Positions 1 through 64,000 of a stretch of DNA of 64,000 bases are shown here, in pieces; within the stretch, counting starts at the first letter, position 1; each line of letters starts with the position of its first letter. The notes under the pieces were generated by a model. That model saw only the letters and a list, made by a program, of their open reading frames with translations, had not been told where the DNA came from and made no database searches. Source of the stretch: Chitinophagaceae bacterium. Its GTDB lineage: Bacteria; Bacteroidota; Bacteroidia; Chitinophagales; Chitinophagaceae. Location: the NCBI GenBank assembly GCA_023957155.1, contig JAMLHK010000002.1:62001-126000 (forward strand), read 5' to 3'. A program made the translations under genes and the position numbers.

Positions 1-2169
1 GAAATGATCCTTAAAAAACCGATCATCATTCTTGACGGATTTGATCCATTAGAAGCACGGAAAATTCGTGATCTTTATGGCGTCTATCTTCAATATACCT
101 CATCAGCAAATTTTGGCAAGGAAATGCTTGATTTAGGATATGATGTTATTGTAGTAAATTTCCCCAACAAACCAGAAACAAAATCTGTTTATATTCCTGG
201 AATTGGAACACTAAGCCATGAAGAAACCCGGGTACAAGGGGCGGATTTTATTCAGCGGAATGCCTTTTTATTAGTAACGCTTATTGAAAAGATAAATCAG
301 CAGTTAGCAGCAAATGGAAGCTCCGAAAAACTAATTGTTATTGGACCAAGTATGGGAGGTTTAATAAGCCGATACGCGCTTAGATGGATGGAGCTTAATG
401 GAAAGGATCATAACACAAAACTTTGGATATCGTTTGATGCCCCTCATAAAGGAGCCAACATTCCTATTGGAGATCAGTATTTCATAGATTTTTATGCTTC
501 GAAATTAAAAAGTGAATCAGCAAAAGATGCTAGAGATAATAGTTTGAATTCTCCGGCTGCCCGGCAAATGTTGCTGCACCATTTTACGGCCAATTCCACT
601 ACTCCTGCCGGCGCACCGGATCTTAGAAATAATTGGCAAACGGAATTAGATAACCTCGGGTATCCCCAGAACCTCAGAAAGGTAGCTTTAATAAATGGCG
701 CTATCAATGGCACTACCCAGGGAACAGCCTGCCAGAATGTATATAAATTAAAGGTTAATGCTCATGTTCCTAATGTATTCCTTCTCTTTGTGCAAATTAT
801 TAGAGTTACCGAAGGGAATATTTGGTTTACGGGGAATAATGGAAACGCCTGTGAGGTATTTAAAGGATGGACCGGGGCACCTTTTATTTCCAACTCAAAG
901 TCGGCGGCTGCACCGTCATCGAGTAAAAGTTATGATATAGCCCCTGGAGGCTATTATGATGCGCAGGCACAATTAGGAGGGTCTAATATTAAATTTAGTT
1001 TTCTGTTTGGTAAACTTTATAAACCTTCTGTTATACCAACAACGGGTTATTTTGGCATGTGGACTGAAACGCAATCTCAAATATTAAACCCCAATCACTG
1101 CTTTATCCCCACCTTTAGCGCATTAGGAATGAATATTACCAATAAAGATCTTTCGGAAAATTTGTATAACAGGGATCTTACCTGCACGGGCGAAACGCCA
1201 TTTGATGCCTATTACGCACCATTAGTGAACCAGGAGCATATTACGTTAACCGCAGAAAATGTTGCCTGGATAAAAGAGGAAATAGCAGGAAACAAGCAGA
1301 TGTCTTCCGTAAATTATGCTGTGTTATATCCATTGGTACAAACAGGCGGCGCTGACCCGGTATGTACAAATGCTACTTTCCAGATCAACAATCTGCCATC
1401 GGGTTCAAGCATATCCTGGCAATCTTCTAACCCTTCTATCGCTACCGTATCCGCAACAGGTAATCCTGTAACCTTAACGCAACAAGGCACCCAAAGTGGT
1501 GCAATTACTCTAACTGCAACTATTGCAAGACCTTGTTCAGAAAGTAATGTTGTCATGACAAAAACAATAACTGTAGGCGCCCCTTCATGTCCTCCAATTC
1601 TTGCACAACGGTTTGGTAGTTCCTGCTACTATGATCCTGCGGTAACCTTGTCTGCACCGGGCACCATCGTAGAGTTTAGCTTTGATAATGTAAACTGGTT
1701 TGCCGGTACGCAAAGCGGCAGTACGTTTAGGGCCGGCTCTGGCTCATTCCTGGGGCCAACGAGTGTAATGGTATATGCCAGAACAAGCAATGCCTGTGGA
1801 AAAGGTCCCGTACAATCAAAGAACCTTTCTATACCCCAGCCTCCGGGACGCTGCCTGATGTCTCAGCCTCCTGCTGCCAGCCGGACAACTGCTGAGCAAT
1901 TACCGGATGCGGAGAATGAGCCTGCATCTGTGGAAAATATTTCCGTTCATCCCAACCCTGCAGGCAGTAAGCTGACCATTGTAATGCCCCCGTTATTAAA
2001 TAATGCATATATCAGCATTTACAATGCAGAGGGGAAGCTAATGCATACCGGAAGGTTAAACAGCGCCACCAATGAATTGAATATATCCGCTTACAGAGCC
2101 GGACTATACCTCGTTCATATTTATGGAGACGGGCTGCTTACCAAAAGTGTAAAAATTATTAAGCAATAA
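1..2169 (+). CDS. Secreted alpha/beta-hydrolase (lipase/esterase-like) with C-terminal sorting domain, 5' partial
   Basis: The N-terminal part reads as an alpha/beta hydrolase: a strand followed by DGFDP, and a nucleophile elbow GPSMGG near residue 116 whose Ser would be catalytic, then SFDAPHKGA. Residues ~440-530 look like an Ig-like domain (SSNPSIATVSATGN). The last ~75 residues (VHPNPAGSKL to the terminal KSVKIIKQ) form a typical Por/type IX secretion sorting domain, so the product is probably exported through the outer membrane and cleaved or anchored at the surface. The first ATG is at base 4 but the frame is open to base 1 and no signal peptide is present, so the true start most likely lies left of the window. 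The substrate is unknown; lipid or ester hydrolysis is inferred from the fold only. Confidence 0.75.
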   Translation, partial: EMILKKPIIILDGFDPLEARKIRDLYGVYLQYTSSANFGKEMLDLGYDVIVVNFPNKPETKSVYIPGIGTLSHEETRVQGADFIQRNAFLLVTLIEKINQQLAANGSSEKLIVIGPSMGGLISRYALRWMELNGKDHNTKLWISFDAPHKGANIPIGDQYFIDFYASKLKSESAKDARDNSLNSPAARQMLLHHFTANSTTPAGAPDLRNNWQTELDNLGYPQNLRKVALINGAINGTTQGTACQNVYKLKVNAHVPNVFLLFVQIIRVTEGNIWFTGNNGNACEVFKGWTGAPFISNSKSAAAPSSSKSYDIAPGGYYDAQAQLGGSNIKFSFLFGKLYKPSVIPTTGYFGMWTETQSQILNPNHCFIPTFSALGMNITNKDLSENLYNRDLTCTGETPFDAYYAPLVNQEHITLTAENVAWIKEEIAGNKQMSSVNYAVLYPLVQTGGADPVCTNATFQINNLPSGSSISWQSSNPSIATVSATGNPVTLTQQGTQSGAITLTATIARPCSESNVVMTKTITVGAPSCPPILAQRFGSSCYYDPAVTLSAPGTIVEFSFDNVNWFAGTQSGSTFRAGSGSFLGPTSVMVYARTSNACGKGPVQSKNLSIPQPPGRCLMSQPPAASRTTAEQLPDAENEPASVENISVHPNPAGSKLTIVMPPLLNNAYISIYNAEGKLMHTGRLNSATNELNISAYRAGLYLVHIYGDGLLTKSVKIIKQ

Positions 2170-2277
2170 GCCTTCCCTTATGTGCTTTGCTGTTGGGTGC
2201 ATTTAACATCGGTTGGTGTTGTTGGTGTTGTGCATAGGCTATTGTGCTTTGGGCATCACCAACAACATTTCATAGCC

Positions 2278-2314
2278 CTTTCCGGTCGGCACGCGACAGC
2301 GTCAGACCGGAAAG
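2278..2314. repeat. Type A palindromic repeat (copy 1)
   Basis: A 37-bp hairpin with 10-bp outer arms (CTTTCCGGTC / GACCGGAAAG) around a GTCGGCACGCG...CGTCAGAC core. It lies between two co-directional genes. A few bases of a decayed type B unit follow. It belongs to the repeat family found throughout the window. Confidence 0.9.
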
Positions 2315-2438
2315 ACTGCGGTCAGATTCGAATATTTCAACTCTCCGTCTGATCTCTCCATCGGTACCTGCGGCAGGCACCTTCCAATTCTACAGGCAGA
2401 AAGCTGAGTCCGGCAGCAAAAAACGACTCGTACATTCG

Positions 2439-2483
2439 TGGCATACTACCGGTTTGTTTTTTGAAACCGGCGAACACATGCCA
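2439..2483. promoter_or_regulatory. Nested inverted repeat upstream of maeB
   Basis: TGGCAT ... CCGGTTT-gttttttg-AAACCGG ... ATGCCA forms a two-part stem. It ends about 35 bp before the maeB start and lies upstream of the AT-rich promoter-like stretch CTTAATTTG (2491-2499). It could be an operator or the 3' hairpin of the preceding gene. The rest of 2315-2517 shows no gene. Confidence 0.35.
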
Positions 2484-2517
2484 TGTTTTACTTAATTTGT
2501 AGGGTAATTCGGTTGAT

Positions 2518-4824
2518 ATGTCAAAAGAACTGAGAAAACAACAGGCGCTGGAATACCATACCCAGGGCAGGCCGGGTAAAATTGAAGTGGTACCTTCTAA
2601 GGAAGCTAAAACCCAGCGGGATCTTTCTCTTGCCTACTCACCCGGTGTGGCGGAGCCCTGTAAGGAGATCCTGAAGAATAAGGAATCTGTTTATACCTAT
2701 ACGGCTAAAGGAAATCTTGTGGCAGTGATCAGTAATGGCACGGCGGTACTGGGATTGGGTGATATCGGTCCCGAAGCGGGTAAGCCGGTAATGGAAGGGA
2801 AGGGAGTGCTGTTTAAAGTGTTTGCTGATATTGATGTGTTTGACATTGAGATCAATGAGAGAGATCCTGAAAAGTTTGTACAGATCGTGAAATCGCTTGA
2901 GCCAACCTTCGGCGGTATTAACTTGGAAGACATCAAAGCCCCTGAATGTTTTTATATCGAAAGGGCATTAAAGGAATCCATGCAGATCCCGGTGATGCAT
3001 GATGATCAGCATGGTACGGCAATCATCAGCTCGGCGGCTTTGATCAATGCGCTGGAGCTGCAGGGAAAAAAGATGAGCGAAGTACGTTTTGTTGTTAACG
3101 GGGCAGGAGCAGCCGCTATAGCCTGTGTGCAGCTGTATGAATCCCTGGGCGCTAAGAATAAAAATTTTATTCTTTTCGATAAAGAAGGTGTATTGTACCG
3201 GGGACGGCCGGGACTTGATGAGGTGAAGCAGCATTTTGCCACCACATCCAAAAAAGACCTTACGTTACCGGAAGCTATGCAGGGCGCTGATGTATTTATC
3301 GGACTAAGCGCAGCGGATACCGTTACCCCGGAGATGGTCAAAAGTATGGCCAAAAAACCGGTAGTATTTGCACTGGCAAATCCTGATCCGGAGATTACCT
3401 GGGAGGCGGCTACGGCTTCCCGTAAGGACATTATTATTGCTACCGGCCGCAGTGATTATCCCAACCAGGTCAATAATGTCCTCGGTTTTCCTTATATCTT
3501 CCGGGGGGCATTAGATGTGCGGGCAACCCGGATCAATGAAGCCATGAAAATGGCAGCGGTAAAGGCGCTGGCAGATTTAGCCAAAACACCCGTGCCGGAT
3601 ATGGTAATGATGGCTTATGGCGAGAAAAACTTAGTATTCGGTCCGCATTACATCATACCCAAGCCGTTGGATCCCCGGCTCATCTCTACCGTTTCTCCTG
3701 CAGTAGCCAGGGCTGCTATGGAAAGCGGGGTGGCGAGGCAGGCCATACCGGACTGGGAAAAGTATACAATTGAGCTGGATGACCGCCTGGGGAATGATAA
3801 CCAGTTGTTCAGGATCATCGGGAATAAAGCCCGGAAAGACCCGCGCCGGGTTGTATTTGCGGAAGCAGATAATATGAAGATCCTGAAAGCTGCCCAGATC
3901 GTGCTGGACGAGGAGATCGCACATCCCATCCTGCTGGGTGAGGAAAAAAAGATATCAAGGATCGCACTGGAGAATGGTATTGATTTAAAAGGTATCCCGG
4001 TCATTGATCCCCGGAGAGAGAAGTGGAATAAAATGCGTTATGATTTTGCTGACCTGTATTTTAAGAAGCGACAACGCCGTGGGGTTAATCATTATGAAGC
4101 GTCAAAGATCATGAAAGACCGGATTCGTTTTGCCTGCATGATGCTGAATACCGGTAATGCAGATGCCGTTATCGGAGGGCTTACCCGGAATTATCCCGAA
4201 ACCGTAAGACCGGCATTGGAAATTGTCGGCACTGAGGAGGGGGTGAAAAAAATTGCGGGAATGTATATTATGGTTACTAAGAAAGGGCCTGTGTTTCTTG
4301 CAGATGCAACGGTAAATTTCAATCCAACGTCGGAGGAGCTTGCGGATATCACCCTGCTGGTGGCCAGGGAGGTAAAAAACCTGGGTATTACACCCCGTGT
4401 GGCATTGCTCAGCTATTCTAATTTTGGGAGCAGCAATACCCCGGAAGCCAATATGGTGCGTAAGGCAAGGGAACTATTGAAGCAAAAAGATCCTGAACTG
4501 GTTGTAGACGGGGAGATGCAGGGTATCCTTGCTTTTGATAAGGAAATTCTCAAAGAAAATTATCCTTTTAGCGAGCTGGTAGATAAGGATGTGAATGTGC
4601 TGATCTTTCCCAATTTAAGCGCCGGGAATATTGCGTATAACCTGTTGCAGGCCCTGGGTGGGTTTGATACGATAGGCCCTGTTTTGCTCGGTTTGGCCAA
4701 ACCTGTGCATGTGTTACAATTGGGCAGCTCGGTAAGGAGCATCGTAAATATGGTGCTGATTGCCGTGATGGATGCCCAGCAAAAATGTCCCCGGGACAGC
4801 TCCGGTTCCGGTAATGAGCAGTAG
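2518..4824 (+). CDS. maeB: NADP-dependent malic enzyme with phosphotransacetylase-like domain
   Basis: Oxidatively decarboxylates malate to pyruvate with production of NADPH. The N-terminal ~430 residues carry the malic enzyme signature ([36 protein letters not shown] as the dinucleotide fold). The C-terminal ~330 residues are a phosphotransacetylase-like domain ([11 protein letters not shown] ... [11 protein letters not shown]), which in MaeB proteins is thought to be regulatory rather than catalytic. The 768-residue length is normal for the fusion. ATG at 2518 matches the family N-terminus ([14 protein letters not shown]). It is monocistronic, and its 3' end faces a convergent TonB receptor across a repeat-filled gap. 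Confidence 0.95.
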
Positions 4825-4847
4825 GTGGTGCGTTTTGTTTTCGCGGT

Positions 4848-4884
4848 CTTTCCGGTCGGCACGCGATAGCGTCAGACCGGAAAG
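4848..4884. repeat. Type A palindromic repeat (copy 2)
   Basis: A 37-bp hairpin, arms CTTTCCGGTC / GACCGGAAAG, starting 24 bp after the maeB stop in the convergent gap between maeB and the TonB receptor gene. Confidence 0.9.
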
Positions 4885-4939
4885 CGTAATGGGAAGAAAA
4901 ATTTGGTTAATGCTACGCGTTACACTGTACCTGCTTTTT

Positions 4940-5040
4940 CGGTCTGACCTCTACGGGTACCGACTGCCGTCTTTCTTGCGGTCTGACCTTCGGTGCCGAC
5001 CGCGGTTTTTACCATCAGTACGCGGTAGCGCCAGACAGTG
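4940..5040. repeat. Degenerate B - B - A repeat block
   Basis: 4940-4966 is a diverged type B unit, 4978-5003 is a clean type B unit in reverse orientation (GCGGTCTGACC...GACCGC), and about 5011-5040 is a diverged type A unit whose arms still pair by G-U wobble. The block ends 13 bp from the stop codon of the convergent TonB receptor gene and fills the 3'-3' gap. Confidence 0.75.
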
Positions 5041-5052
5041 TAGTGTACTTTG

Positions 5053-7509
5053 CTATTCCTGGTCGAGTGTTTCTTTCGCTTTTTTCTTTACCTGCCGCAG
5101 CCGGTAGTTAAAGGTGAGATTGATTTGCCGCAGTCTTCCCTGCGACATGCTTTCGATATAAAAATTCGCTCCTTCGGTGATGGAACGGTACCGGCGTGAA
5201 TTAAACACATCCAGTACATTCAGGGTAAGTGTGGCTTTATCTTTAAGGACATCCTTGCTTACCGCTAAATCCATTGTGGCAATAGATCTTCGCCTGCCCT
5301 GCGGCGTTTGTTGCGGAGCTTCGTAATTGCCCCGTAGCTGGATATCCATATTTTTCCATACGGTGGCTTTCGACAGTAAACGCATCAGCCAGCTATAGGT
5401 ATCACTTTTAAACTCATCATTGAGGTTACTGCCATCGGTGATAGCACGAAAGAAATTAAAGCTGGCATCTGTTTTCCACCAGCTAAACACCGAGTAGGAG
5501 CCGGTGAGCTCCAGTCCAAATGAGTTCTCCGTTGCCAGGTTCCGGGGATACGTAAGGGAATTGCCCTGATCGTCTACTGTTTTTATGTGCAGTATTTTTC
5601 CTTTGGTATTTCTGTAGTATAACGATGAGCTGACGGACGCTTTGTCTAAATATTTGATATGCCCGACTTCAAACGCATGGGTAAACTCGGGGTTAAGATC
5701 GGGATTGCCGCTCCAGTAATTGCGGTTATCGCTATAGGTCATAAACGGACTGAGATCATTGTATTGCGGACGGCGTACCCTGCGGCTGTAGCTTACCTGT
5801 ATGGCATGTCCCTGCGGTAAATCGTAGGATACATGAGCGCTGGGAAAAAAGTTCAGGTATTTACGGGGATTCACTTCATGCGTTTGTTTCAGGGTAGTGG
5901 TTACCTGTGTGAGCTCGCCGCGGACACCCAATTGATAGGATAGCTTTTTTACTTTATTTCCTAATATGGCATAAACGGCGTTGATGTTCTCTTCATACAG
6001 GAAATTATTGGTTAGTCCCGGTAATTCAAACCAGTTGCCGTTGGCATCTTCTTCCGTTACGGTGTAGTTGTTGGTCATGTTACGAAAGCTGCTGCGTAAG
6101 CCGGCTTCAAACTTCCCTTTTTCTCCAAAGGGATGTACATAGTCTGTTTGGAAGAGATATTGTTTTTCTGTTTCAAAATTTACAGCGCGCTGAAGGATAA
6201 AAGGGATGCCGGAATGGCTGCCATCGGGATGATAATCCTGCTGGCCAAAGTATTGATCAGAGTTTTCCCAGTTATCTAAGTATCGTGCATCGGCGGTAAA
6301 TTCCTGCCCCTTCCGGGCAAAGGTTCTCTTATAGCTAAGCGCATATTCCGAATTGGGTTCGGTTTCTGTTTCATCCTGTGTGCGGTGTGTAAATCCGGTA
6401 AGGTTTTTCAGCGTGGATTCGTAATCATGAAAGAAAATATCGGAATACCGTTTTCCTTTACTGATCCGGTAGGTATAGGCGGCCGTGAGTATATTTTTTT
6501 CATCAAAGAAATAATCCAGTCCCGCTCTTGCATTATTATACATCCCTTTTAAATGATGCTCCATATTTTTGGTGGAGATAAAGGTGCTGTTATCGCGGTA
6601 CAGTTCCTGGTACAAATTATTTTTACCCGGTGTGTTGCGATAAGATGCGGAGTAATTAACGAAGAAATTAAAGTCCTTATGGCGATAATTCATATTCGCT
6701 GCCAGTCCGAAATTTTCAGGATAACCTGCCACTACATCAAAAGAGCCATTAAGTCCCTGCTTTCGGTCTTTTTTCAATACAATATTTATGATACCGCCCA
6801 TCCCTTCCGCTTCGTAACGTGCAGACGGATTGGTAATGATCTCAACCCGCTCAATCATGCTCCCCTGGAGTTGCTGTAACCCGCTTCCACCTTTGATGCT
6901 GACTAATCCAGAAGGTTTGCCGTCAATCAATATCCGTACACTGCTGCTGCCCCTCAGGCTTACATTACCTTCAACATCTACAGCTACGGAAGGGATATTG
7001 CTTAAAACATCTGCTGCCGTGGCCCCTGCATTGGCCAGGTCTTTGCCTACGTTAAAGATCTTTTTATCTAAGGCTATTTCCATGGTACTCTTCTCTGCCT
7101 GGATAAATACTTCTTCTAATGTCTGCGAAGCAGAGGTGAGCAAAATCGTACCGAGGTCAAAAGGGCTATTATTTGCAGAGAGCCTGATCACGCCGGTTTT
7201 AAACGGGTGATAGCCGATAAAATCAACCAGGGCATAGTAGGTGCCGGCTGCGGCTTCCATAGTGAAGCTTCCTGACTCATTGGTGGTAACAGTGGACACT
7301 AAGGCGCTGTCGGCGGACTGACGTAACTGTACCGTAGCATAGCCGAGTGCGGTATGACTTTGCGCCTCTCTTACATTACCGGTAATAGTAAGTCCTGATT
7401 TTTTTTGTGCCTGCAGTGCAGGAGAAGCAATCCCCAAACATAAAAGCAAAGGGAGGGATATTTGATATACCGCTTGCTTTACAAAGCAAATACGATTCCT
7501 TCTGTTCAT
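5053..7509 (-). CDS. TonB-dependent outer-membrane receptor, OMP beta-barrel 3 type
   Basis: Outer-membrane beta-barrel transporter or receptor. After a signal peptide (RICFVKQAVYQISLPLLLCLG) comes a carboxypeptidase-regulatory-like domain (GLTITGNVREAQSHTALGYATVQL), then a plug (DVLSNIPSVAVDVEGNVSLRG; RVEIITNPSARYEAEGMGGIINIVLKK) and a long barrel rich in aromatic strand ends. I place the start at the ATG at 7509, eight codons inside the longest frame, because this gives a canonical basic-then-hydrophobic signal peptide; 818 aa. It lies 48 bp downstream of ddh on the same strand and may be co-transcribed, although there is no functional link. Cargo unknown; no SusD partner is nearby. Confidence 0.85.
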   Translation of the reverse strand: MNRRNRICFVKQAVYQISLPLLLCLGIASPALQAQKKSGLTITGNVREAQSHTALGYATVQLRQSADSALVSTVTTNESGSFTMEAAAGTYYALVDFIGYHPFKTGVIRLSANNSPFDLGTILLTSASQTLEEVFIQAEKSTMEIALDKKIFNVGKDLANAGATAADVLSNIPSVAVDVEGNVSLRGSSSVRILIDGKPSGLVSIKGGSGLQQLQGSMIERVEIITNPSARYEAEGMGGIINIVLKKDRKQGLNGSFDVVAGYPENFGLAANMNYRHKDFNFFVNYSASYRNTPGKNNLYQELYRDNSTFISTKNMEHHLKGMYNNARAGLDYFFDEKNILTAAYTYRISKGKRYSDIFFHDYESTLKNLTGFTHRTQDETETEPNSEYALSYKRTFARKGQEFTADARYLDNWENSDQYFGQQDYHPDGSHSGIPFILQRAVNFETEKQYLFQTDYVHPFGEKGKFEAGLRSSFRNMTNNYTVTEEDANGNWFELPGLTNNFLYEENINAVYAILGNKVKKLSYQLGVRGELTQVTTTLKQTHEVNPRKYLNFFPSAHVSYDLPQGHAIQVSYSRRVRRPQYNDLSPFMTYSDNRNYWSGNPDLNPEFTHAFEVGHIKYLDKASVSSSLYYRNTKGKILHIKTVDDQGNSLTYPRNLATENSFGLELTGSYSVFSWWKTDASFNFFRAITDGSNLNDEFKSDTYSWLMRLLSKATVWKNMDIQLRGNYEAPQQTPQGRRRSIATMDLAVSKDVLKDKATLTLNVLDVFNSRRYRSITEGANFYIESMSQGRLRQINLTFNYRLRQVKKKAKETLDQE

Positions 7510-7557
7510 TATTGCAGCTAAATAACAGGCCAAGAGTAAAACAGGTTTATACAGATA

Positions 7558-8535
7558 TTATAATAGCGTTTCCCGAAGCTCCTCCGGTGATTTAGGAGAC
7601 AGGTATCCCAGGGGAATATCAAATACGGTCCTTGCCCCGGTCTGACCTTCCTTTGCCATTTTCCCGATGGCCCGGGTATAGGCCACCAAAACACTGGCGG
7701 TAAACTCCGGGTTACTTTCTAAGCTCAGGCTGAATTCAATTCTTTGCCTGGAACCCTGCCCGGTAAACCCTGTACGAAATACCACACCTCCGTGCGGCAT
7801 AGCGGAATGGTTTGCTTTCAGCTCCTCTTCCGTGATAAAGTGAACCGTGGTTTCATAGTCGCTGAAGTAATGGGGCATTTGCTTGATGGTATTTTCAATC
7901 TCATGCAGATCGGCTCCTTCCCGGGCAACAACATAGCAGATGCGCTCATGCTTTTCGGATGTAGAGAGCTGCGGGTTTTCGCCCGAACGTACTTTCTCCA
8001 TTGCCGCTTCTTTAGGCAGGGTATACTGAACGCCGTTCTTAACACCGGGAACGCGCCTTATGGCATCTGAATGTCCCTGGCTCAGACCTTTACCCCAAAA
8101 CGTATAATCTTCGCCCTGCGGTAAAACACTTTGACCGAGCAGCCGGGCTAATGAAAACAGTCCCGGATCCCACCCGGTAGAGATCAGGCTGAGTGTTTTG
8201 TTAGCCTTTGCTGTTTCGTCTGCCTGTGTAAAATATTCGGGGATCTTTGCATGGGTATCAAAACTATCTACGGTATGGAACATTTTTGAAACTAAGGTTA
8301 CCTGCTCCGGCAGATCTTTTAATGATCCCCCGCAAAGGATCATGACATCAATTTTGTCTTTAAAATTTTCCATTTCATCTATGGCAACTACTTTTGCCCC
8401 GCTGTCTATGCTGGCAGGTGCTCTTCTTGAAAAGATAGCCACCAATTCCATATCGGGATTTTGTTTAATAGCCATTTCAACGCCTTTCCCTAAATTGCCG
8501 TAGCCAACTATACCGACTCTTAGATTTGTTTTCAC
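7558..8535 (-). CDS. ddh: meso-diaminopimelate D-dehydrogenase
   Basis: Catalyses reductive amination of tetrahydrodipicolinate to meso-diaminopimelate with NADPH and ammonia, a one-step bypass of the acyl-blocked DAP pathway. The N-terminus VGIVGYGNLGKGVE is the Rossmann NADP site. The motifs STGWDPGLFSLARLLG and WGKGLSQGHSDAIRR fit the family, and 325 residues is the usual length. The start codon is GTG at 8535, supported by a strong Shine-Dalgarno (AAGGAGG about 9 nt upstream), which is unusual in this phylum. DapF is encoded about 1.1 kb away, so two DAP routes may coexist. The TonB receptor gene follows after 48 bp. Confidence 0.93.
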   Translation of the reverse strand: MKTNLRVGIVGYGNLGKGVEMAIKQNPDMELVAIFSRRAPASIDSGAKVVAIDEMENFKDKIDVMILCGGSLKDLPEQVTLVSKMFHTVDSFDTHAKIPEYFTQADETAKANKTLSLISTGWDPGLFSLARLLGQSVLPQGEDYTFWGKGLSQGHSDAIRRVPGVKNGVQYTLPKEAAMEKVRSGENPQLSTSEKHERICYVVAREGADLHEIENTIKQMPHYFSDYETTVHFITEEELKANHSAMPHGGVVFRTGFTGQGSRQRIEFSLSLESNPEFTASVLVAYTRAIGKMAKEGQTGARTVFDIPLGYLSPKSPEELRETLL

Positions 8536-8637
8536 GCTGGTAGTCCTCCTTTTTTATTTCGCAAATTAAGCCGAATATGAAAAGGAGACCAAAAGTTTTT
8601 TACCGGTTGGGGCGGGTTTTAATGATACAGGTTGTGA

Positions 8638-9576
8638 TCAGAACCATTTTTTTCTCAGGAAGTAAGCACCCATAATGATGGAAACAGACAATGCCAGGAT
8701 GATAGGTATATAAAATGCGTGGGCTTCATGTTGGTAGGGGATAGGTACATTCATACCGTAAATGCTGGCAATCAATACCGGGAATTGCAGTATAATGGTG
8801 ATGGAAGTGAGCCTTTTCAGTACAAAATTCTGGTTGTTGGAAATGATGCTGGCAAAAGCATCTAAGGTAGCGCTGAGGATATTGGTATAGATATTAGCCA
8901 TTTCCAGGGCCTGGGAAGTATCAACGATCAGGTCATCCAGCTCTTCTGTTTCCTCTTCGTTAAGACCAAGGAAATTTGTTCTGGCCAATTTCATCAGCAG
9001 CATTTCATTAGAGCGTAAAGCGGTAACGAAATATACTAAGCTTTTTTGTATGCGCATCAGGTCCAGCAGCTCTTCATTCCGGTTGGATATGTACAGCTTC
9101 TGCTCCAGTATATTGCGGCGGTGGTTGATCTCCTTGAGGTATTCCATATAGGTTTGCGTGATCTTCTCAAAAATCTTAACCACCATGATATTCTTTTTGC
9201 CGGCATTTCTTTTTTGAAATGTATTCAGGAATTTCTTAATGGCACCGTTCTCAAAGGAATTAACGGTTACGATTTGGTTATGGGTAAGGATAATACAAAT
9301 GGGTATGGTGATATAAAAAGAGTCGCTTTCGCTGAAGGAATGGTTCTCTGTGGGGGTTTTGATAACGATCAGCTTTACATTGTCCTCCAGTTCAAACCTG
9401 GAACGTTCGTCAATATCCAGCGAGTCCTGGAGAAATTCAATAGGAATATCGAGCGCTTCCGATACTTCTGCAAATTCTTCATGCTTCAGGGGAGGTAAAA
9501 TGTTTACCCAGGTTTCATCGTCCGCTTTTTCTATTGCGGTAGTTATTCCGTTGATATTTTTGAAGTATTGAATCAT
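8638..9576 (-). CDS. corA: CorA-family magnesium/divalent cation transporter
   Basis: Inner-membrane Mg2+ (or Co2+/Ni2+) channel. It has an acidic cytoplasmic N-terminal domain with long helices (residues ~1-245) and two C-terminal transmembrane segments. The first ends in the diagnostic YGMNVP selectivity motif, and the basic tail LRKKWF follows the second. The 312-residue length is typical. ATG at 9576. A TACCTTTG promoter element lies only 7 nt upstream of the start, so the mRNA would have almost no leader. It precedes dapF and a phosphorylase on the same strand, but dapF has its own promoter. Confidence 0.93.
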   Translation of the reverse strand: MIQYFKNINGITTAIEKADDETWVNILPPLKHEEFAEVSEALDIPIEFLQDSLDIDERSRFELEDNVKLIVIKTPTENHSFSESDSFYITIPICIILTHNQIVTVNSFENGAIKKFLNTFQKRNAGKKNIMVVKIFEKITQTYMEYLKEINHRRNILEQKLYISNRNEELLDLMRIQKSLVYFVTALRSNEMLLMKLARTNFLGLNEEETEELDDLIVDTSQALEMANIYTNILSATLDAFASIISNNQNFVLKRLTSITIILQFPVLIASIYGMNVPIPYQHEAHAFYIPIILALSVSIIMGAYFLRKKWF

Positions 9577-9583
9577 TGCGGCG

Positions 9584-9591
9584 CAAAGGTA
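9584..9591 (-). promoter_or_regulatory. -7 promoter element of corA
   Basis: TACCTTTG on the minus strand, a perfect TAnnTTTG, 7 nt before the corA ATG. No clear -33 TTG is visible. Confidence 0.6.
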
Positions 9592-9678
9592 GGGGTATTA
9601 TGATTTGAGATCGAATTTGATTACCATATTAACCTGTGTTCTGATGCTTCATTCGATACGGACCGGTTGCCACATTTT

Positions 9679-10470
9679 TCAGATCTCTTCTATGGTTGTC
9701 TCGCCTTTATATACCTGTTCAGCAGGGCCGCAAAGCCAGATATTACGGTAACCCTTATCTTCCGACAGGTTAAACTCTACACTGAGCTTACCTCCCCGGG
9801 TTTCCACAGCTACCTCGTTAAAGCCATTTTCATGGTGTGCAGAAACTAAGGCAGCGGCAGTAACACCGGTTCCGCAGCTAAGCGTTTCATTTTCAACTCC
9901 CCGTTCATAAGTACGTACAAAAATGGTATCATTATCCAACAGCTCCACAAAATTAACATTGATACCCCCGGCTGCAAATTCATCGCTGTACCTGATCTTC
10001 CTGCCTTCTTCAGGTACATTTACTTCCTGCAGGTTTTGTACAAATTGCACGTAATGGGGGGAGCCGGTATCCAGGATAAAATGGTCTTTCCCGTCAACGG
10101 CTTCTTCAACGTCTTTCATCTTTAAGCGAACGGTACCCTGAAGATCAATCTCCGCCTCGTGAGGTCCATCGGAAGCCGTGAAATGATAGGTGCTTTTTTT
10201 TATGCCGGAATCGTAAGCAAACTTTACCAGGCATCGCCCCCCGTTGCCGCACATACTTCCTTTTTTCCCATCGGCATTATAATATACCATCTCGAAGTCG
10301 TAATCATCATGCTTATTCAATAGCATCAGCCCGTCTGCTCCGATCCCGAATCTCCTGTGGCATAAAAAATTTACCTGGTTTACCGTAAGGAACGAATAGC
10401 GGCTGTCCCGGTTATCTATTATGATAAAGTCGTTCCCCGTTCCCTGGTATTTGTAAAAAGGTATATTCAT
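9679..10470 (-). CDS. dapF: Diaminopimelate epimerase
   Basis: Interconverts LL- and meso-diaminopimelate for lysine and peptidoglycan synthesis, without cofactor. It has the two catalytic-cysteine motifs: GSMCGNGGRCLVKFAYDSG (first Cys, about residue 76) and TLSCGTGVTAAAL (second Cys, about residue 200). The N-terminus FYKYQGTGNDFIIIDNR is diagnostic and the 263-residue length is normal. ATG at 10470 is 17 nt after a TAACTTTG element. Its presence next to ddh is notable, since Ddh makes the meso form directly. Confidence 0.96.
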   Translation of the reverse strand: MNIPFYKYQGTGNDFIIIDNRDSRYSFLTVNQVNFLCHRRFGIGADGLMLLNKHDDYDFEMVYYNADGKKGSMCGNGGRCLVKFAYDSGIKKSTYHFTASDGPHEAEIDLQGTVRLKMKDVEEAVDGKDHFILDTGSPHYVQFVQNLQEVNVPEEGRKIRYSDEFAAGGINVNFVELLDNDTIFVRTYERGVENETLSCGTGVTAAALVSAHHENGFNEVAVETRGGKLSVEFNLSEDKGYRNIWLCGPAEQVYKGETTIEEI

Positions 10471-10487
10471 GCCCGGTATTTATTGTA

Positions 10488-10495
10488 CAAAGTTA
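10488..10495 (-). promoter_or_regulatory. -7 promoter element of dapF
   Basis: TAACTTTG on the minus strand, perfect TAnnTTTG, 17 nt upstream of the dapF ATG. Confidence 0.6.
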
Positions 10496-10564
10496 TTGGC
10501 TGATGATATTCAAACCTGAAATAAGTTTAAGATATCCGGTATAAAATTGCTGCAACGGACTGGT

Positions 10565-11440
10565 TTATATATGCGGAATAATATCAAGCGCTTTTTGAAT
10601 GAGCCGGTCAACCGCTTCGCCGGGGTCTTTGCTGAATTGTTTATTGATGCGATTAGCAATAATCGCGTTAAGGCTGAGGCATTGATGTCCTAACAGTTTC
10701 CCCATACCATAAATAGCTGCGGTTTCCATTTCAACATTGCATATCCGGTGTGCCCCGAAATGAAAGCCGGACAACCTGCTGATGAAAGCCGGATGGTTTA
10801 ACCCCAGTCGCAGCACTCTTCCCTGCGGCCCGTAAAATCCCGGACAGGTAACGGTAATACCGTGATGGAATCCTTCCACAAAATGCTTAATAAGACTAAC
10901 ACTGGCGCTGCCGACATAGGGTAAGACGCTATGATTGGGCAGTTGGATCTGTGTAATAAAAGACTGGAGCAGGAGATTTTCTTCATCATTATTTTCATTA
11001 CGGTAAAAATGCAGGAGATTGTCTGTGCCTACCGCGTGTGTGTTGGCCACATATTCGTCAACGGCGATGTCTTCCTGCAAAGACCCCGATGTGCCGATCC
11101 GTATTATTTGCAAGCCGGTAAACTTTGGTTTTTCTGTTCTGTTAACCAGGTCAATATTTACCAGCGCATCCAGCTCATTCATTACAATATCAATATTATC
11201 GGTTCCGATACCGGTAGAGATCACAGAGAGCCGTTTTTTACCTATACGTCCGGTATGCGTAACAAATTCACGGTGCCCGGTCTTACATTCTGTTTCATCA
11301 AAATATTTGCTTACCTCTTTTACCCTGCCGGGGTCGCCAACGGTTATGATGGTTTCAGCCAGTTCGTCCGGAAGCAGGTTTAAGTGATAAACCGCTCCCC
11401 GCTTATTGATAATTAATTCAGATTCGGCAATATATTGCAT
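10565..11440 (-). CDS. Nucleoside phosphorylase (uridine phosphorylase-like)
   Basis: Phosphorolytic cleavage of nucleosides in salvage. Typical NP-I family features are seen: IITVGDPGRVKEVSKYFD near residue 35 (phosphate-binding GDPxR), VISTGIGTDNIDIVMNEL, IIRIGTSGSLQEDIAVDE, and NVEMETAAIYGMGKLLGHQ (the EMET motif that binds the ribose). 291 residues is normal. Sequence alone does not separate uridine from purine specificity with confidence; the EMETA region and overall layout suggest uridine phosphorylase. It is divergent from tRNA-Cys. Confidence 0.88.
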   Translation of the reverse strand: MQYIAESELIINKRGAVYHLNLLPDELAETIITVGDPGRVKEVSKYFDETECKTGHREFVTHTGRIGKKRLSVISTGIGTDNIDIVMNELDALVNIDLVNRTEKPKFTGLQIIRIGTSGSLQEDIAVDEYVANTHAVGTDNLLHFYRNENNDEENLLLQSFITQIQLPNHSVLPYVGSASVSLIKHFVEGFHHGITVTCPGFYGPQGRVLRLGLNHPAFISRLSGFHFGAHRICNVEMETAAIYGMGKLLGHQCLSLNAIIANRINKQFSKDPGEAVDRLIQKALDIIPHI

Positions 11441-11501
11441 AAGGAAGATGGTTGTTGTTCATAAAAATATCCTATTTTCGCAACCCGGAAAAAAGATAAA
11501 A

Positions 11502-11575
11502 GGTCCTGTGGCCGAGTGGCTAGGCAGAGCTCTGCAAAAGCTCGTACAGCGGTTCGAATCCGCTCGGGACCTCCA
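11502..11575 (+). tRNA. tRNA-Cys (GCA)
   Basis: A full cloverleaf can be folded. The acceptor stem GGTCCTG pairs with CGGGACC, the anticodon stem GAGCT/AGCTC encloses loop CTGCAAA giving anticodon GCA, and the T stem AGCGG/CCGCT encloses TTCGAAT. The discriminator base is T, and CCA is encoded (11573-11575). An intrinsic terminator follows within 6 nt. Confidence 0.96.
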
Positions 11576-11580
11576 AATAA

Positions 11581-11608
11581 AAAAGACCCCGCTGCCAGGG
11601 TCTTTTTT
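11581..11608 (+). terminator. Intrinsic terminator of tRNA-Cys
   Basis: Stem AAAAGACCC (11581-11589) / GGGTCTTTT (11598-11606) with an 8-nt loop and a T-rich 3' arm and tail, directly downstream of the tRNA. Confidence 0.85.
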
Positions 11609-11669
11609 GTTGAGTATAGTATGTTAGCCTACCGTTCCGGCAGGCATCGTGATAATAATTTCCTGCAGC

Positions 11670-11915
11670 TTAGAAATTGGGGTATAATTTATGGATGCGG
11701 TCTATCCATTCCTGTATTCCATCGGAAGTAATGTCGTTGGTATTGAAGTTGGCAAGGCTGAAACGGATTGTACGGTTTTTGTCATTCGATATAAAAATAA
11801 AATTGCCCCCGATGTAAATCGTATAAGATTCTAATCCGGGAGGTGAGGGTAGCTTTTTAAAATTAAGAGTATTGGTCAATGCTTCAAAATCTGTCAATAC
11901 ACTGATATTATTCAT
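11670..11915 (-). CDS. Small conserved-looking protein of unknown function (81 aa)
   Basis: I do not recognise the family. The 81-residue product has no signal peptide or membrane segment, with alternating hydrophobic strands (SYTIYIGGNFIFISND) and a C-terminal amphipathic helix (GIQEWIDRIHKLYP). Support for a real gene comes from a perfect -7 element TATTTTTG (11920-11927) exactly 4 nt before the ATG, and from protein-like composition. It is divergent from the metalloprotease gene, sharing a 106-bp promoter region. Confidence 0.6.
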   Translation of the reverse strand: MNNISVLTDFEALTNTLNFKKLPSPPGLESYTIYIGGNFIFISNDKNRTIRFSLANFNTNDITSDGIQEWIDRIHKLYPNF

Positions 11916-11919
11916 GTTA

Positions 11920-11927
11920 CAAAAATA
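11920..11927 (-). promoter_or_regulatory. -7 promoter element, 4 nt from start codon
   Basis: TATTTTTG on the minus strand followed by TAAC and the ATG of the 81-aa gene. Predicts a leaderless transcript. Confidence 0.5.
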
Positions 11928-11983
11928 AGGGAAAAACGCACAAGCAGTACGTTAAAAAAAAGCCGGGGATGTATTAATTTTTT

Positions 11984-11991
11984 TACATTTG
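11984..11991 (+). promoter_or_regulatory. -7 promoter element of the M43 protease gene
   Basis: TACATTTG. It overlaps the TTG at 11989 that begins the longest frame, so that TTG is unlikely to be translated; ATG 12022 is preferred. Confidence 0.55.
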
Positions 11992-12021
11992 AAATATAAA
12001 AATGCTGCTTTGAGAGGCATA

Positions 12022-15000
12022 ATGATGGCTTTTTGTTGTGTGCTGCTCCTGTATGGTCAGAACTTAGCTCAACCTGTGTGCGGTTTCGACCAGTCCAGCC
12101 TTGCGTTGAAACAGGCAGATCCCTCATACCGGCTTCAGGTTGATTTGAATGAGCAAAAAATAGGGTTGTATATCCGGCAGAGAAAAAGTGCAAAGCCTTA
12201 CGGCAAAAAACAGACGCATATTTTCAATATCCCGGTTGTAGTGCATGTACTGCATACCGGTGAGCCGGCAGGCACGCCTTTTAATCCGTCAGATGAGCAG
12301 ATACTTGATGCTATTGCCTATCTCAATGCTATTTATGATGGTACTCATCCTTCCCTTACCCCTGCCGGTACTGATGCCGCCGGAGATATGGGGGTACGTT
12401 TTCTCCTGGCAAAAAGAGACCCCGACTGCAACCCCACAACAGGTATTCACCGGGTGGATATGTCTGCCAATGCAGACTATGTGGCTAATGGCGCCAGCAA
12501 TACAAACGTGAGCCGGGATATTGCCATGAAAGCTCCGATAGCCTGGGATCGTTCTTCATACTATAATATTTATGTAGTAAATAAAATAAACGGAAAGGAT
12601 GGAACCAGCGGACAGTTTGTTGCAGGGTATGCTTATTTTCCTACTTCCAGTGAGGCAGATGGCATTGTAATGCTCGCTACACAAATGAAAGCCGGGTCTA
12701 AAACTCTTTCGCATGAGATGGGGCATGTTTTTAATCTGTATCATCCGTTTGAAGGTTCCTTCCATAAGGATCAATGTCCCACAGGTATTGGCGATCATGT
12801 TGATGATACCGACCCGGTAAGCTTTAATGGTACCCTTGCCGGAGTGGTTGATTTTACCTGCCGTACAGGAAATAATCCCTGTATCAATGCGCCTTACCGT
12901 ATTCGTACGGAAAGCAATTTTATGAGCTATACAAATTGCTATACCCTGTTTACTCCCGGGCAAAGAGATCGTGTTCAGGCCAGTCTTTTACTGGAAAACA
13001 GGAACAGCCTTACGGTATCTGCAGGTGCAATTCCTACGTATGCCGCTCCTGCCTGCACCCCTAAAATTAATTTTGAATACCAGCGGGCTGATCTCGCTAA
13101 AACAGCTATAGCAGAAACGGGGTGTATCAAATACAGTGATTATGTATTTCATCTTACCATAGGCGGAGATCCGTTGCAAAATGCTTCGGCTGTTCTTTTC
13201 GTTAAGGAAGGCTCTACGGCAACAGAGCATAGTGATTTTGATTTTCCTTCCGGTAAAAGTATTTCTTTCCCCGCAGGTTCGAATAGCAGCCGGTCTTTTA
13301 TACTGCGTGTTTACGATAATGGCAGCACGTCCGAAACCAAGTTGTTAACGCTTGGTTTTTCGGTAGATAACGGGGGAGGTATTGTGGAAAAGGGGAGTGC
13401 CATACCCGATATGGATATTTATATTCAGCCGCATGACCTTAGCCCGGTGGTTCCGGGTGAAGCTGCAACAGCATCCCTGGGTACATTTAGCAACCGGATC
13501 ATCAACGCCAGGATGTTTAATGCAACGCTTCATAAACAAAAAACTCAGCTGTTATATACCGCAGATGAAATTTCGGCAGCAGGGCTAACTGCAGGTAGCG
13601 TAATTACCGGGTTACGGTTTTTTGTTGAAAAGAAATCGAATCGCCCTTTAAATAATTTCAATATAAAGCTGGCAGAAACCGATAAGGTTCACCTGGCGCA
13701 AAATGGCGGTGTTCAGGTTGTAGGAGATATGACCACGGTATTATCCCTGCCGTCATATACCACGGTTAACGGCTGGAACCAGTTTGTATTTTCGGAATCT
13801 TTTACCTGGGATGGAAACAGCAGCATCGGCGTGGAAATTTGTTTTGACAATGGTGCGGCATCGGCCGGCGCAGCAGATATTATACATGCGTATACCGATG
13901 GCAGCGCGGATGAGCAGGGTAATATGATAGAGGACGGCTCCGTGAATTGCTCACAAAGTTTTGCATCGGTGAACTATTATCAAAATGGAATAAGACCGTT
14001 GATGACGCTGGATTATACACGGCAGGGGAACCCGGTAAGCCATACGATAGCGGAATCAAAGGAAGCATATCTGGGTCCATATAACGAGCTGTATTTTTAT
14101 GATAAGCTGCATCCGCAAAAAATCATAGCTAAAATTAAAAACTTAAGCTCATGGAATTACGGGTGTACATCGGTTCGTATAGACCGGGACGGGGAGGGAG
14201 CAGCGCCGTTCTGGAGTAATGCGGCATCACAGTTGCTTACCCGTAAAACTTTTTTTGTCACCCCACAGCATATTAATGCTTTCGGGAATTACGAGATAAC
14301 ACTTTATTATACTAAGGAAGAGAAGATGAGTTATGAAGCAGCAACGGGTAACAGCTGGAGCCAGGTGAAAATGATCAAAACAGAAGTTCCTGTTGCATCC
14401 GTTACACCGGCAACGCCGGAGGTGGATAAAGTGAGTATCAATGAAACCGTTGAGCATGGTGTCTTTGGTGGCGATTATACGGTAAAAGCTGCTTTTAATA
14501 CGGGCTTTTCCGGTTTTTCCATAGGGAGTATAGATGCTGTTTTACCGGTGAGCTGGCTTAATTTTGAAGCGGTAAACAGGGAAGGGAATGTACAGCTGCA
14601 CTGGTCAACTGCAATGGAATTTAATAACAGCCGCTTTGAAGTTCAGGTAAGTTTCGATGCCGTCAATTATACGACCATCGGCACAGTGCCTTCCAGGGGC
14701 AACAGCAGTACGGTAACCGATTATGCATATACGCACTCCACCCCGCAAAGAGGGAAAATATATTACCGGATACGGCAGGTAGATTTTGACGGCAAGAGCA
14801 CGTACAGCAAGATAATTGAGCTATTTATTGCCGGGAGTACCAGCCCGGAACCCTCCCTGTATCCTGTTCCTGCCCGGGAAAATATTACGGTTCATTTTGG
14901 AAAACCGGTTACCCATGCCGTTATTGAAATTATAGGCAGCGATATGAAATCCGTGTATGTTGAAAAGATAAATACGATGCTGCTTACTAAAACAATTCAT

Positions 15001-15084
15001 ACCGGCAGGTGGGCATCAGGAACTTATATCATAAGAATAACCTCCGGCAAAAACAGCTATGTGCTGAAGTTCGTTAAGCTCTGA
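12022..15084 (+). CDS. Secreted M43/pappalysin-like zinc metalloprotease with sorting domain
   Basis: Exported metzincin protease. The signal peptide MMAFCCVLLLYGQNLAQP starts at ATG 12022 (1020 aa), chosen because the upstream TTG lies inside the promoter. The catalytic domain contains HEMGHVFNLYH at about residues 231-241, three zinc-binding His and the catalytic Glu. The position usually held by Gly in HExxHxxGxxH is Asn here. NFMSY (about residue 300) supplies the Met-turn. Beta-sandwich and Fn3-like modules follow (NVQLHWSTAMEFNNSRFEVQVS), and the C-terminus (YPVPARENITVHFG ... TYIIRITSGKNSYVLKFVKL) is a Por/type IX secretion sorting domain. Substrate unknown. Confidence 0.88.
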   Translation: MMAFCCVLLLYGQNLAQPVCGFDQSSLALKQADPSYRLQVDLNEQKIGLYIRQRKSAKPYGKKQTHIFNIPVVVHVLHTGEPAGTPFNPSDEQILDAIAYLNAIYDGTHPSLTPAGTDAAGDMGVRFLLAKRDPDCNPTTGIHRVDMSANADYVANGASNTNVSRDIAMKAPIAWDRSSYYNIYVVNKINGKDGTSGQFVAGYAYFPTSSEADGIVMLATQMKAGSKTLSHEMGHVFNLYHPFEGSFHKDQCPTGIGDHVDDTDPVSFNGTLAGVVDFTCRTGNNPCINAPYRIRTESNFMSYTNCYTLFTPGQRDRVQASLLLENRNSLTVSAGAIPTYAAPACTPKINFEYQRADLAKTAIAETGCIKYSDYVFHLTIGGDPLQNASAVLFVKEGSTATEHSDFDFPSGKSISFPAGSNSSRSFILRVYDNGSTSETKLLTLGFSVDNGGGIVEKGSAIPDMDIYIQPHDLSPVVPGEAATASLGTFSNRIINARMFNATLHKQKTQLLYTADEISAAGLTAGSVITGLRFFVEKKSNRPLNNFNIKLAETDKVHLAQNGGVQVVGDMTTVLSLPSYTTVNGWNQFVFSESFTWDGNSSIGVEICFDNGAASAGAADIIHAYTDGSADEQGNMIEDGSVNCSQSFASVNYYQNGIRPLMTLDYTRQGNPVSHTIAESKEAYLGPYNELYFYDKLHPQKIIAKIKNLSSWNYGCTSVRIDRDGEGAAPFWSNAASQLLTRKTFFVTPQHINAFGNYEITLYYTKEEKMSYEAATGNSWSQVKMIKTEVPVASVTPATPEVDKVSINETVEHGVFGGDYTVKAAFNTGFSGFSIGSIDAVLPVSWLNFEAVNREGNVQLHWSTAMEFNNSRFEVQVSFDAVNYTTIGTVPSRGNSSTVTDYAYTHSTPQRGKIYYRIRQVDFDGKSTYSKIIELFIAGSTSPEPSLYPVPARENITVHFGKPVTHAVIEIIGSDMKSVYVEKINTMLLTKTIHTGRWASGTYIIRITSGKNSYVLKFVKL

Positions 15085-15143
15085 CATGGTTTATATTCAT
15101 CACGGCAAACTAATGCTGTAAAACCGGTTGAGAACCTGCATCT

Positions 15144-15151
15144 TATTTAAT
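15144..15151. repeat. Target-site duplication, left copy (TATTTAAT)
   Basis: An 8-bp direct repeat identical to 16421-16428, immediately outside the inverted repeats of the IS element. Confidence 0.85.
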
Positions 15152-15182
15152 GGTAATGTACTGAAAAATAGTTGGTGGAAAA

Positions 15183-15211
15183 TTGAGATAACCTCCTTTT
15201 ATTTACTCTTG
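15183..15211 (+). promoter_or_regulatory. Candidate promoter inside the IS left end
   Basis: TTG (15183-15185), 18-nt spacer, then TACTCTTG (15204-15211), one base off TAnnTTTG. It points toward the hairpin terminator at 15281-15311, giving a predicted ~95-nt RNA without a convincing reading frame. Confidence 0.4.
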
Positions 15212-15215
15212 TAAA

Positions 15216-15311
15216 TCCGAAGAGGACTCAAGCAATGCTGGAGAGCAACTTGATAGCAATAGGGTTTACCACGAAGAATGAGCCGCTCCAATAACCCGGA
15301 GCGGCTTTTTT
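15216..15311 (+). ncRNA. Candidate small RNA in the IS (about 95 nt)
   Basis: Bounded by the promoter-like sequence at 15183-15211 and a strong intrinsic terminator at 15281-15311. It is transcribed opposite to the transposase and ends just beyond the transposase stop. No family is recognised and the start is approximate. It could be antisense control, a guide-like RNA or just non-functional IS end sequence. Confidence 0.3.
15281..15311 (+). terminator. Inward-facing intrinsic terminator at IS left end
   Basis: Stem AGCCGCTCC / GGAGCGGCT (15281-15289 and 15298-15306), 8-nt loop, followed by a run of Ts. On the plus strand it would stop transcription coming from the metalloprotease gene before it runs antisense into the transposase. 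Confidence 0.8.
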
Positions 15312-15346
15312 ATATCCATTCTTTGTGAGCTTATCGCTAAAAAAAC

Positions 15347-16311
15347 TCATTTTAGGTTGCTAAAATGAATGTACCATTTAATGAAGTTGATCCGGTTTTT
15401 AATAGTTAATCCCCGGTGCAAATCCAAGTGATTTTTGAGATGACTGAAAAAGCCTTCAATGCCATTTGTCGTGTGCGGAATATTGGGGTTTTTGAGATAA
15501 TGAAACATATTGGGCAACGCCCTTTTTATGGTCTGACAGGAACGCCGTAGCAGTTTATGTGTGTACCAGTATTTGCCGGTTTGGGGGTTATATGTTTTTT
15601 CGTTAATATAATTTTTTATGAGTTTTATACCATTGCTCAATATCCTTTGTCCAGAATAATCGATCATTTTCTGTCTTCACCCTTAAGAGCATCAGTACAA
15701 TCCTTCTTAACTCTTGCCCGGCAATGTGCTTAGGATAGCGTGTAAGCCACAACAGGCACATTCTTTGGATATGTACCAGGCAACGCTGAATGATGATGTC
15801 AGGTAGTGACTTTTTGATAGCTTTCAGGATACTTTTATGACCATCAGTGGTAATACTCTCTAATTGTACACCCAGGCGGATCAGGTTGTCTAAATCCTCT
15901 TTTATCTCTGAATAATGTTCTCGATCCGAAAAACGGATCAATTGTGTATAACCATCATAATCATCCTGGTAGGCAACCAGACAGAACTGAGAAAAGTAAG
16001 TGGCATCCATTCGTAAATGCACATGCTCTCTTTTAATGATCTTAATCCGGGGAGCCTTATTTAAGAGCTTATAAAATGTCCTTTGTAATGTATCCTTTGA
16101 GTAACCGCTATCCCGACTTAAGGTCTTATAAGTCTGTCGTTCCAGTACCCATTTTTTGAACCAAATAAACCGATTATCAATCCTCTTGTCTGGTTGATTA
16201 CGGGTGAAGTAAATACCACAGCTTTTACACTTAAATCGTTGCTTGTTTTGCTGTTTTCCCCAGCCAATTACGTCCAGAGAGCCGCAAGCCCAGCATCGTT
16301 TTTTTTGTCAT
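15347..16311 (-). pseudogene. IS256-like transposase, variant zinc-binding type, with two +1 frameshifts
   Basis: Reconstructed protein of about 320 residues. It has a zinc ribbon CWACG ... CKSCG near the N-terminus, a helix-turn-helix-like region, and DDE residues in RMDATYFS, TTDGHKS and NGIEGFF, plus CLVHIQR (C..H motif). The ATG at 16311 enters an A8 tract (T8 on the plus strand, 16299-16306); one A fewer is needed to stay in frame. A second break lies at an A6 tract (15612-15617), again needing one A fewer. No other stop interrupts the frame. Either the copy is dead, expression relies on slippage at A-runs, or the assembly has homopolymer errors. Confidence 0.8.
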
Positions 16312-16326
16312 TCTATATAAATCAAA

Positions 16327-16356
16327 AAGTTTACAGAAACATGTTTCTGTAAACTT
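16327..16356 (-). terminator. 30-bp perfect palindrome before the transposase start, inward-facing
   Basis: Two 15-base arms (AAGTTTACAGAAACA and its complement) with no mismatch, ending 15 nt upstream of the transposase ATG. On the minus strand it is followed by a run of Ts, so it can act as a terminator of readthrough from speA. It could also be a transposase operator. Confidence 0.6.
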
Positions 16357-16419
16357 CCATCAAATCCTTTACTGTTCTTGCTTTTAAAGGATTTTACCAA
16401 CTATTTTTCAGTATTATGC

Positions 16420-17820
16420 CTATTTAATATACCCCAGTATCTTCAACATGCTTTGTGATGACTGTTCTTTAGCATACAGCCAGTCAACTAATTTCCCGTT
16501 TTTATCCTGTTCCACAATCACATGCTTGGGAGAGGGGATCAGGCAATGTTTAATGCCGCCATAGCCGCTGATCTGATCCTGGTATGCGCCGGTATGAAAA
16601 AATCCCAGGTATAAGGGTTCCCCGTTTATTATTTTAGGAAGAAAAACTTCATTAATATGTTCCTCAGAGTCGTAATAATCATGGCTATCGCAGGTGATGC
16701 CGCCAAGTACCACCCGTTGGTATTCCTCATCCCATTTATTAATGGGCAGCAATAAAAATCTTTCCCCGATACCCCAGGTGTCCGGTAATGTGGTTATAAA
16801 GGAGGAATCAATCATATACCAGGTTTCGCGGTCGTTTTGCACCTTTTGTCCCAGTACGCTGTAAATATGGGCCATGCTTTCACCTACGGTATAGCTGCCA
16901 AATTCACTGTAAATATTGGGCATGGGTACTTTGGCTTTTTTACATACGCTTTTGATATTGCGTACTATCTCATTGATCATGAACTGATAGTCGTACTCAA
17001 ACCCGAGGGAGTGTTTAATGGGAAAGCCGCCGCCGATATTAATGGAATCCAGTTCGGGGCATATCTTTTTCAGCTGGCAATACAGGTGAATGATCTTATT
17101 GAGCTCACTCCAGTAATAAATGTCATCCTTGATGCCTTTGTTTAGAAAGATATGAAGCATCTTCAGCTGGAATTTGTGTTCATTTCCTTCTATCTTATCC
17201 ACGTAAAATTCCAGGATATCCCGCGCCCTCATACCTAAGCGGGACGTATAAAACGGGAAAGTAGGCTCTTCTTCTGCCGCAACACGTATGCCCAGTTTAA
17301 ACGGTACTTTTACCGACCGGCGATAGGCATCCAGTTCTTCCTTATTATCCAGTACGGGAATTACATTTTTAAACCCGTTATTCAGCAGGCGGGCAATACG
17401 GGAGGTATAACCTTTCTGCTTAAAGCCATTGCAGATGATATGGATGTCTTTAGTGATCTTTCTTTTCTCATACAGCCGGTTAATGATCTCTATATCGTAA
17501 GCATAAGAGGTCTCCAGGTGTATTTCATGCTTCAGCGCTTCCTCCACCACAAAGGCAAAATGCGAGCTTTTGGTGCAATAACAGTAAAAGTATTTGCCTT
17601 CATAGCGGTATTTTTTCAACGCTTCGCTGAACATCCTTTTTGCCTTGTTGATCTGCATGCCGATTTTAGGCAGGTAGGTAAGTTTTAACGGGGTGCCATA
17701 CTTATCAATAAGGGCTTTAAGGTCTAATCCGTTAAAGCGAAGGTAGCCATCGGTTACTTCAAAGCCTTCCTGTGGAAAATAGAAGGTTTGTTTCACCAGG
17801 TCGGTGTATGATTTATTCAT
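16420..17820 (-). CDS. speA: Arginine decarboxylase, Bacteroidota type (PLP, fold III)
   Basis: Converts arginine to agmatine for polyamine synthesis. It belongs to the fold III (alanine racemase-like) PLP decarboxylases. YCYCTKSSHFAFVVEEAL contains the candidate PLP lysine (about residue 82), with LDSINIGGGFPIKHSL (PLP phosphate loop), SEFGSYTVGES and LGGITCDSHDYY (Cys/Asp of the dimer active site). The 466-residue length equals the Bacteroidota form and is shorter than E. coli SpeA. The stop codon TAG is formed by two target-site bases and the first base of the IS. The 8-bp duplicate on the far side implies an ancestral TAA, so the protein is unchanged. Confidence 0.9.
   Translation of the reverse strand: MNKSYTDLVKQTFYFPQEGFEVTDGYLRFNGLDLKALIDKYGTPLKLTYLPKIGMQINKAKRMFSEALKKYRYEGKYFYCYCTKSSHFAFVVEEALKHEIHLETSYAYDIEIINRLYEKRKITKDIHIICNGFKQKGYTSRIARLLNNGFKNVIPVLDNKEELDAYRRSVKVPFKLGIRVAAEEEPTFPFYTSRLGMRARDILEFYVDKIEGNEHKFQLKMLHIFLNKGIKDDIYYWSELNKIIHLYCQLKKICPELDSINIGGGFPIKHSLGFEYDYQFMINEIVRNIKSVCKKAKVPMPNIYSEFGSYTVGESMAHIYSVLGQKVQNDRETWYMIDSSFITTLPDTWGIGERFLLLPINKWDEEYQRVVLGGITCDSHDYYDSEEHINEVFLPKIINGEPLYLGFFHTGAYQDQISGYGGIKHCLIPSPKHVIVEQDKNGKLVDWLYAKEQSSQSMLKILGYIK
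16421..16428. repeat. Target-site duplication, right copy (TATTTAAT)
   Basis: Direct repeat of 15144-15151. It overlaps the last codons of speA. Confidence 0.85.
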
Positions 17821-17863
17821 TTTTTACCGTAGAGCTGTTGTTAGGAGTGAGCAATAGAATATG

Positions 17864-17871
17864 CAAATGTA
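17864..17871 (-). promoter_or_regulatory. -7 promoter element of speA
   Basis: TACATTTG on the minus strand, 43 nt upstream of the speA ATG. Confidence 0.55.
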
Positions 17872-17891
17872 ATTTTTTGCTGTATTATTCA

Positions 17892-17928
17892 ATAAAAAAC
17901 CGGTAGTGATTTTTTTTCACTACCGGTT
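17892..17928 (-). terminator. Intrinsic terminator of rpmI-rplT
   Basis: A 12-bp stem AACCGGTAGTGA / TCACTACCGGTT (17898-17909, 17917-17928), 7-nt loop, followed on the minus strand by six Ts. It lies 49 bp after rplT and just ahead of the speA promoter. Confidence 0.85.
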
Positions 17929-17977
17929 AAGGCGATTATCCGGAAAAATGATTCAATTCTTCCCTTGGTTTATATTG

Positions 17978-18322
17978 TTATTTAACAGAAGCAACCAGCT
18001 TTTTAAAGCTTTCCGGTTCGTTCATGGCTAAGTCGGCTAAAACCTTACGATCTAAATTGATATCCTTCAGGCGCAGCTTATGGATAAATTCCGAGTACGT
18101 AAGTCCTTCTTCACGAACGGCGGCATTGATACGTGCTATCCACAAAGCCCGGTATTCTCTTTTTTTCAGTTTACGGCCAACATAGCTGTACGTTAAACCT
18201 TTCTCAACAACATTTTTGGCAACGGTTAATACATTTTTACGTTTGCCGTAAAACCCTTTGGCGGATTTTAATATTCTTTTCCTGCGTGCCTTAGATGCAA
18301 CGGCATTTACTGAACGTGGCAT
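17978..18322 (-). CDS. rplT: 50S ribosomal protein L20
   Basis: Component of the large subunit that binds 23S rRNA early in assembly. [30 protein letters not shown] and the C-terminal [17 protein letters not shown] are diagnostic; 114 residues is normal. It is in an operon with rpmI, 100 bp apart. In many bacteria L20 represses its own operon through the leader or intergenic RNA. Confidence 0.98.
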
Positions 18323-18422
18323 AATTATTAGTTTTAAGCCGGGTACGCATATCGCGTACGGTCAGCTGTTTTTTAAAATATGATTTAATGGCTTGCCTGG
18401 TCTCCCTTACGGAGTATGCGGT

Positions 18423-18620
18423 TTACTTTAAACGCAGCAGACGTTTCACAAAGTCAAGATTGGATTTGTGTACCTGTCCGTCAATACGCATACCTCTTTT
18501 GCGTTTTTTCGATTTTTTGGTAAGAATGTGACGACGAAAAGACTTTTGGTGGGTGATCTTGCCGGTAGCGGTCACTTTAAACCTTTTCTTTGCACTTGAA
18601 TTGGTTTTAACCTTTGGCAT
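18423..18620 (-). CDS. rpmI: 50S ribosomal protein L35
   Basis: A 65-residue basic protein, [20 protein letters not shown] at the N-terminus. The start is the ATG at 18620; the longer frame reaching 18695 adds a non-homologous extension and runs through the structured leader. infC, usually next to rpmI, is not present upstream; the next gene is divergent. Confidence 0.97.
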
Positions 18621-18747
18621 ATAAATGAATATATTATTGTTATACCCGTGGGGCGGTTCTGAACAGACGGAACTCTTGTTGAGCCTTTGGGGCAATCCGT
18701 ACTTTGAGTACTGCCGGGGCAGATATCAAAGTAAACCCGTTTTTGCG
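18621..18747 (-). promoter_or_regulatory. Structured 5' leader of rpmI-rplT (candidate ribosomal-protein autoregulatory RNA)
   Basis: From the predicted start near 18747 to the rpmI ATG there are about 125 nt. The leader contains a hairpin CCCG-CAAAAA-CGGG at its 5' end and a second GTACT-CAA-AGTAC further on. A leader this long before a ribosomal operon suggests L20-type feedback; this is inference. Confidence 0.45.
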
Positions 18748-18752
18748 GGGTG

Positions 18753-18785
18753 CAAAGGTATATAAAATAGGTATAGGAAACAATT
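18753..18785 (-). promoter_or_regulatory. Promoter of rpmI-rplT
   Basis: On the minus strand, TTG, a 20-nt spacer, then TACCTTTG (18753-18760): a near-ideal Bacteroidota vegetative promoter. Confidence 0.75.
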
Positions 18786-18978
18786 TTTTGTACAGACTTT
18801 ACCCTATCCCGGCTATCGGCAGCTAAGCCTGCAGTTTGTGATGGATCTGTTTGAATTAATCCCATCGGACGGGTGGATGGTATCGGGTGATCCGTATCTG
18901 GTTTTTTCTTATCCGGACAATAATGCCCCGGATTTGAATATTTTACCGACTTTCGTTATAACCCTTTAATTTTAAACC

Positions 18979-21417
18979 ATGCGAGTTGTATTCTTTTTTC
19001 TTTCTCTCCTCATCACCCTGGCGTTAGTGGTTTGCCTGGGTTCTTCCATCCTGCTACCGCTGCCCCTGGGTAGCTTTTTAAGTCCCCAGCATGGTATCTG
19101 GCAAAATGCAGAGCCCGTTAAGCAGAGCTTTGACACGCGGCTGAATTTTCCCGGACTTAAAAGTAAATCCACCGTATATCTTGACGATCGCTTAGTTCCC
19201 CATATTGTAGCAGACCATGATGAGGATGCTTATTTTTTACAGGGATACCTGCATGCCCGTTTTCGTTTATGGCAAATGGAATTTCAAACCTATGCGGCTG
19301 CCGGGAGGGTCAGTGAAATTGTGGGAGAAAAGGCGGTGAACTATGACAGGGGGAAAAGAAGACTGGGAATGGTATATGCGGCGGAGAATATGCTCAAAGA
19401 GATGGAAGCCGACCCGATTTCGAAAGTTCAGATAGATAACTATACGGCAGGGGTAAACGCGTATATTACTTCACTGCCGGAAAGCCGGCTACCGGTAGAA
19501 TATAAGCTGCTGGGCTACCGGCCTGAAAAATGGAATAATTTGAAAACGGCTCTTTTTGTAAAGCAGATGGCTCAAACCCTGTCCGGTTTCTCAGACGATC
19601 TGCCTCTTACAAAACTGAGGTCTTTTTTTGATGATGCAGCGTTACGGGTTTTATTTCCCCAGGTAGCGGATTCATTAGATCCGGTTATTCCCCCAGGAAC
19701 CGTTTTTGCTCCCCCTTCGGTTATCCCGGTTGCACCGCCTCATGCAGATTCGGTGTACATAAATGATTTGCCGGGAACCCTGCAGGAAGCAGAAAAGCCT
19801 GACCCGGCAAATGGAAGCAATAACTGGGCTGTAAGCGGTTCGCGTACCCGGAGTGGCGCCCCGATACTCTGTAATGATCCTCACCTGGAGCTGTCGTTCC
19901 CTTCTATATGGTATGAGATGCAAATGACCACACCCACGATGAATGCCTATGGCGTTAGTTTTCCGGGGGCACCGGGTGTAATCATAGGCTTCAACGACAG
20001 CATTGCTTTCGGATTTACCAATTCGGGAAGAGATGTAATGGATTATTACCGGATACAGTTTAAAGATAAAACAAAGACGCAGTACTGGTTTGATAGTGCA
20101 TGGAAGAAAAGCGAGCTGAGAATTGAAGCGATTAAAGTGAAGGACAAGCCGGTAGTTTATGATACGGTGGCGTATACGGTCTTTGGACCGGTAATGTATG
20201 ATGAGAGCTTCCCTTCATCCGCTGAACCCGGTGCTGCTCTGGCTTTACGCTGGAAAGCGCATGATCCTTCTAATGAATTATTGTTATGGTATCATTTAGA
20301 CCGTGCGGATAATTACGAAGATTATATACATGCCCTGCAGTATTTTTCCAGTCCCGCCCAGAATATTGTTTTCGCATCTAAGTCGGGTGATATCGCCATT
20401 TGGCAGCAAGGTATTTTCCCCGCGCTCTGGAACCGGCAGGGCGTGTATATCATGCCGGGAGAAGACAGCAGCTATATGTGGCAGGGATTTATTCCGGCTG
20501 ATGAGAACCCGCATACCCTGAATCCGGAAAGGGGATTTGTGAGCAGCGCCAATCAACGGCCGGCAGACAGCAGCTATCCTTATTTTATTCCGGGTTATTA
20601 TGACCTGTACAGGGGAATCGCGATCAACCGCAGGTTAAAAGAGATGTATGATGTTACCCCCGATGATATGATGAAGCTGCAAAACGATAATTACAACATG
20701 TTTGCTGAAACCGTAATACCCGTGTTGCTGCGCAATATCAATGAGAGTGCCTTACAGGAGAATGAAAAAAAATACCTTGACCTGGTAAAAGGATGGTCAT
20801 TCTACAATAATATTGATCAGCGGGGTGCTACTATTTTCAGTATCTGGTATGAAAACCTTAAAAAACAGGTGTGGGATGATGAATTTGAGAAAGCCGGTGT
20901 TCCCGGTTTGCGTCCCTCAGATCAAACCTTAGCGGAGGCCTTGCTTCGCGATACGGCGTTTACCTACATTGATAATATCAATACACCAGGGCATGAAACC
21001 ATAAGTGATGTAATTACGGAGGCTTATAAGCAGACGGTAGCTGTTGCGGATTCTCTCAGTGCAATAAATAAGCTCACGTGGGGAGGATACAAAAACACAT
21101 CGGTTTATCATTTACTGGGCAATACGGTGATGCCTTTTGCCCGGACCGGTTTGCCGGTAGGAGGGGGAGCACATATTATTAATGCCATGAAACAGTCTCA
21201 TGGCCCGAGCTGGCGTATGGTGATTGAGCTGACGCAGGAAACCAATGCGTATGTGATATATCCCGGCGGCCAGTCCGGAAATCCGGGCAGCCCGTATTAT
21301 GATGCCTATATAGACAAATGGGCGGCAGGGGAATATTATAAAGCCTGGTTTCTGAAAAGAGGAGAACAGGAAGGAGACCGGCTGGTATGGAAAATGGAGT
21401 TTGGAGGAAGAGAGTAG
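18979..21417 (+). CDS. Penicillin acylase family protein (Ntn-hydrolase)
   Basis: Exported N-terminal-nucleophile amidase, made as a precursor that self-cleaves into two chains. An N-terminal hydrophobic signal or anchor (VVFFFLSLLITLALVVCLG) precedes the alpha-chain region (VDRYGVPHI-like stretch KSTVYLDDRLVPHIVADHDEDAYFLQ split by one loop). The beta chain would begin at Ser280 in NGSNNWAVSGSRTRSG, the characteristic SNNW nucleophile. NDPHLELSFPSIWYEM and GFTNSGRDVMDYY follow as in the family. The 812-residue length is usual. Possible substrates include beta-lactams, N-acyl homoserine lactones or other N-acyl amides; none can be chosen from sequence. The gene is divergent from rpmI. Confidence 0.92.
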   Translation: MRVVFFFLSLLITLALVVCLGSSILLPLPLGSFLSPQHGIWQNAEPVKQSFDTRLNFPGLKSKSTVYLDDRLVPHIVADHDEDAYFLQGYLHARFRLWQMEFQTYAAAGRVSEIVGEKAVNYDRGKRRLGMVYAAENMLKEMEADPISKVQIDNYTAGVNAYITSLPESRLPVEYKLLGYRPEKWNNLKTALFVKQMAQTLSGFSDDLPLTKLRSFFDDAALRVLFPQVADSLDPVIPPGTVFAPPSVIPVAPPHADSVYINDLPGTLQEAEKPDPANGSNNWAVSGSRTRSGAPILCNDPHLELSFPSIWYEMQMTTPTMNAYGVSFPGAPGVIIGFNDSIAFGFTNSGRDVMDYYRIQFKDKTKTQYWFDSAWKKSELRIEAIKVKDKPVVYDTVAYTVFGPVMYDESFPSSAEPGAALALRWKAHDPSNELLLWYHLDRADNYEDYIHALQYFSSPAQNIVFASKSGDIAIWQQGIFPALWNRQGVYIMPGEDSSYMWQGFIPADENPHTLNPERGFVSSANQRPADSSYPYFIPGYYDLYRGIAINRRLKEMYDVTPDDMMKLQNDNYNMFAETVIPVLLRNINESALQENEKKYLDLVKGWSFYNNIDQRGATIFSIWYENLKKQVWDDEFEKAGVPGLRPSDQTLAEALLRDTAFTYIDNINTPGHETISDVITEAYKQTVAVADSLSAINKLTWGGYKNTSVYHLLGNTVMPFARTGLPVGGGAHIINAMKQSHGPSWRMVIELTQETNAYVIYPGGQSGNPGSPYYDAYIDKWAAGEYYKAWFLKRGEQEGDRLVWKMEFGGRE

Positions 21418-21564
21418 TGAGGATCGGATCTTGGTTTATCGGTAAAGCCACCCTGCTGCCCAATAGGAGCATAGTAAGTGGAGGCGAACAGGTAGCCGGA
21501 TAATGTGGCTGGTAAATAAAATCAACCGGGTCAACCAACAAATCAGCGAATAACAATCAACGAT

Positions 21565-21909
21565 ATGAAATTTGTAGTTTCCGTTCTACTCATGATATTA
21601 CTGAGTTTTTTAGCCTGCTTATATCTTCCCTGGTGGAGTATAGCCGTAGTTTCTTTTGTAATTCCCCTGGTCATTATTCAAAAGCCCTTCATGGCTTTTT
21701 TAGCCGGTTTTGTTGCTCTTTTTTTACTTTGGGGTGGGCTTACCTTACTGATCAGTACCGCAAACAATCATTTGCTGGCACATAAAATTTCTATGCTGGT
21801 CATAAAAGCAGATGCCCCGTTGCTGCTGATTACCGTTACGGCATTCATTGGTGGGGTAGTAGCTGCATTTTCAGCGCTCAGCGGCTCTCTGTTCAGGAGG
21901 CTGTTTTAG
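21565..21909 (+). CDS. Small integral membrane protein of unknown function (114 aa)
   Basis: Family not recognised. It has four hydrophobic segments: about residues 1-20, 22-40, 43-65 and 84-106, with short loops and a basic C-terminus (LFRRLF). The TAG stop is followed after 1 nt by a type B repeat. It lies 147 bp downstream of the penicillin acylase gene on the same strand, and the gap 21418-21564 holds no other feature I can see. Confidence 0.65.
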   Translation: MKFVVSVLLMILLSFLACLYLPWWSIAVVSFVIPLVIIQKPFMAFLAGFVALFLLWGGLTLLISTANNHLLAHKISMLVIKADAPLLLITVTAFIGGVVAAFSALSGSLFRRLF

Positions 21910-21910
21910 T

Positions 21911-21934
21911 GGTCGGCACCGCAGGTCAGACCGC
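21911..21934. repeat. Type B palindromic repeat, abutting a stop codon
   Basis: GGTCGGCACC...GGTCAGACC, a 24-bp piece of unit B starting 1 nt after the stop of the small membrane protein gene. Confidence 0.85.
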
Positions 21935-22139
21935 TATGTCAGCCGGTGTTAACAAGCGCCATTGGTATGCAGGGCCGGTAATGCGGTTGTTGCGTATCAA
22001 CGACAGGGAGTTGAACAAGCTGGTGTATTAATATAGGCTGTGCTGCGGAACGATACCGATCGCATTCCTTCGTCTGATATAACAAAAGCACTATTTCAAA
22101 ATAGCAGATAGGATTAACTGCAATTTTTATTTTATTACC

Positions 22140-22205
22140 CTTTCCGGTCTGACGCTATCGCGTACTGACCGGAAAGGCTGCGGTCGGCACCACAGGTCAG
22201 ACCGC
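22140..22205. repeat. A+B repeat pair
   Basis: Type A 22140-22176 (arms CTTTCCGGTC / GACCGGAAAG), then GCT, then type B 22180-22205. The stretch 21935-22139 between repeats shows no gene. Confidence 0.9.
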
Positions 22206-22268
22206 AGTTCTTAAAAATACAAGATAAAAATAACTGCTACCATTAATTGCAAATGTTAGCTCATTGCC

Positions 22269-22312
22269 CTTCCCGGTCTGACGCTATCGCGTGCCGACCG
22301 GAAAGGCTGCGG
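22269..22312. repeat. Type A repeat plus truncated B, next to the trhO promoter
   Basis: Type A at 22269-22305 (left arm with one C substitution), then GCTGCGG, where unit B stops. The trhO promoter region begins immediately after. Confidence 0.85.
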
Positions 22313-22344
22313 CATGAACCCGCTTCAAACTCCAAAACATCTCT

Positions 22345-22352
22345 TATCTTTG
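22345..22352 (+). promoter_or_regulatory. -7 promoter element of trhO
   Basis: TATCTTTG, perfect TAnnTTTG. It shows that the longest frame (start 22314) cannot be the translated start. Confidence 0.65.
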
Positions 22353-22357
22353 CGCCG

Positions 22358-22427
22358 TTTACGAAGTTTTGTTCGTCATGCAAACGATCCGTTCCGTAAG
22401 ATTACGGAACATAAAATTTCAATATTT
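22358..22427 (+). promoter_or_regulatory. Structured leader of trhO
   Basis: About 70 nt with two hairpins: ACGAA-6 nt-TTCGT (22361-22376) and a perfect stem GTTCCGTA / TACGGAAC with a 4-nt loop (22391-22410), ending 17 nt before the ATG. It could control translation or mRNA stability. Confidence 0.45.
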
Positions 22428-23477
22428 ATGGCAGTATTACACAATCGTGTTTCACAAAAGGAGCTGAAAGAGCGCTTACTCCAGGAAACGGAACCAAGAG
22501 TTACCATCTCATTTTACCGGTATTTTACTATTCATGATCCGCATCAGTTCAGGGATGAGCTATACCGGACATTAGATACATTAAAAGTGTTTGGTCGTAT
22601 TTATGTAGCTCAGGAAGGTATTAATGCCCAGGTCAGTGTCCCGGAATCCCATCTTGAGCTGTTCCGGAATTATTTATATTCCTTTCCCGGATTAAAAGGA
22701 ATGCGTTTGAACAGGGCTGTGGATGATGACGGGAAATCCTTCTGGGTACTAAAAATAAAGGTGAGGGAAAAGATTGTTGCAGACGGGATCCATGATCCGT
22801 CTTTTGATATGAGTAAAAAAGGGAAATATGTAAATGCGGAAAAAATGAATCTCCTGGCAGCCGATCCCGATACCATCATAATTGATATGCGCAATCATTA
22901 TGAATATGAGGTAGGGCATTTTAAGAATGCTATAGAGCTGCCCAGTGATACCTTCCGGGAGCAGCTGCCGATGGCGGTTGAAATGATGCAACCCTATAAG
23001 GATAAGAATATTATTATGTATTGCACCGGGGGGATACGTTGTGAAAAGGCAAGCGCGTATATGTTGCATAATGGCTTTGAAAAAGTATTTCACCTGGAAG
23101 GGGGTATCATCAATTATGCCAGGGAAATTAAAGAGCGGAGCTTAGAGAGCCGGTTTATGGGAAAAAATTTTGTGTTTGACGATCGTCTCGGAGAGCGTAT
23201 AACCGAAGATGTTATTGCCCGCTGCCATCAATGTGGTAAACCCTGTGATACCCATACCAATTGTAATAACAACGGGTGTCACCTGCTTTTTATTCAATGT
23301 GAAGAGTGTGCCCGGAAATACCGGGGATGTTGCAGCGAGGAGTGTTGTACCATCTATCAGCTGCCGCCCGAAGAGCAGAAGGTATTACGCAAAGGAATAA
23401 ACAAAGGCCAGCATATTTTTAATAAGGCCAAATCGAGGCTGCGTCCGCGGATCATGGAAAAAGGAACGCAAGGCTGA
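22428..23477 (+). CDS. trhO: tRNA uridine(34) hydroxylase, rhodanese-domain protein
   Basis: Oxygen-dependent 5-hydroxylation of U34 in tRNA wobble positions (TrhO/YceA family). N-terminal acylphosphatase-like part ([32 protein letters not shown]), then a rhodanese domain ([20 protein letters not shown]) with active-site loop [15 protein letters not shown], Cys about residue 204. A Cys-rich C-terminus ([11 protein letters not shown] ... [12 protein letters not shown]) is typical of the long form. The start ATG 22428 is set by the promoter at 22345 and family N-terminus; 349 aa. Confidence 0.93.
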
Positions 23478-23524
23478 CTACCGGGTAGCGGTACCGATGT
23501 TTTTCCTGTAAAGCAGGTTGCGCG

Positions 23525-24661
23525 TCAGTCTTTCCTGATCCATTTCAGGCATATAGGTCTGCCTACTTCAGCACGTTGTCCCGTATCCGTAAGTCTGCCG
23601 GTTACTCCATCTCTTTTAAAGACCACGATGTTATCGCTTTGCTGATTGGCTACTAATACGTAGTTCCCTGAAGGGTCAATGGTAAAGCCCCGCGGAATTT
23701 CACCGCCTGACGGCTGGTGACCGATCAGGGTCAGCTTACCGTTTTTGGAATTGATTTTATACATCGCTATGGTATTAAACCCGCCGCGGTTGGATGCATA
23801 TAAAAATTTACCATCTGCACTGATGTGGATGTCTGCACTGCCGATAAACCCTTTATCATTATCCTGCACGGAAGCAATACGCTGCACAGGCTTTAGCGTT
23901 CCGTCTTTGTAGCGAAATACATCAACCGCACCACCCATTTCTTCAATCAGGTAGGCATATTGATTGCCGGGATGAAAAGTAAGATGTCTCGGACCTCCTC
24001 CGTCTTCTATTTTAACAAAGGACTGAGGTGCGGGTTTCAGTTTCCCCGTAGCAGCGTCAAAAGCATAGATCATGACTTTGTCAATTCCCAGGTCGGATAC
24101 AAACAGCCATTTATCATCAGCAGAAAACAGGGTACAATGTACATGGGCCTTTTCCTGTCTCTGCTTATTTACTCCCGTACCCTCATGTTTAATGGTAGTG
24201 TGTGCTTTGCCTAACTGACCGGAAGCATTTACCGGCAGAACGGAAAATGTGCCGCTGCTGTAATTGCCAACGGCTACCCATTGACCGGTTTTGTTGGTGT
24301 GTATATGACAGGGCGCATCGCCTCCGGACAGTTGCTTATTGATAGCAGTAAGCGTACCTGTTTTCTTGTCAAAAGAAAAAGCGCTTACTGCTCCGCCGTT
24401 GTCGTTGTTCCCGTTCTCGTTTACGGCATATATATATTTCTCATCGGGCGAAACAGCGAGGAAAGAAGGGTTGGAGCTTTTTATATGACTGATTTCCCGG
24501 AGGCTTCCGTCTTTACTGTTAAATTCAAATACATAAATGCCTTCGCTTTTTCCATCGGTATATGTACCGGTGATCAGGTAATGGAGATAAGGGGTTTGTG
24601 TCATGCCGGTGATTGAAAAAATGGAAAATAACAGGATGAAGACGGATGATTTTATATGCAT
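23525..24661 (-). CDS. Exported lactonase of the 6-phosphogluconolactonase-like beta-propeller family
   Basis: Seven-bladed propeller related to YbhE-type 6-phosphogluconolactonase. HYLITGTYTDGKSEGIYVFEFN, SPDEKYIYAVNENG, GGGPRHLTFHPG and GEIPRGFTIDPSGNYVLVANQ are family motifs. A signal peptide (KSSVFILLFSIFSITGMTQ) suggests a periplasmic location, so the substrate may be a sugar lactone rather than cytoplasmic 6-phosphogluconolactone. I use ATG 24661, 5 nt after the purC stop, since it gives a normal signal peptide; a GTG at 24670 overlapping purC is the alternative. Probably co-transcribed with purC. Confidence 0.88.
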   Translation of the reverse strand: MHIKSSVFILLFSIFSITGMTQTPYLHYLITGTYTDGKSEGIYVFEFNSKDGSLREISHIKSSNPSFLAVSPDEKYIYAVNENGNNDNGGAVSAFSFDKKTGTLTAINKQLSGGDAPCHIHTNKTGQWVAVGNYSSGTFSVLPVNASGQLGKAHTTIKHEGTGVNKQRQEKAHVHCTLFSADDKWLFVSDLGIDKVMIYAFDAATGKLKPAPQSFVKIEDGGGPRHLTFHPGNQYAYLIEEMGGAVDVFRYKDGTLKPVQRIASVQDNDKGFIGSADIHISADGKFLYASNRGGFNTIAMYKINSKNGKLTLIGHQPSGGEIPRGFTIDPSGNYVLVANQQSDNIVVFKRDGVTGRLTDTGQRAEVGRPICLKWIRKD

Positions 24662-24666
24662 GGGGA

Positions 24667-25596
24667 TCACTTATTAAGTCGGTTAAGCGCTGTAATAACC
24701 CGGCTGTAGGTTTCCTCATCAGAGAGCTGCTCCGGTTTAAACCCGTTACCGGTGATCTTTTCATACAGTTCAATATACCGGTTACTGATGGTTTGTACCC
24801 ATGCATCACTCATTTCCGGAACCTGTTGTCCTTCTTTGCCCATAAAGTGGTTTGCGATCAGCCATTCCCGCACAAATTCTTTACTGAGCTGCTTTTGATG
24901 TTCACCTTTTTGTTGTCTTTCTTCAAAACCATCTGCATAAAAATAGCGTGAAGAGTCCGGTGTATGTATTTCATCCATCAGGTAAACGGTATCTACGATC
25001 TTTCCAAATTCGTATTTGGTATCCGCAAGGATCAATCCCCGCTTTGCCGCAATGGCTTTTCCTCTTTCAAACAAGTGAAAAGTATAAGAAGATAGGGTTT
25101 CCCATTCCTGTTCTGTTACCAGCCCCCGGGCAAGGATTTCGGATTCGGATATGTCTTCGTCATGCCCGTGTTCGGCTTTCGTTGCCGGCGTTATGATCGG
25201 GTGGGGAAGCGGATCATTTTCTTTTAGTCCTTCGGGGAGGGATACACCGCATAATGTTCTTTTACCGCTGCTATAGGTGCGCCAGGCGTGACCCGCCAAA
25301 TGTCCCCTGATTACCATCTCTAATTTAAAAGGAATACATTTTTTTCCTATGGCAACATGGGGTGCAGGAGTTTCCAACAGCCAGTTGGGACAGATATCTG
25401 CGGTTGCGTTCAGCATATAGGCTGCAATCTGGTTCAATACCTGGCCTTTATAGGGAATCGGGCGGGGAAGAATAACATCGAAGGCTGAAATACGGTTGCT
25501 GGCAATCATTACCAGCAGGTCGTTGCCAATTGTATATACATCACGTACCTTGCCTTTGTAAAAGGCGGTTTGCTGTGGAAATACCATCTTTTCCAT
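24667..25596 (-). CDS. purC: Phosphoribosylaminoimidazole-succinocarboxamide synthase (SAICAR synthetase)
   Basis: Purine biosynthesis: ATP-dependent joining of aspartate to CAIR. Shows [43 protein letters not shown], and [13 protein letters not shown] with [12 protein letters not shown]. The 309-residue length is the long (yeast-like) bacterial form. ATG 25596. The gap 25597-25858 upstream contains no gene. Confidence 0.97.
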
Positions 25597-25858
25597 ACAC
25601 GAATGTAAACTGCCGGTTTCACATGTCCAATTTTCAGGTGCTGAAATCAGAGGTTTGGACGTAGCTTTTAAAATACATCCTGTTCATTTCAGATCACGAC
25701 AAAGTCATACCATCTGTTCCATAAGAAAAGGGAAGCCGGTTTTGAAAAAGGGTATGTGCAATAAATAGAAAAGCTTTTGGAAAAGTCCGGATAAAATTTT
25801 TATTCTATACTAACAATTGTTAATTTGCTGCAAACATCACTAACTTAATTTGCTTATT

Positions 25859-28771
25859 ATGAAGAAAACATACCCTTACCTGCTCGTATTATCGTTGCTG
25901 TTTCTTTCCTTCCATGCGTTTTCCCAGAGCAAAACGCTGTCGGGTACTGTTAAGAACAGCACCAGCCGCGAATCGGTAAGTGCCGTTTCCGTGATCATTA
26001 AAGGCACTACCGAAGGTACTTTTACCGATGCCCGGGGGAATTTTAAATTAGTCACCGGTAAATCCCTTCCATTGACCTTAGTATTCTCTTCCATAGGTTT
26101 TGAAACCCGGGAAGTAGAGGTAACCGGGGCCGACCCTGTTGAAGTGGATATTCATCCTGCTTCCATATTAGGAGAAGAAATTGTAGTTGCCGCCACCAGA
26201 ACGGCTACAAAAGCTATGGAGTCGCCGGTAACTATTGAACGGGTGAGTGCGGCAAATATCCGCAGTTCACCTGCTACCAGTTATTATGACATGGTTGCCC
26301 AGCTAAAGGGAGTTGATATTACCACTTCATCTCTTACTTTTAAAACACCCAGTACCCGTGGGTTTAATTATTCCGGTAATACCCGGCTTAACCAGCTGGT
26401 TGACGGAATGGATAACCAGGCTCCGGGGTTGAACTTCCCGGTGGGAAATTTTACCGGGCTTACGGAGTTAGATGTGGATAATATGGAATTGTTGCCCGGT
26501 GCGTCATCTGCTTTGTATGGCTCTGGTGGTGTGAATGGTACTTTACTGATCAATAGTAAGGATCCGTTCAAATACCAGGGGCTGAGCTTCCAGATTAAAA
26601 CGGGCATAAATCACGTAGATAAACGACAGCGGTCAAAACCAGGCTGGTACAATGACTGGTCTGCACGCTGGGCGAAAGCATATAATAACAGGTTCGCAGT
26701 CAAAGTCGGTTTTCAACTGATTCAGGCGAAGGACTGGATTGCTACCAGTACGCAGGATTATAATCGTCTGACCAGAAATGTTTTACCCGGAACCCGGCAA
26801 ACGGATCCGAATTATGATGGTATTAATGTGTATGGGGATGAAACCAACATGCGTGATAACGGGGTTTCTATGCAGAGCATTGCTCAATTGGTCCAGGGGC
26901 AAACCCGGCAGGGTATACTTACTGCCACCGCAGGTACCGTAGATATTGTTCAGTTGCTGGATGCTTCTTTGCCGGCCAATGCCTCTGCTGCTCAGATCCA
27001 GGGCTTTATCGGGGCACTGCCACAGGCTTTACGTGAGCCGGTTACCAATATGGTTCCCTTTTATTTCGGGCTAAGAAATGATATCATTCCGGCGGCAAGC
27101 GCATCCCGCACCGGCTATGCCGAGCAAGACATGATAAACCCCAATACCGTTAATTTTAAATTATCGGGAAGTCTGCACTATAAGTTAACATCCAGGCTGG
27201 AAGCCTTATTTTCCGGGAATTTCGGAACAGGGAATACGGTATATACCGGGAGTGACCGTTACTCCCTCAGCGGGGCTAAAATCGGGCAGTATAAACTGGA
27301 GTTGCGTAGCAAAAGCTGGTTCCTGCGCGGTTATACCACCCAGGAAAATGCCGGAGAAGCTTATAATGCAGTCATTACGGCAAGGCGCTTAAATGAAGCC
27401 TGGAAGCCCAGTACTGTATGGTTTCCCCAATATGTGGCTGCTTTTGCGCAGGCCAGGTCGGCAGGGCTTGGTGAAACGGCCGCCCATGAAGCGGCAAGAG
27501 CATTTGCAGACCAGGGACGCCCCGCTGCCGGTAGTCCCGAGTTTGCTAAATTATTCGATCGCGTACGAGGTACGCCCATACCTGCCGGAGGATTATTTTT
27601 AGATCGCAGTGACCTGTGGATGGCGGAAGGACAATATAATTTTAAGGAGATAATACCTTTTATTGAATTAGTGGTAGGCTCTTCCTGGAAACAATATGTC
27701 TTAAATTCTAAAGGCACTTTGTTTATTGATTATGACGGGCCTATTAAGATTAATGAATATGGCGCTTATGCCCAGTTGACTAAAAAGCTGGTTAATGATC
27801 ACCTCACATTAAGCGCATCTGCACGGTATGATAAAAATGATAATTTCAAAGGACAATTCACGCCGAGAGCTTCGGCAGTGGTAAAACTGGCACAAGACCA
27901 TAATGTCCGCCTGAGTTACCAGACCGCTTACCGCTTTCCCTCCACACAGCAGCAATATATCAACCTGGAAATCGGGGGCGGACAGTTTTTGGTAGGTGGC
28001 TTACCCTGGATCCATGACGCTACATTACCCGGAGGAAAACCCGGTCCCAATCTCGGATCGCAGAATTCAATCCGCCTGGATAAGAATACACAGCCTCTCG
28101 GAACTTATACTCCGCGTGAGCTGAAACCAGAAAGTGTAGCTTCTTTTGAAATAGGATATAAAGGACTGATTGCAAAAAAGCTGTTATTGGATGTGTATTA
28201 CTATACCGGTCAGTACGACAATTTTATAGGCAGAACACTTATTGCGAAACAGATTGCTCCACAGCAAAATCAAATTTATTCTATTGTTGAGAATGCCGCT
28301 ACGATGTCGGCTTCCGGCAGCGGTGGTGTAAAGATTGACCCGATTAAAGTGAATACTTCAGGATACGGATTGGGTCTGGATTATCGTTTGAGCAGCGGAT
28401 TTAATCTTTTTGCCAATTATTTCCATGATGAGCTGGGTCGTGTACCTGCTGATTTTGTTGCCGGGTTTAATACACCTGACCACCGGATCAATTTTGGTGT
28501 GGGACATGCCGGCTTTGGGGGAAGCAAGAGGGTAGTATTTAATGTTACCGGTCGCTGGCAGTCTGAATTTTTATGGGAGGCCGATTTTGCTACCGGCACG
28601 GTTCCGTCATTCTTTACACTGGATGCTATGGTCGGGTATCGTTTCCCGTCTATCAGTTCGTTGGTTAAGCTGGGAGCTACAAATGTGCTGAATAAATATT
28701 ATATGAATGCATTTGGTAACCCGGAAATAGGCGGGCTGTACTATGTAAGTTTTGCTTACAATATTTTTTAG
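25859..28771 (+). CDS. TonB-dependent receptor
   Basis: Outer-membrane active transporter. Signal peptide MKKTYPYLLVLSLLFLSFHA, then a carboxypeptidase-regulatory-like domain (SKTLSGTVKNSTSRESVSAVSVIIKGT), plug (AATRTATKAMESPVTIERVSA ... MELLPGASSALYGSGGVNG split at a loop) and barrel ending in VSFAYNIF with terminal Phe. ATG 25859 (970 aa) is preferred over the TTG at 25850. No SusD or enzyme partner is next to it, so cargo is unknown. A shared terminator separates it from convergent ychF. Confidence 0.88.
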   Translation: MKKTYPYLLVLSLLFLSFHAFSQSKTLSGTVKNSTSRESVSAVSVIIKGTTEGTFTDARGNFKLVTGKSLPLTLVFSSIGFETREVEVTGADPVEVDIHPASILGEEIVVAATRTATKAMESPVTIERVSAANIRSSPATSYYDMVAQLKGVDITTSSLTFKTPSTRGFNYSGNTRLNQLVDGMDNQAPGLNFPVGNFTGLTELDVDNMELLPGASSALYGSGGVNGTLLINSKDPFKYQGLSFQIKTGINHVDKRQRSKPGWYNDWSARWAKAYNNRFAVKVGFQLIQAKDWIATSTQDYNRLTRNVLPGTRQTDPNYDGINVYGDETNMRDNGVSMQSIAQLVQGQTRQGILTATAGTVDIVQLLDASLPANASAAQIQGFIGALPQALREPVTNMVPFYFGLRNDIIPAASASRTGYAEQDMINPNTVNFKLSGSLHYKLTSRLEALFSGNFGTGNTVYTGSDRYSLSGAKIGQYKLELRSKSWFLRGYTTQENAGEAYNAVITARRLNEAWKPSTVWFPQYVAAFAQARSAGLGETAAHEAARAFADQGRPAAGSPEFAKLFDRVRGTPIPAGGLFLDRSDLWMAEGQYNFKEIIPFIELVVGSSWKQYVLNSKGTLFIDYDGPIKINEYGAYAQLTKKLVNDHLTLSASARYDKNDNFKGQFTPRASAVVKLAQDHNVRLSYQTAYRFPSTQQQYINLEIGGGQFLVGGLPWIHDATLPGGKPGPNLGSQNSIRLDKNTQPLGTYTPRELKPESVASFEIGYKGLIAKKLLLDVYYYTGQYDNFIGRTLIAKQIAPQQNQIYSIVENAATMSASGSGGVKIDPIKVNTSGYGLGLDYRLSSGFNLFANYFHDELGRVPADFVAGFNTPDHRINFGVGHAGFGGSKRVVFNVTGRWQSEFLWEADFATGTVPSFFTLDAMVGYRFPSISSLVKLGATNVLNKYYMNAFGNPEIGGLYYVSFAYNIF

Positions 28772-28807
28772 CTTACTGCGTTTTTTTTAAAACACACACA
28801 TTAAACA

Positions 28808-28850
28808 AAACCCCGGTGCAACAAAATGAGGCTCCGGGGTTTATTTTTTA
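28808..28850. terminator. Bidirectional terminator between TonB receptor and ychF
   Basis: Stem AAACCCCGG / CCGGGGTTT (28808-28816, 28834-28842) with a T-rich tail on the plus strand and, through the preceding AAACAAAA region, A/T-rich sequence on the other side. It sits in a 76-bp convergent gap. Confidence 0.8.
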
Positions 28851-29951
28851 TACATTAAATCTGAAGTGCATTATATCCCCGTCTTCTACCAGATAGTCTT
28901 TTCCCTGTACGGCTAATTTTCCTGCATCCCGGCAGGCAGCTTCCGATTTATAGTGGACAAAATCGGAGTATTTGATCACTTCCGCACGGATGAACCCTTT
29001 TTCAAAATCGCTGTGTATAACACCGGCAGCCTGGGGTGCCAGCATTCCCCGGGTAATGGTCCAGGCTCTGACTTCCTGCACACCGGCGGTAAAATAGGTG
29101 ATCAGGTTAAGCAGGTGATAAGTAGAACGGATGAGCCTTGTTACGCCACTCTCTTTTAATCCGATATCTTCAAGAAACATTTGCCGGTCTTCAAAACTGT
29201 CCATAACGGCTATCTCGCTTTCAATAGCAGCGCTCACATACAGGATCTCGGCATTTTCATCTTTAACCATTTCATGTACTGCCACAGTATGCTTATTGCC
29301 TGTAATTACACTTTTCTCGTCTACATTGCACACGTAAATAACGGGCTTGAGGGTGAGAAGAAAAGTGTCGTCAATGAATTTCTCCTTATCTTCTTTACTT
29401 ACGGGAAAGGAGCGGGCATTTTTTCCCTGCTCCAAGTGCTGCTTCAGCTGTTGTAAAATTTCCAATCCTCTCAGCTGCTCTTTATCCCCGCTGGTGCGGG
29501 AAACTTTTTCAATACGGCTGATTTTTTTCTCTATGCTGTCTAAATCTTTTAACTGCAGCTCCGTATCAATTATTTCTTTATCTCTGACCGGGTTTACGCT
29601 GCCGTCTACATGGATCACATTATCATCATCGAAGCAGCGCAGCACATGAATGATGGCATCGGTATTCCTGATATTGCCCAGGAACTGGTTACCCAGTCCT
29701 TCTCCTTTACTGGCGCCTTTTACCAGGCCGGCGATGTCCACTATTTCAACCGTAGTAGGCACTACCCGCTGCGGGTTGACCAGTTTCTCCAGTTCAATCA
29801 ACCTTTCATCGGGTACCGTAATCACACCTACATTGGGTTCTATAGTACAAAACGGAAAATTTGCTGCCTGTGCTTTGGCGCTGCTTAATGCGTTAAATAA
29901 AGTTGATTTTCCCACGTTGGGCAATCCTACGATGCCTGCCTGTAATGCCAT
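28848..29951 (-). CDS. ychF: Redox-regulated ribosome-associated ATPase YchF (OLA1 family)
   Basis: Obg-like P-loop ATPase that binds ribosomes. GLPNVGKSTLFNAL (P loop), FPFCTIEPNVGVI (switch I), VDIAGLVKGASKGEGLGNQFL (switch II), YVCNVDEK in place of NKxD, and the C-terminal TGS-like domain (FTAGVQEVRAWTI ... VEDGDIMHFRFNV). The start is ATG 29951 (367 aa), set by family N-terminus MALQAGIVG and the promoter at 30009; the longer frame to 30044 crosses the promoter. Confidence 0.96.
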   Translation of the reverse strand: MALQAGIVGLPNVGKSTLFNALSSAKAQAANFPFCTIEPNVGVITVPDERLIELEKLVNPQRVVPTTVEIVDIAGLVKGASKGEGLGNQFLGNIRNTDAIIHVLRCFDDDNVIHVDGSVNPVRDKEIIDTELQLKDLDSIEKKISRIEKVSRTSGDKEQLRGLEILQQLKQHLEQGKNARSFPVSKEDKEKFIDDTFLLTLKPVIYVCNVDEKSVITGNKHTVAVHEMVKDENAEILYVSAAIESEIAVMDSFEDRQMFLEDIGLKESGVTRLIRSTYHLLNLITYFTAGVQEVRAWTITRGMLAPQAAGVIHSDFEKGFIRAEVIKYSDFVHYKSEAACRDAGKLAVQGKDYLVEDGDIMHFRFNV

Positions 29952-30008
29952 GTTTGTTGTGTATTTGAATATCCGTGAAGCAGAATATGCTGCTCTTTTT
30001 TGAGCGGG

Positions 30009-30016
30009 CAAAGGTA
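30009..30016 (-). promoter_or_regulatory. -7 promoter element of ychF
   Basis: TACCTTTG on the minus strand, 57 nt upstream of ATG 29951. Confidence 0.6.
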
Positions 30017-30075
30017 GCATTACACGGGGAATTATAAAAACCAATATATTTACGTTTTTGCATTTATCTTCACTT

Positions 30076-31314
30076 ATGGCCTTGAATTATATATGGATGG
30101 CTTTTTTTCTGCTGGCCTTTGCCATTGCACTGGTGAAGTGGGCTTTTTTAGGCGATGCGGAAATTTTTAAACTGCTTACAGACGGTATTTTTAAAGCGGC
30201 TAATGACGGCTTTGATATTTCGTTGAAGCTGGTGGGTATCATGTCTCTTTTTCTCGGCTTTATGAAAATCGGTGAAAAGGCGGGAGCCATTAATTTCCTG
30301 TCGCGGCTCGTAGCTCCTTTTTTCTCAAGGCTTTTCCCCGGGGTACCTAAAAACCACCCGGCTACGGGACACATGATGATGAATTTTTCCGCCAATCTCC
30401 TGGGGTTGGATAATGCGGCTACACCATTCGGGATAAAGGCTATGGAAAGCCTGCAGGAGCTGAACCCGGATAAAGATACGGCCAGCAACGCCCAGCTTAT
30501 GTTTTTGGTTTTACATGCCAGCGGACTTACGCTGATACCGGTAAGCGTGATGGCGATGCGTGCATCCGTTACCCCTGCCGCAGCTAATCCTACGGATATT
30601 TTTGTTCCCTGTATGATTGTGACCTTTGCTGCAACTATGGCGGCATTGATAATGGTGTCTTTAAGGCAAAGAATCCGTTTATTTCAGCCGGTGATCATCG
30701 CCTGGACAGGCGGCATTTCTGTTTTGATCGCTGCATTGGTCTGGTACCTTACCACGCTCGACCAGGGCAGGCTGGAAATTTTTTCTTCCACGCTCAGCAG
30801 CGGAATCATATTGCTTATTTTTCTTGTTTTTTTATTGGGTGGATGGAGAAAGAAAGTGAATATGTTTGACGCTTTTGTAGAAGGAGCTAAGAGCGGATTT
30901 GAAATAGCGGTTCGCATTATTCCTTATCTTATTGCCATGCTGGTGGCCATCAGCGTATTGCGTAATTCAGGCATATTCGGGTATGTTACCGAAGGATTCC
31001 GGAACCTGTTTACCCTGCTGGGTATGAATACCGACTTTGTGGAAGCATTGCCAACCGCATTTATGAAACCATTGAGTGGCGCGGGAGCCAGGGGCATGAT
31101 GGTAGATGCGATGAATACTTATGGGGCAGATTCTTTCGTTGGGCGGCTATCAAGTATCTTCCAGGGTACCAGCGACACCACTTTTTATGTAGTGGCGGTA
31201 TATTTCGGAGCGGTATCCATTAAAAACACCAGGTATGCTATCCCGGTGATGTTATTAGCCGATCTTGCCGGTGTCATTACCGCTATTGCCGTGGGGTATT
31301 TGTTTTTTCATTAA
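30076..31314 (+). CDS. Nucleoside-recognition (SpmA-SpmB fused) membrane protein
   Basis: Polytopic inner-membrane protein of 412 residues, corresponding to a fusion of the spore maturation proteins A and B, both Gate/nucleoside-recognition domains. Motifs: GFMKIGEKAGAINFLSRLVAPFFSRLFP and MMNFSANLLGLDNAATPFG in the first half; PTAFMKPLSGAGARGMMVDAM and FQGTSDTTFYVVAVYFGAV in the second. In non-sporulating bacteria its substrate is not established. ATG 30076; the TTG at 30058 is less likely. A type B repeat begins 6 nt after the stop. Confidence 0.87.
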   Translation: MALNYIWMAFFLLAFAIALVKWAFLGDAEIFKLLTDGIFKAANDGFDISLKLVGIMSLFLGFMKIGEKAGAINFLSRLVAPFFSRLFPGVPKNHPATGHMMMNFSANLLGLDNAATPFGIKAMESLQELNPDKDTASNAQLMFLVLHASGLTLIPVSVMAMRASVTPAAANPTDIFVPCMIVTFAATMAALIMVSLRQRIRLFQPVIIAWTGGISVLIAALVWYLTTLDQGRLEIFSSTLSSGIILLIFLVFLLGGWRKKVNMFDAFVEGAKSGFEIAVRIIPYLIAMLVAISVLRNSGIFGYVTEGFRNLFTLLGMNTDFVEALPTAFMKPLSGAGARGMMVDAMNTYGADSFVGRLSSIFQGTSDTTFYVVAVYFGAVSIKNTRYAIPVMLLADLAGVITAIAVGYLFFH

Positions 31315-31320
31315 ACGTAC

Positions 31321-31588
31321 GCGGTCGGCACCGCAGGTCAGACCGCTCCAAGCAGATTCAATGTATAGTATATAGTATTAACTGGTTCTTTCACTTCTGT
31401 TAAGCTTTACCGTCTGACGCTACCGCGTGCCGACGGTAAAGGCTGCGGTCGGTACCGCAGGTCGGACCGCAAAAAGGTTCAATGTAACGTTTAACATTAA
31501 CCGATTCTTTCATTTGCGTTAAGTTTACCGTCTGACGCTACCGCGTGCCGACGGTAAAGGCTGCGGTCGGTACCGCAGGTCAGACCGC
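31321..31588. repeat. B - A+B - A+B repeat array in a convergent gap
   Basis: B 31321-31346, A 31405-31441, B 31445-31470, A 31523-31559, B 31563-31588. Unit period is 124 then 118 bp. In both A units the outer arms are CTTTACCGTC / GACGGTAAAG (the second starts with G), a paired change relative to other clusters. The linkers share 'ATTAAC(T/C)G(G/A)TTCTTTCA' and 'GTTAAG'. The array fills the gap between two convergent genes. Confidence 0.9.
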
Positions 31589-31603
31589 AAAAAAGCCTAT
31601 GGC

Positions 31604-32494
31604 TTAATCAAAGATTGTATTCATCCGGTCAATGATCACTTTCAGTCTTTCGCGGTCTCCTCCCGGCACTTCGGCGGAAGCCCAGCCATGATACCCGATT
31701 TTTTCAAGTGATTTTATGATTACCGGCCAATTGTTATCTCCTTCCATCAGCTCCACATCAAATCCTTTCCATAAACCTTCCTCATTCTGTTTCTTACGGC
31801 TGAATTCCTTCACATCTAATTTCATGATGCGTTTGTTCAGGATTTCAATCCATTGCTCCGGCCAGCCGTAACGGAGAATATTACCAATATCAAAATACCA
31901 GCCTACTAAGGGGTGATTAATTTCGTCAACATATCTTGCGGCTTCCATCGGGCTGATCAGGAAATTGTTCCATACATTTTCAATGGCTATTTTGATACCC
32001 GTTTTTTCTGCATGGGGGATCAGCTTTTTTATTTCTTCCTGGGTACGTTTGTAGGCATCCGCATAGCTGATCTGGTCGTTTACCACGCCTGCCACGAGCA
32101 GTACCGTTGTACCGCCGTACATTTTACAGTCGTTCATGGATTCAATAACCGAATCCGAGCATTGCTTTCTGATGGCAGGATCGGGATGCGACAGAGGGAG
32201 CTTCCAGTGTTGAGAGTTTACCACGCCGGGGATCTCCAGACCGGTTTTTTCTTTTGCATCTAATATTTCTTTATGATTATAACGATGCGGAGAGCTGAAT
32301 TCCACCCCGTCAAATCCCAAGGCTTTCAGCATTTTAAACTTATCCATGATGGTATCCCCTTCTTTCACCATTTCAATTTTCAGGCTCTTTTTAATTTTAG
32401 GTTTCAGGGATCTTTGCCCGGCAAAAGATGGTATACCAATGGTTGATGCGGCGGTTACCAGCGCAGTATTTTTAATAAAATCTCTTCTTTGCAT
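31604..32494 (-). CDS. Exported sugar phosphate isomerase/epimerase-like TIM-barrel protein
   Basis: AP endonuclease 2/xylose isomerase-like TIM barrel (GFDGVEFSSPHRYN, IAIENVWNNFL, VGWYFDIGNILRYG, WASAEVPGGDRERL). The N-terminus MQRRDFIKNTALVTAAST is a Tat signal with the RR motif. It starts 6 bp after the stop of an upstream Gfo/Idh/MocA oxidoreductase, forming a two-gene operon, a pairing often seen in sugar or 3-keto-sugar catabolism. Exact substrate unknown. 296 aa. Confidence 0.88.
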   Translation of the reverse strand: MQRRDFIKNTALVTAASTIGIPSFAGQRSLKPKIKKSLKIEMVKEGDTIMDKFKMLKALGFDGVEFSSPHRYNHKEILDAKEKTGLEIPGVVNSQHWKLPLSHPDPAIRKQCSDSVIESMNDCKMYGGTTVLLVAGVVNDQISYADAYKRTQEEIKKLIPHAEKTGIKIAIENVWNNFLISPMEAARYVDEINHPLVGWYFDIGNILRYGWPEQWIEILNKRIMKLDVKEFSRKKQNEEGLWKGFDVELMEGDNNWPVIIKSLEKIGYHGWASAEVPGGDRERLKVIIDRMNTIFD

Positions 32495-32500
32495 AATTCG

Positions 32501-33805
32501 TTAAATAAATGGGGTGATGCCGGGTTTAGCTACTTCCCGGACGGGTATGCTCAGGTCAAACCTGTAATTGTCTGCCAGTGGTCCTAATTCTTCAGTTGAG
32601 TTTAATGCTTCTTCCCAGGTGATTTTTTTACCGGTATAGGCTGCCATTCTTCCCATAATGGCAATCATGGAGCTGTTGGCAACAGCTTCACCCTGGCTCA
32701 GCGTTTTTCCTTTGCGTATAGCAGCAAATAATTCATCGTGCTCTGTCTGGTACATATCATTTTGGACACCATTGTATGTCCATACTTTTTTCCCGGATTT
32801 GATTTCATGGAAATTACGGGAACAATCGGCGATAGCCTTTCCTTTCGTTCCCCACATTTCAGCAGCGTATCCTCCATGGCAACCGGCCTGCTGGCGACTG
32901 AAATGATAGCCCCGGGCATCACCGGGATATTCATACGTTATAGCAAAATGATCGAAAATATGCCCGTACCGGGTTTCTGTTCTTACCTGTCTTCCCCCGG
33001 TGCCGATAGCATTCAGCGGCAGTATGTCGCCAAAAGCCCAGCTCATCATGTCCACACTGTGTACGGCCTGCTCCACGATATGATCACCGGAAAGCCAGTT
33101 GAAGAATGGCCAGTTTCTCAGCTGCCATTCCGTATCGTTAATCCTCGGATTTTCCGGCTGCCAGCCCCGGTAGGTAGCCCCGGTATTATATGTATTATAT
33201 ACGGCGGATACATTGCCTATAGCACCGTCAACCACTCTTTTGAAAGTGGCTCTTTTCGGTTCGTGAAAACGCCAGCAGAAACCTGAAACGATACTCACGT
33301 TTTTCTCTTTTGCTTTTTTCGCAGCTTCAAGCACTCTTCTTATACCCGGTGCGTCAACCGCGGCAGGCTTCTCACAAAAAATATGCTTCCCGGCTTCTAC
33401 GGCGGCTTCCAGGTGTAAGGGACGGAACCCCGGCGGTGCTGCCAATACAACCACATCTACACCCGATGCCAGTACTTTTTTATAGGCATCGAACCCAACG
33501 TATTGGTGTTCCGGACTTACATTCACTTTGTCTGCATGCAGTTCTTTAAGGTTATGTAATGATTTTTCCAACTGATCATGAAAGATATCGCCCATAGCAT
33601 GCAGCACAACATTAGGGTCGGCAGATAAAGCCTGGCTGGCGGCCCCGCTGCCCCGGCCTCCACAGCCGATAAGCCCCACTTTAAGGGTATCTGCATTTAT
33701 TTTTTTATATGTTGGGGCTGCATGTATAATATTAAACGGTAAAGCGCTTGCGGTAACAGCCATACCCGATAATTTAAGAAATGTTCTTCTTTTCTGATTG
33801 CTCAT
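32501..33805 (-). CDS. Exported Gfo/Idh/MocA family oxidoreductase
   Basis: NAD(P)-dependent oxidoreductase of sugars. Tat signal MSNQKRRTFLKLSGMAVTAS, Rossmann motif VGLIGCGGRGSGAA, and the family signature HIFCEKPAAVDAPG. WPFFNWLSGDHIVEQAVHSVDMMSW resembles the glycosyl hydrolase-type (GH109-like) subgroup. The start is ATG 33805 (434 aa), where the Tat motif is close to the N-terminus. First gene of the pair with the isomerase. Divergent from the broken fucosidase gene. Confidence 0.9.
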   Translation of the reverse strand: MSNQKRRTFLKLSGMAVTASALPFNIIHAAPTYKKINADTLKVGLIGCGGRGSGAASQALSADPNVVLHAMGDIFHDQLEKSLHNLKELHADKVNVSPEHQYVGFDAYKKVLASGVDVVVLAAPPGFRPLHLEAAVEAGKHIFCEKPAAVDAPGIRRVLEAAKKAKEKNVSIVSGFCWRFHEPKRATFKRVVDGAIGNVSAVYNTYNTGATYRGWQPENPRINDTEWQLRNWPFFNWLSGDHIVEQAVHSVDMMSWAFGDILPLNAIGTGGRQVRTETRYGHIFDHFAITYEYPGDARGYHFSRQQAGCHGGYAAEMWGTKGKAIADCSRNFHEIKSGKKVWTYNGVQNDMYQTEHDELFAAIRKGKTLSQGEAVANSSMIAIMGRMAAYTGKKITWEEALNSTEELGPLADNYRFDLSIPVREVAKPGITPFI

Positions 33806-33959
33806 CGGAGATAAAAATTTAAATAGGTCTGCAATATAAAATTTTATTTGGGAAAATGAGTCAGGCAAAAGGACGAACGGAATAGCGGAGCCTGTTCATC
33901 TTGATTTTTAAAATTTATCTTTGATTGTGCTAATTTGTTCATCAGATAACCTTTATGAT

Positions 33960-35390
33960 ATGAGATTCTTTTTAGCTGTTGTTATTTTATTAGCTCATTC
34001 GGTTGTTGCTTCTGCCCAGCACAAAAAATATGAGCATCCTACCGATACGGCCGTATTGAATAATATTGCCCGCTGGCAGGATATGAAATTCGGGTTATTT
34101 ATGCATTGGGGAACCTACAGCCAGTGGGGTATAGTGGAAAGCTGGAGTATTTGCCCGGAAGATGAGGGGTGGACGCAAAGAAAAGGTCCTTATTCCAATA
34201 ACTATTTTGAATATGTGAAAGCCTATGAAAATTTGCAAACCACGTTCAACCCGGTGAAATTCAATCCGCAGAAATGGGTGGATGCCGCAAAGCAGGCGGG
34301 AATGAAATATATGATCTTCACCACCAAGCATCATGACGGCTTTTGTATGTTTGATACCCGGTAAACAGATTATAAGATTACCGACTCTAAAACTCCGTTT
34401 TCTAAACATCCTAAAAGCAATATAACCCGGGAGGTTTTCAGTGCATTTAGAAACCAGGGATTTGCTATTGGCGCTTACTTTTCAAAGCCCGACTGGCATA
34501 ACAAAGACTACTGGTGGCCTTATTTTCCGCCTAAAGACCGGAATGTTAACTATGACCCCGAAAAATATCCTGAACGCTGGGCATCTTTTAAAAATTTCAC
34601 CTATAATCAAATCAAAGAGCTGATGAGTGAATATGGTAAAGTGGATATCCTCTGGTTAGATGGCGGGTGGGTACGTCCCCTGTCTACGGTGGATACTACC
34701 GTAGAATGGCAGAGAGGAATAAAGACCAACCAGGATATAGATATGAAACGTATTGCGACAATGGCCAGAAGTTATCAGCCCGGGCTGTTAATCGTAGACA
34801 GAACGGTTACCGGCCCCTATGAAAACTATACTACGCCGGAGCAGGAGGTACCCCATGAATTATTACCTTACCCCTGGGAAAGTTGTATTACGATGGGTAA
34901 CTCCTGGAGTTATGTGCCCAATGATCAATACAAATCGGCACAAGATATAGTCCGGATGCTGATACGGATTGTTTCACGCGGAGGTAATCTGCTGCTTAAT
35001 ATCGGACCGGGTCCTGACGGGGATTGGGATCCTGTAGCCTATGCCCGGCTGGCGGAAATTGGTGAATGGATGAGGATAAACGGAGAAGCGATACATGGAT
35101 CAAAGCCGCTGGCGCCTTATGAATCAGGTCATATTTTCTTTACGCAATCCGGTAACGGTGCGGCAAAATATGCATTTTATCTTTCGTCAGATGAAGGAGA
35201 GGTGAGCCTTCCTTCGCAGGTCGTTTTGAAAGGCTTTGAAGCGGCTCCCAAAACGAAGATCAGCCTGCTGGGCAGCAAGGCTGACCTGAAATGGAAAGCG
35301 GAGAAGGGCAATACGATTATAGAAATTCCTGCTCTGGTGAGGAGTAAATGGAAAGGAAAATATGCAGTGGTATTTAAAATGGTGAAGTGA
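33960..35390 (+). pseudogene. Alpha-L-fucosidase (GH29) interrupted by one in-frame stop
   Basis: Signal peptide MRFFLAVVILLAHSVVASAQ, then GH29 sequence: RWQDMKFGLFMHWGTYSQWG, MIFTTKHHDGFCMFDTR, then TAA at 34362-34364, then TDYKITDSKTPF, PDWHNKDYWWP, VDILWLDGGWVRP (nucleophile Asp region) and SRGGNLLLNIGPGPDGDWDP. The frame continues without shift for 342 codons after the stop. Family members have a Gln or similar residue at this site, so one C-to-T change (CAA to TAA) explains it. Either a recent pseudogene, phase-variable readthrough or an assembly error. Total 476 codons, a normal length. Confidence 0.9.
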
Positions 35391-35420
35391 GTTAATGCAG
35401 GACATAGCATGGGGAAATCT

Positions 35421-35668
35421 GCCAATGGTGCTGACCGCAATACAGTCGGTACGCGTAGCGTCAGACTGTATTGCTTAACAGAATGAAAAATCGGTTAATG
35501 CTAAACGTTGTACTGAACCTGCTTTTGCGGTCTGACCTTCGGTGCCGACCGCAATACAGTCGGCACGCGAAAGCGTCAGACTGTACAACTTAACGGAATA
35601 GAAGAATTGGTTAATGCTGGTATTATACTGAATTTGCTTTTTGCGGTCTGACCTATGGTGCCGACCGC
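35421..35668. repeat. Reverse-oriented B-A-B-A-B repeat array with altered A stems
   Basis: Truncated B 35421-35438, A 35438-35473, B 35527-35552, A about 35552-35587, B 35643-35668; B-to-B period 116 bp. The first A has arms CAATACAGTC / GACTGTATTG, again changed on both sides; the second keeps TACAGTC / GACTGTA. Linkers are the reverse complement of those in the other arrays (CTTAAC ... GGTTAATG). Located between the broken fucosidase gene and uvrA. Confidence 0.9.
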
Positions 35669-35727
35669 AGTTCGGCTTTCTTTAGGAACCCCATTTGCTA
35701 CTTTTTTTAGTATCTTCGTCACCTTTT

Positions 35728-38637
35728 ATGGTAAAAACAAAGCAAAAGACAGCAGGGGCTGACAGACCCGCGCGTGACCAGGAATATATCGAGGTGTACG
35801 GTACAAGAGTACATAACCTGAAGAATATTGATATCAACATTCCCAAACATAAGCTGGTCGTTATTACCGGCATCAGCGGCAGTGGTAAATCATCCCTGGC
35901 CTTCGATACGATTTATGCCGAGGGACAGCGGCGATATATGGAAACTTTCGGGGCTTATGCCCGCCAGTTTATCGGGGACATGGAAAGACCTGATGTAGAT
36001 AAGATTACCGGACTTTCACCGGTTATTTCCATAGAGCAAAAAACCACGAATAAAAATCCGCGATCTACTGTCGGTACGGTAACGGAGGTATACGATTTTC
36101 TCCGCCTGTTGTTTGCCCGTGCAGGAGACGCCTATTCCTATAACACGGGTAAACGGATGGTGAAATGGAGTGAAGAGGAGATTGTTGAAAATATTTTTAA
36201 GCGGTTTAAAGGAAAAAAAATTTCTATCCTTGCTCCATTAGTACGGGGACGTAAAGGGCATTACCGGGAGTTATTTGAAGATATTCGGAAAAAGGGATTT
36301 GTGAAAGTCAGGATAGATGGGGAGATAAAAGACCTGGTTGCGAAAATGCAGGTAGACCGGTATAAAATTCATGATATAGAAGTAGTGGTTGATCGTTTGA
36401 AAGTGGAGGATGAGTTTAAGGTACGTATAAGCCAGAGTGTGCAGCAGGCATTGCGGTTGGGAAAAGATCTGCTGTTCGTTAGTCTTGTAGATAAGGAAGG
36501 AGCAAAAGGGACAATATCTGAAGCGGCTTACTCTAAAATGTTGATGTGCGAGGACACCGGTTTGTCTTATGAAGAACCTTCTCCCAACAGCTTTTCTTTT
36601 AATTCGCCTTATGGTGCCTGTCCGGTATGCAAAGGATTAGGTTCGGTATACCAGGTGAACATGGACGAAGTAATACCTAACCCGGATTTAAGTATTAACC
36701 AGGGTGCTATTGTTCCGTTGGGCGAGGAGCGTGAGGCTTTTGTATTCAGACAGGTGCAGCAACTGGCTAAGAAAAATAAATTTAGTCTTGATAAGCCGCT
36801 AAAAGAGCTGCCGGAGAAAATGTTGAATCTGCTGTTGTATGGCGATGAGGCCGGCATGGTTGAAGTGGATATGGGCTTCGACGAAGCAAAAAATAACGGA
36901 CATGTGTATGCTACGGAATTTGAAGGGATCATTAATCAGCTCAGGCGATGGTTTGCCGGGGGCTCCAGTGAGCATATACAGCAATGGGCGGAAAAATTTA
37001 TGGAGCTTAGACCCTGTGAAGCCTGCGGCGGTGCGAGGCTTAAAAAGGAAAGTCTGTGGTTTAAAGTAGATGGAGAAAATATTGCGGCATTAAGCGGGAT
37101 GAGCCTTGATCAGTTCATGCAATGGTTTAGCGGGATAGAAGAACGATTGACTTCACGGCAAAATACGATCGCCAAAGATGTGATAAAGGAAATACGTGAA
37201 AGGTTACGTTTTTTGTTGGATGTAGGACTTACCTATCTTACCCTTGATCGTCCTTCCCGTACATTAAGCGGGGGAGAGTCTCAGCGTATACGACTGGCAA
37301 CACAAATCGGATCTCAGTTGCAGGGCATTACCTATATTCTTGATGAGCCTTCAATTGGGTTGCATCAGCGTGACAATCACCGACTGATAACAGCACTTCA
37401 AAATTTAAGGGATATCGGAAACAGTGTATTGGTGGTGGAACATGATAAAGATATTATGCTGGCTGCCGATTACCTGGTAGATATTGGCCCCCGCGCAGGT
37501 TTTTATGGCGGAGAGATTGTTGCGGGAGGGATCCCCTCCGAATTGTTGAAATTAGACACCCTCACTTCTTCTTATCTTAATGGTCACCGGCAGATAGAAA
37601 TTCCCGGGGAAAGACGAAAAGGCAGCGGGAAGGTGTTTGAATTGAAAGGGGCTAAAGGGAACAACCTGAAAAAAGTAGATGTGAAATTCCCGCTTGGAAA
37701 GCTGATTGTGGTAACAGGTGTGAGCGGGAGTGGTAAATCAACCCTGGTAAACGAAACCCTGTATCCTGTTCTGATGAAGCATGCTTACGGATCAAGAATG
37801 CAGCCATTGGAGTATTCATCAGTAAAAGGATTAGAGCATATTGATAAGGTGATTGAAATTGATCAGTCGCCGATTGGCCGCACACCGCGTAGTAATCCGG
37901 CTACCTATTGCGGCTTTTTCACTGAGATCAGGCAATTGTTTGCTGCTATTCCCGAAGCCAAAATCAGGGGGTATAATGCAGGTCGGTTTTCTTTTAACGT
38001 GAAAAGCGGCCGCTGCGATGTGTGTGAAGGCGGGGGTATGCGGGTTATTGAAATGAACTTTTTACCTGACGTGTATGTGCCTTGTGAAAAATGCCAGGGT
38101 AAGCGGTATAACCGGGAAACACTGGAGATCAGGTATAAGGGAAAATCCATCAGTGATGTGCTGGATATGACCGTAGATGAAGCGGTAGCTTTCTTCCAGC
38201 ATATACCTTACCTGCACCGGAAAATAAAGGTATTGCAGGATGTGGGACTGGGCTATATCACTTTAGGACAGAATGCAGTTACACTGAGCGGCGGTGAGGC
38301 ACAAAGAGTAAAGCTGTCTACCGAGCTGGCAAAAAAAGACACGGGTAAAACCTTCTATATTTTGGATGAGCCTACCACGGGATTGCATTTTGAAGATATA
38401 CGGCACTTACTTGCGGTATTGAATAAGCTCGTAGACCGGGGTAATACCGTATTGGTAATTGAGCACAACATGGATGTTATAAAAGTGGCGGATCATGTTA
38501 TTGATATTGGACCCGAAGGCGGGGATGGCGGAGGAAGAATATTGTTTGAAGGAACACCGGAAGGGTTGGTAAAATGTAAAGAGAGTTATACCGGGTTCTA
38601 TCTAAAGCACGAATTGGAGGAGAGCAGAAGGAGGTGA
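35728..38637 (+). CDS. uvrA: Excinuclease ABC subunit A
   Basis: Damage-recognition ATPase of nucleotide excision repair. Two ABC domains: Walker A GISGSGKSSLAFDTIYAEGQ and VTGVSGSGKSTLVNETLYP, signatures LSGGESQRIRLA and LSGGEAQRVKLS. Zinc modules CPVCKGLG / CEACGGARLK and CDVCEGGGMRVIEM / CEKCQGKRYN. Start ATG 35728 (969 aa) rather than the upstream ATG at 35695, because family proteins begin shortly before YIEVYGTRVHNLKNI and a promoter-like TATCTTCG lies at about 35711. Length normal. Confidence 0.96.
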   Translation: MVKTKQKTAGADRPARDQEYIEVYGTRVHNLKNIDINIPKHKLVVITGISGSGKSSLAFDTIYAEGQRRYMETFGAYARQFIGDMERPDVDKITGLSPVISIEQKTTNKNPRSTVGTVTEVYDFLRLLFARAGDAYSYNTGKRMVKWSEEEIVENIFKRFKGKKISILAPLVRGRKGHYRELFEDIRKKGFVKVRIDGEIKDLVAKMQVDRYKIHDIEVVVDRLKVEDEFKVRISQSVQQALRLGKDLLFVSLVDKEGAKGTISEAAYSKMLMCEDTGLSYEEPSPNSFSFNSPYGACPVCKGLGSVYQVNMDEVIPNPDLSINQGAIVPLGEEREAFVFRQVQQLAKKNKFSLDKPLKELPEKMLNLLLYGDEAGMVEVDMGFDEAKNNGHVYATEFEGIINQLRRWFAGGSSEHIQQWAEKFMELRPCEACGGARLKKESLWFKVDGENIAALSGMSLDQFMQWFSGIEERLTSRQNTIAKDVIKEIRERLRFLLDVGLTYLTLDRPSRTLSGGESQRIRLATQIGSQLQGITYILDEPSIGLHQRDNHRLITALQNLRDIGNSVLVVEHDKDIMLAADYLVDIGPRAGFYGGEIVAGGIPSELLKLDTLTSSYLNGHRQIEIPGERRKGSGKVFELKGAKGNNLKKVDVKFPLGKLIVVTGVSGSGKSTLVNETLYPVLMKHAYGSRMQPLEYSSVKGLEHIDKVIEIDQSPIGRTPRSNPATYCGFFTEIRQLFAAIPEAKIRGYNAGRFSFNVKSGRCDVCEGGGMRVIEMNFLPDVYVPCEKCQGKRYNRETLEIRYKGKSISDVLDMTVDEAVAFFQHIPYLHRKIKVLQDVGLGYITLGQNAVTLSGGEAQRVKLSTELAKKDTGKTFYILDEPTTGLHFEDIRHLLAVLNKLVDRGNTVLVIEHNMDVIKVADHVIDIGPEGGDGGGRILFEGTPEGLVKCKESYTGFYLKHELEESRRR

Positions 38638-38728
38638 GACCGTAAAACAGTAAAATGATAAGAGCAGGAGTAGGGACGGTATGTATTAAAATGAATATCT
38701 TAGCACAAGGTACCGCCTGTTCGGGATG

Positions 38729-38841
38729 TATTCCAAATTGTTGCACCACTTTCCCTCTCAGCTGTGCGGAGAGGGAATAAAAGCCAGCCTGTCGGCAGAC
38801 AGGGGTGAGGGCAATTAAATAAGCAGCGATAATTTGGAATA
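38729..38841. repeat. MITE-like element with 11-bp terminal inverted repeats
   Basis: TATTCCAAATT (38729-38739) and AATTTGGAATA (38831-38841) bound a 113-bp segment that holds two more perfect hairpins: TTCCCTCTC / GAGAGGGAA (38751-38759, 38769-38777) and CCTGTC-GGCA-GACAGG (38788-38803), followed by GGGTGAGGGC. No coding potential. Lies in the 259-bp gap after uvrA. Unrelated to the A/B repeat family. Confidence 0.5.
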
Positions 38842-38896
38842 TGATGGACCGTTCGTTAAGCGGTTGCTTTTTTCGCAGTAACTCTAATATATTGAA

Positions 38897-39733
38897 ATGA
38901 AAAAAATTATTTTACTCTTAGTGAGCGGCTTGATGCTTCAATCTGTTTTTGCCCAGAAAAATGTTCCGGTTACCATTGCCACGTATAATCTTCGGTTTAA
39001 TAATCCAAACGATGGACCGAATGCCTGGCCACAACGAAAGGAAAATGTAAAGGCGCTCATCCGTTTTCATGAATTTGATTTATTCGGCACAGAAGAAGGG
39101 CTGATAGACCAGTTGAAGGACATTGCCGAACTGGAGGAGTTCGCCTATACGGGTAAAGGCCGCGATGACGGGAGGGAAGCAGGAGAACATTCTGCTATAT
39201 TTTACAGGAAAAGCAGGTTTGAGTTACTGCAATCGGGTGATTTCTGGTTGAGCGAAACACCCGATAAGCCGGGAAAAGGCTGGGATGCGACATGTTGCAA
39301 CCGGATATGTTCTTGGGGAAAATTTAAAGATAAGCAGACTAAAAAAATATTCTTTTTCTTTTGCGTGCATTTCGATCACCAGGGGGTTATTGCCCGAAAG
39401 GAGTCCGGCAAACTCATGGTGAAGAAAATTAAAGAAATAGCGGGGAATAAGCCTGTGGTGTGTGTAGGTGATTTTAATTCTACTCCTGAAACTGAGCAGA
39501 TACAGGAGATGCAGACCCTGCTGAGAGACGCTTATAAAGTAACAGAAGCCCCTTCTTATGGACCGGAGGGGACGTTTAATGCATTTAAGTTCAATGCACC
39601 GCTGAAAGCAAGGATTGATTATATTTTTGTGAGCCCCGGAATAAGAGTGCTTAAATACGGTGTACTTAGTGATTCCAAAGATCTGCGCTATCCTTCAGAC
39701 CACCTTCCTGTAGTGATAAAAGCCATTTTTTAG
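38897..39733 (+). CDS. Exported endonuclease/exonuclease/phosphatase family protein
   Basis: EEP-fold metal-dependent phosphodiesterase. Signal peptide MKKIILLLVSGLMLQSVFAQ, then IATYNLRFNNPNDG, GTEEGLIDQL, VCVGDFNSTPETEQ and the C-terminal YPSDHLPVVIKAIF with the catalytic Asp-His. 278 residues is typical of secreted Bacteroidota members. It is the first of a run of exported phosphoesterases on the same strand. Substrate could be a phosphodiester, a lipid head group or nucleic acid. Confidence 0.92.
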   Translation: MKKIILLLVSGLMLQSVFAQKNVPVTIATYNLRFNNPNDGPNAWPQRKENVKALIRFHEFDLFGTEEGLIDQLKDIAELEEFAYTGKGRDDGREAGEHSAIFYRKSRFELLQSGDFWLSETPDKPGKGWDATCCNRICSWGKFKDKQTKKIFFFFCVHFDHQGVIARKESGKLMVKKIKEIAGNKPVVCVGDFNSTPETEQIQEMQTLLRDAYKVTEAPSYGPEGTFNAFKFNAPLKARIDYIFVSPGIRVLKYGVLSDSKDLRYPSDHLPVVIKAIF

Positions 39734-39762
39734 GGTAATGAATGTCTAAATTATTGTAGACA

Positions 39763-41295
39763 ATGAAATATAAAAGCCGCTTTCTCTTTATTGCCGTACT
39801 TCTTCATTTTTTAATGAATGAAGGGTATAGCCGTGAGCATATAATGGTTGGAGATGATGGTCAGAAAATACGTACCCTTATCATTGTCTTTGATGGGTTA
39901 CGTCCCGATTATATACGCCCTGAGTGGATGCCCAATTTGTATGCTTTCCGCAACAAAGCCGTCTATGGAAAAAATCATCATAGTGTTTTTCCTACGGTAA
40001 CCCGTGTTAATGCAGCTTCTTATATTACCGGAAGCTACCCTGCAGAACACGGCTTGATGGGCAATAGTATTTATATACCGGAAGTGAATACGCGAAAGAT
40101 CCTGAATTCGGGAAATGCAGATGATCTTAAGCAGGTTATGGAAGCCACTTCCGGAAAATTGCTTACGGCGCCATCGCTTGGCGAGCTATTACGATCTGCC
40201 GGGGAAAAGTTGTTTGTGTACAGCTCAGGTTCAACAGGGCAGGCATTCCTCCAAAACCATACGGTTAACGGCGTGGTTATTAATCCGCAAATGATATTAC
40301 CTGAAACATTCCGGGAAGAACTCATCGCGGCGGTGGGTGCTCCTCCCGCAGATGCCGTTCCCAATACGGAAAGGCATCGTTGGGTAACTGATGCGCTGTG
40401 CAGGTATACGCTAAGCCCGGAAGGACCGTTAGTAAGCGCTATCTGGTTATCAGATCCTGATGGTACGGCACATGAATATGGCATGGGAGTACCCATAACT
40501 ACCCGGTCGTTACAAATTGTAGATGCGGCATTTGGCAGGATATTAGACAGTATCCGGACAAAAGGTCTCGAAAACGTTTTTAACGTTATTGTTACTGCCG
40601 ATCATGGTTTTGTAACCCATATCGGGAAACAGGGGTTATCGGGTTTCTTAATTGAAAAGCAACTTAAAAAAGATAAGGACTCTGATGATGTAATACTGGC
40701 AGGTGGCGCGATCTATGTGAAAGATCATAACCAGGAGAAAATAAAAAAAATCGTTGAGGTGTTACAGCAGGAAGAATGGGTTGGCGCAATTTTTACGAAA
40801 GCGGCTAAACCGGGCGCTGTGAAGGGCCAGGTGAAAGGAACATTATCTTTTGATGCCATACGCTGGAACCATTCCCAACGTGCTGCAGACATCCTGGTTA
40901 CCGTAAACTGGAATGATAACCCGAACAGCTTAGGATTTGCCGGAACAGATTTTGCTACAGGAGTTGCCGGGCATGGAGGTTCGAGTCCCTATGAAATACA
41001 TATTCCGTTGATAGCTTACGGACCTTCATTCAAAGCGTCTTTTGAAAGTGATTTGCCTACTTCTAATATTGATATTGTACCTACGGTATTGTTTCTAAAT
41101 AAGATGGTAGTGCCTCAACAGATGCAGGGAAGGATTATGTATGAGTTGCTGCGGGATAACCGTATTCCGGCGGCAGTGCCCCGAAAACAGGTTATAGAAG
41201 TTAAAACCAATTCAAAACAGCGCTACCGGCTCAAATTAGAGCAAACAGTGCTCGGGAAATATCGTTATATTGATTACCTGGGGGTAACCCGGTAA
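39763..41295 (+). CDS. Exported alkaline-phosphatase-superfamily phosphodiesterase (NPP-like)
   Basis: Type I nucleotide pyrophosphatase/phosphodiesterase-like enzyme. Signal peptide SRFLFIAVLLHFLMNEGYS, first metal Asp in LIIVFDGLRPDYIRP, Thr nucleophile in FPTVTRVNAASYITGSYPAEHG, second metal site in DPDGTAHEYG and VTADHGFVTH, and His in GVAGHGGSSPYEIHIPL. 510 aa. 29 bp after the EEP gene, so probably in the same operon. Substrates may be phosphodiesters or nucleotides. Confidence 0.9.
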   Translation: MKYKSRFLFIAVLLHFLMNEGYSREHIMVGDDGQKIRTLIIVFDGLRPDYIRPEWMPNLYAFRNKAVYGKNHHSVFPTVTRVNAASYITGSYPAEHGLMGNSIYIPEVNTRKILNSGNADDLKQVMEATSGKLLTAPSLGELLRSAGEKLFVYSSGSTGQAFLQNHTVNGVVINPQMILPETFREELIAAVGAPPADAVPNTERHRWVTDALCRYTLSPEGPLVSAIWLSDPDGTAHEYGMGVPITTRSLQIVDAAFGRILDSIRTKGLENVFNVIVTADHGFVTHIGKQGLSGFLIEKQLKKDKDSDDVILAGGAIYVKDHNQEKIKKIVEVLQQEEWVGAIFTKAAKPGAVKGQVKGTLSFDAIRWNHSQRAADILVTVNWNDNPNSLGFAGTDFATGVAGHGGSSPYEIHIPLIAYGPSFKASFESDLPTSNIDIVPTVLFLNKMVVPQQMQGRIMYELLRDNRIPAAVPRKQVIEVKTNSKQRYRLKLEQTVLGKYRYIDYLGVTR

Positions 41296-41340
41296 TAATA
41301 AAAAGATAGTCGTAAGCTATTAAAAATTAAACCGGTTTTT

Positions 41341-42429
41341 ATGTCAGGGTCTGATTCAAGGCGCTTCATTTGCGCACTCTTTGTATTCTTATGTTTTGCC
41401 AGCGCAGCGGCACAGCAGCAAAAGTATACGCCTCCTGCGCTCAGTGATGCGGCTTCCTGGTCTGTTATTCTATTGCCTGACCCGCAAACCTATCAGCGGT
41501 ATGAACGAAACCAGCCGTTATTTGAATTAATGACAGCGTGGATAAGCGAAAATATTGATCCGCTGAATATAAAATTAGTGATCTGTACCGGTGATCTGGT
41601 GCAGCATAATGAAATGATCAACCCGGATGGGATAAACGCAAACCAGCCCAGCAAGCAGCAGTGGGCTGCTATAGCACATGCGTTTAACAGGCTGGATAGC
41701 AAAGTGCCTTATGTGCTTGCAGCAGGCAATCACGATTATGGGTATGATAATATCAGTGTACGGCGCTCTAATTACAACACCTATTTCCCCGTAGATAAGA
41801 ATTTAAAAACGCAGGAGATCCTTCGTGAAGTGACGCTTAATGCAGAGGGCATACCGACTATGGAAAATGCTGCCTTTGAGCTGGTCTCCCCGCAGGGAAG
41901 GAAATTCCTGTTGTTTAATCTTGAGTTTGCGCCACGTGATACCGTAATTGCCTGGGCAAAAAACATAGCCGCACGGGATCAATATAAAAACCATACCGGT
42001 ATAGTACTTACCCATTCTTATCTAAATGCAAAAGGGCAACAGATCGAGAAAGAGAACTATCCTGTTTCAGATGGTAATTACGGCGCTGCGATATGGCAAA
42101 AGCTGGTACGGCCTTCATCCAATATCCAGTTGGTTTTTTCCGGTCATATCGGATCGCCTGATAATGCAAAAGAGCATGTTGGGTTCAGAACAGATAAAAA
42201 TGCGGCCGGGAAAAAGGTAAACCAGATGGTATTTAATGCACAGGCAATGGGTGGCGGATGGAGTGGCAACGGGGGAGACGGATGGTTACGTATTCTTGAA
42301 TTTTTACCCGATGGAAGAACCGTTAAGGTTAAGACCTTTTCTCCTTTTTTCGCTATTTCACCCACAACGCAGCAGTTTGCGTGGCGTACAGCCCCGTACG
42401 ATCAGTTTGAGTTTCAAATGGATGAATAG
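41341..42429 (+). CDS. Exported calcineurin-like metallophosphoesterase
   Basis: Signal sequence FICALFVFLCFASAAAQQ and all metallophosphoesterase motifs: LLPDPQTY (D of the first block), ICTGDLVQHN, LAAGNHDYG, VLTHSY and FSGHIGSP. 362 aa. 45 bp after the NPP-like gene, same strand. Acts in the periplasm or outside the cell. Specific ester unknown. Confidence 0.9.
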   Translation: MSGSDSRRFICALFVFLCFASAAAQQQKYTPPALSDAASWSVILLPDPQTYQRYERNQPLFELMTAWISENIDPLNIKLVICTGDLVQHNEMINPDGINANQPSKQQWAAIAHAFNRLDSKVPYVLAAGNHDYGYDNISVRRSNYNTYFPVDKNLKTQEILREVTLNAEGIPTMENAAFELVSPQGRKFLLFNLEFAPRDTVIAWAKNIAARDQYKNHTGIVLTHSYLNAKGQQIEKENYPVSDGNYGAAIWQKLVRPSSNIQLVFSGHIGSPDNAKEHVGFRTDKNAAGKKVNQMVFNAQAMGGGWSGNGGDGWLRILEFLPDGRTVKVKTFSPFFAISPTTQQFAWRTAPYDQFEFQMDE

Positions 42430-42456
42430 CGGGTACAGAACTTTTGATTTCCTCTG

Positions 42457-42464
42457 TATCTTTG
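42457..42464 (+). promoter_or_regulatory. -7 promoter element, 4 nt from the M20 start codon
   Basis: TATCTTTG, then GTAT, then ATG at 42469. Suggests a separate, leaderless transcript for the amidohydrolase gene. Confidence 0.5.
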
Positions 42465-42468
42465 GTAT

Positions 42469-43647
42469 ATGCTAAAAGATAAAATTAAGCAGCTTGCTTC
42501 TCAATACAGCCCCGATTTAATTTCTATTCGGCATCATTTACATGCTCATCCTGAGCTGAGTTATCATGAATTTGAGACTTCTAAATTTGTACAAGAGCAG
42601 TTAGCCGCATTAGGTATACCCTATACCATTATGGCAACGACCGGGGTGGTAGGTTTGCTGAAAGGAAAAAATCCGGATAAGAGAGTGATCGCATTAAGAG
42701 CTGATATGGATGCGCTTCCTATCAGCGAAGAAAATGAGGTACCTTATAAGTCCCGGAATGCGGGCGTTATGCATGCCTGCGGACATGATGTACATACTAC
42801 CTGCCTGTTGGGCGCTACCCGTATATTATCCGAATTAAGAGAAGAGTGGGAGGGTACTATCAAGCTGATCTTTCAGCCCGGCGAGGAGAAAAACCCGGGT
42901 GGCGCCAGTCTCCTGATAAAAGAAGGTGTGCTGGAGCATCCGCGTCCATCCGCAATATTAGGGCTGCATGTGCATCCTCAGCTGGAGGCGGGTAAATATC
43001 GTTTCCGGGGAGGAAAGATCATGGCCAGCGCAGACGAATTATATTTTACGATTAAAGGCAGGGGAGGACATGCGGCCGCTCCGCAGGAAACGGTGGATAC
43101 GATCCTGGTGGCGGCTCAGCTTATCGTAGCCTTACAACAAATCATAAGCCGCAATAGCAGTCCTTTTTCTCCTTCGGTATTATCTATTACCTCCATCCAG
43201 GGAGGGCATACTACTAACGTTATTCCCGGTGAAGTAAAGCTGATGGGTACTTTCCGGGCGATGGATGAAGTGTGGAGGTATAAGGCGCACGACCTGATAC
43301 GTAAAATGTCTGCCGAGCTGGTACATAGCATGGGGGCTGAAATTGATATGGTGATTGATGTGGGTTATCCGACAGTATATAATAATGAAAGATTAAATGC
43401 TGCTGCCGTTGCCGCAGCGGCTGAGTATGCGGGAGCTGAAAATATTGAAGAAGCTGAATTACGGATGGGTGCCGAGGATTTCGGCTTTTATTCACAAGTG
43501 ATACCCGGCTGTTTTTATCGCTTGGGAGCCGGTAATGTAGCGAAAGGAATTACCTCGGGTGTTCATACCCCTACTTTCGACATAGATGAAAAGGCAATAT
43601 CCTTAGGCGCCGGCATGATGGCCTGGCTGGGTGCAACGGTGAATTAA
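42469..43647 (+). CDS. M20 family amidohydrolase (N-acyl-amino-acid hydrolase-like)
   Basis: Di-metal peptidase-fold enzyme that removes acyl groups from N-acyl amino acids or similar amides. IRHHLHAHPELSYHEFET, RADMDALPISEENEVPYKS, MHACGHDVHTTCLLG (metal ligands), FQPGEEKNPGGAS (catalytic Glu), and the dimerisation domain (FTIKGRGGHAAAPQETVD). No signal peptide, so cytoplasmic. 392 aa, usual length. It has its own promoter, though in line with the phosphoesterase genes. Confidence 0.94.
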   Translation: MLKDKIKQLASQYSPDLISIRHHLHAHPELSYHEFETSKFVQEQLAALGIPYTIMATTGVVGLLKGKNPDKRVIALRADMDALPISEENEVPYKSRNAGVMHACGHDVHTTCLLGATRILSELREEWEGTIKLIFQPGEEKNPGGASLLIKEGVLEHPRPSAILGLHVHPQLEAGKYRFRGGKIMASADELYFTIKGRGGHAAAPQETVDTILVAAQLIVALQQIISRNSSPFSPSVLSITSIQGGHTTNVIPGEVKLMGTFRAMDEVWRYKAHDLIRKMSAELVHSMGAEIDMVIDVGYPTVYNNERLNAAAVAAAAEYAGAENIEEAELRMGAEDFGFYSQVIPGCFYRLGAGNVAKGITSGVHTPTFDIDEKAISLGAGMMAWLGATVN

Positions 43648-43652
43648 AGCCA

Positions 43653-44164
43653 GCGGTCGGCACCCGAAGGGTCAGACCGCTGGGATGTGCAGACAAAAAA
43701 ATGCCCGGCATTAGCCAGTCTATATTATTCTGTTAAGCTTTCCGGTCTGACGCCGTTGCGTGCCGACCGGAAAGGCAGCGGTCGGTACCGAAGGTCAGAC
43801 CGCGAAAAATGTAGGCTTAAAAAAATATCTGGTATTAGCCAGCCTCTTTATTCTGTTAAGCTTTCCGGTCTGACGCCGTTGCGTACTGACCGGAAAGGCA
43901 GCGGTCGGTACCGGAGGTCAGACCGCGAAAAATGTCGGCTTAAAAAAATGCCCGGTATTAGCCAGCCTCTTTATTCTGTTAAGCTTTCCGGTCTGACGCC
44001 GTTGCGTGCCGACCGGAAAGGCAGCGGTCAGCACCGAAGGTCAGACCGCGAAAAATGTCGGCTTAAAAAAATATCTGGTATTAGCCAGCTTCTTTATTCT
44101 GTTAAGCTTTCCGGTCTGACGCCGTTGCGTACCGACCGGAAAGGCGCGGTCTATGGTCTGCCGC
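43653..44164. repeat. Tandem array of the A/B repeat with an exact 123-bp period
   Basis: B 43653-43680 (with an extra C and matching G that add one stem pair), A 43738-43774, B 43778-43803, A 43861-43897, B 43901-43926, A 43984-44020, B 44024-44049, A 44107-44143, remnant B 44146-44164. A starts are exactly 123 bp apart. As 123 is divisible by 3, a plus-strand frame of 179 codons (43687-44226) stays open as a 41-residue repeat; it has no start context or family and is not called a gene. The array fills the gap between two convergent genes. Confidence 0.93.
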
Positions 44165-46064
44165 CTGCTGCTCTCCACCATGATTCAACGGGAATGGCTT
44201 GTCTTTCAATCCCCGGCCCACTATAGTACAGCTCTAAAAAATACCTGTCGGAACGACTGTTATAATAATAAAGTTTTACGGGATGATAGCCTGCTTTTAA
44301 ATAGATATCTCCTTCGTAGTTGATCTCCCGGTCTAATTCTTCAAATAGCATTTTATCGTGTATATCTAATCGCAGTATATGATCGGCATGACCATAAAAA
44401 CGGTAATAGCCATCGGCAGGTACCCGGATATATCCTTCATAGATCACGCCCCAATACTGTTTGCTGTGGGGGATTCCTGTAAAACCGGGATGGGTCACCG
44501 TGCCTTCTACGCTGAAAGAAAGGTTACGGAATTTACCCAGGTCGTTATCTTTCAGTTCTCCTGTAAAATAGCGATAGTGCAGACCCGGATGCGGTTGGTG
44601 TAAGACAATGGCGGGGTATGCTTTTTCTTTAATATAATGGATGGAATGCGTACGGCTTTTACCGTACCGGTTAAAAGAAGCCGCTTTTACCGTGGCGCTT
44701 TTATCTAATATGATTTTTTGTTTATACTCCGGCGAGTTTTTACCGGGTTCGCTGTTATTTAAGGTATACCTGGTGACTTCGCCCGGCAGTGCGGGCTGCA
44801 ATTCAACCTGTATGGTGTCTGTAAATATTTTTCGTTTACCGGTGGCAACAGGTGCAGCAGGGGTAAGATTTTTGGCTATTTTATTCTTCCTGCTTTCCGT
44901 TAAAAGAAAGCTGTCAAATAAAACCCCGTTTTCATCTATAGCCTGGTATTCTAATGTGCTGCCGTTAATGCGTACGTAGCCGAAGTGATGAACTGTTCGC
45001 AGCTTATTGGTAAACCAGGAGCGGATGGGAGCGGGGTTTTCGAGCCGCCCACCGGCACCGCCTGTATTGATATAGATCACCCCGTTTTCATTAACGGTTT
45101 TGTTAGACAGGATCGGCCATGTCCTTTCATACGTATGGATGTGCCCGTAAAAGACAATGTCTACGTCATATTTATCATACAATGCAGTTAAGGACTGTAC
45201 CTCGTCATCACCGGATGTTGCGGCTTCCAGGCGTGTATTTCCAAAATCATCCTCATCGGAGGAAAACGGGGGATGGTGATGAACCACAAATTTCCAGTAA
45301 GCGGTTGATTTAGCCAGCGCCTGTTCTAACCAGCCATACAGGTCTGTTCCTTCTTCCTGGTACTGGTTGGTATCCAGCATAAATACCTCCGCATTACCGT
45401 AACGGAAGCTGTAATAATAAGGTTGAGGCACATACAGGTATTGATAGTACCATGCGGCATCGTGTTCATGATTGCCCGGTATGGTATAGATGGGAATGGT
45501 ATTCATGAAATTACGGGCAGGCAGAAAAAAATCAGTTACCCAGTCTTTTTTGCGGTATCCGAGGTCTACCAGGTCGCCGGCATGCAGGGCAAAGTTGGGA
45601 CGTTCTTTCAAAGCCTCGCCAACAACGCGGCCCCAGGCCCCGGGATCGGCAGCATCAATCTGGGAATCACTAAAAATGGTAAAGGCAAAAGCGCTACTGT
45701 CTTTTACTGCCGTTTGGAAAGTATGGGTTGCAGAAACCAAGGAATCTCCTCCCGGTAAAACAGATACCGTTTTGTAGAAATAAATTGTTTCCGGCTGCAG
45801 GTTCACGAGTGGGGCATAATGTATGATCCGTTTGCCCGGGATCGTGAATTGATCATCCCATACCGGCTGACCGGTGTGGAGCTTGGCGGTGCCGTAATAT
45901 ACCTGTGTAGTAGCAGAATCAGGTGTTTCCCAGTGAATGCGTATACTGGTTGGGGTAGTGTATTGCAAATAGGGATGAATAACAAAGTCGGGGGGACTTT
46001 GCCCGGCATTAGCCCGGAGCAGTATAATAACAAAATAAAGAAAGAGTGCAATATATTTCTTCAT
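44151..46064 (-). CDS. Exported purple acid phosphatase-like metallophosphoesterase with chitobiase-C and PA14 domains
   Basis: Signal peptide YIALFLYFVIILLRANAG, a PAP N-terminal Fn3-like domain (HPYLQYTTPTSIRIHWETPD), then a catalytic domain with IFSDSQID, LHAGDLVDLG, TIPGNHEHD, VVHHHPPF and FYGHIHTYERTWP. A chitobiase/beta-hexosaminidase C-terminal-like module (about residues 400-475) and a PA14 carbohydrate-binding-type domain (about 490-635, HYRYFTGELKDNDLGKF ... LELYYSGPGIE) follow. The last four residues (GGRP) and stop lie in a decayed type B repeat, so the repeat array has replaced the native 3' end. 637 aa. Confidence 0.88.
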   Translation of the reverse strand: MKKYIALFLYFVIILLRANAGQSPPDFVIHPYLQYTTPTSIRIHWETPDSATTQVYYGTAKLHTGQPVWDDQFTIPGKRIIHYAPLVNLQPETIYFYKTVSVLPGGDSLVSATHTFQTAVKDSSAFAFTIFSDSQIDAADPGAWGRVVGEALKERPNFALHAGDLVDLGYRKKDWVTDFFLPARNFMNTIPIYTIPGNHEHDAAWYYQYLYVPQPYYYSFRYGNAEVFMLDTNQYQEEGTDLYGWLEQALAKSTAYWKFVVHHHPPFSSDEDDFGNTRLEAATSGDDEVQSLTALYDKYDVDIVFYGHIHTYERTWPILSNKTVNENGVIYINTGGAGGRLENPAPIRSWFTNKLRTVHHFGYVRINGSTLEYQAIDENGVLFDSFLLTESRKNKIAKNLTPAAPVATGKRKIFTDTIQVELQPALPGEVTRYTLNNSEPGKNSPEYKQKIILDKSATVKAASFNRYGKSRTHSIHYIKEKAYPAIVLHQPHPGLHYRYFTGELKDNDLGKFRNLSFSVEGTVTHPGFTGIPHSKQYWGVIYEGYIRVPADGYYRFYGHADHILRLDIHDKMLFEELDREINYEGDIYLKAGYHPVKLYYYNSRSDRYFLELYYSGPGIERQAIPVESWWRAAGGRP

Positions 46065-46080
46065 ACCGGCTAAATTGAAA

Positions 46081-46119
46081 AAACCTGTAAGGGTACGGTT
46101 AAAGTACCCTTACAGGTTT
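46081..46119 (-). terminator. Terminator of the susCD operon
   Basis: A 16-bp perfect stem AAACCTGTAAGGGTAC (46081-46096) / its complement (46104-46119), 7-nt loop, followed on the minus strand by a T run. It separates susD from the PAP-like gene, which also lies on the minus strand. Confidence 0.85.
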
Positions 46120-46137
46120 AAAAATGATAAGCTAAGT

Positions 46138-47874
46138 TTATTGCAGTATCCACATCTTAACAGAAGGCAGATCTTTGCCTCCTATTGAAGATACGGCAGC
46201 ATCATATTGATCTTTGTTGTTGCTCGATTCATCCAGCGGATACATGTACCGGAAGGGGTAGGTGTATGTGGAGAATGATTCAACTATCTTGCCAATGAAT
46301 GCGGGTTTACCGGTTCTCCTGTAATCGGTATAGGCCTCGTTGTGGTCGGTAACCAGCAAAGACAACCATTTCTGGAGAGCGATTTTATCTAAGTCGGCAG
46401 TGCTGCCATCTAAGGCTACACCCGGCTTTGCATAGTAGTCGCTGAAATTATCCACGATCTTGTCTGAACCGATATGACTTGCCGGCTTGGTGCCGTTCTC
46501 GATCTGCCACCTTTCAAAGGATAACCGGATACCGTTTTCGTAGTAGCCCTGAACCGTTCCGGCAGAGATCCATCCTTTCTGGCGGGCTTCAGCAAGCAGG
46601 AATGCCATTTCGCTTGCCTCCATTATTACCGCTTTAAGACGGGGATCAGCGGTTTTGGCAATCAGCTGTGAAAAACCGGTGATACGACGGTTATCATAAA
46701 AACCGTTGGTACCGGGCAGGCTGGTAGAGCTGGCATACTGTGTGTTAATGTTTATGGGGTTAGGAGCGCCAAACCACATAGCATCCAGTGTATAAGGTAC
46801 AGATATTATACCACCATTCAGATCTCTTCCCGCAGCGGTCATATCCGCAGGAGTATATTCAGAAGCGGGATAATAATCTATCTTATATGTGAACCCGTTG
46901 ATCTTGATGTCTTCGCTGGACGCTGTGGCTTTGGCCGATATCGGCGACAGCGCCGGGGCAAAGAGCACGTACATACGCGGGTCATCAAGGGCTACCATCT
47001 GGTCTATCAGGTACTTGGTAGGCTTCTGCTCGGTAAAGTCATTACCGGTTCCAAAGTTTCTTTGCAGGTACCATGATTCCGCCTGGTTGGAGCCGGCAAA
47101 GGTAAGCCCGGCATTATCACCCACAGCCGACATATAGTTACCGCTGCCGGCGATGGATTGCATATCAGCGCTCAGGTCTCTTCCGGCTTTCTTAAAGGCC
47201 TCATAGGAGTGTGCCATCAGCCTGAATTTCAGGGAATTGGCAAATTTTAGCCATTTGGTCCGGTCGCCTTTAAAGAGTACGTCCTGGTCGGAGGGGAGCC
47301 CTTTGCTGCTGCCGTCTGACAAAATGGAAACGGCTTCATTCAGCAGGTCAAACATCTGCTCATATACTTCTTTCTGCGTATCGAATTTGGGAAACATATT
47401 CCCTTCCCTGCCCTGGTTGGCTTCGCTGAAGGGGATATTCCCGTATTTTTCGGTAAGGTACCCGCCTACCACGCATCTTAAAATATTGGCAGCCGCTGCA
47501 TTGGCCAGATTTCCCTCTTCGGTAGCCAGGTTTTTGAGCGATACCAGGTACCGCAACTGTTCGGTATAAGGATTGCTTCCCTCGTAGTTCCAATACTGAT
47601 CGGTGGTTCCGTAGAGTCCCGCCATCGCAGAACTCCCTCTGTAGCAGTCCATAAAGTAGAGTGAACCCTCACTCTTCTGCTCATTGAGTACCGCCCTGCC
47701 ATATTGCTGCGTAACCGACACAATCGAAGTGGTGAGCATGTACCGGGAATACGTGAAATAATTAACTGCAAGAGAGGTTTCCCGTTCATCGTACCTCAAT
47801 TGGCTCTTACTACAGGATACGCCCGCTACCAGCAGCGTCCCCAATGTAATATACAATATTGATCTTTTTATCAT
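46138..47874 (-). CDS. SusD/RagB family outer-membrane lipoprotein (SusD-like type 2)
   Basis: Surface lipoprotein that forms a lid on its SusC channel and binds nutrients. Lipobox LLVAGVSCSKSQ puts the lipidated Cys near residue 21. It has TPR-like helical regions (LRYLVSLKNLATEEGNLANAAAANI split by loops), LIDQMVALDDPRMYVLF, RLKAVIMEASEMAFLLAEARQKGW and ALQKWLSLLVTDHNEAYTDYRRTG, which fit the SusD-like 2 group. Start ATG 47874 (578 aa). It follows susC by 33 bp. Confidence 0.9.
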   Translation of the reverse strand: MIKRSILYITLGTLLVAGVSCSKSQLRYDERETSLAVNYFTYSRYMLTTSIVSVTQQYGRAVLNEQKSEGSLYFMDCYRGSSAMAGLYGTTDQYWNYEGSNPYTEQLRYLVSLKNLATEEGNLANAAAANILRCVVGGYLTEKYGNIPFSEANQGREGNMFPKFDTQKEVYEQMFDLLNEAVSILSDGSSKGLPSDQDVLFKGDRTKWLKFANSLKFRLMAHSYEAFKKAGRDLSADMQSIAGSGNYMSAVGDNAGLTFAGSNQAESWYLQRNFGTGNDFTEQKPTKYLIDQMVALDDPRMYVLFAPALSPISAKATASSEDIKINGFTYKIDYYPASEYTPADMTAAGRDLNGGIISVPYTLDAMWFGAPNPININTQYASSTSLPGTNGFYDNRRITGFSQLIAKTADPRLKAVIMEASEMAFLLAEARQKGWISAGTVQGYYENGIRLSFERWQIENGTKPASHIGSDKIVDNFSDYYAKPGVALDGSTADLDKIALQKWLSLLVTDHNEAYTDYRRTGKPAFIGKIVESFSTYTYPFRYMYPLDESSNNKDQYDAAVSSIGGKDLPSVKMWILQ

Positions 47875-47907
47875 AACATTCATTTTATAGATTTTGTTTG
47901 ATTAGCC

Positions 47908-50900
47908 TTAAAAATTAACGCCAATTTTTATACCCATAGTGCGGATTGGCGGTAATCCAAAGTCGGCCACACCCATACCTTCTATGCCATTATAGAAAGC
48001 AGTTTCCGGATCTTCATTCATTTTGTTTTTTGCCCAGAACATTACGTTCTTGGCGAAAACGGTAATGGATATATCCTGGCAACGTAATTTCTGCGCCAGC
48101 GACCTGTTGAAGGTATAGCTCAGGTTAATTTCCTTCAGCTTTAATGTAGTAGCATCGTGCGTTCTGAACTGGGCACCAGACCATAATTCCTGTCCTTCCA
48201 TGTTATAAGGATTCAAAATAAGCGTTTTGGTCAGATCATCCCCGTTCCTGATATAATCCGCATCATCGAGGCTCAGCTTTTCTTCTGCAGTCTTGCCGGA
48301 CATATCAACGTTGGGATTGATATATACCGCATTCCAGTAACCGAAATAACGGGGATCGCCATTGTACATGGTCATCAGTTCCTGCATCAGCTCCCTGTAA
48401 TTTTCAAAGCCGGGCTCAGTGAACATATCATCCGGGTTCGGCATGCTGGGCAAACCACCGGCAAAGCGACCACCTGTCCAGTACTGGTTATACTTATCGC
48501 CGTAGAGCGCCTTGATATCTGCCATACCATCGTCAATCATGATCTTCTGGGTTTCGGAAATGAACACACCGCCTTGCCGGTAGCTGGCAACGATATTGAG
48601 CCGGAAGTTTTTATACTTCGCATCCGCTACAAACCCGTAAATGGCCTTGGGGTTCATATTACCCAGGTAGCCGTTCTTCTTGATATAGTCTGTAGTAGTA
48701 ACCGCTTCTTCAATGATACCTTCGGGACCGGTCAGCATCATACCTTTATATTTCCCGGTCTGGATATAGCCGATAGGGTCTGCCGCATACATATCTCCTA
48801 CCTGAGAGCCTTTGAACAGCGGCAGTTGCGCTGATCCGCGATAACCGTAAAACCTTTCTGCAAAGCGGGGATCCAGCTCATCAATTACTGATTTAAACGT
48901 GCTGATATTACCGGTAAGGTTTACTAACCAGTTTTTGGTACGTACGGGTGTTACTGTTAAGGATGCCTCAATACCGGTAGATTTTACCGCACCCATATTG
49001 GTTTGTATTGAGTTATATCCGGTAGAGGTTACCATCGGCAGAAACTGGATCTGGTTGATATGGTCTTTGGAATACACGGTAAATTCACCCGATATGCGGT
49101 TATTCGCCGCCCGGAAATCAATACCTGCTTCTTTGGTTACGTTCAGTTCCGGGTTGATATTCGGGTCTACGGGAACGCCGCCAACAGTTCCTCTCGTAAC
49201 AGGTCCCCAGGGGGTACCTATCCCGTAGCTATCCAGGTTAATGGGTCTGCCGATGCCATAGCCGGTTTCTGCATAGCCTCCTCTCAGCTTGAGGAAGTTA
49301 AATACGTTACCCATATCAAAGGTTTCCGATGCGATCCAACTCAGTGATGCGCCGGGGTAGAAATGATGGTCTTTTTCATGGGGCAGGATACCCACCCAGT
49401 CGTTACGACCCGACAGTTCTACATAAACCATGTTCTGCCACCCGATGCTGGCTGTGGCATAGGCGCCATAGCTGCGGCTGGGGTATCCCCTGTTGAAATA
49501 CGCACCCTGCTTTACGTTAGGGGGCAATGCGCCGAAACTGAAGTCATTTGGTCTGGACAACTCAGCCCCGCCAAAACCGGAATTGCTGCCTTCGCCATAG
49601 TTATAGGAAAAGCCGCCCAATGCGTCAAGTGACAACTTACTGTCTAAAAAACGCTTATTGTAGGCCAGCAGCACATCATTCCTTACACTCAGCCCGTTGC
49701 TCTGGGCCTGCTCATATCCGCCTAACTCCTGCCTTTCCGACCCCCAGGGGGTTTTTCTTTCAAATGCGAAGTTATCATGGCTGATACCCGAACGCAGGGT
49801 GAGCAGGAGGGGATCAATGATCTTATAATCTAACTGTACTTTTCCAAAAAATACGTCTTTGGTATAGGACCGGATAACGTTTTGAGCGGCAAAATAAGGT
49901 CCGTTTTTACCAACTGCACCATCCTTGCCAACAGCGTTTAGCCTGCTCAGGCGATCTTCTCCCGGGTTCTTCAGGTAAGGTGTGTTCTGGTATCTTCCTT
50001 CATAGCCTTCGATCCAGGGATCAGCCTGTTGCCATTCTGACATTTTGGGCATATTGATCGGCATAGACATGGCGTGGGCCAGCGGGTTGTCTTCCCTTTT
50101 ATCCTGAACGTGCGACTGGTTAGGCACAAAGGTATGTGACCAGGATGCCTGGGAACTTACGGACAGTCTCTTGTTGATATTGTATTTAGAATCAAAAGAA
50201 ACGCTGTTCCGGGTAGTTCTGTTGCCGGGTACAACAGCATTGTGTACTAAGTTGCCTATGTTAAGCCGGTAGTTACCCTGATCGTAGTTGCCGGTTACCG
50301 CCACATTATTGTCAGCCATCACTCCTGTTCTCAGGAAGGCCAGCAGCGGGTTCTGGTCGCCACGAACCTGGAGTACAGATTTTTCCCACTCCTGGGTGAG
50401 CAGGTTCCACCTCCATACGGGCTCATTGTTGTTTACGTTGTCGTTGATATGCCAGCCAAGGCCTTTTTTATCTTCAGTGAGTGCACTTCCGTCTTCATCG
50501 CCCTGGAAAAAGGTACGCTGAACGGGAGGAGCGCTATAGGCCTGGTCGAAAGAAGTAGAGCTGGTTACGGAAACCCCTAATCCTCTTTTGGCACCTGCAC
50601 CGGATTTGGTGGTGATCAGGATCACACCGTTACCCGCTGAAGCTCCGTAGAGCGCGGCAGCACTGGCACCTTTCAGCACGGAGATGCTTTCTATATCATT
50701 GGGGTTGAGGGTAGAAATGAAGTTACCTGCGTCAATATTCGCTACGGTACCTACCGTGTTGGAGCCCAGCGCTATCCCGTTCAAAACGATCAGAGGCTGG
50801 GTTACATTATTGATATTGCTGGCTCCCATAATGCCGGCTAAGGAGGTAGCTCCGCGTATGTTGAACATTACGGAAGAGGTGGGGGAAGATGTAAGACTGT

Positions 50901-51720
50901 TCATCTGAACGCCGGTAACCTTACCTTCTACCGATTTCAGTACGTTAGAAACACCACCGGTTTCCATATCCTTGGCCTCAACGGAAGAAATATTATAGCC
51001 CAGTGATCTTTTTTCTTTCTTCATACCGAGAGAGGTTACTACTACCTGCTCTAACTCCCGGCTGGATGCTACAAGCGTAGCGTTCACTACCGACCTACCG
51101 GATACGGCAACCTCAATGGCATCGTAGCTGATATGGCTTATGGCCAGTACAGCATTGGAATTGCTCACGTTTAACGTAAACTCACCATTAGCATTTGTTG
51201 TCGTAACGTTAGAGGTACCTTTTTCAGTTACGGTAGCTCCTGCTACGGCGCCATTTTCATCGCTTATTCTTCCCCTTACGGTAAAGTCAGCAGCATCTGC
51301 ATCGGCAGAGGTTACTACAGCCGCCGGAATGGCAAAGTGCTGCCGGGCGCCTTGTTTAATAACATATACATCTTTTACTTTTTCAAAGACCAGTCCTGCA
51401 GACGAGAGTACCTTGCTAAGCACAACATCCGGGTTAGAATGCCTGGACGCGTCAAGTACATCGTAGTTCACATTAACTGATCTGAGGGTGTTTGATTCAT
51501 AGCTGTAATAGATGTTCTGATAGGTTTTTTTGAAGTCATTCATAAAATCCTGCAGGGAAGCTGTTCTGGTATCGCTTTCCGTGACAGGGTTGCCGGTTAC
51601 AGGGAAGGGGGTAAGGGCATTTGAGTCCTGCGCCCACGACCCGGTTGCAGCCATCAGGAAAAAGACGGCAGTCAACATTGTCCCTAAGCAGCGTGTAGAA
51701 AAAGATAGCTTTCTTTTCAT
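47908..51720 (-). CDS. SusC/RagA family TonB-linked outer-membrane transporter with N-terminal STN domain
   Basis: The 1270-residue channel partner of SusD. Signal peptide MKRKLSFSTRCLGTMLTAVF, then a secretin/TonB short N-terminal (STN) domain (about 48-120, QDFMNDFKKTYQNIYYSYES ... VIKQG), a carboxypeptidase-like domain (RGRISDENGAVAGATVTEKGT), plug with SVEAKDMETGG and LIVLNGIALG, and barrel ending IKIGVNF. The STN domain signals to a periplasmic FecR, encoded just upstream. Substrate unknown; nearby exported phosphoesterases suggest phosphorylated organics. Confidence 0.94.
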   Translation of the reverse strand: MKRKLSFSTRCLGTMLTAVFFLMAATGSWAQDSNALTPFPVTGNPVTESDTRTASLQDFMNDFKKTYQNIYYSYESNTLRSVNVNYDVLDASRHSNPDVVLSKVLSSAGLVFEKVKDVYVIKQGARQHFAIPAAVVTSADADAADFTVRGRISDENGAVAGATVTEKGTSNVTTTNANGEFTLNVSNSNAVLAISHISYDAIEVAVSGRSVVNATLVASSRELEQVVVTSLGMKKEKRSLGYNISSVEAKDMETGGVSNVLKSVEGKVTGVQMNSLTSSPTSSVMFNIRGATSLAGIMGASNINNVTQPLIVLNGIALGSNTVGTVANIDAGNFISTLNPNDIESISVLKGASAAALYGASAGNGVILITTKSGAGAKRGLGVSVTSSTSFDQAYSAPPVQRTFFQGDEDGSALTEDKKGLGWHINDNVNNNEPVWRWNLLTQEWEKSVLQVRGDQNPLLAFLRTGVMADNNVAVTGNYDQGNYRLNIGNLVHNAVVPGNRTTRNSVSFDSKYNINKRLSVSSQASWSHTFVPNQSHVQDKREDNPLAHAMSMPINMPKMSEWQQADPWIEGYEGRYQNTPYLKNPGEDRLSRLNAVGKDGAVGKNGPYFAAQNVIRSYTKDVFFGKVQLDYKIIDPLLLTLRSGISHDNFAFERKTPWGSERQELGGYEQAQSNGLSVRNDVLLAYNKRFLDSKLSLDALGGFSYNYGEGSNSGFGGAELSRPNDFSFGALPPNVKQGAYFNRGYPSRSYGAYATASIGWQNMVYVELSGRNDWVGILPHEKDHHFYPGASLSWIASETFDMGNVFNFLKLRGGYAETGYGIGRPINLDSYGIGTPWGPVTRGTVGGVPVDPNINPELNVTKEAGIDFRAANNRISGEFTVYSKDHINQIQFLPMVTSTGYNSIQTNMGAVKSTGIEASLTVTPVRTKNWLVNLTGNISTFKSVIDELDPRFAERFYGYRGSAQLPLFKGSQVGDMYAADPIGYIQTGKYKGMMLTGPEGIIEEAVTTTDYIKKNGYLGNMNPKAIYGFVADAKYKNFRLNIVASYRQGGVFISETQKIMIDDGMADIKALYGDKYNQYWTGGRFAGGLPSMPNPDDMFTEPGFENYRELMQELMTMYNGDPRYFGYWNAVYINPNVDMSGKTAEEKLSLDDADYIRNGDDLTKTLILNPYNMEGQELWSGAQFRTHDATTLKLKEINLSYTFNRSLAQKLRCQDISITVFAKNVMFWAKNKMNEDPETAFYNGIEGMGVADFGLPPIRTMGIKIGVNF

Positions 51721-52784
51721 AACTGTTTTGATTGAGGGTTAATAATGAATAATTGTTGGTTTTGTGTTTGTATGCTGATATTTAAGGTTTTCTCGATAAC
51801 TTTTATCAGGGTGGTAAAATCATTGACGGATACTACTGCGGTGATCATCAGGTTGGCCTGTGCGGGAGAACTGAAGACCATATCTATCCCGTAATATTCT
51901 TTGATCAGCCGGGCTACGGTTTGAAGCGTAGTACCTTCAAAATGCCATTCGTTTTCATTCCATGCTGCGGTATACAGCGCGGTGTTGGTTTTGGCAATCA
52001 TGAACTCATTGTTGACGGTATCCACGTCAAGCGTGTAACCCGGCTGCATATATACGGTTTTTCTTTTATCTTTTTCCAGCGTTACATTTACCTTTCCCCG
52101 GGTTAATACTACGTGGGTTGCTTTGGATCGTGCATTTACATTAAACTCGGTTCCGGTTACATATATTTTCACCTCGTTGGCATGAACAATAAAGGGAATA
52201 AGGGATGGGGTCTGTGTTACGTGGAAATAGGCATTCCCTTCTAAAAAAACTTCTCTTACGGAAGCTGTGGAAAAGTCGCTGTTATAGCTTAGGGTAGAAT
52301 TGCCGTTAAGTACTACGATGGAACTGTCGGGCAGCAAAATCTTTCTTATCTGCCCGATCTGCGTTGTTTCCGAGAGTGTGGAAACCGCAGCATCTGCCGG
52401 GGCAGGGGAGATGTAAATGAACCGGAAAGCAAAAACTAAGGTAAGAACAGCCGCTGCCATCAGCCACCACTTAACATTTTTGACAGGGGAATAGGTGATA
52501 TGGGTATCAACAGGAGGCTTGCTGACCTGTTCAAAAATACTCTTCCTGAGAGTTTCTTTTTCGGATGGTGACAGGAAGGGGGTATGAAACCCGGTTAAAA
52601 TTAAGTGTTGAACCAGCTTGGATGCATTGTTTATGGTAATCTGCTGCCCGGGATGCCGGAACTGATAGTCCTCCCAAAAGGCGCGGTTTTCGTCATCAGG
52701 AAGCAAAACCCACTGCTGAAAATATTGGTCAGCAGCAAATTCTTCTTCGGTGAAATTTTTATAATATGAACTGGCCGGTTTCAT
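51717..52784 (-). CDS. FecR family anti-sigma regulator
   Basis: Inner-membrane regulator that receives a signal from the STN domain of its TonB partner. The cytoplasmic N-terminus (FTEEEFAADQYFQQWVL) is followed by one transmembrane helix (VKWWLMAAAVLTLVFAFRFIYIS, about residues 104-127, split by a basic edge), FecR domain (GQIRKILLPDSSIVVLNGNSTL) and DUF4974-like C-terminus (WNENEWHFEGTTLQTVARLI). 355 aa. It overlaps susC by 4 bp. The ECF sigma gene normally just upstream is missing. Confidence 0.92.
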   Translation of the reverse strand: MKPASSYYKNFTEEEFAADQYFQQWVLLPDDENRAFWEDYQFRHPGQQITINNASKLVQHLILTGFHTPFLSPSEKETLRKSIFEQVSKPPVDTHITYSPVKNVKWWLMAAAVLTLVFAFRFIYISPAPADAAVSTLSETTQIGQIRKILLPDSSIVVLNGNSTLSYNSDFSTASVREVFLEGNAYFHVTQTPSLIPFIVHANEVKIYVTGTEFNVNARSKATHVVLTRGKVNVTLEKDKRKTVYMQPGYTLDVDTVNNEFMIAKTNTALYTAAWNENEWHFEGTTLQTVARLIKEYYGIDMVFSSPAQANLMITAVVSVNDFTTLIKVIEKTLNISIQTQNQQLFIINPQSKQL

Positions 52785-52913
52785 TCTTTTGGTTAAGAGA
52801 GGATGTATTGAGCCGGGATACTCAAAACACTTTATATATTTTTTAACCTATATCAACGAATATATTTTAAATTTTAGTATGTATATGTATAAAAGTTTCT
52901 GATCTTTTTCTCT

Positions 52914-52943
52914 CCGCCCCCCACCCGTATTTTCTGGGGGCGG
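52914..52943. repeat. GC-rich inverted repeat
   Basis: CCGCCCCC ... GGGGGCGG, 8-bp stem, in the AT-rich gap upstream of fecR where a sigma gene would be expected. No T run on either side. The rest of 52785-52961 shows no gene and no -7 element that I can place. Confidence 0.4.
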
Positions 52944-52961
52944 AAAGTTGCATTCCCGTTC

Positions 52962-53044
52962 TTCCGTTAAGCTTTCCGGTCTGACGCCGTTGCGTACCGA
53001 CCGGAAAGGCAGCGGTTGGTGGGGTGTTTGTTGGTATAGTATGA
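52962..53044. repeat. 83-bp direct repeat, left copy flanking vapBC (contains type A unit 52972-53008)
   Basis: Matches 53888-53970 at 81 of 83 positions. The A unit (arms CTTTCCGGTC / GACCGGAAAG) is followed not by unit B but by a tail GCGGTTGGTGGGGTGTTTG that occurs only in these two copies. Ends 16 bp from the vapC stop. Confidence 0.88.
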
Positions 53045-53060
53045 ATATGACGGTGTTAAG

Positions 53061-53465
53061 TCACTTTAGCCAATTCATAAGCTCAAGCCCCTTGATCCTT
53101 TTGAAATGGTCAATATTGTTTGTTACCAATTGTAAGTCGTTGGTCAAGGCAATTCCAGCTATTAAACAATCTGTATGTCCGATTGGCTGACCTATCTTTT
53201 TGAGTTCAGCATATATCTCTGCAGCCTGGTGTGTTGCACTAATCGTTAGAGGGAGAATTTTATTTAATTGGGAAAATTCCGTGAACTTTTTCAATTGTTT
53301 CCTGGCATCTTTGTAAAGTAGTCCGTTTAAAATTTCATAATAGGTAATGATACTGAGATTAATTGCGTCATAGTCTTTTAAATATCTTTCCACCTGCTTT
53401 ACTACTTGGGGTGTCCCACGCAAGAACTCGGAAAGTATATCAGTGTCTACCAATGCAGGTTTCAT
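53061..53465 (-). CDS. vapC: PIN-domain ribonuclease toxin, VapC-like
   Basis: Mg2+-dependent RNase toxin. PIN motifs: VDTDILSEFLRGT near the N-terminus (first Asp), ILNGLLY with preceding Glu in YYEI, and IGHTDCLIAGIALTNDLQLVTNNIDHF (conserved Asp residues). 134 aa, normal. It overlaps the antitoxin gene by 4 bp. The module sits between 83-bp direct repeats. Confidence 0.9.
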   Translation of the reverse strand: MKPALVDTDILSEFLRGTPQVVKQVERYLKDYDAINLSIITYYEILNGLLYKDARKQLKKFTEFSQLNKILPLTISATHQAAEIYAELKKIGQPIGHTDCLIAGIALTNDLQLVTNNIDHFKRIKGLELMNWLK

Positions 53466-53701
53466 ACATTAATATCTCGTTCAAAAAGATCACTTCGGGT
53501 CTGCTTGATTTGTTTTTTAAACTCCCTATAGTCTTTGGTGGACATATCAGCCAGGGATCCTGCAAAAGAAAGAATTTTTTTACTTGCATTATCCGACTTC
53601 TTAGTGCTTACTCGTAAAGAATGGATAATAGAATATAAATCTTCCAGTCTGTCAACTGGAACGTTTTTAAGTTCTTTTAATATAGTATTGAGTGTCATCA
53701 T
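53462..53701 (-). CDS. Antitoxin partner of the VapC-like toxin (79 aa)
   Basis: A small protein with a predicted N-terminal helix pair (LNTILKELKNVPVDRLEDLYS) and basic, probably disordered C-terminus that would wrap the toxin (FKKQIKQTRSDLFERDINV). Function inferred mainly from the 4-bp overlap with vapC. TATCTTTG lies 8 nt upstream of the ATG. The next codon is also ATG. Confidence 0.75.
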   Translation of the reverse strand: MMTLNTILKELKNVPVDRLEDLYSIIHSLRVSTKKSDNASKKILSFAGSLADMSTKDYREFKKQIKQTRSDLFERDINV

Positions 53702-53709
53702 GAATGACT

Positions 53710-53717
53710 CAAAGATA
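53710..53717 (-). promoter_or_regulatory. -7 promoter element of vapBC
   Basis: TATCTTTG on the minus strand, 8 nt before ATG 53701; predicts a leader of only a few nucleotides. Confidence 0.55.
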
Positions 53718-53812
53718 ATAATTTCCCCTGATTGAACCGAAGGAATGTTACGTAAAATCGTTGCTAATGGTTGAGCATTTGTGGTGGTACCGAAGCTTTG
53801 GGATGAAAGGCA

Positions 53813-53838
53813 GCGGTCGGTACCGGAGGTCAGACCGC
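53813..53838. repeat. Type B palindromic repeat
   Basis: GCGGTCGGTACC...GGTCAGACCGC, joined by the usual linker to the A unit at 53898. Together they form one full B-linker-A composite. Confidence 0.9.
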
Positions 53839-53887
53839 GGGAAATGCTCAGGTTTAAAATAACACCTGGTATTAACCGGTTTATTTA

Positions 53888-53970
53888 TTCCGTTAAGCTT
53901 TCCGGTCTGACGCCGTTGCATACCGACCGGAAAGGCAGCGGTTGGTGGGGTGTTTGTTGGTATAGCATGA
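53888..53970. repeat. 83-bp direct repeat, right copy flanking vapBC (contains type A unit 53898-53934)
   Basis: 81 of 83 bases match 52962-53044; offset 926 bp. Recombination between the two copies would remove exactly the vapBC segment. Confidence 0.88.
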
Positions 53971-54034
53971 GTGCAAGTGGTTGTTTGTCAGGTTGTTAGA
54001 TGCCTCCGTCCGAAAAATTTAGACAAAATAGATT

Positions 54035-54064
54035 TTGAAAAAGTTACCTAAATAGCTAACTTTG
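54035..54064 (+). promoter_or_regulatory. Promoter of the higBA-like operon
   Basis: TTTTG ending at 54037, a 19-nt spacer, then TAACTTTG (54057-54064): ideal Bacteroidota promoter. Four nt separate it from the GTG start at 54069. Confidence 0.75.
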
Positions 54065-54068
54065 TTCT

Positions 54069-54425
54069 GTGGGACAAAATTTTATCAGGAACGTTTTTTA
54101 CTACAAGCATTACTTTCTGGACTTCTTCGCTAACTTAACTGAAGATGTTCAACGAAAGTTTGATTGGACTTTGGAACTCATCGCAACGACAGAACGTATT
54201 CCTATAAAATATTTTAAACACATAGAAGGCACGACAGGACTTTATGAAATTAGGGTTGAGGCCGGTAGCAATATTTTTAGAGCTTTTGCCTTTTTTGACC
54301 AGGGACAACTAATCGTTGTTGCAAACGGCTTTCAGAAAAAATCGCAAAAGACACCTAAAAATGAAATAGAATTAGCAAAGAAAATTCAAAAAGAATATTT
54401 TAATGAAAAAGGCAAAACAAAATAA
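54069..54425 (+). CDS. higB: RelE/HigB-family toxin
   Basis: Ribosome-dependent mRNA interferase of the HigB/phage Gp49-like group. KHIEGTTGLYEIRVEAGSNIFRAF split by short loops, and VVANGFQKKSQKTPKNEIELA, are characteristic. 118 aa. The frame has a stop at 54057-54059 and no Met codon, so GTG 54069 is the only plausible start; it falls at the predicted transcription start. Toxin-first order and a 23-bp overlap with the antitoxin gene are typical of HigBA. Confidence 0.88.
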   Translation: MGQNFIRNVFYYKHYFLDFFANLTEDVQRKFDWTLELIATTERIPIKYFKHIEGTTGLYEIRVEAGSNIFRAFAFFDQGQLIVVANGFQKKSQKTPKNEIELAKKIQKEYFNEKGKTK

Positions 54426-54711
54426 CCTGACTTCGTTCAGCGACCATCTTGACAACCGTTATGGGAAACGTGGCACTGCATCCCGTGAGGCTTACGAGCA
54501 AGAATTTGAAGCCTTTAAATTGGGTGTGTTGATTCAAGAAATGCGTGAAAAGCAAAACATGACACAGGAACAACTTGCTGCAAAATGTGGAACAACAAAA
54601 TCGTATATTTCAAGAATTGAGAACAATGCAAGTGATATAAGACTTTCGACACTTATGCGTATCATTCAACAAGGTTTAGGTGGACATTTACGTTTGACAG
54701 TTGCTTCCTGA
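54403..54711 (+). CDS. higA: XRE-family antitoxin
   Basis: Helix-turn-helix antitoxin and autorepressor. The HTH spans about residues 45-95 (LIQEMREKQNMTQEQLAAKCG, TTKSYISRIENNASDIRLSTL, each split by a turn). 102 aa; overlaps higB by 23 bp. After it, 54712-54947 contains no gene I can support. Confidence 0.9.
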   Translation: MKKAKQNNLTSFSDHLDNRYGKRGTASREAYEQEFEAFKLGVLIQEMREKQNMTQEQLAAKCGTTKSYISRIENNASDIRLSTLMRIIQQGLGGHLRLTVAS

Positions 54712-54947
54712 CAATGGCACGAACAAACAACATTGGATTTTATGCAAGTTGGGTTTGACATTGTAACATCAGCTAATTATAAATCCCAGCTTCAGTTCCA
54801 GCTTGACGAATAACTATCAGCTGTTGTACTTAACTTCACCAACATATCTTCAATCAGCAATGGTTATCGGCAGACGGAATATTAATTCCCAGCCTGCATA
54901 AAGCCCTGTTCGTTGTATGTGATGCATGAAAGCATATTAAAATTTGT

Positions 54948-54974
54948 AGTATATACTATTTGTATATACTTTTG
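54948..54974 (+). promoter_or_regulatory. Operator-promoter of the RHH-MazF-like module
   Basis: Two copies of the palindrome GTATATAC (54949-54956 in AGTATATACT, and 54962-54969), 13 bp apart. The second overlaps the -7 element TACTTTTG (54967-54974). This looks like an autorepression site for a ribbon-helix-helix antitoxin. Confidence 0.6.
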
Positions 54975-54989
54975 CAAAAAAACAGAATC

Positions 54990-55220
54990 ATGAAAACTCT
55001 TTCACTCAAACTGGACGATAACGTTTTTGAAGAAACGGAAAAGGTTGTTTCAGAATTGAACCTTGCACGAAACCGCTATATAAATGAAGCACTTAATCTC
55101 TACAATCAGTTTAATAAAAGACGAATTCTAAAAAAGAAACTTGCCAAAGAAAGTAAACTGGTAGCTCAAAGTTCATTTGAAGTACTATCCGAATTTGAAA
55201 AAATAGCCGATGAAATATAA
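54990..55220 (+). CDS. Ribbon-helix-helix-like antitoxin (76 aa)
   Basis: N-terminal strand-helix MKTLSLKLDDNVFEETEKVV followed by a second helix (ARNRYINEALNLYNQFNKRR, after SELNL) has RHH character; the C-terminus is acidic and helical. Start ATG 54990, after the promoter; the longer frame from 54960 runs through the promoter. Overlaps the toxin gene by 11 bp. Confidence 0.82.
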   Translation: MKTLSLKLDDNVFEETEKVVSELNLARNRYINEALNLYNQFNKRRILKKKLAKESKLVAQSSFEVLSEFEKIADEI

Positions 55221-55545
55221 GCAGCATGATATCTGGCTTGCTGACTTAAATCCAACAGTTGGAACAGAGCCCGGTAAAACGAGACCTGTGGTAATCATTC
55301 AAACTGACCTTCTCAATGACACACACTTATCAACTATAGTGTGTCCGATAACAACGAACGTCAAAGCCGAAGTGGAAATTTTACGGGTTCATTTAAAAAA
55401 ATCACAACTGCCGAAATTGAGCGATATTTTGGTTGACCAACCAAGAGCGATAGACAACGAGCGTTTTATAAAAAGAATGGGTAAACTAACTAATGAACAG
55501 ATAGTTTTCCTCAAAGAAAACCTGAAAGTAATTTTGGATTTATAA
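55210..55545 (+). CDS. PemK/MazF-family mRNA interferase toxin
   Basis: Sequence-specific endoribonuclease toxin. KQHDIWLADLNPTVGTEPGK then TRPVVIIQTDLLND, and TIVCPITTN with VDQPRAIDNERF, match MazF/PemK. 111 aa, usual length. Paired with the RHH antitoxin upstream. Confidence 0.92.
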   Translation: MKYKQHDIWLADLNPTVGTEPGKTRPVVIIQTDLLNDTHLSTIVCPITTNVKAEVEILRVHLKKSQLPKLSDILVDQPRAIDNERFIKRMGKLTNEQIVFLKENLKVILDL

Positions 55546-55680
55546 GAAAATTTTCTGCTACCGGTAGGTATCTCACCGGGCGGAATATCGCGTATGAAGC
55601 AAAAACTTGAAATATACCTGTTTTTTGCAGTTTCTCATCTTTATTCCTATTCATGTCTAAAGACGAAATAAAATACGAAA

Positions 55681-56148
55681 TCAGTAAAGTCCCTGATCTT
55701 TTTCTCCCTGACCTTCCCAGTCCGGTATTTCTTTCAGGGGCAGAAAATCGCTCCCGGTTCTTTCAAAAGCAAAACAATAGGAACCGTTGGTAAGTACCAG
55801 GTATCTTACCGGGAGGGCCATATTATATCGTATGATCTGTTCTGCAACGGTGGAATCAATAGGTATATCCATGGCTTTACACTCGGTTATTAATAACGGG
55901 TTTGCCAACGGGTCATAAACAATAATGTCGCATCGCTTAACCAACCCGCCGAGCCGGATTTCCTTTTCCACCGCGATTAAGGCGCCCGGGTATTTTTTTA
56001 CCTGTATGAGATATTGGAGAAAATTTTGCCTTACCCATTCTTCCGGGGTGAGCGTTACCCATTGTTTACGGATATTGTCGAATATCCGTTCCTTTCCATT
56101 CACTGCTTTGATCTTATAAGGGTATGTCGGGTATGCTATTTTAATCAT
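55681..56148 (-). CDS. Type I restriction HsdR N-terminal domain protein
   Basis: A stand-alone nuclease-like domain related to the N-terminus of HsdR (PD-(D/E)xK fold). RIFDNIRKQWVTLTPEEWVR near the start, then EIRLGGLVKRCDIIVYDPLANPLLITECKAMDIP, where the Asp...Glu-x-Lys (ECK) gives the catalytic set (written here with a loop at ITE). No motor or specificity domains. 155 aa from ATG 56148; ATG 56178 is possible. Common in Bacteroidota as a single gene; function not established. Confidence 0.82.
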   Translation of the reverse strand: MIKIAYPTYPYKIKAVNGKERIFDNIRKQWVTLTPEEWVRQNFLQYLIQVKKYPGALIAVEKEIRLGGLVKRCDIIVYDPLANPLLITECKAMDIPIDSTVAEQIIRYNMALPVRYLVLTNGSYCFAFERTGSDFLPLKEIPDWEGQGEKDQGLY

Positions 56149-56209
56149 GCTTAAAAATGGATTTGCTAATTTAGACATTTAAAACGGCATTTGTGATCTT
56201 GCTCCCCTT

Positions 56210-57979
56210 ATGCTTCCACTGTTATCCATAAAAAATCTGAGTATAAGCTTCCGTCAGCATGGAAAGCCCGTACCGGCATTACACGGTATATCCTTTTCCG
56301 TTAACCGGGGCGAAACCGTAGCGGTAGTGGGTGAGTCGGGTTCGGGAAAATCAGTTACTTCTCTTGCCATTCTTCAATTATTACCTGTTCCTCCAGCAGA
56401 ATATCATAGCGGCGAGGTTATATTTTCGCCGCAGGGTGAAGCCGGTATTGATCTGTTGCGGTTGTCGCAAAAAGAAATGCAGGCAGTGAGGGGAAATAAG
56501 ATTGCCATGATTTTCCAGGAGCCTATGACATCGCTTAATCCCCTGTATACCTGTGGTGACCAGGTTATGGAAGCGATCCGGTTACACCAGGCCATTAGCG
56601 TTACCCATGCAAAGCAAAAAACCATTGCGTTGTTTGAAAAAGTCCAATTGCCTGATCCTGTCGCCATGTTCAGCCGCTATCCTCATGAAATAAGCGGCGG
56701 GCAGAAGCAAAGGGTGATGATTGCCATGGCCATGAGCCGTGAGCCGGCGCTTCTGATAGCTGATGAGCCTACTACTGCGCTGGATGTAACCGTTCAGCAA
56801 AACATTCTTCAACTGATAAAGCAGTTACAGGCCGAGAAGAATATGGGTGTTGTTTTTATCAGCCATGATCTCGGGCTTGTAGCAGAGATTTCCGACCGTA
56901 TTGTAGTTATGTTCAGGGGAAATATCGTTGAACAAAATACAACCCGGGAATTGTTAACTAACCCCCGGCATCCTTATACAAAAGCTTTACTGGCCTGTCG
57001 TCCTGTGCTTCATGCTAAAGGAGACCGGCTGCCGGTGGTCAATGATTTTATGGAAACAGACGAAAGAGGCAATATAAAATGGAAAGACAGAGTAATAGAG
57101 ATCGTACGCCCGACTGAGGAGAGGGTGGTCAGTCAACCTTTAGTAAAAGATATTTCCATGGCGGCTGAACAACCGGTTACCGCAGGCGCCGCTCCATTGG
57201 TGAAAGTGGAAAACCTGGGTGTATGGTTTCCTTCGGCACGAAAAAAGCAGGTTGCCCGCACACATTATGTAAAAGCCGTGGATGAGGTAAGCGTTGAAAT
57301 ATTCAAAGGAGAAACGGTTGGGCTGGTTGGAGAATCCGGTTGTGGAAAAACCACGCTGGGAAGAAGCCTGCTTCGTTTGATCGAGCCGGATTTCGGAGCC
57401 GTGTATTTCCGGGGACAGGATCTGCTGCGTTTGTCCTCCGTACAGTTGCGGAGAATGCGGAAAAATATTCAGATTATTTTTCAGGATCCTTATTCTTCGC
57501 TCAATCCGCGTCTTACTATCGGAAGCGCCATACAGGAAGTGATGACCGTTCACGGGCTGGGAGAAAACGCCAACGCCCGGAAGGAACTGATCATGCAGCT
57601 ACTGGAAAAAGTAAGCCTTAGTACTGCTCACTATAACCGCTATCCCCACGAGTTTAGCGGAGGGCAGCGCCAACGGATAGGCATTGCCCGGGCATTGGCC
57701 TTATCTCCCGAGTTTATTATCTGTGATGAATCGGTTTCAGCGCTGGACGTAAGTGTACAGGCGCAGGTACTTAATTTACTTAATGATTTAAAAGCGGAGT
57801 TTGGGTTTGCAGCTCTTTTTATCTCTCACGATCTTTCGGTAGTTCGTTATATCAGCGACCGGATCATGGTGATGCACAAAGGCCGGATAGTAGAATCCGG
57901 TACGGCAGAAGAGGTTTACCGGCATCCCCAAAGCACCTACACCCGGAAACTCATTGCGGCTATACCCGGTTTTATTTAG
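56210..57979 (+). CDS. Fused oligopeptide/dipeptide ABC transporter ATP-binding protein (DppD-DppF type)
   Basis: Two ABC domains in one chain of 589 residues. Walker A VGESGSGKSVTSLAIL (~40) and VGESGCGKTTLGRSLL (~374), Q loops FQEPMTSLNPLYTCGDQV and FQDPYSSLNPRLTIGSAI, signatures SGGQKQRVMIAMAM and SGGQRQRIGIARAL, Walker B ADEPTTALDVT and CDESVSALDVS. Each ends in the oligopeptide-type region (RHPYTKALLACRPV; HPQSTYTRKLIAAIPG). No permease or binding protein genes are adjacent, so they must be elsewhere. The second Walker B has Glu then Ser where the first has Glu-Pro. Confidence 0.93.
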   Translation: MLPLLSIKNLSISFRQHGKPVPALHGISFSVNRGETVAVVGESGSGKSVTSLAILQLLPVPPAEYHSGEVIFSPQGEAGIDLLRLSQKEMQAVRGNKIAMIFQEPMTSLNPLYTCGDQVMEAIRLHQAISVTHAKQKTIALFEKVQLPDPVAMFSRYPHEISGGQKQRVMIAMAMSREPALLIADEPTTALDVTVQQNILQLIKQLQAEKNMGVVFISHDLGLVAEISDRIVVMFRGNIVEQNTTRELLTNPRHPYTKALLACRPVLHAKGDRLPVVNDFMETDERGNIKWKDRVIEIVRPTEERVVSQPLVKDISMAAEQPVTAGAAPLVKVENLGVWFPSARKKQVARTHYVKAVDEVSVEIFKGETVGLVGESGCGKTTLGRSLLRLIEPDFGAVYFRGQDLLRLSSVQLRRMRKNIQIIFQDPYSSLNPRLTIGSAIQEVMTVHGLGENANARKELIMQLLEKVSLSTAHYNRYPHEFSGGQRQRIGIARALALSPEFIICDESVSALDVSVQAQVLNLLNDLKAEFGFAALFISHDLSVVRYISDRIMVMHKGRIVESGTAEEVYRHPQSTYTRKLIAAIPGFI

Positions 57980-58005
57980 ATTTTGTATTCAAATCATTAT
58001 TCCCT

Positions 58006-58013
58006 TACCTTTG
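58006..58013 (+). promoter_or_regulatory. -7 promoter element upstream of queA
   Basis: TACCTTTG, perfect TAnnTTTG, giving a leader of about 120 nt before queA that contains a 28-codon frame. Confidence 0.6.
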
Positions 58014-58039
58014 CACGCTGTTCAAATTTAGCTATTTAC

Positions 58040-58126
58040 ATGAAACCTGGTACCGTAAGATCAGGTTTAGGAAAAATAAAGATACCTCGCCGTGTTGATA
58101 AGGGTAAGTTTCATGTGACTGCTTAA
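58040..58126 (+). CDS. Possible small basic protein (28 aa) in the queA leader
   Basis: ATG at 58040, about 20 nt after the predicted transcription start, encodes [20 protein letters not shown] followed by KGKFHVTA and TAA. Strongly basic and Gly/Lys-rich, resembling small ribosomal proteins only in composition. Ends 16 nt before queA. Could be a genuine micro-protein, an upstream regulatory frame, or chance. Confidence 0.4.
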
Positions 58127-58142
58127 AATAATAAAAACGCAG

Positions 58143-59192
58143 ATGAAATTATCACAATTCCGCTTTGACCTCCCCCTTAATCTTATTGCACAACATCCCG
58201 CTAAAAAAAGAGAAGATGCCCGTTTAATGGTTGTACACCGTGAAAGTGGCCAGATTGAAAACAAGCATTTCCGGGATGTGCTGGATTATTTTGATGACAG
58301 GGATGTATTTGTAGTTAATAATACCAAGGTATTTCCTGCCAGAATGTACGGACGCAAGGAAAAAACGGGGGCAAAAATTGAAGTGTTCCTCCTTCGGGAA
58401 CTGAATCATCAGAATAAATTGTGGGATGTTATTGTTGATCCGGCGCGAAAGATCAGGGTGGGAAATAAATTGTATTTCGGTGAAGCGGAAGACCTGGTAG
58501 CCGAAGTAATAGATAATACCACTTCACGTGGCAGGACTATTCGTTTCCTGTTTGACGGAACAAACGAGGAGTTTAAGCAGGTGCTGAATACCCTAGGTGA
58601 AACACCATTACCCAAGTATATTAAACGCAAGCCCGATGAAGAAGACCGCGAACGTTACCAAACCGTTTATGCCAAGCATGAAGGTGCGGTTGCTGCGCCT
58701 ACCGCCGGGTTGCATTTTAGTGTAGAACTTATCAAGCGCCTTGAAATTAAAGGCATTCGTTTTGCCGAAATTACGCTGCATACCGGGTTAGGTACCTTCC
58801 GGCCTATAGAAGTAGAAGACCTGAGCAAGCATAAAATGGATGCCGAGTACTACCGGATTGAGGAGAAAGCCTGTGGTATTGTTAATAAGGCAAGGCTCGA
58901 TGGAAGAAGGATCTGTTCTGTTGGCACCACTACGATGAGAGCTTTAGAATCTTCTTTTACTTCTGATAAATTATTGAAGCCTTCCGAGGGATGGACCAAT
59001 ACGTTTATACATCCGCCGTATGACTTCTCTATAGCCGATTCGCTGATTACCAATTTCCACCTCCCTAAAACCAGCCTGCTAATTATGACCTGTGCATTTG
59101 CGGGTTACGACCTGGCCATGGAGGCTTATAAAAGAGCTATTAAAGATAAATACCGGTTTTTCAGCTACGGTGATGCCATGCTGGTCATTTAA
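58143..59192 (+). CDS. queA: S-adenosylmethionine:tRNA ribosyltransferase-isomerase
   Basis: Adds the ribosyl part of AdoMet to preQ1 in tRNA, forming epoxyqueuosine. [82 protein letters not shown] and [19 protein letters not shown] are all diagnostic (longer ones span a turn). 349 aa. A strand with trhO elsewhere in the window, also a wobble-position modifier, but not linked. Confidence 0.97.
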
Positions 59193-59231
59193 TAATTTCT
59201 GTTTTTCCTGTATAGGATGATTTCCTTTAAT

Positions 59232-59257
59232 GCGGTCGGTACCGGGGGACGCAATAG
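59232..59257. repeat. Decayed repeat remnant
   Basis: GCGGTCGGTACCG then GGGGACGCAATAGC: the left half of unit B joined to a piece resembling the centre of unit A. Lies in the gap 59193-59472, which otherwise holds only AT-rich sequence and the asnA promoter. Confidence 0.6.
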
Positions 59258-59374
59258 CAGAAGTACCCATACTTATTTAGCGGCATATTGATCCTGCATT
59301 CCGGCAAATAAGTAAGTCTCAGCCGGGTAGAGCAGGGGTTTTTTACGCAATAATTTTTGGTTTCATCTTTTTTC

Positions 59375-59382
59375 TATATTTG
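59375..59382 (+). promoter_or_regulatory. -7 promoter element of asnA
   Basis: TATATTTG, perfect TAnnTTTG, leaving an AT-rich leader of about 85 nt before ATG 59473. Confidence 0.55.
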
Positions 59383-59472
59383 TAAAAGCATTTATATGAA
59401 ATTCAATTTTTTTATGTAAATCATAAAAAATATTCAATAAATATATTAAGATATTAAAATGTGTAAAAAATA

Positions 59473-60537
59473 ATGGAAGCTACACAAAAGCCGGCCCAGT
59501 TGCAGCATTTAATTCTGCCCAAAGGCTACCAGCCATTGATGCCCCCGTTACCTACCGCGAAAACATTTCAGAAAATAAAAGCATTCATTGAAGCGCAGCT
59601 GGAAGAAGACCTTGACCTGTACCGGGTGAGCGCTCCCTTATTTGTCCGGCATAATACCGGTATCAATGATAGCCTGAACGGAACCGAACGTGCAGTTACT
59701 TTTCCTATGAAAGGGTTAAATGAAAGCCGGGCCGAAGTGGTACAGTCGCTTGCCAAATGGAAACGTATAGCGTTAGCCGAATATGAAATTCCGGAGGGAA
59801 AAGGGTTATATACCAGTATGTATGCCATTCGTCCCGATGAATACCCGGATAACTCCCATTCTCTTTTTGTGGATCAATGGGACTGGGAAAAGCATATCAC
59901 TAAATCGGACCGGACAGTGGCTTATTTAAAGCAGACCGTGGAAGCGTTATATCATATTTTAAGAAAGGCGGAAGATTTTGTACACCAGCTTCATCCGGAT
60001 ATTACGCCCATCCTGCCCGAAAAAATTCATTTTATTCACTCCGAATCATTATTGCAACTTTATCCGCAGCTTTCTCCCCAGGAACGGGAATATGAAATTG
60101 TAAAAAAGTACGGGGCCGTATTTATAATAGGTATCGGTGGTATCTTGTCGGATGGAAAGCCTCATGACGGGCGTGCACCCGATTATGATGATTGGACTAC
60201 GGCAAATGAAGAAGGCTTTTACGGACTTAATGGAGATATTATCGTATGGAATCCTATATTGGGGAAGGCTTTTGAATTGTCTTCCATGGGTATACGGGTT
60301 GACCAGAAAGCCCTTTTACACCAGCTTCAGCTGAGAGGACAGGAAAAAAATCTGAGCCTGCTGTTTCATCAGCGGCTGATGGAAGGCGAGCTTCCCCTGA
60401 GTATGGGCGGAGGCCTGGGGCAGTCGAGAATAGGGATGTTCCTGCTGCGTAAAGCACATATCGGGGAAATCAGTGCGGGGATATGGCCGGAAGAAATGGT
60501 ACATCTCTGTAAGGCACACGACATTCATTTATTATAG
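59473..60537 (+). CDS. asnA: Aspartate--ammonia ligase (asparagine synthetase A)
   Basis: ATP-dependent synthesis of asparagine from aspartate and ammonia; class II aaRS-like fold. RVSAPLFVRHNTGINDSLNG, then ERAVTFPMKG, VVQSLAKWKRIALAEY, LYTSMYAIRPDE, SHSLFVDQWDWEK, and MGGGLGQSRIGMFLLRKAHI (motif 3-like with Arg). 354 aa, slightly longer than E. coli AsnA. Ends before a strong hairpin. Confidence 0.96.
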   Translation: MEATQKPAQLQHLILPKGYQPLMPPLPTAKTFQKIKAFIEAQLEEDLDLYRVSAPLFVRHNTGINDSLNGTERAVTFPMKGLNESRAEVVQSLAKWKRIALAEYEIPEGKGLYTSMYAIRPDEYPDNSHSLFVDQWDWEKHITKSDRTVAYLKQTVEALYHILRKAEDFVHQLHPDITPILPEKIHFIHSESLLQLYPQLSPQEREYEIVKKYGAVFIIGIGGILSDGKPHDGRAPDYDDWTTANEEGFYGLNGDIIVWNPILGKAFELSSMGIRVDQKALLHQLQLRGQEKNLSLLFHQRLMEGELPLSMGGGLGQSRIGMFLLRKAHIGEISAGIWPEEMVHLCKAHDIHLL

Positions 60538-60561
60538 TCAAAGTATACCGGTAATTTATTT

Positions 60562-60604
60562 AAGGAAGTTTACCGAAATCATTTCCGGTAAACTTCCTTT
60601 ATTT
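60562..60604. terminator. Terminator between convergent asnA and OmpA-like gene
   Basis: Long stem GGAAGTTTACC / GGTAAACTTCC with an inner GAAA-TCA-TTTC helix and T-rich tail on the plus strand; AT-rich on the other side, so possibly bidirectional. Confidence 0.8.
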
Positions 60605-60654
60605 TAACCCCTTGCTAATAATATGATGTAGCCTGTAAAGCTTTCTTCCCTTTG

Positions 60655-61341
60655 TTAAGAAGGTATAAGTAACATTTCTACTCTCCTGTTTGCCGATCTG
60701 CCTTCAGATGTATCGTTGGATGCCGCCGGGTTCGACACGCCGTTAGCCGACACCATGATCCGGCTTTCATTTACGCCCAGCTCGATCAAATATTGTTTTA
60801 TATTCTGAGCGCGTAACATGGAAAGATGCACATTATATTCCAGGTTTCCTGTATTATCTGTAAAACCGGCTATGCTGATTTTTAAAGACTCATTAAACAT
60901 GAGCTGATCGGCCATTTGCATGATAACGTTAAACTCCTGTGCGTCTACTTCTTTGTATTGATTCACGCCGAATTGCAATGTATTTAATGCCACATACTTA
61001 CCGGATTCTTTCAGGCTGTGGTGCAGCGTACTGTTCTTTTCGTTCTTTTTTGCTGAAGCCGGGATAGCGGCTGCTGAAGTTACTACAGCTTTCTTCTTTA
61101 CTTCTTTTTTTGCTTCTTTCGGGGCGTTTTCCAAAAGGGCAGTTTCAGGAGCAGCGACATTCAGTGAAACGACTGTGCCATCCGGGTTTGCGGCCGGCAG
61201 GTTGGCTGTTGTTTTAACGGAGGAGTACGAGTTGCTTAAAATCTCCATGTTATTGCCGGTATCGGAAAAATGGTTTACCAGCAGGCGGTCAATCTGAAAG
61301 GATATTAGGATAATACTGCTAACGATTAATAGAGTTTTCAT
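60655..61341 (-). CDS. OmpA-family peptidoglycan-binding protein
   Basis: An N-terminal hydrophobic segment (TLLIVSSIILISFQIDRLLV) could be a signal anchor. A Lys/Ala-rich linker (about residues 75-105) precedes a C-terminal OmpA-like domain (LQFGVNQYKEVDAQEFNVIM, IAGFTDNTGNLEYNVHLSMLRAQ split at GN, and RSANRRVEMLLIP, with the Asp and Arg that bind diaminopimelate). 228 aa. Probably tethers the envelope to peptidoglycan. The gap 61342-61525 has no gene I can support. Confidence 0.87.
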   Translation of the reverse strand: MKTLLIVSSIILISFQIDRLLVNHFSDTGNNMEILSNSYSSVKTTANLPAANPDGTVVSLNVAAPETALLENAPKEAKKEVKKKAVVTSAAAIPASAKKNEKNSTLHHSLKESGKYVALNTLQFGVNQYKEVDAQEFNVIMQMADQLMFNESLKISIAGFTDNTGNLEYNVHLSMLRAQNIKQYLIELGVNESRIMVSANGVSNPAASNDTSEGRSANRRVEMLLIPS

Positions 61342-61525
61342 ACCTGTTTTTTTAAAGAGCTTGTGAATAGTATTATCCCTGTTCGGGTTAGTAAAAGTAC
61401 TTACCCTTGTGTAGAAAACTGCATGATTCGTGAATTGTTTTAGGAGAATGATCCCTTATTTATCATATCGCAACAATATGCAGGGAAAAAGAACGGAAGC
61501 ATTGATGTATATCAACAGGGTAAGC

Positions 61526-61825
61526 CTACAGATGCTCAACATTTGTAACCGCATCCAAGTTAATGGGACCGTAAATATGCGGAAAAGTATCTTCTATCGC
61601 ATTAGACCAGTCGTAAATTAACTGGCTGGTGAGCTTTTCTGTCTGGATGGTCAGTTTAACCAAGCTGGTTTTATCGTTAAAATACCTGGTAAGGACATCG
61701 GGTATCTGCCGTTCTTCGCAGCAGTGAATAAGCCCTTCATTTTTAAGGGATATGGATTCGTAAGATCCCTTTTGTCTGGCATCCTCCCATTCGGAAGCGG
61801 TGGTAATATGATAAATAACGGGCAT
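61526..61825 (-). CDS. DUF952-like protein (99 aa)
   Basis: MPVIYHITTASEWEDARQKG at the N-terminus, then SLKNEGLIHCCEERQIPDVL and PHIYGPINLDAVTNVEHL; matches the DUF952 pattern (IYHI...W...G.Y...S....GFIHCS...Q). These small proteins are of unknown function, distantly ADP-ribosyltransferase-like in fold. Start ATG 61825; the longer frame overlaps aroC out of family. Confidence 0.82.
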   Translation of the reverse strand: MPVIYHITTASEWEDARQKGSYESISLKNEGLIHCCEERQIPDVLTRYFNDKTSLVKLTIQTEKLTSQLIYDWSNAIEDTFPHIYGPINLDAVTNVEHL

Positions 61826-61845
61826 AATGGTTGCTTTAACTGAAT

Positions 61846-62877
61846 TTAATTGGAGAATACCCTTGGTGTATATTGAGCTGTCAGCATCAGGTCGGTCAAA
61901 ACAATAGCTGTAACGGCTTCGAGTACGACAGGAACTCTTAAAGCGATACAAAGATCATGACGTCCTTTTACGGAAAAGGCTTCGATCTCACCGGTTTCCC
62001 AATTCAGGGTTTCCTGAACTTTAGGAGTGGAAGAGGTGGGCTTAACGGCAATGCGGAACACCAGTTCGTTTCCATTGCTTATTCCGCCTACAACACCTCC
62101 CGCATGATTAGTACGGGTTTTTCCATCCGGGCCGGTAATAGCATCATTGTGTTCACTGCCAAACATCCGGGTGGCGGCAAAGCCGGTACCGAATTCAATA
62201 CCCCGTATGGCCGGTATAGCAAAAACAGCATGGCTGATCAGGGATTCGACTGAATCAAAAAACGGTTCTCCAAGCCCTGTAGGTAACCCGTTTACCCTAC
62301 ATTCTACTACGCCGCCGATACTGTCTTTGGCATCAATGGCTTTTTGGAGTCCTTTTTCTATATCCCTTTCTCCCCCGATTTCGAGCAGGGCTGCTGTAAC
62401 GGAAATTCCTCCAACGGTGCTGCTATTGGAGTCCGGGAATCTGCGTAATATTTTTTTTGCGATCACACCTGCAGCTACTAAAGCTACGGTAAGGCGCCCG
62501 CTGAAATGTCCGCCACCCCGGTAATCCTCAAAGCCGCCAAATTTCTGGTGAGCTACGAAATCTGCGTGTCCGGGGCGGGGAACAGCCCTTTGTTTCTGGT
62601 AGTCTCCCGAACGGGTATTGTTGTTTTCAAAGAGGATGGTAAGGGGGGCACCTGTTGTGGTATCATTAAAAATACCGCTTTTAAAAATCGGTAAATCGGA
62701 TTCCTGCCGGGGGGTGGTTCCTTTTTGTTTACCGCCTTTTCGCCGTTCAATATCCTCCAGGAAATCATCCACTTTCAAAGGCAAACCGGCCGGGCAGCCG
62801 TCAATGCAAATGCCTACGCTCTCGCCATGCGACTCACCGGAAATATGTACACGAAATAGTCTCCCAAAAGAATTCAT
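61846..62877 (-). CDS. aroC: Chorismate synthase
   Basis: Last step of the shikimate pathway, FMN-dependent. GRLFRVHISGESHGESVGICIDG, then RPGHADFVAHQKFGGFEDYRGGGHFSGRLT (conserved FMN/EPSP-binding region, two motifs), GSEHNDAI, and VKPTSSTPKVQETLNW with RHDLCIALRVPVV. 343 aa, normal. 29 bp downstream of aroA on the same strand, so the two final chorismate steps are co-transcribed. Confidence 0.97.
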   Translation of the reverse strand: MNSFGRLFRVHISGESHGESVGICIDGCPAGLPLKVDDFLEDIERRKGGKQKGTTPRQESDLPIFKSGIFNDTTTGAPLTILFENNNTRSGDYQKQRAVPRPGHADFVAHQKFGGFEDYRGGGHFSGRLTVALVAAGVIAKKILRRFPDSNSSTVGGISVTAALLEIGGERDIEKGLQKAIDAKDSIGGVVECRVNGLPTGLGEPFFDSVESLISHAVFAIPAIRGIEFGTGFAATRMFGSEHNDAITGPDGKTRTNHAGGVVGGISNGNELVFRIAVKPTSSTPKVQETLNWETGEIEAFSVKGRHDLCIALRVPVVLEAVTAIVLTDLMLTAQYTPRVFSN

Positions 62878-62906
62878 ACACGAATTTACTTAAAGCTAAT
62901 GATTGA

Positions 62907-64000
62907 TTATTGAATTGCTGCAGCCGCTTGTTTAATATTAATGATAGCTCCCAGCTTAATGAGATCAGTATAAAAGTCCGGGTAGGATTTGTTAATGGCA
63001 TCTGCCTCTTCAATAGTAGTCGGTCCTTCGGCACGAAGTGCAGCTACGGCACAGGCCATCGCGATCCGGTGATCGTGGCGGGAATGTACGGTTGCTCCTT
63101 TCAGTCCTTTCCCTCCATGTACGTGCATATCATCCTCCTGCAGATCTACCTGTAATCCCATTTTAGCAAATTCCTCCTGCAGTGTTAATCCCCGGTTGCT
63201 TTCTTTATGCCGCAACCGGCTTACGCCTTTGATGGTGGTTATCCCGCTACAGTATGCAGCTAAAGCCACTAAAGGGGGAAAAAGATCAGGGCAGTCAGTG
63301 GCATCAAAGCTAAAGGCTTTTAATGTTCCGGGAATTATTGCCATGCCATTGTCTGTGATTTCCATCCCTGCGCCGGCATCCCGTAATGCTTCCAGTATCT
63401 TTTTATCAGCCTGTGCAGAATCGGGATCAAGTCCATATACTTCTATCTTACCTGCAATAGCACCGGCTACCAACAGGAATGCTCCGCCGCTCCAGTCCCC
63501 TTCTACCGTATATGAAATTTCAGATGGCGGCAGTGGTGCAGGAGACTGATCAAAGTAAAAGGCTTTATAGTTTTTATTTTCCGGTGTTTTTAATCCGAAC
63601 GCCTGCATGACTTTAAAAGTAAGGTCTATATACGGCCTGCTTTTTAAGTTATTCACCTTTATGGTTACATCACGGGCTTTTGCCGCTGCATAGGCCATGA
63701 GCAACCCGGTTAAGAACTGGGAACTTAATGAGCCGTCAATTTCAATGTTCCGGGGTTGTAGCGGCCCGGAGAGCAGGATAGGCAGTCTGCCATTATTGGA
63801 ACGTATCGTTACATTTAACCCAGGCAGTATGTCATCAAAGAAATCCATAGGACGGGAAAGCAGGCTTCCTTCTCCGCTGATAGAAACCGGCAGCCGGCTT
63901 AAGGCAATAAGGGGGGCAAACATCCGGATACCTAATCCGCTCTCTCCGCAATTTATGGACAGTGCATTATGACCGGTGGCAGGAGAAGACAGGTCGGTAT
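62907..64000 (-). CDS. aroA: 3-phosphoshikimate 1-carboxyvinyltransferase (EPSP synthase), 5' part outside the window
   Basis: Transfers the enolpyruvyl group of PEP to shikimate 3-phosphate. Visible motifs: CGESGLGIRMFAPLIAL (encoded up to about 63955; corresponds to CGxAGTxxR), DGSLSSQFLTGLLMA, GDWSGGAFLLVAGA, DCPDLFPPLVALAAY and SRHDHRIAMACAVAAL. The first ATG in the frame (63923) is inside the conserved motif and the frame is open to base 64000, so roughly the first 80 residues lie beyond the right edge. In operon with aroC. Confidence 0.95.
   Translation of the reverse strand, partial: TDLSSPATGHNALSINCGESGLGIRMFAPLIALSRLPVSISGEGSLLSRPMDFFDDILPGLNVTIRSNNGRLPILLSGPLQPRNIEIDGSLSSQFLTGLLMAYAAAKARDVTIKVNNLKSRPYIDLTFKVMQAFGLKTPENKNYKAFYFDQSPAPLPPSEISYTVEGDWSGGAFLLVAGAIAGKIEVYGLDPDSAQADKKILEALRDAGAGMEITDNGMAIIPGTLKAFSFDATDCPDLFPPLVALAAYCSGITTIKGVSRLRHKESNRGLTLQEEFAKMGLQVDLQEDDMHVHGGKGLKGATVHSRHDHRIAMACAVAALRAEGPTTIEEADAINKSYPDFYTDLIKLGAIINIKQAAAAIQ

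Follow-up and report, generated by a model that had tools for sequence, protein, structure and literature searches.

Intergenic hairpins of a Chitinophagaceae bacterium as probable REP-type elements of a Bacteroidota lineage with a RAYT-type transposase

The genome of Chitinophagaceae bacterium (GCA_023957155.1) contains two related hairpins, A and B, that constitute a genome-wide, intergenic and structured family. Probably they are REP-type elements, arranged as inverted A-B pairs and BIME-like tandem arrays, of a Bacteroidota lineage with a cognate Y1 (HuH) transposase of the RAYT type. In relatives, the hairpins bracket a gene for a REP-type transposase and therefore look like a Bacteroidota version of REP/BIME. 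A BIME-like reading had been put forward in an earlier note on the window, i.e. the whole analyzed stretch of 64,000 nucleotides (contig JAMLHK010000002.1, positions 62,001 to 126,000); it is supported here from the loci of relatives, with qualifications concerning the foot of the hairpin and divergent gaps.

Inventory, structure and placement of the hairpins

In the window, GGTCTGAC has 25 matches compared with a mean expectation of 0.73 and a maximum of 3 in 100 shuffles. At up to two core mismatches, 14 A and 13 B hairpins are present, to which one degenerate A, one B variant and half-B remnants (e.g. 59231-59251, minus strand) are added, close to the approximately 15 A and 14 B copies counted earlier. 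An A hairpin with an adjoining half-B is located at 2278-2314 (-). The convergent gap 4825-5052 harbors an A hairpin (4848-4884, -), the B variant with its longer loop (4939-4967, +), a B hairpin (4978-5003, +) and the degenerate A with four core mismatches (5007-5043, -). A B hairpin at the stop codon of a gene (21909-21934, -) is followed by A (22140-22176, +), by B at a distance of 3 nt (22180-22205, -) and by a further A that continues into a half-B (22269-22305, +). In the convergent gap 31315-31603, three B hairpins (31321-31346, 31445-31470 and 31563-31588, all -) alternate with two A hairpins featuring compensatory arm changes (31405-31441 and 31523-31559, both +), and such changes also occur in the A hairpins at 35438-35473 and 35552-35588 (both -), which are accompanied by B hairpins at 35527-35552 and 35643-35668 (both +). 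The convergent gap 43648-44150 begins with a B hairpin of longer loop directly 3' of a stop codon (43653-43680, -) and continues with an array of four A copies (43738-43774, 43861-43897, 43984-44020 and 44107-44143, all +), the first three each followed by a B copy (43778-43803, 43901-43926 and 44024-44049, all -) and the fourth by a half-B. Two further A hairpins (52972-53008 and 53898-53934, both +) each reside within one of two 86-nt direct repeats (52959-53044 and 53885-53970) that enclose a toxin-antitoxin-like pair; a B hairpin is found at 53813-53838 (-). The three convergent gaps had been correctly recognized before, and the copy starts noted beside stop codons (21911, 31321 and 43653) match ORF ends at 21909, 31314 and 43647.

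The shared core of A and B and its asymmetric internal loop, with TG opposite GCC/RCC, are real. This core is the fixed part of the hairpins, while the outer arms often vary from copy to copy and keep their self-complementarity; in several species they are complementary within one copy and not between copies. In A, 96.6% of cells pair (slid controls 26-40%) and 28 cells are changed on both sides as opposed to 5.7 in shuffles. In B, 95.3% of cells pair (slid controls 20-45%) and covariation is weaker: double-sided changes affect eight cells (4.3 in shuffles), and the number of pairs with such a change, 2, does not exceed the shuffles (1.7). The hairpins thus present themselves as imperfect palindromes of 20-40 nt in many intergenic copies, as is characteristic of REP/BIME. 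They depart from canonical REPs in that the GT[AG]G and CGTC foot is absent: in the window's genome, GT[AG]G occurs at four of 148 ends (seven of 148 in the control) and CGTC at one (control four of 148), i.e. neither is enriched. In other species, the respective numbers are 29 of 304 versus 18 of 304 in the control for GT[AG]G and three versus three for CGTC.

Genome-wide, 88 exact cores reside on 15 of the 26 contigs (reversed-pattern control: 0), and another genome of the genus has 43, so that the copies are not confined to the window. In the 369 kb containing these 88 hairpins, all 27 A-B neighbors less than 20 nt apart are inverted, 24 of them at one spacing; the sole other pair this close is B+B+. 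The B-linker-A period, previously given as 116-124 bp, was measured as ~115-129 nt. Linkers of distant copies are alike (127 of 1035 pairs exceed the 99.9% shuffle level, and 85 of these join different fetched stretches), which together with the inverted pairs resembles the mosaic arrays of BIMEs. Only two of the 88 midpoints fall into ORFs of at least 200 aa, although such ORFs make up 76.5% of the bases (binomial P = 2e-51 with array copies treated as independent), and equal frequency inside genes, which would have spoken against the earlier reading, is thereby excluded. The count depends on the ORF cut-off: none of the 88 lies inside at 300 aa and ten do at 150 aa, seven of which share one ORF traversing an array. 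The earlier statement that no copy lies between divergent starts does not hold, as four of 29 hairpin-bearing gaps in the 369 kb are divergent according to a simple gene caller. In the window, the exception is 53813-53934, whose neighboring ORFs, provided that they are genes, point away from each other: a small one at 53462-53701 reads leftward and another, starting at 54069, reads rightward.

Such placement is also what would be expected from intrinsic transcription terminators or stabilizers of mRNA 3' ends that are selected at gene ends without any link to mobility. Apart from the strong intergenic bias, 25 of the 71 hairpins placed in gaps lie in convergent ones, which account for 9.1 of the 44.3 kb called intergenic DNA, and some hairpins begin beside a stop codon. 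However, runs of at least five T follow the stem in seven of 176 tails compared with eight of 176 control stretches, on which grounds an identity as intrinsic terminators was rejected, and neither a near-fixed core across families and orders nor alike linkers nor linkage to RAYT genes would be expected. We consider this explanation improbable, although the hairpins may have a secondary part in mRNA stability.

RAYT-type genes in relatives and distribution of the hairpins

The B core served as query to fetch 100 loci, five of which contain RAYT-type Y1 genes (NHFH ... Y-x-H-x-NP) adjoining A/B hairpins, the nearest of which is 12-60 nt away. Hairpins reside on both sides within 114 nt in L096 (Roseivirga seohaensis), L103, L117 and L168 and on one side only in L130. 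When positions in the same loci were drawn at random, hairpins flanked them on either side at up to 120 nt in 1.2-3.1% of the trials for each locus; as the five loci were found by a hairpin scan, part of their closeness to a hairpin stems from the selection itself. The HuH motif NHFH and the tyrosine motif Y-x-H-x-NP are conserved in all five proteins, the latter as YIHQNP in three, YIHLNP in L168 and YTHQNP in L096. The highest-scoring model in NCBIfam is NF047646, REP-associated tyrosine transposase (42-58 bits, cut-off 80), PF01797 is above its cut-off in one of the five, and the sole PDB match of their profile is TnpArep (4er8, E = 0.0015 over 30 profile positions). Judged by their sequences, the five genes combine the HuH motif, the catalytic tyrosine and the similarity to REP transposases that characterize a RAYT (TnpA-REP).

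The five RAYTs form a supported clade (99/97) together with a relative, L209. As L209 nests inside them, the five as a clade by themselves are not the best tree; this grouping is not rejected either (p-AU 0.41). The RAYT clade goes with the A/B hairpin core, and the type of hairpin seems to track the phylogeny of the transposase. Among the 30 best family relatives, the gene from genome G279 is the only one with the core when one mismatch is allowed; several of the 29 others have different hairpins on both sides, as judged by eye. A point against the association is that the profile of the five RAYTs also matched genes in four other hairpin-bearing genomes (G100, G224, G160 and G198), and the flanks of one such gene each in G100, G224 and G160 contain no core at up to three mismatches.

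The earlier suggestion that a Y1 REP transposase gene would lie between copies of the hairpins is thus borne out in relatives and not in the assembly containing the window. In this assembly (88% complete), no cognate RAYT was found (best E 0.007), so that a REPtron, i.e. a genome in which a Y1 gene lies between copies of its repeats, is seen only in other carriers. Since, in addition, the RAYT copy in the same genus is truncated, the A/B elements look orphaned here. PF01797, tried as bait and then rejected, detected six Y1 genes in the window's genome and, across six genomes of which five bear hairpins, 27 loci. None of the 27 loci had a core within ~1.5 kb, and none of the six own genes has A/B cores on both sides within this distance; an own IS-like Y1 copy (L035) has one A-B unit ~280 nt away. 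This bait missed the G279 gene (16 bits, under the cut-off), which was matched by the profile of the five RAYTs that includes it. An own RAYT-like gene, L036, was dismissed as the mobilizer because it is flanked by a hairpin that, by eye, differs from A/B; the window does not contain a 13-nt piece of this hairpin even when two mismatches are allowed.

It is conceivable, then, that the hairpins are relics which owe their spread solely to recombination and tandem duplication and that RAYT genes sit by chance in hairpin-rich intergenic DNA. The local arrays, the 86-nt repeats around the toxin-antitoxin-like pair and the lack of a RAYT in the own assembly would fit, but relics would explain neither why RAYTs of the hairpin-linked clade carry the A/B core that the 29 other best family relatives lack nor the spread over 15 contigs, and we regard this origin as unlikely.

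The hairpins are patchily distributed. Carriers make up six of 294 genomes of the family and five of twelve in the genus, with high copy numbers in two only, and the window's own genome is the sole carrier in a phylum sample of 395 that missed known carriers. Clean empty sites in the genus were not found at four gaps for which orthologous stretches were compared. In G279, the stretch orthologous to 31315-31603 also has a B hairpin, that corresponding to 35391-35694 comprises ~6.6 kb without a core, and for 43648-44150 the nearest core is ~3.6 kb from the orthologue of the left gene, the right neighbor not being found. Three relatives have more DNA at 21910-22313 and no core in the stretches taken, while the genes flanking 2170-2517 and 4825-5052 are non-adjacent in four relatives. 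One presence/absence difference, a gain or a loss, was detected, and no movement of a hairpin was observed. The core of 22 nt is near-invariant in carriers whose labels are Chitinophagaceae and Cytophagales-type genera (in a scan that had selected for it), which would fit a core maintained as structured RNA or as a site for protein binding (a nucleoid, replication or segregation motif), with transposition being incidental. We regard this as highly improbable, because carriage is so patchy and Rfam at gathering cut-offs yielded no RNA family in the whole window except one tRNA.

Comparison with known REP systems and a possible mechanism

Like the REP/BIME and REPIN elements that go with TnpA-REP (RAYT), e.g. 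in E. coli, the A/B hairpins are imperfect palindromes of small size between genes. They too come as two subtypes that form inverted pairs and arrays, part of their stem is unpaired, and some carriers have a Y1/HuH gene with the repeats on its flanks. For E. coli TnpA-REP, the unpaired state of the REP bulge is described as important (PMC8266576). Differences are the lacking GT[AG]G foot, an A-B spacer of usually 3 nt, arms that vary between copies in several species and the cognate RAYT missing from the own assembly. CGTC-tagged REPs have been reported from five phyla including Bacteroidetes (PMC3733652). As far as described there, the GTAG- and CGTC-tagged superfamilies are likewise intergenic and form inverted dimers, and many of their copies separate genes that are co-directional or convergent, whereas neither tag is enriched at the A/B foot in the window's genome.

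A 2018 survey lists a TnpA-Y1 subclass 2.6 (RAYT group 5) with 'atypical secondary structures' from Bacteroidetes, whose flanking hairpins, as outlined in that survey, also lack GT[AG]G and have copies elsewhere in the genome (PMC6006769). Its tyrosine motif, YIH[QN]NP, is present in three of our five RAYTs; its HuH motif is given as NH[LIV]H, and HuH with F, as in the NHFH of all five, is listed for subclass 2.4. As the earlier note had supposed, no described repeat family matched among the literature matches listed, and the A/B hairpins probably represent a variant of the REP/BIME kind that is nearly undescribed in the literature.

For these probable REP-type elements, we envisage a transposase that would recognize the invariant core in folded single-stranded DNA, bind to its 4-bp stem, its internal loop of TG opposite (R)CC and its inner stem, nick next to the core and copy or move A-B-linker units. 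In the window's genome the enzyme may have been lost or may lie within the unassembled part, and present copies would then be mostly inherited and locally duplicated. The sequence of the outer arms would not be recognized, and either template switching upon fold-back or selection acting on the hairpin would preserve their complementarity. A more tentative idea, which we consider possible rather than probable, is that the recognized heritable unit is the core of 22-25 nt alone and that outer arms are written anew at each site. This could happen if flanking DNA is copied in a fold-back (hairpin-primed) manner or if the core inserts into the loop of a pre-existing palindrome. Many copies would thereby become private self-complementary palindromes, and, if true, this would be a REP lineage customizing its own stem at the target.

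A patchy Bacteroidota hairpin family is now linked to a RAYT clade lacking the GTAG guide, which renders REP recognition without a GTAG foot testable. Arms that vary between copies and yet stay complementary pose the question of how the stems of REPs originate and are maintained, and compensatory changes in REP-like repeats need not signal selection on RNA.

Fold and unit structure of the hairpins

The 64-kb window, part of an assembly of 4.61 Mb in 26 contigs that is 88% complete, holds 25 matches to GGTCTGAC where 0.73 are expected. Type A is represented by 14 hairpins whose core deviates at no more than two positions, plus a degenerate copy, and type B by 13 hairpins, one variant and several half copies. 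Hairpin A is built from an outer stem of 10 bp, an internal loop with TG opposite GCC, an inner stem of 4 bp and a loop of 4 nt, and B is its shorter cousin. Across 41 genome copies of A (40 distinct rows) pairing is standard in 96.6% of the pair cells, as opposed to only 26-40% in a slid-register control, and both sides have changed in 28 cells versus 5.7 in shuffles. For B (33 copies), pairing amounts to 95.3% versus 20-45% in slid controls; covariation is weaker than in A (8 cells versus 4.3) and found only in the two outermost pairs. Single-stranded DNA folding of the hairpins in one array unit gives z values of -2.4 to -5.8.

Neighbours less than 20 nt apart form 28 pairs, 27 of them A-B and one B+B+. 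All 27 A-B pairs are inverted and 24 have identical spacing. The 62 nt preceding the A arm, a stretch that includes a few B bases in short-period arrays, are alike at distant places, with 127 of 1035 pairs above the 99.9% shuffle level; in 85 of the 127, the two members come from separate fetched stretches. Copying thus took in more than the hairpin. The linker also carries a small palindrome, CTGGTATTAGCCAG, at window positions 43829-43842 and 44075-44088.

Pairing of the outer arms

For exact copies, the pairing of arms within their own copy was compared with that to the arms of other copies, using 2000 permutations per genome. Arms pair better within their copy (0/2000 each) in the window's own genome (73 copies), its genus-mate G279 (35), F. 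paludis (12), RYN_280 (12) and RYN_298 (11), F. paludis and RYN_298 not being independent because they have sites in common. The corresponding values are 12/2000 for 339R (7 copies), 58/2000 for UBA1946 (19), 215/2000 for USDV042 (12) and 368/2000 for UBA2793 (6), and no within-copy preference was found in Roseivirga (16 copies, 1293/2000) and ES-bin-269 (8 copies, 1542/2000). Arms of at least 8 bp occur in five of 12 F. paludis copies versus 0/132 cross pairs, and in three of 73 copies versus 59/5256 cross pairs in the own genome, where A arms are less private (CTTTCC/GGAAAG in 17/50).

Six orthologous stretches were compared between F. paludis and RYN_298. In one, the F. paludis hairpin (L107) is matched in RYN_298 (L144) by a shorter replacement that also forms a small palindrome. 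Two more stretches differ in one arm, with a matching palindrome in one species only. Template switching is reported to make and repair hairpin stems (PMC8794818). The differences seen here fit template switching or insertion into palindromes, with change in either direction.

Placement and spread

Placement was assessed in 369 kb of the own genome, comprising the window and 17 stretches picked for holding cores. If up to two mismatches are allowed, this sample contains 88 hairpins, a number that equals the genome-wide count of exact cores by coincidence. Two of the 88 midpoints lie inside ORFs of at least 200 aa, which cover 76.5% of the sample (P=2e-51, counting array copies, which are not independent). 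With a 150-aa cut, ten midpoints fall inside, seven of them in one ORF spanning the 43.7-44.1 kb array, and with a 300-aa cut none does. A simple gene caller assigned 33 hairpins to co-directional and 25 to convergent gaps, against background intergenic DNA of 24.4 and 9.1 kb, respectively; ten lie in called ORFs, mostly short, and seven past a stretch's last called gene. The earlier note's claim that none lies between divergent starts does not hold, as the same caller put 13 hairpins in divergent gaps (background 10.8 kb). Hairpins are therefore about two-fold over-represented in convergent gaps and show no avoidance of divergent ones.

The pattern GGTCTGACN{5,8}GTRCYGACC has 88 exact matches on 15 of the 26 contigs of the own genome, which look clustered; the reversed pattern has none. 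Within the genus, matches of any number are confined to five of 12 genomes, and high numbers to the own genome (88) and G279 (43). Matches occur in six of 294 family genomes, one with a single match, the reversed control giving one match in one genome. With a narrower B pattern, the own genome was the sole match among 395 in a phylum sample that evidently missed known carriers. A GTDB scan for the B core returned at least 100 loci, all listed ones from Bacteroidota. Carriers among them are Ferruginibacter, Roseivirga, Lacihabitans and Marivirga, along with one MAG that bears the label Spirosoma and others with no name beyond Chitinophagaceae, Cytophagales, Sphingobacteriales or Bacteroidota.

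Direct repeats of 86 nt, 97% identical and each consisting of an A hairpin and a non-hairpin tail, lie at window positions 52959-53044 and 53885-53970. They enclose a VapC-like gene at 53061-53465, which has a PIN domain (PF01850, E=3.5e-16), and an ORF of 79 aa at 53462-53701, possibly an antitoxin; this toxin-antitoxin-like pair may have been acquired by recombination at an A element. Beside the PIN gene, 54069-55545 holds more small ORF pairs, by eye one of helix-turn-helix look and one PemK-like, possibly a toxin-antitoxin gene cluster.

RAYT-type genes and their hairpins

A Y1 protein profile search over the 100 loci listed from the B-core scan yielded seven ORFs. Five are of RAYT type and one (L184) is of subclass 1.2 type, while the seventh, L095, is a weak match that lacks a HuH motif. 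Hairpins adjoin all five RAYT-type genes, at 58 and 22 nt in L103 (Ferruginibacter), 13 and 30 nt in L168, 69 and 60 nt in L096 (Roseivirga seohaensis) and 12 and 114 nt in L117. L130, from G279, has an array at 22 nt on one side and no copy at one mismatch or fewer on the other; its frame has a stop after 145 aa. The five proteins have NHFHF, RQK and Y-x-H-x-NP in common. Their best model is the REP-associated tyrosine transposase, with a score below cut-off, and they match TnpArep (PDB 4er8; E 0.0015, 30 positions). In L103, a hairpin (2447-2468) lies within the 3' end of the reading frame, so that part of the RAYT C terminus is encoded by the hairpin.

Among the best 30 family relatives of the RAYT profile, the A/B core stands beside L191, which is the same gene as L130, and is absent at one mismatch or fewer from the other 29. 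Weaker look-alikes with two or three mismatches occur in five (L190, L192, L196, L201, L212). Many relatives have different hairpins, alike on both sides (by eye, no control), and GTCTGAC halves are common to L189, L190, L209, L212 and L201. The tree of 35 rows comprises 26 of these relatives, the five and four outgroups; L192, L198 and L212 (no HuH ORF found) and the duplicate L191 were left out. The five form one clade with L209 (support 99/97), and the hairpin label needs two changes. Five random tips of 31 would all fall within one named six-tip clade with a chance of 3.5e-5, the clade having been named only after the tree was seen.

Other Y1 genes exist in the own genome. A different RAYT-type gene on contig C25 at ~77.3 kb (L036, 1240-2160) scores above the cut-off of the REP-associated tyrosine transposase model and has an unrelated hairpin of its own on both sides (by eye), possibly representing a second REP family. 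Near-identical IS200-like Y1 copies on contig C1 at ~35.5 and 19.9 kb (L034, L035) are adjoined by GGGTCTTCACAGCC-type hairpin sequence, and one A-B unit lies ~280 nt from L035.

Taken together, the A/B hairpins are supported as REP/BIME-like elements that belong to a RAYT lineage of Bacteroidota. No RAYT gene of the kind found in the five was detected in the 88% complete own assembly, and in this genome the elements are probably orphaned.
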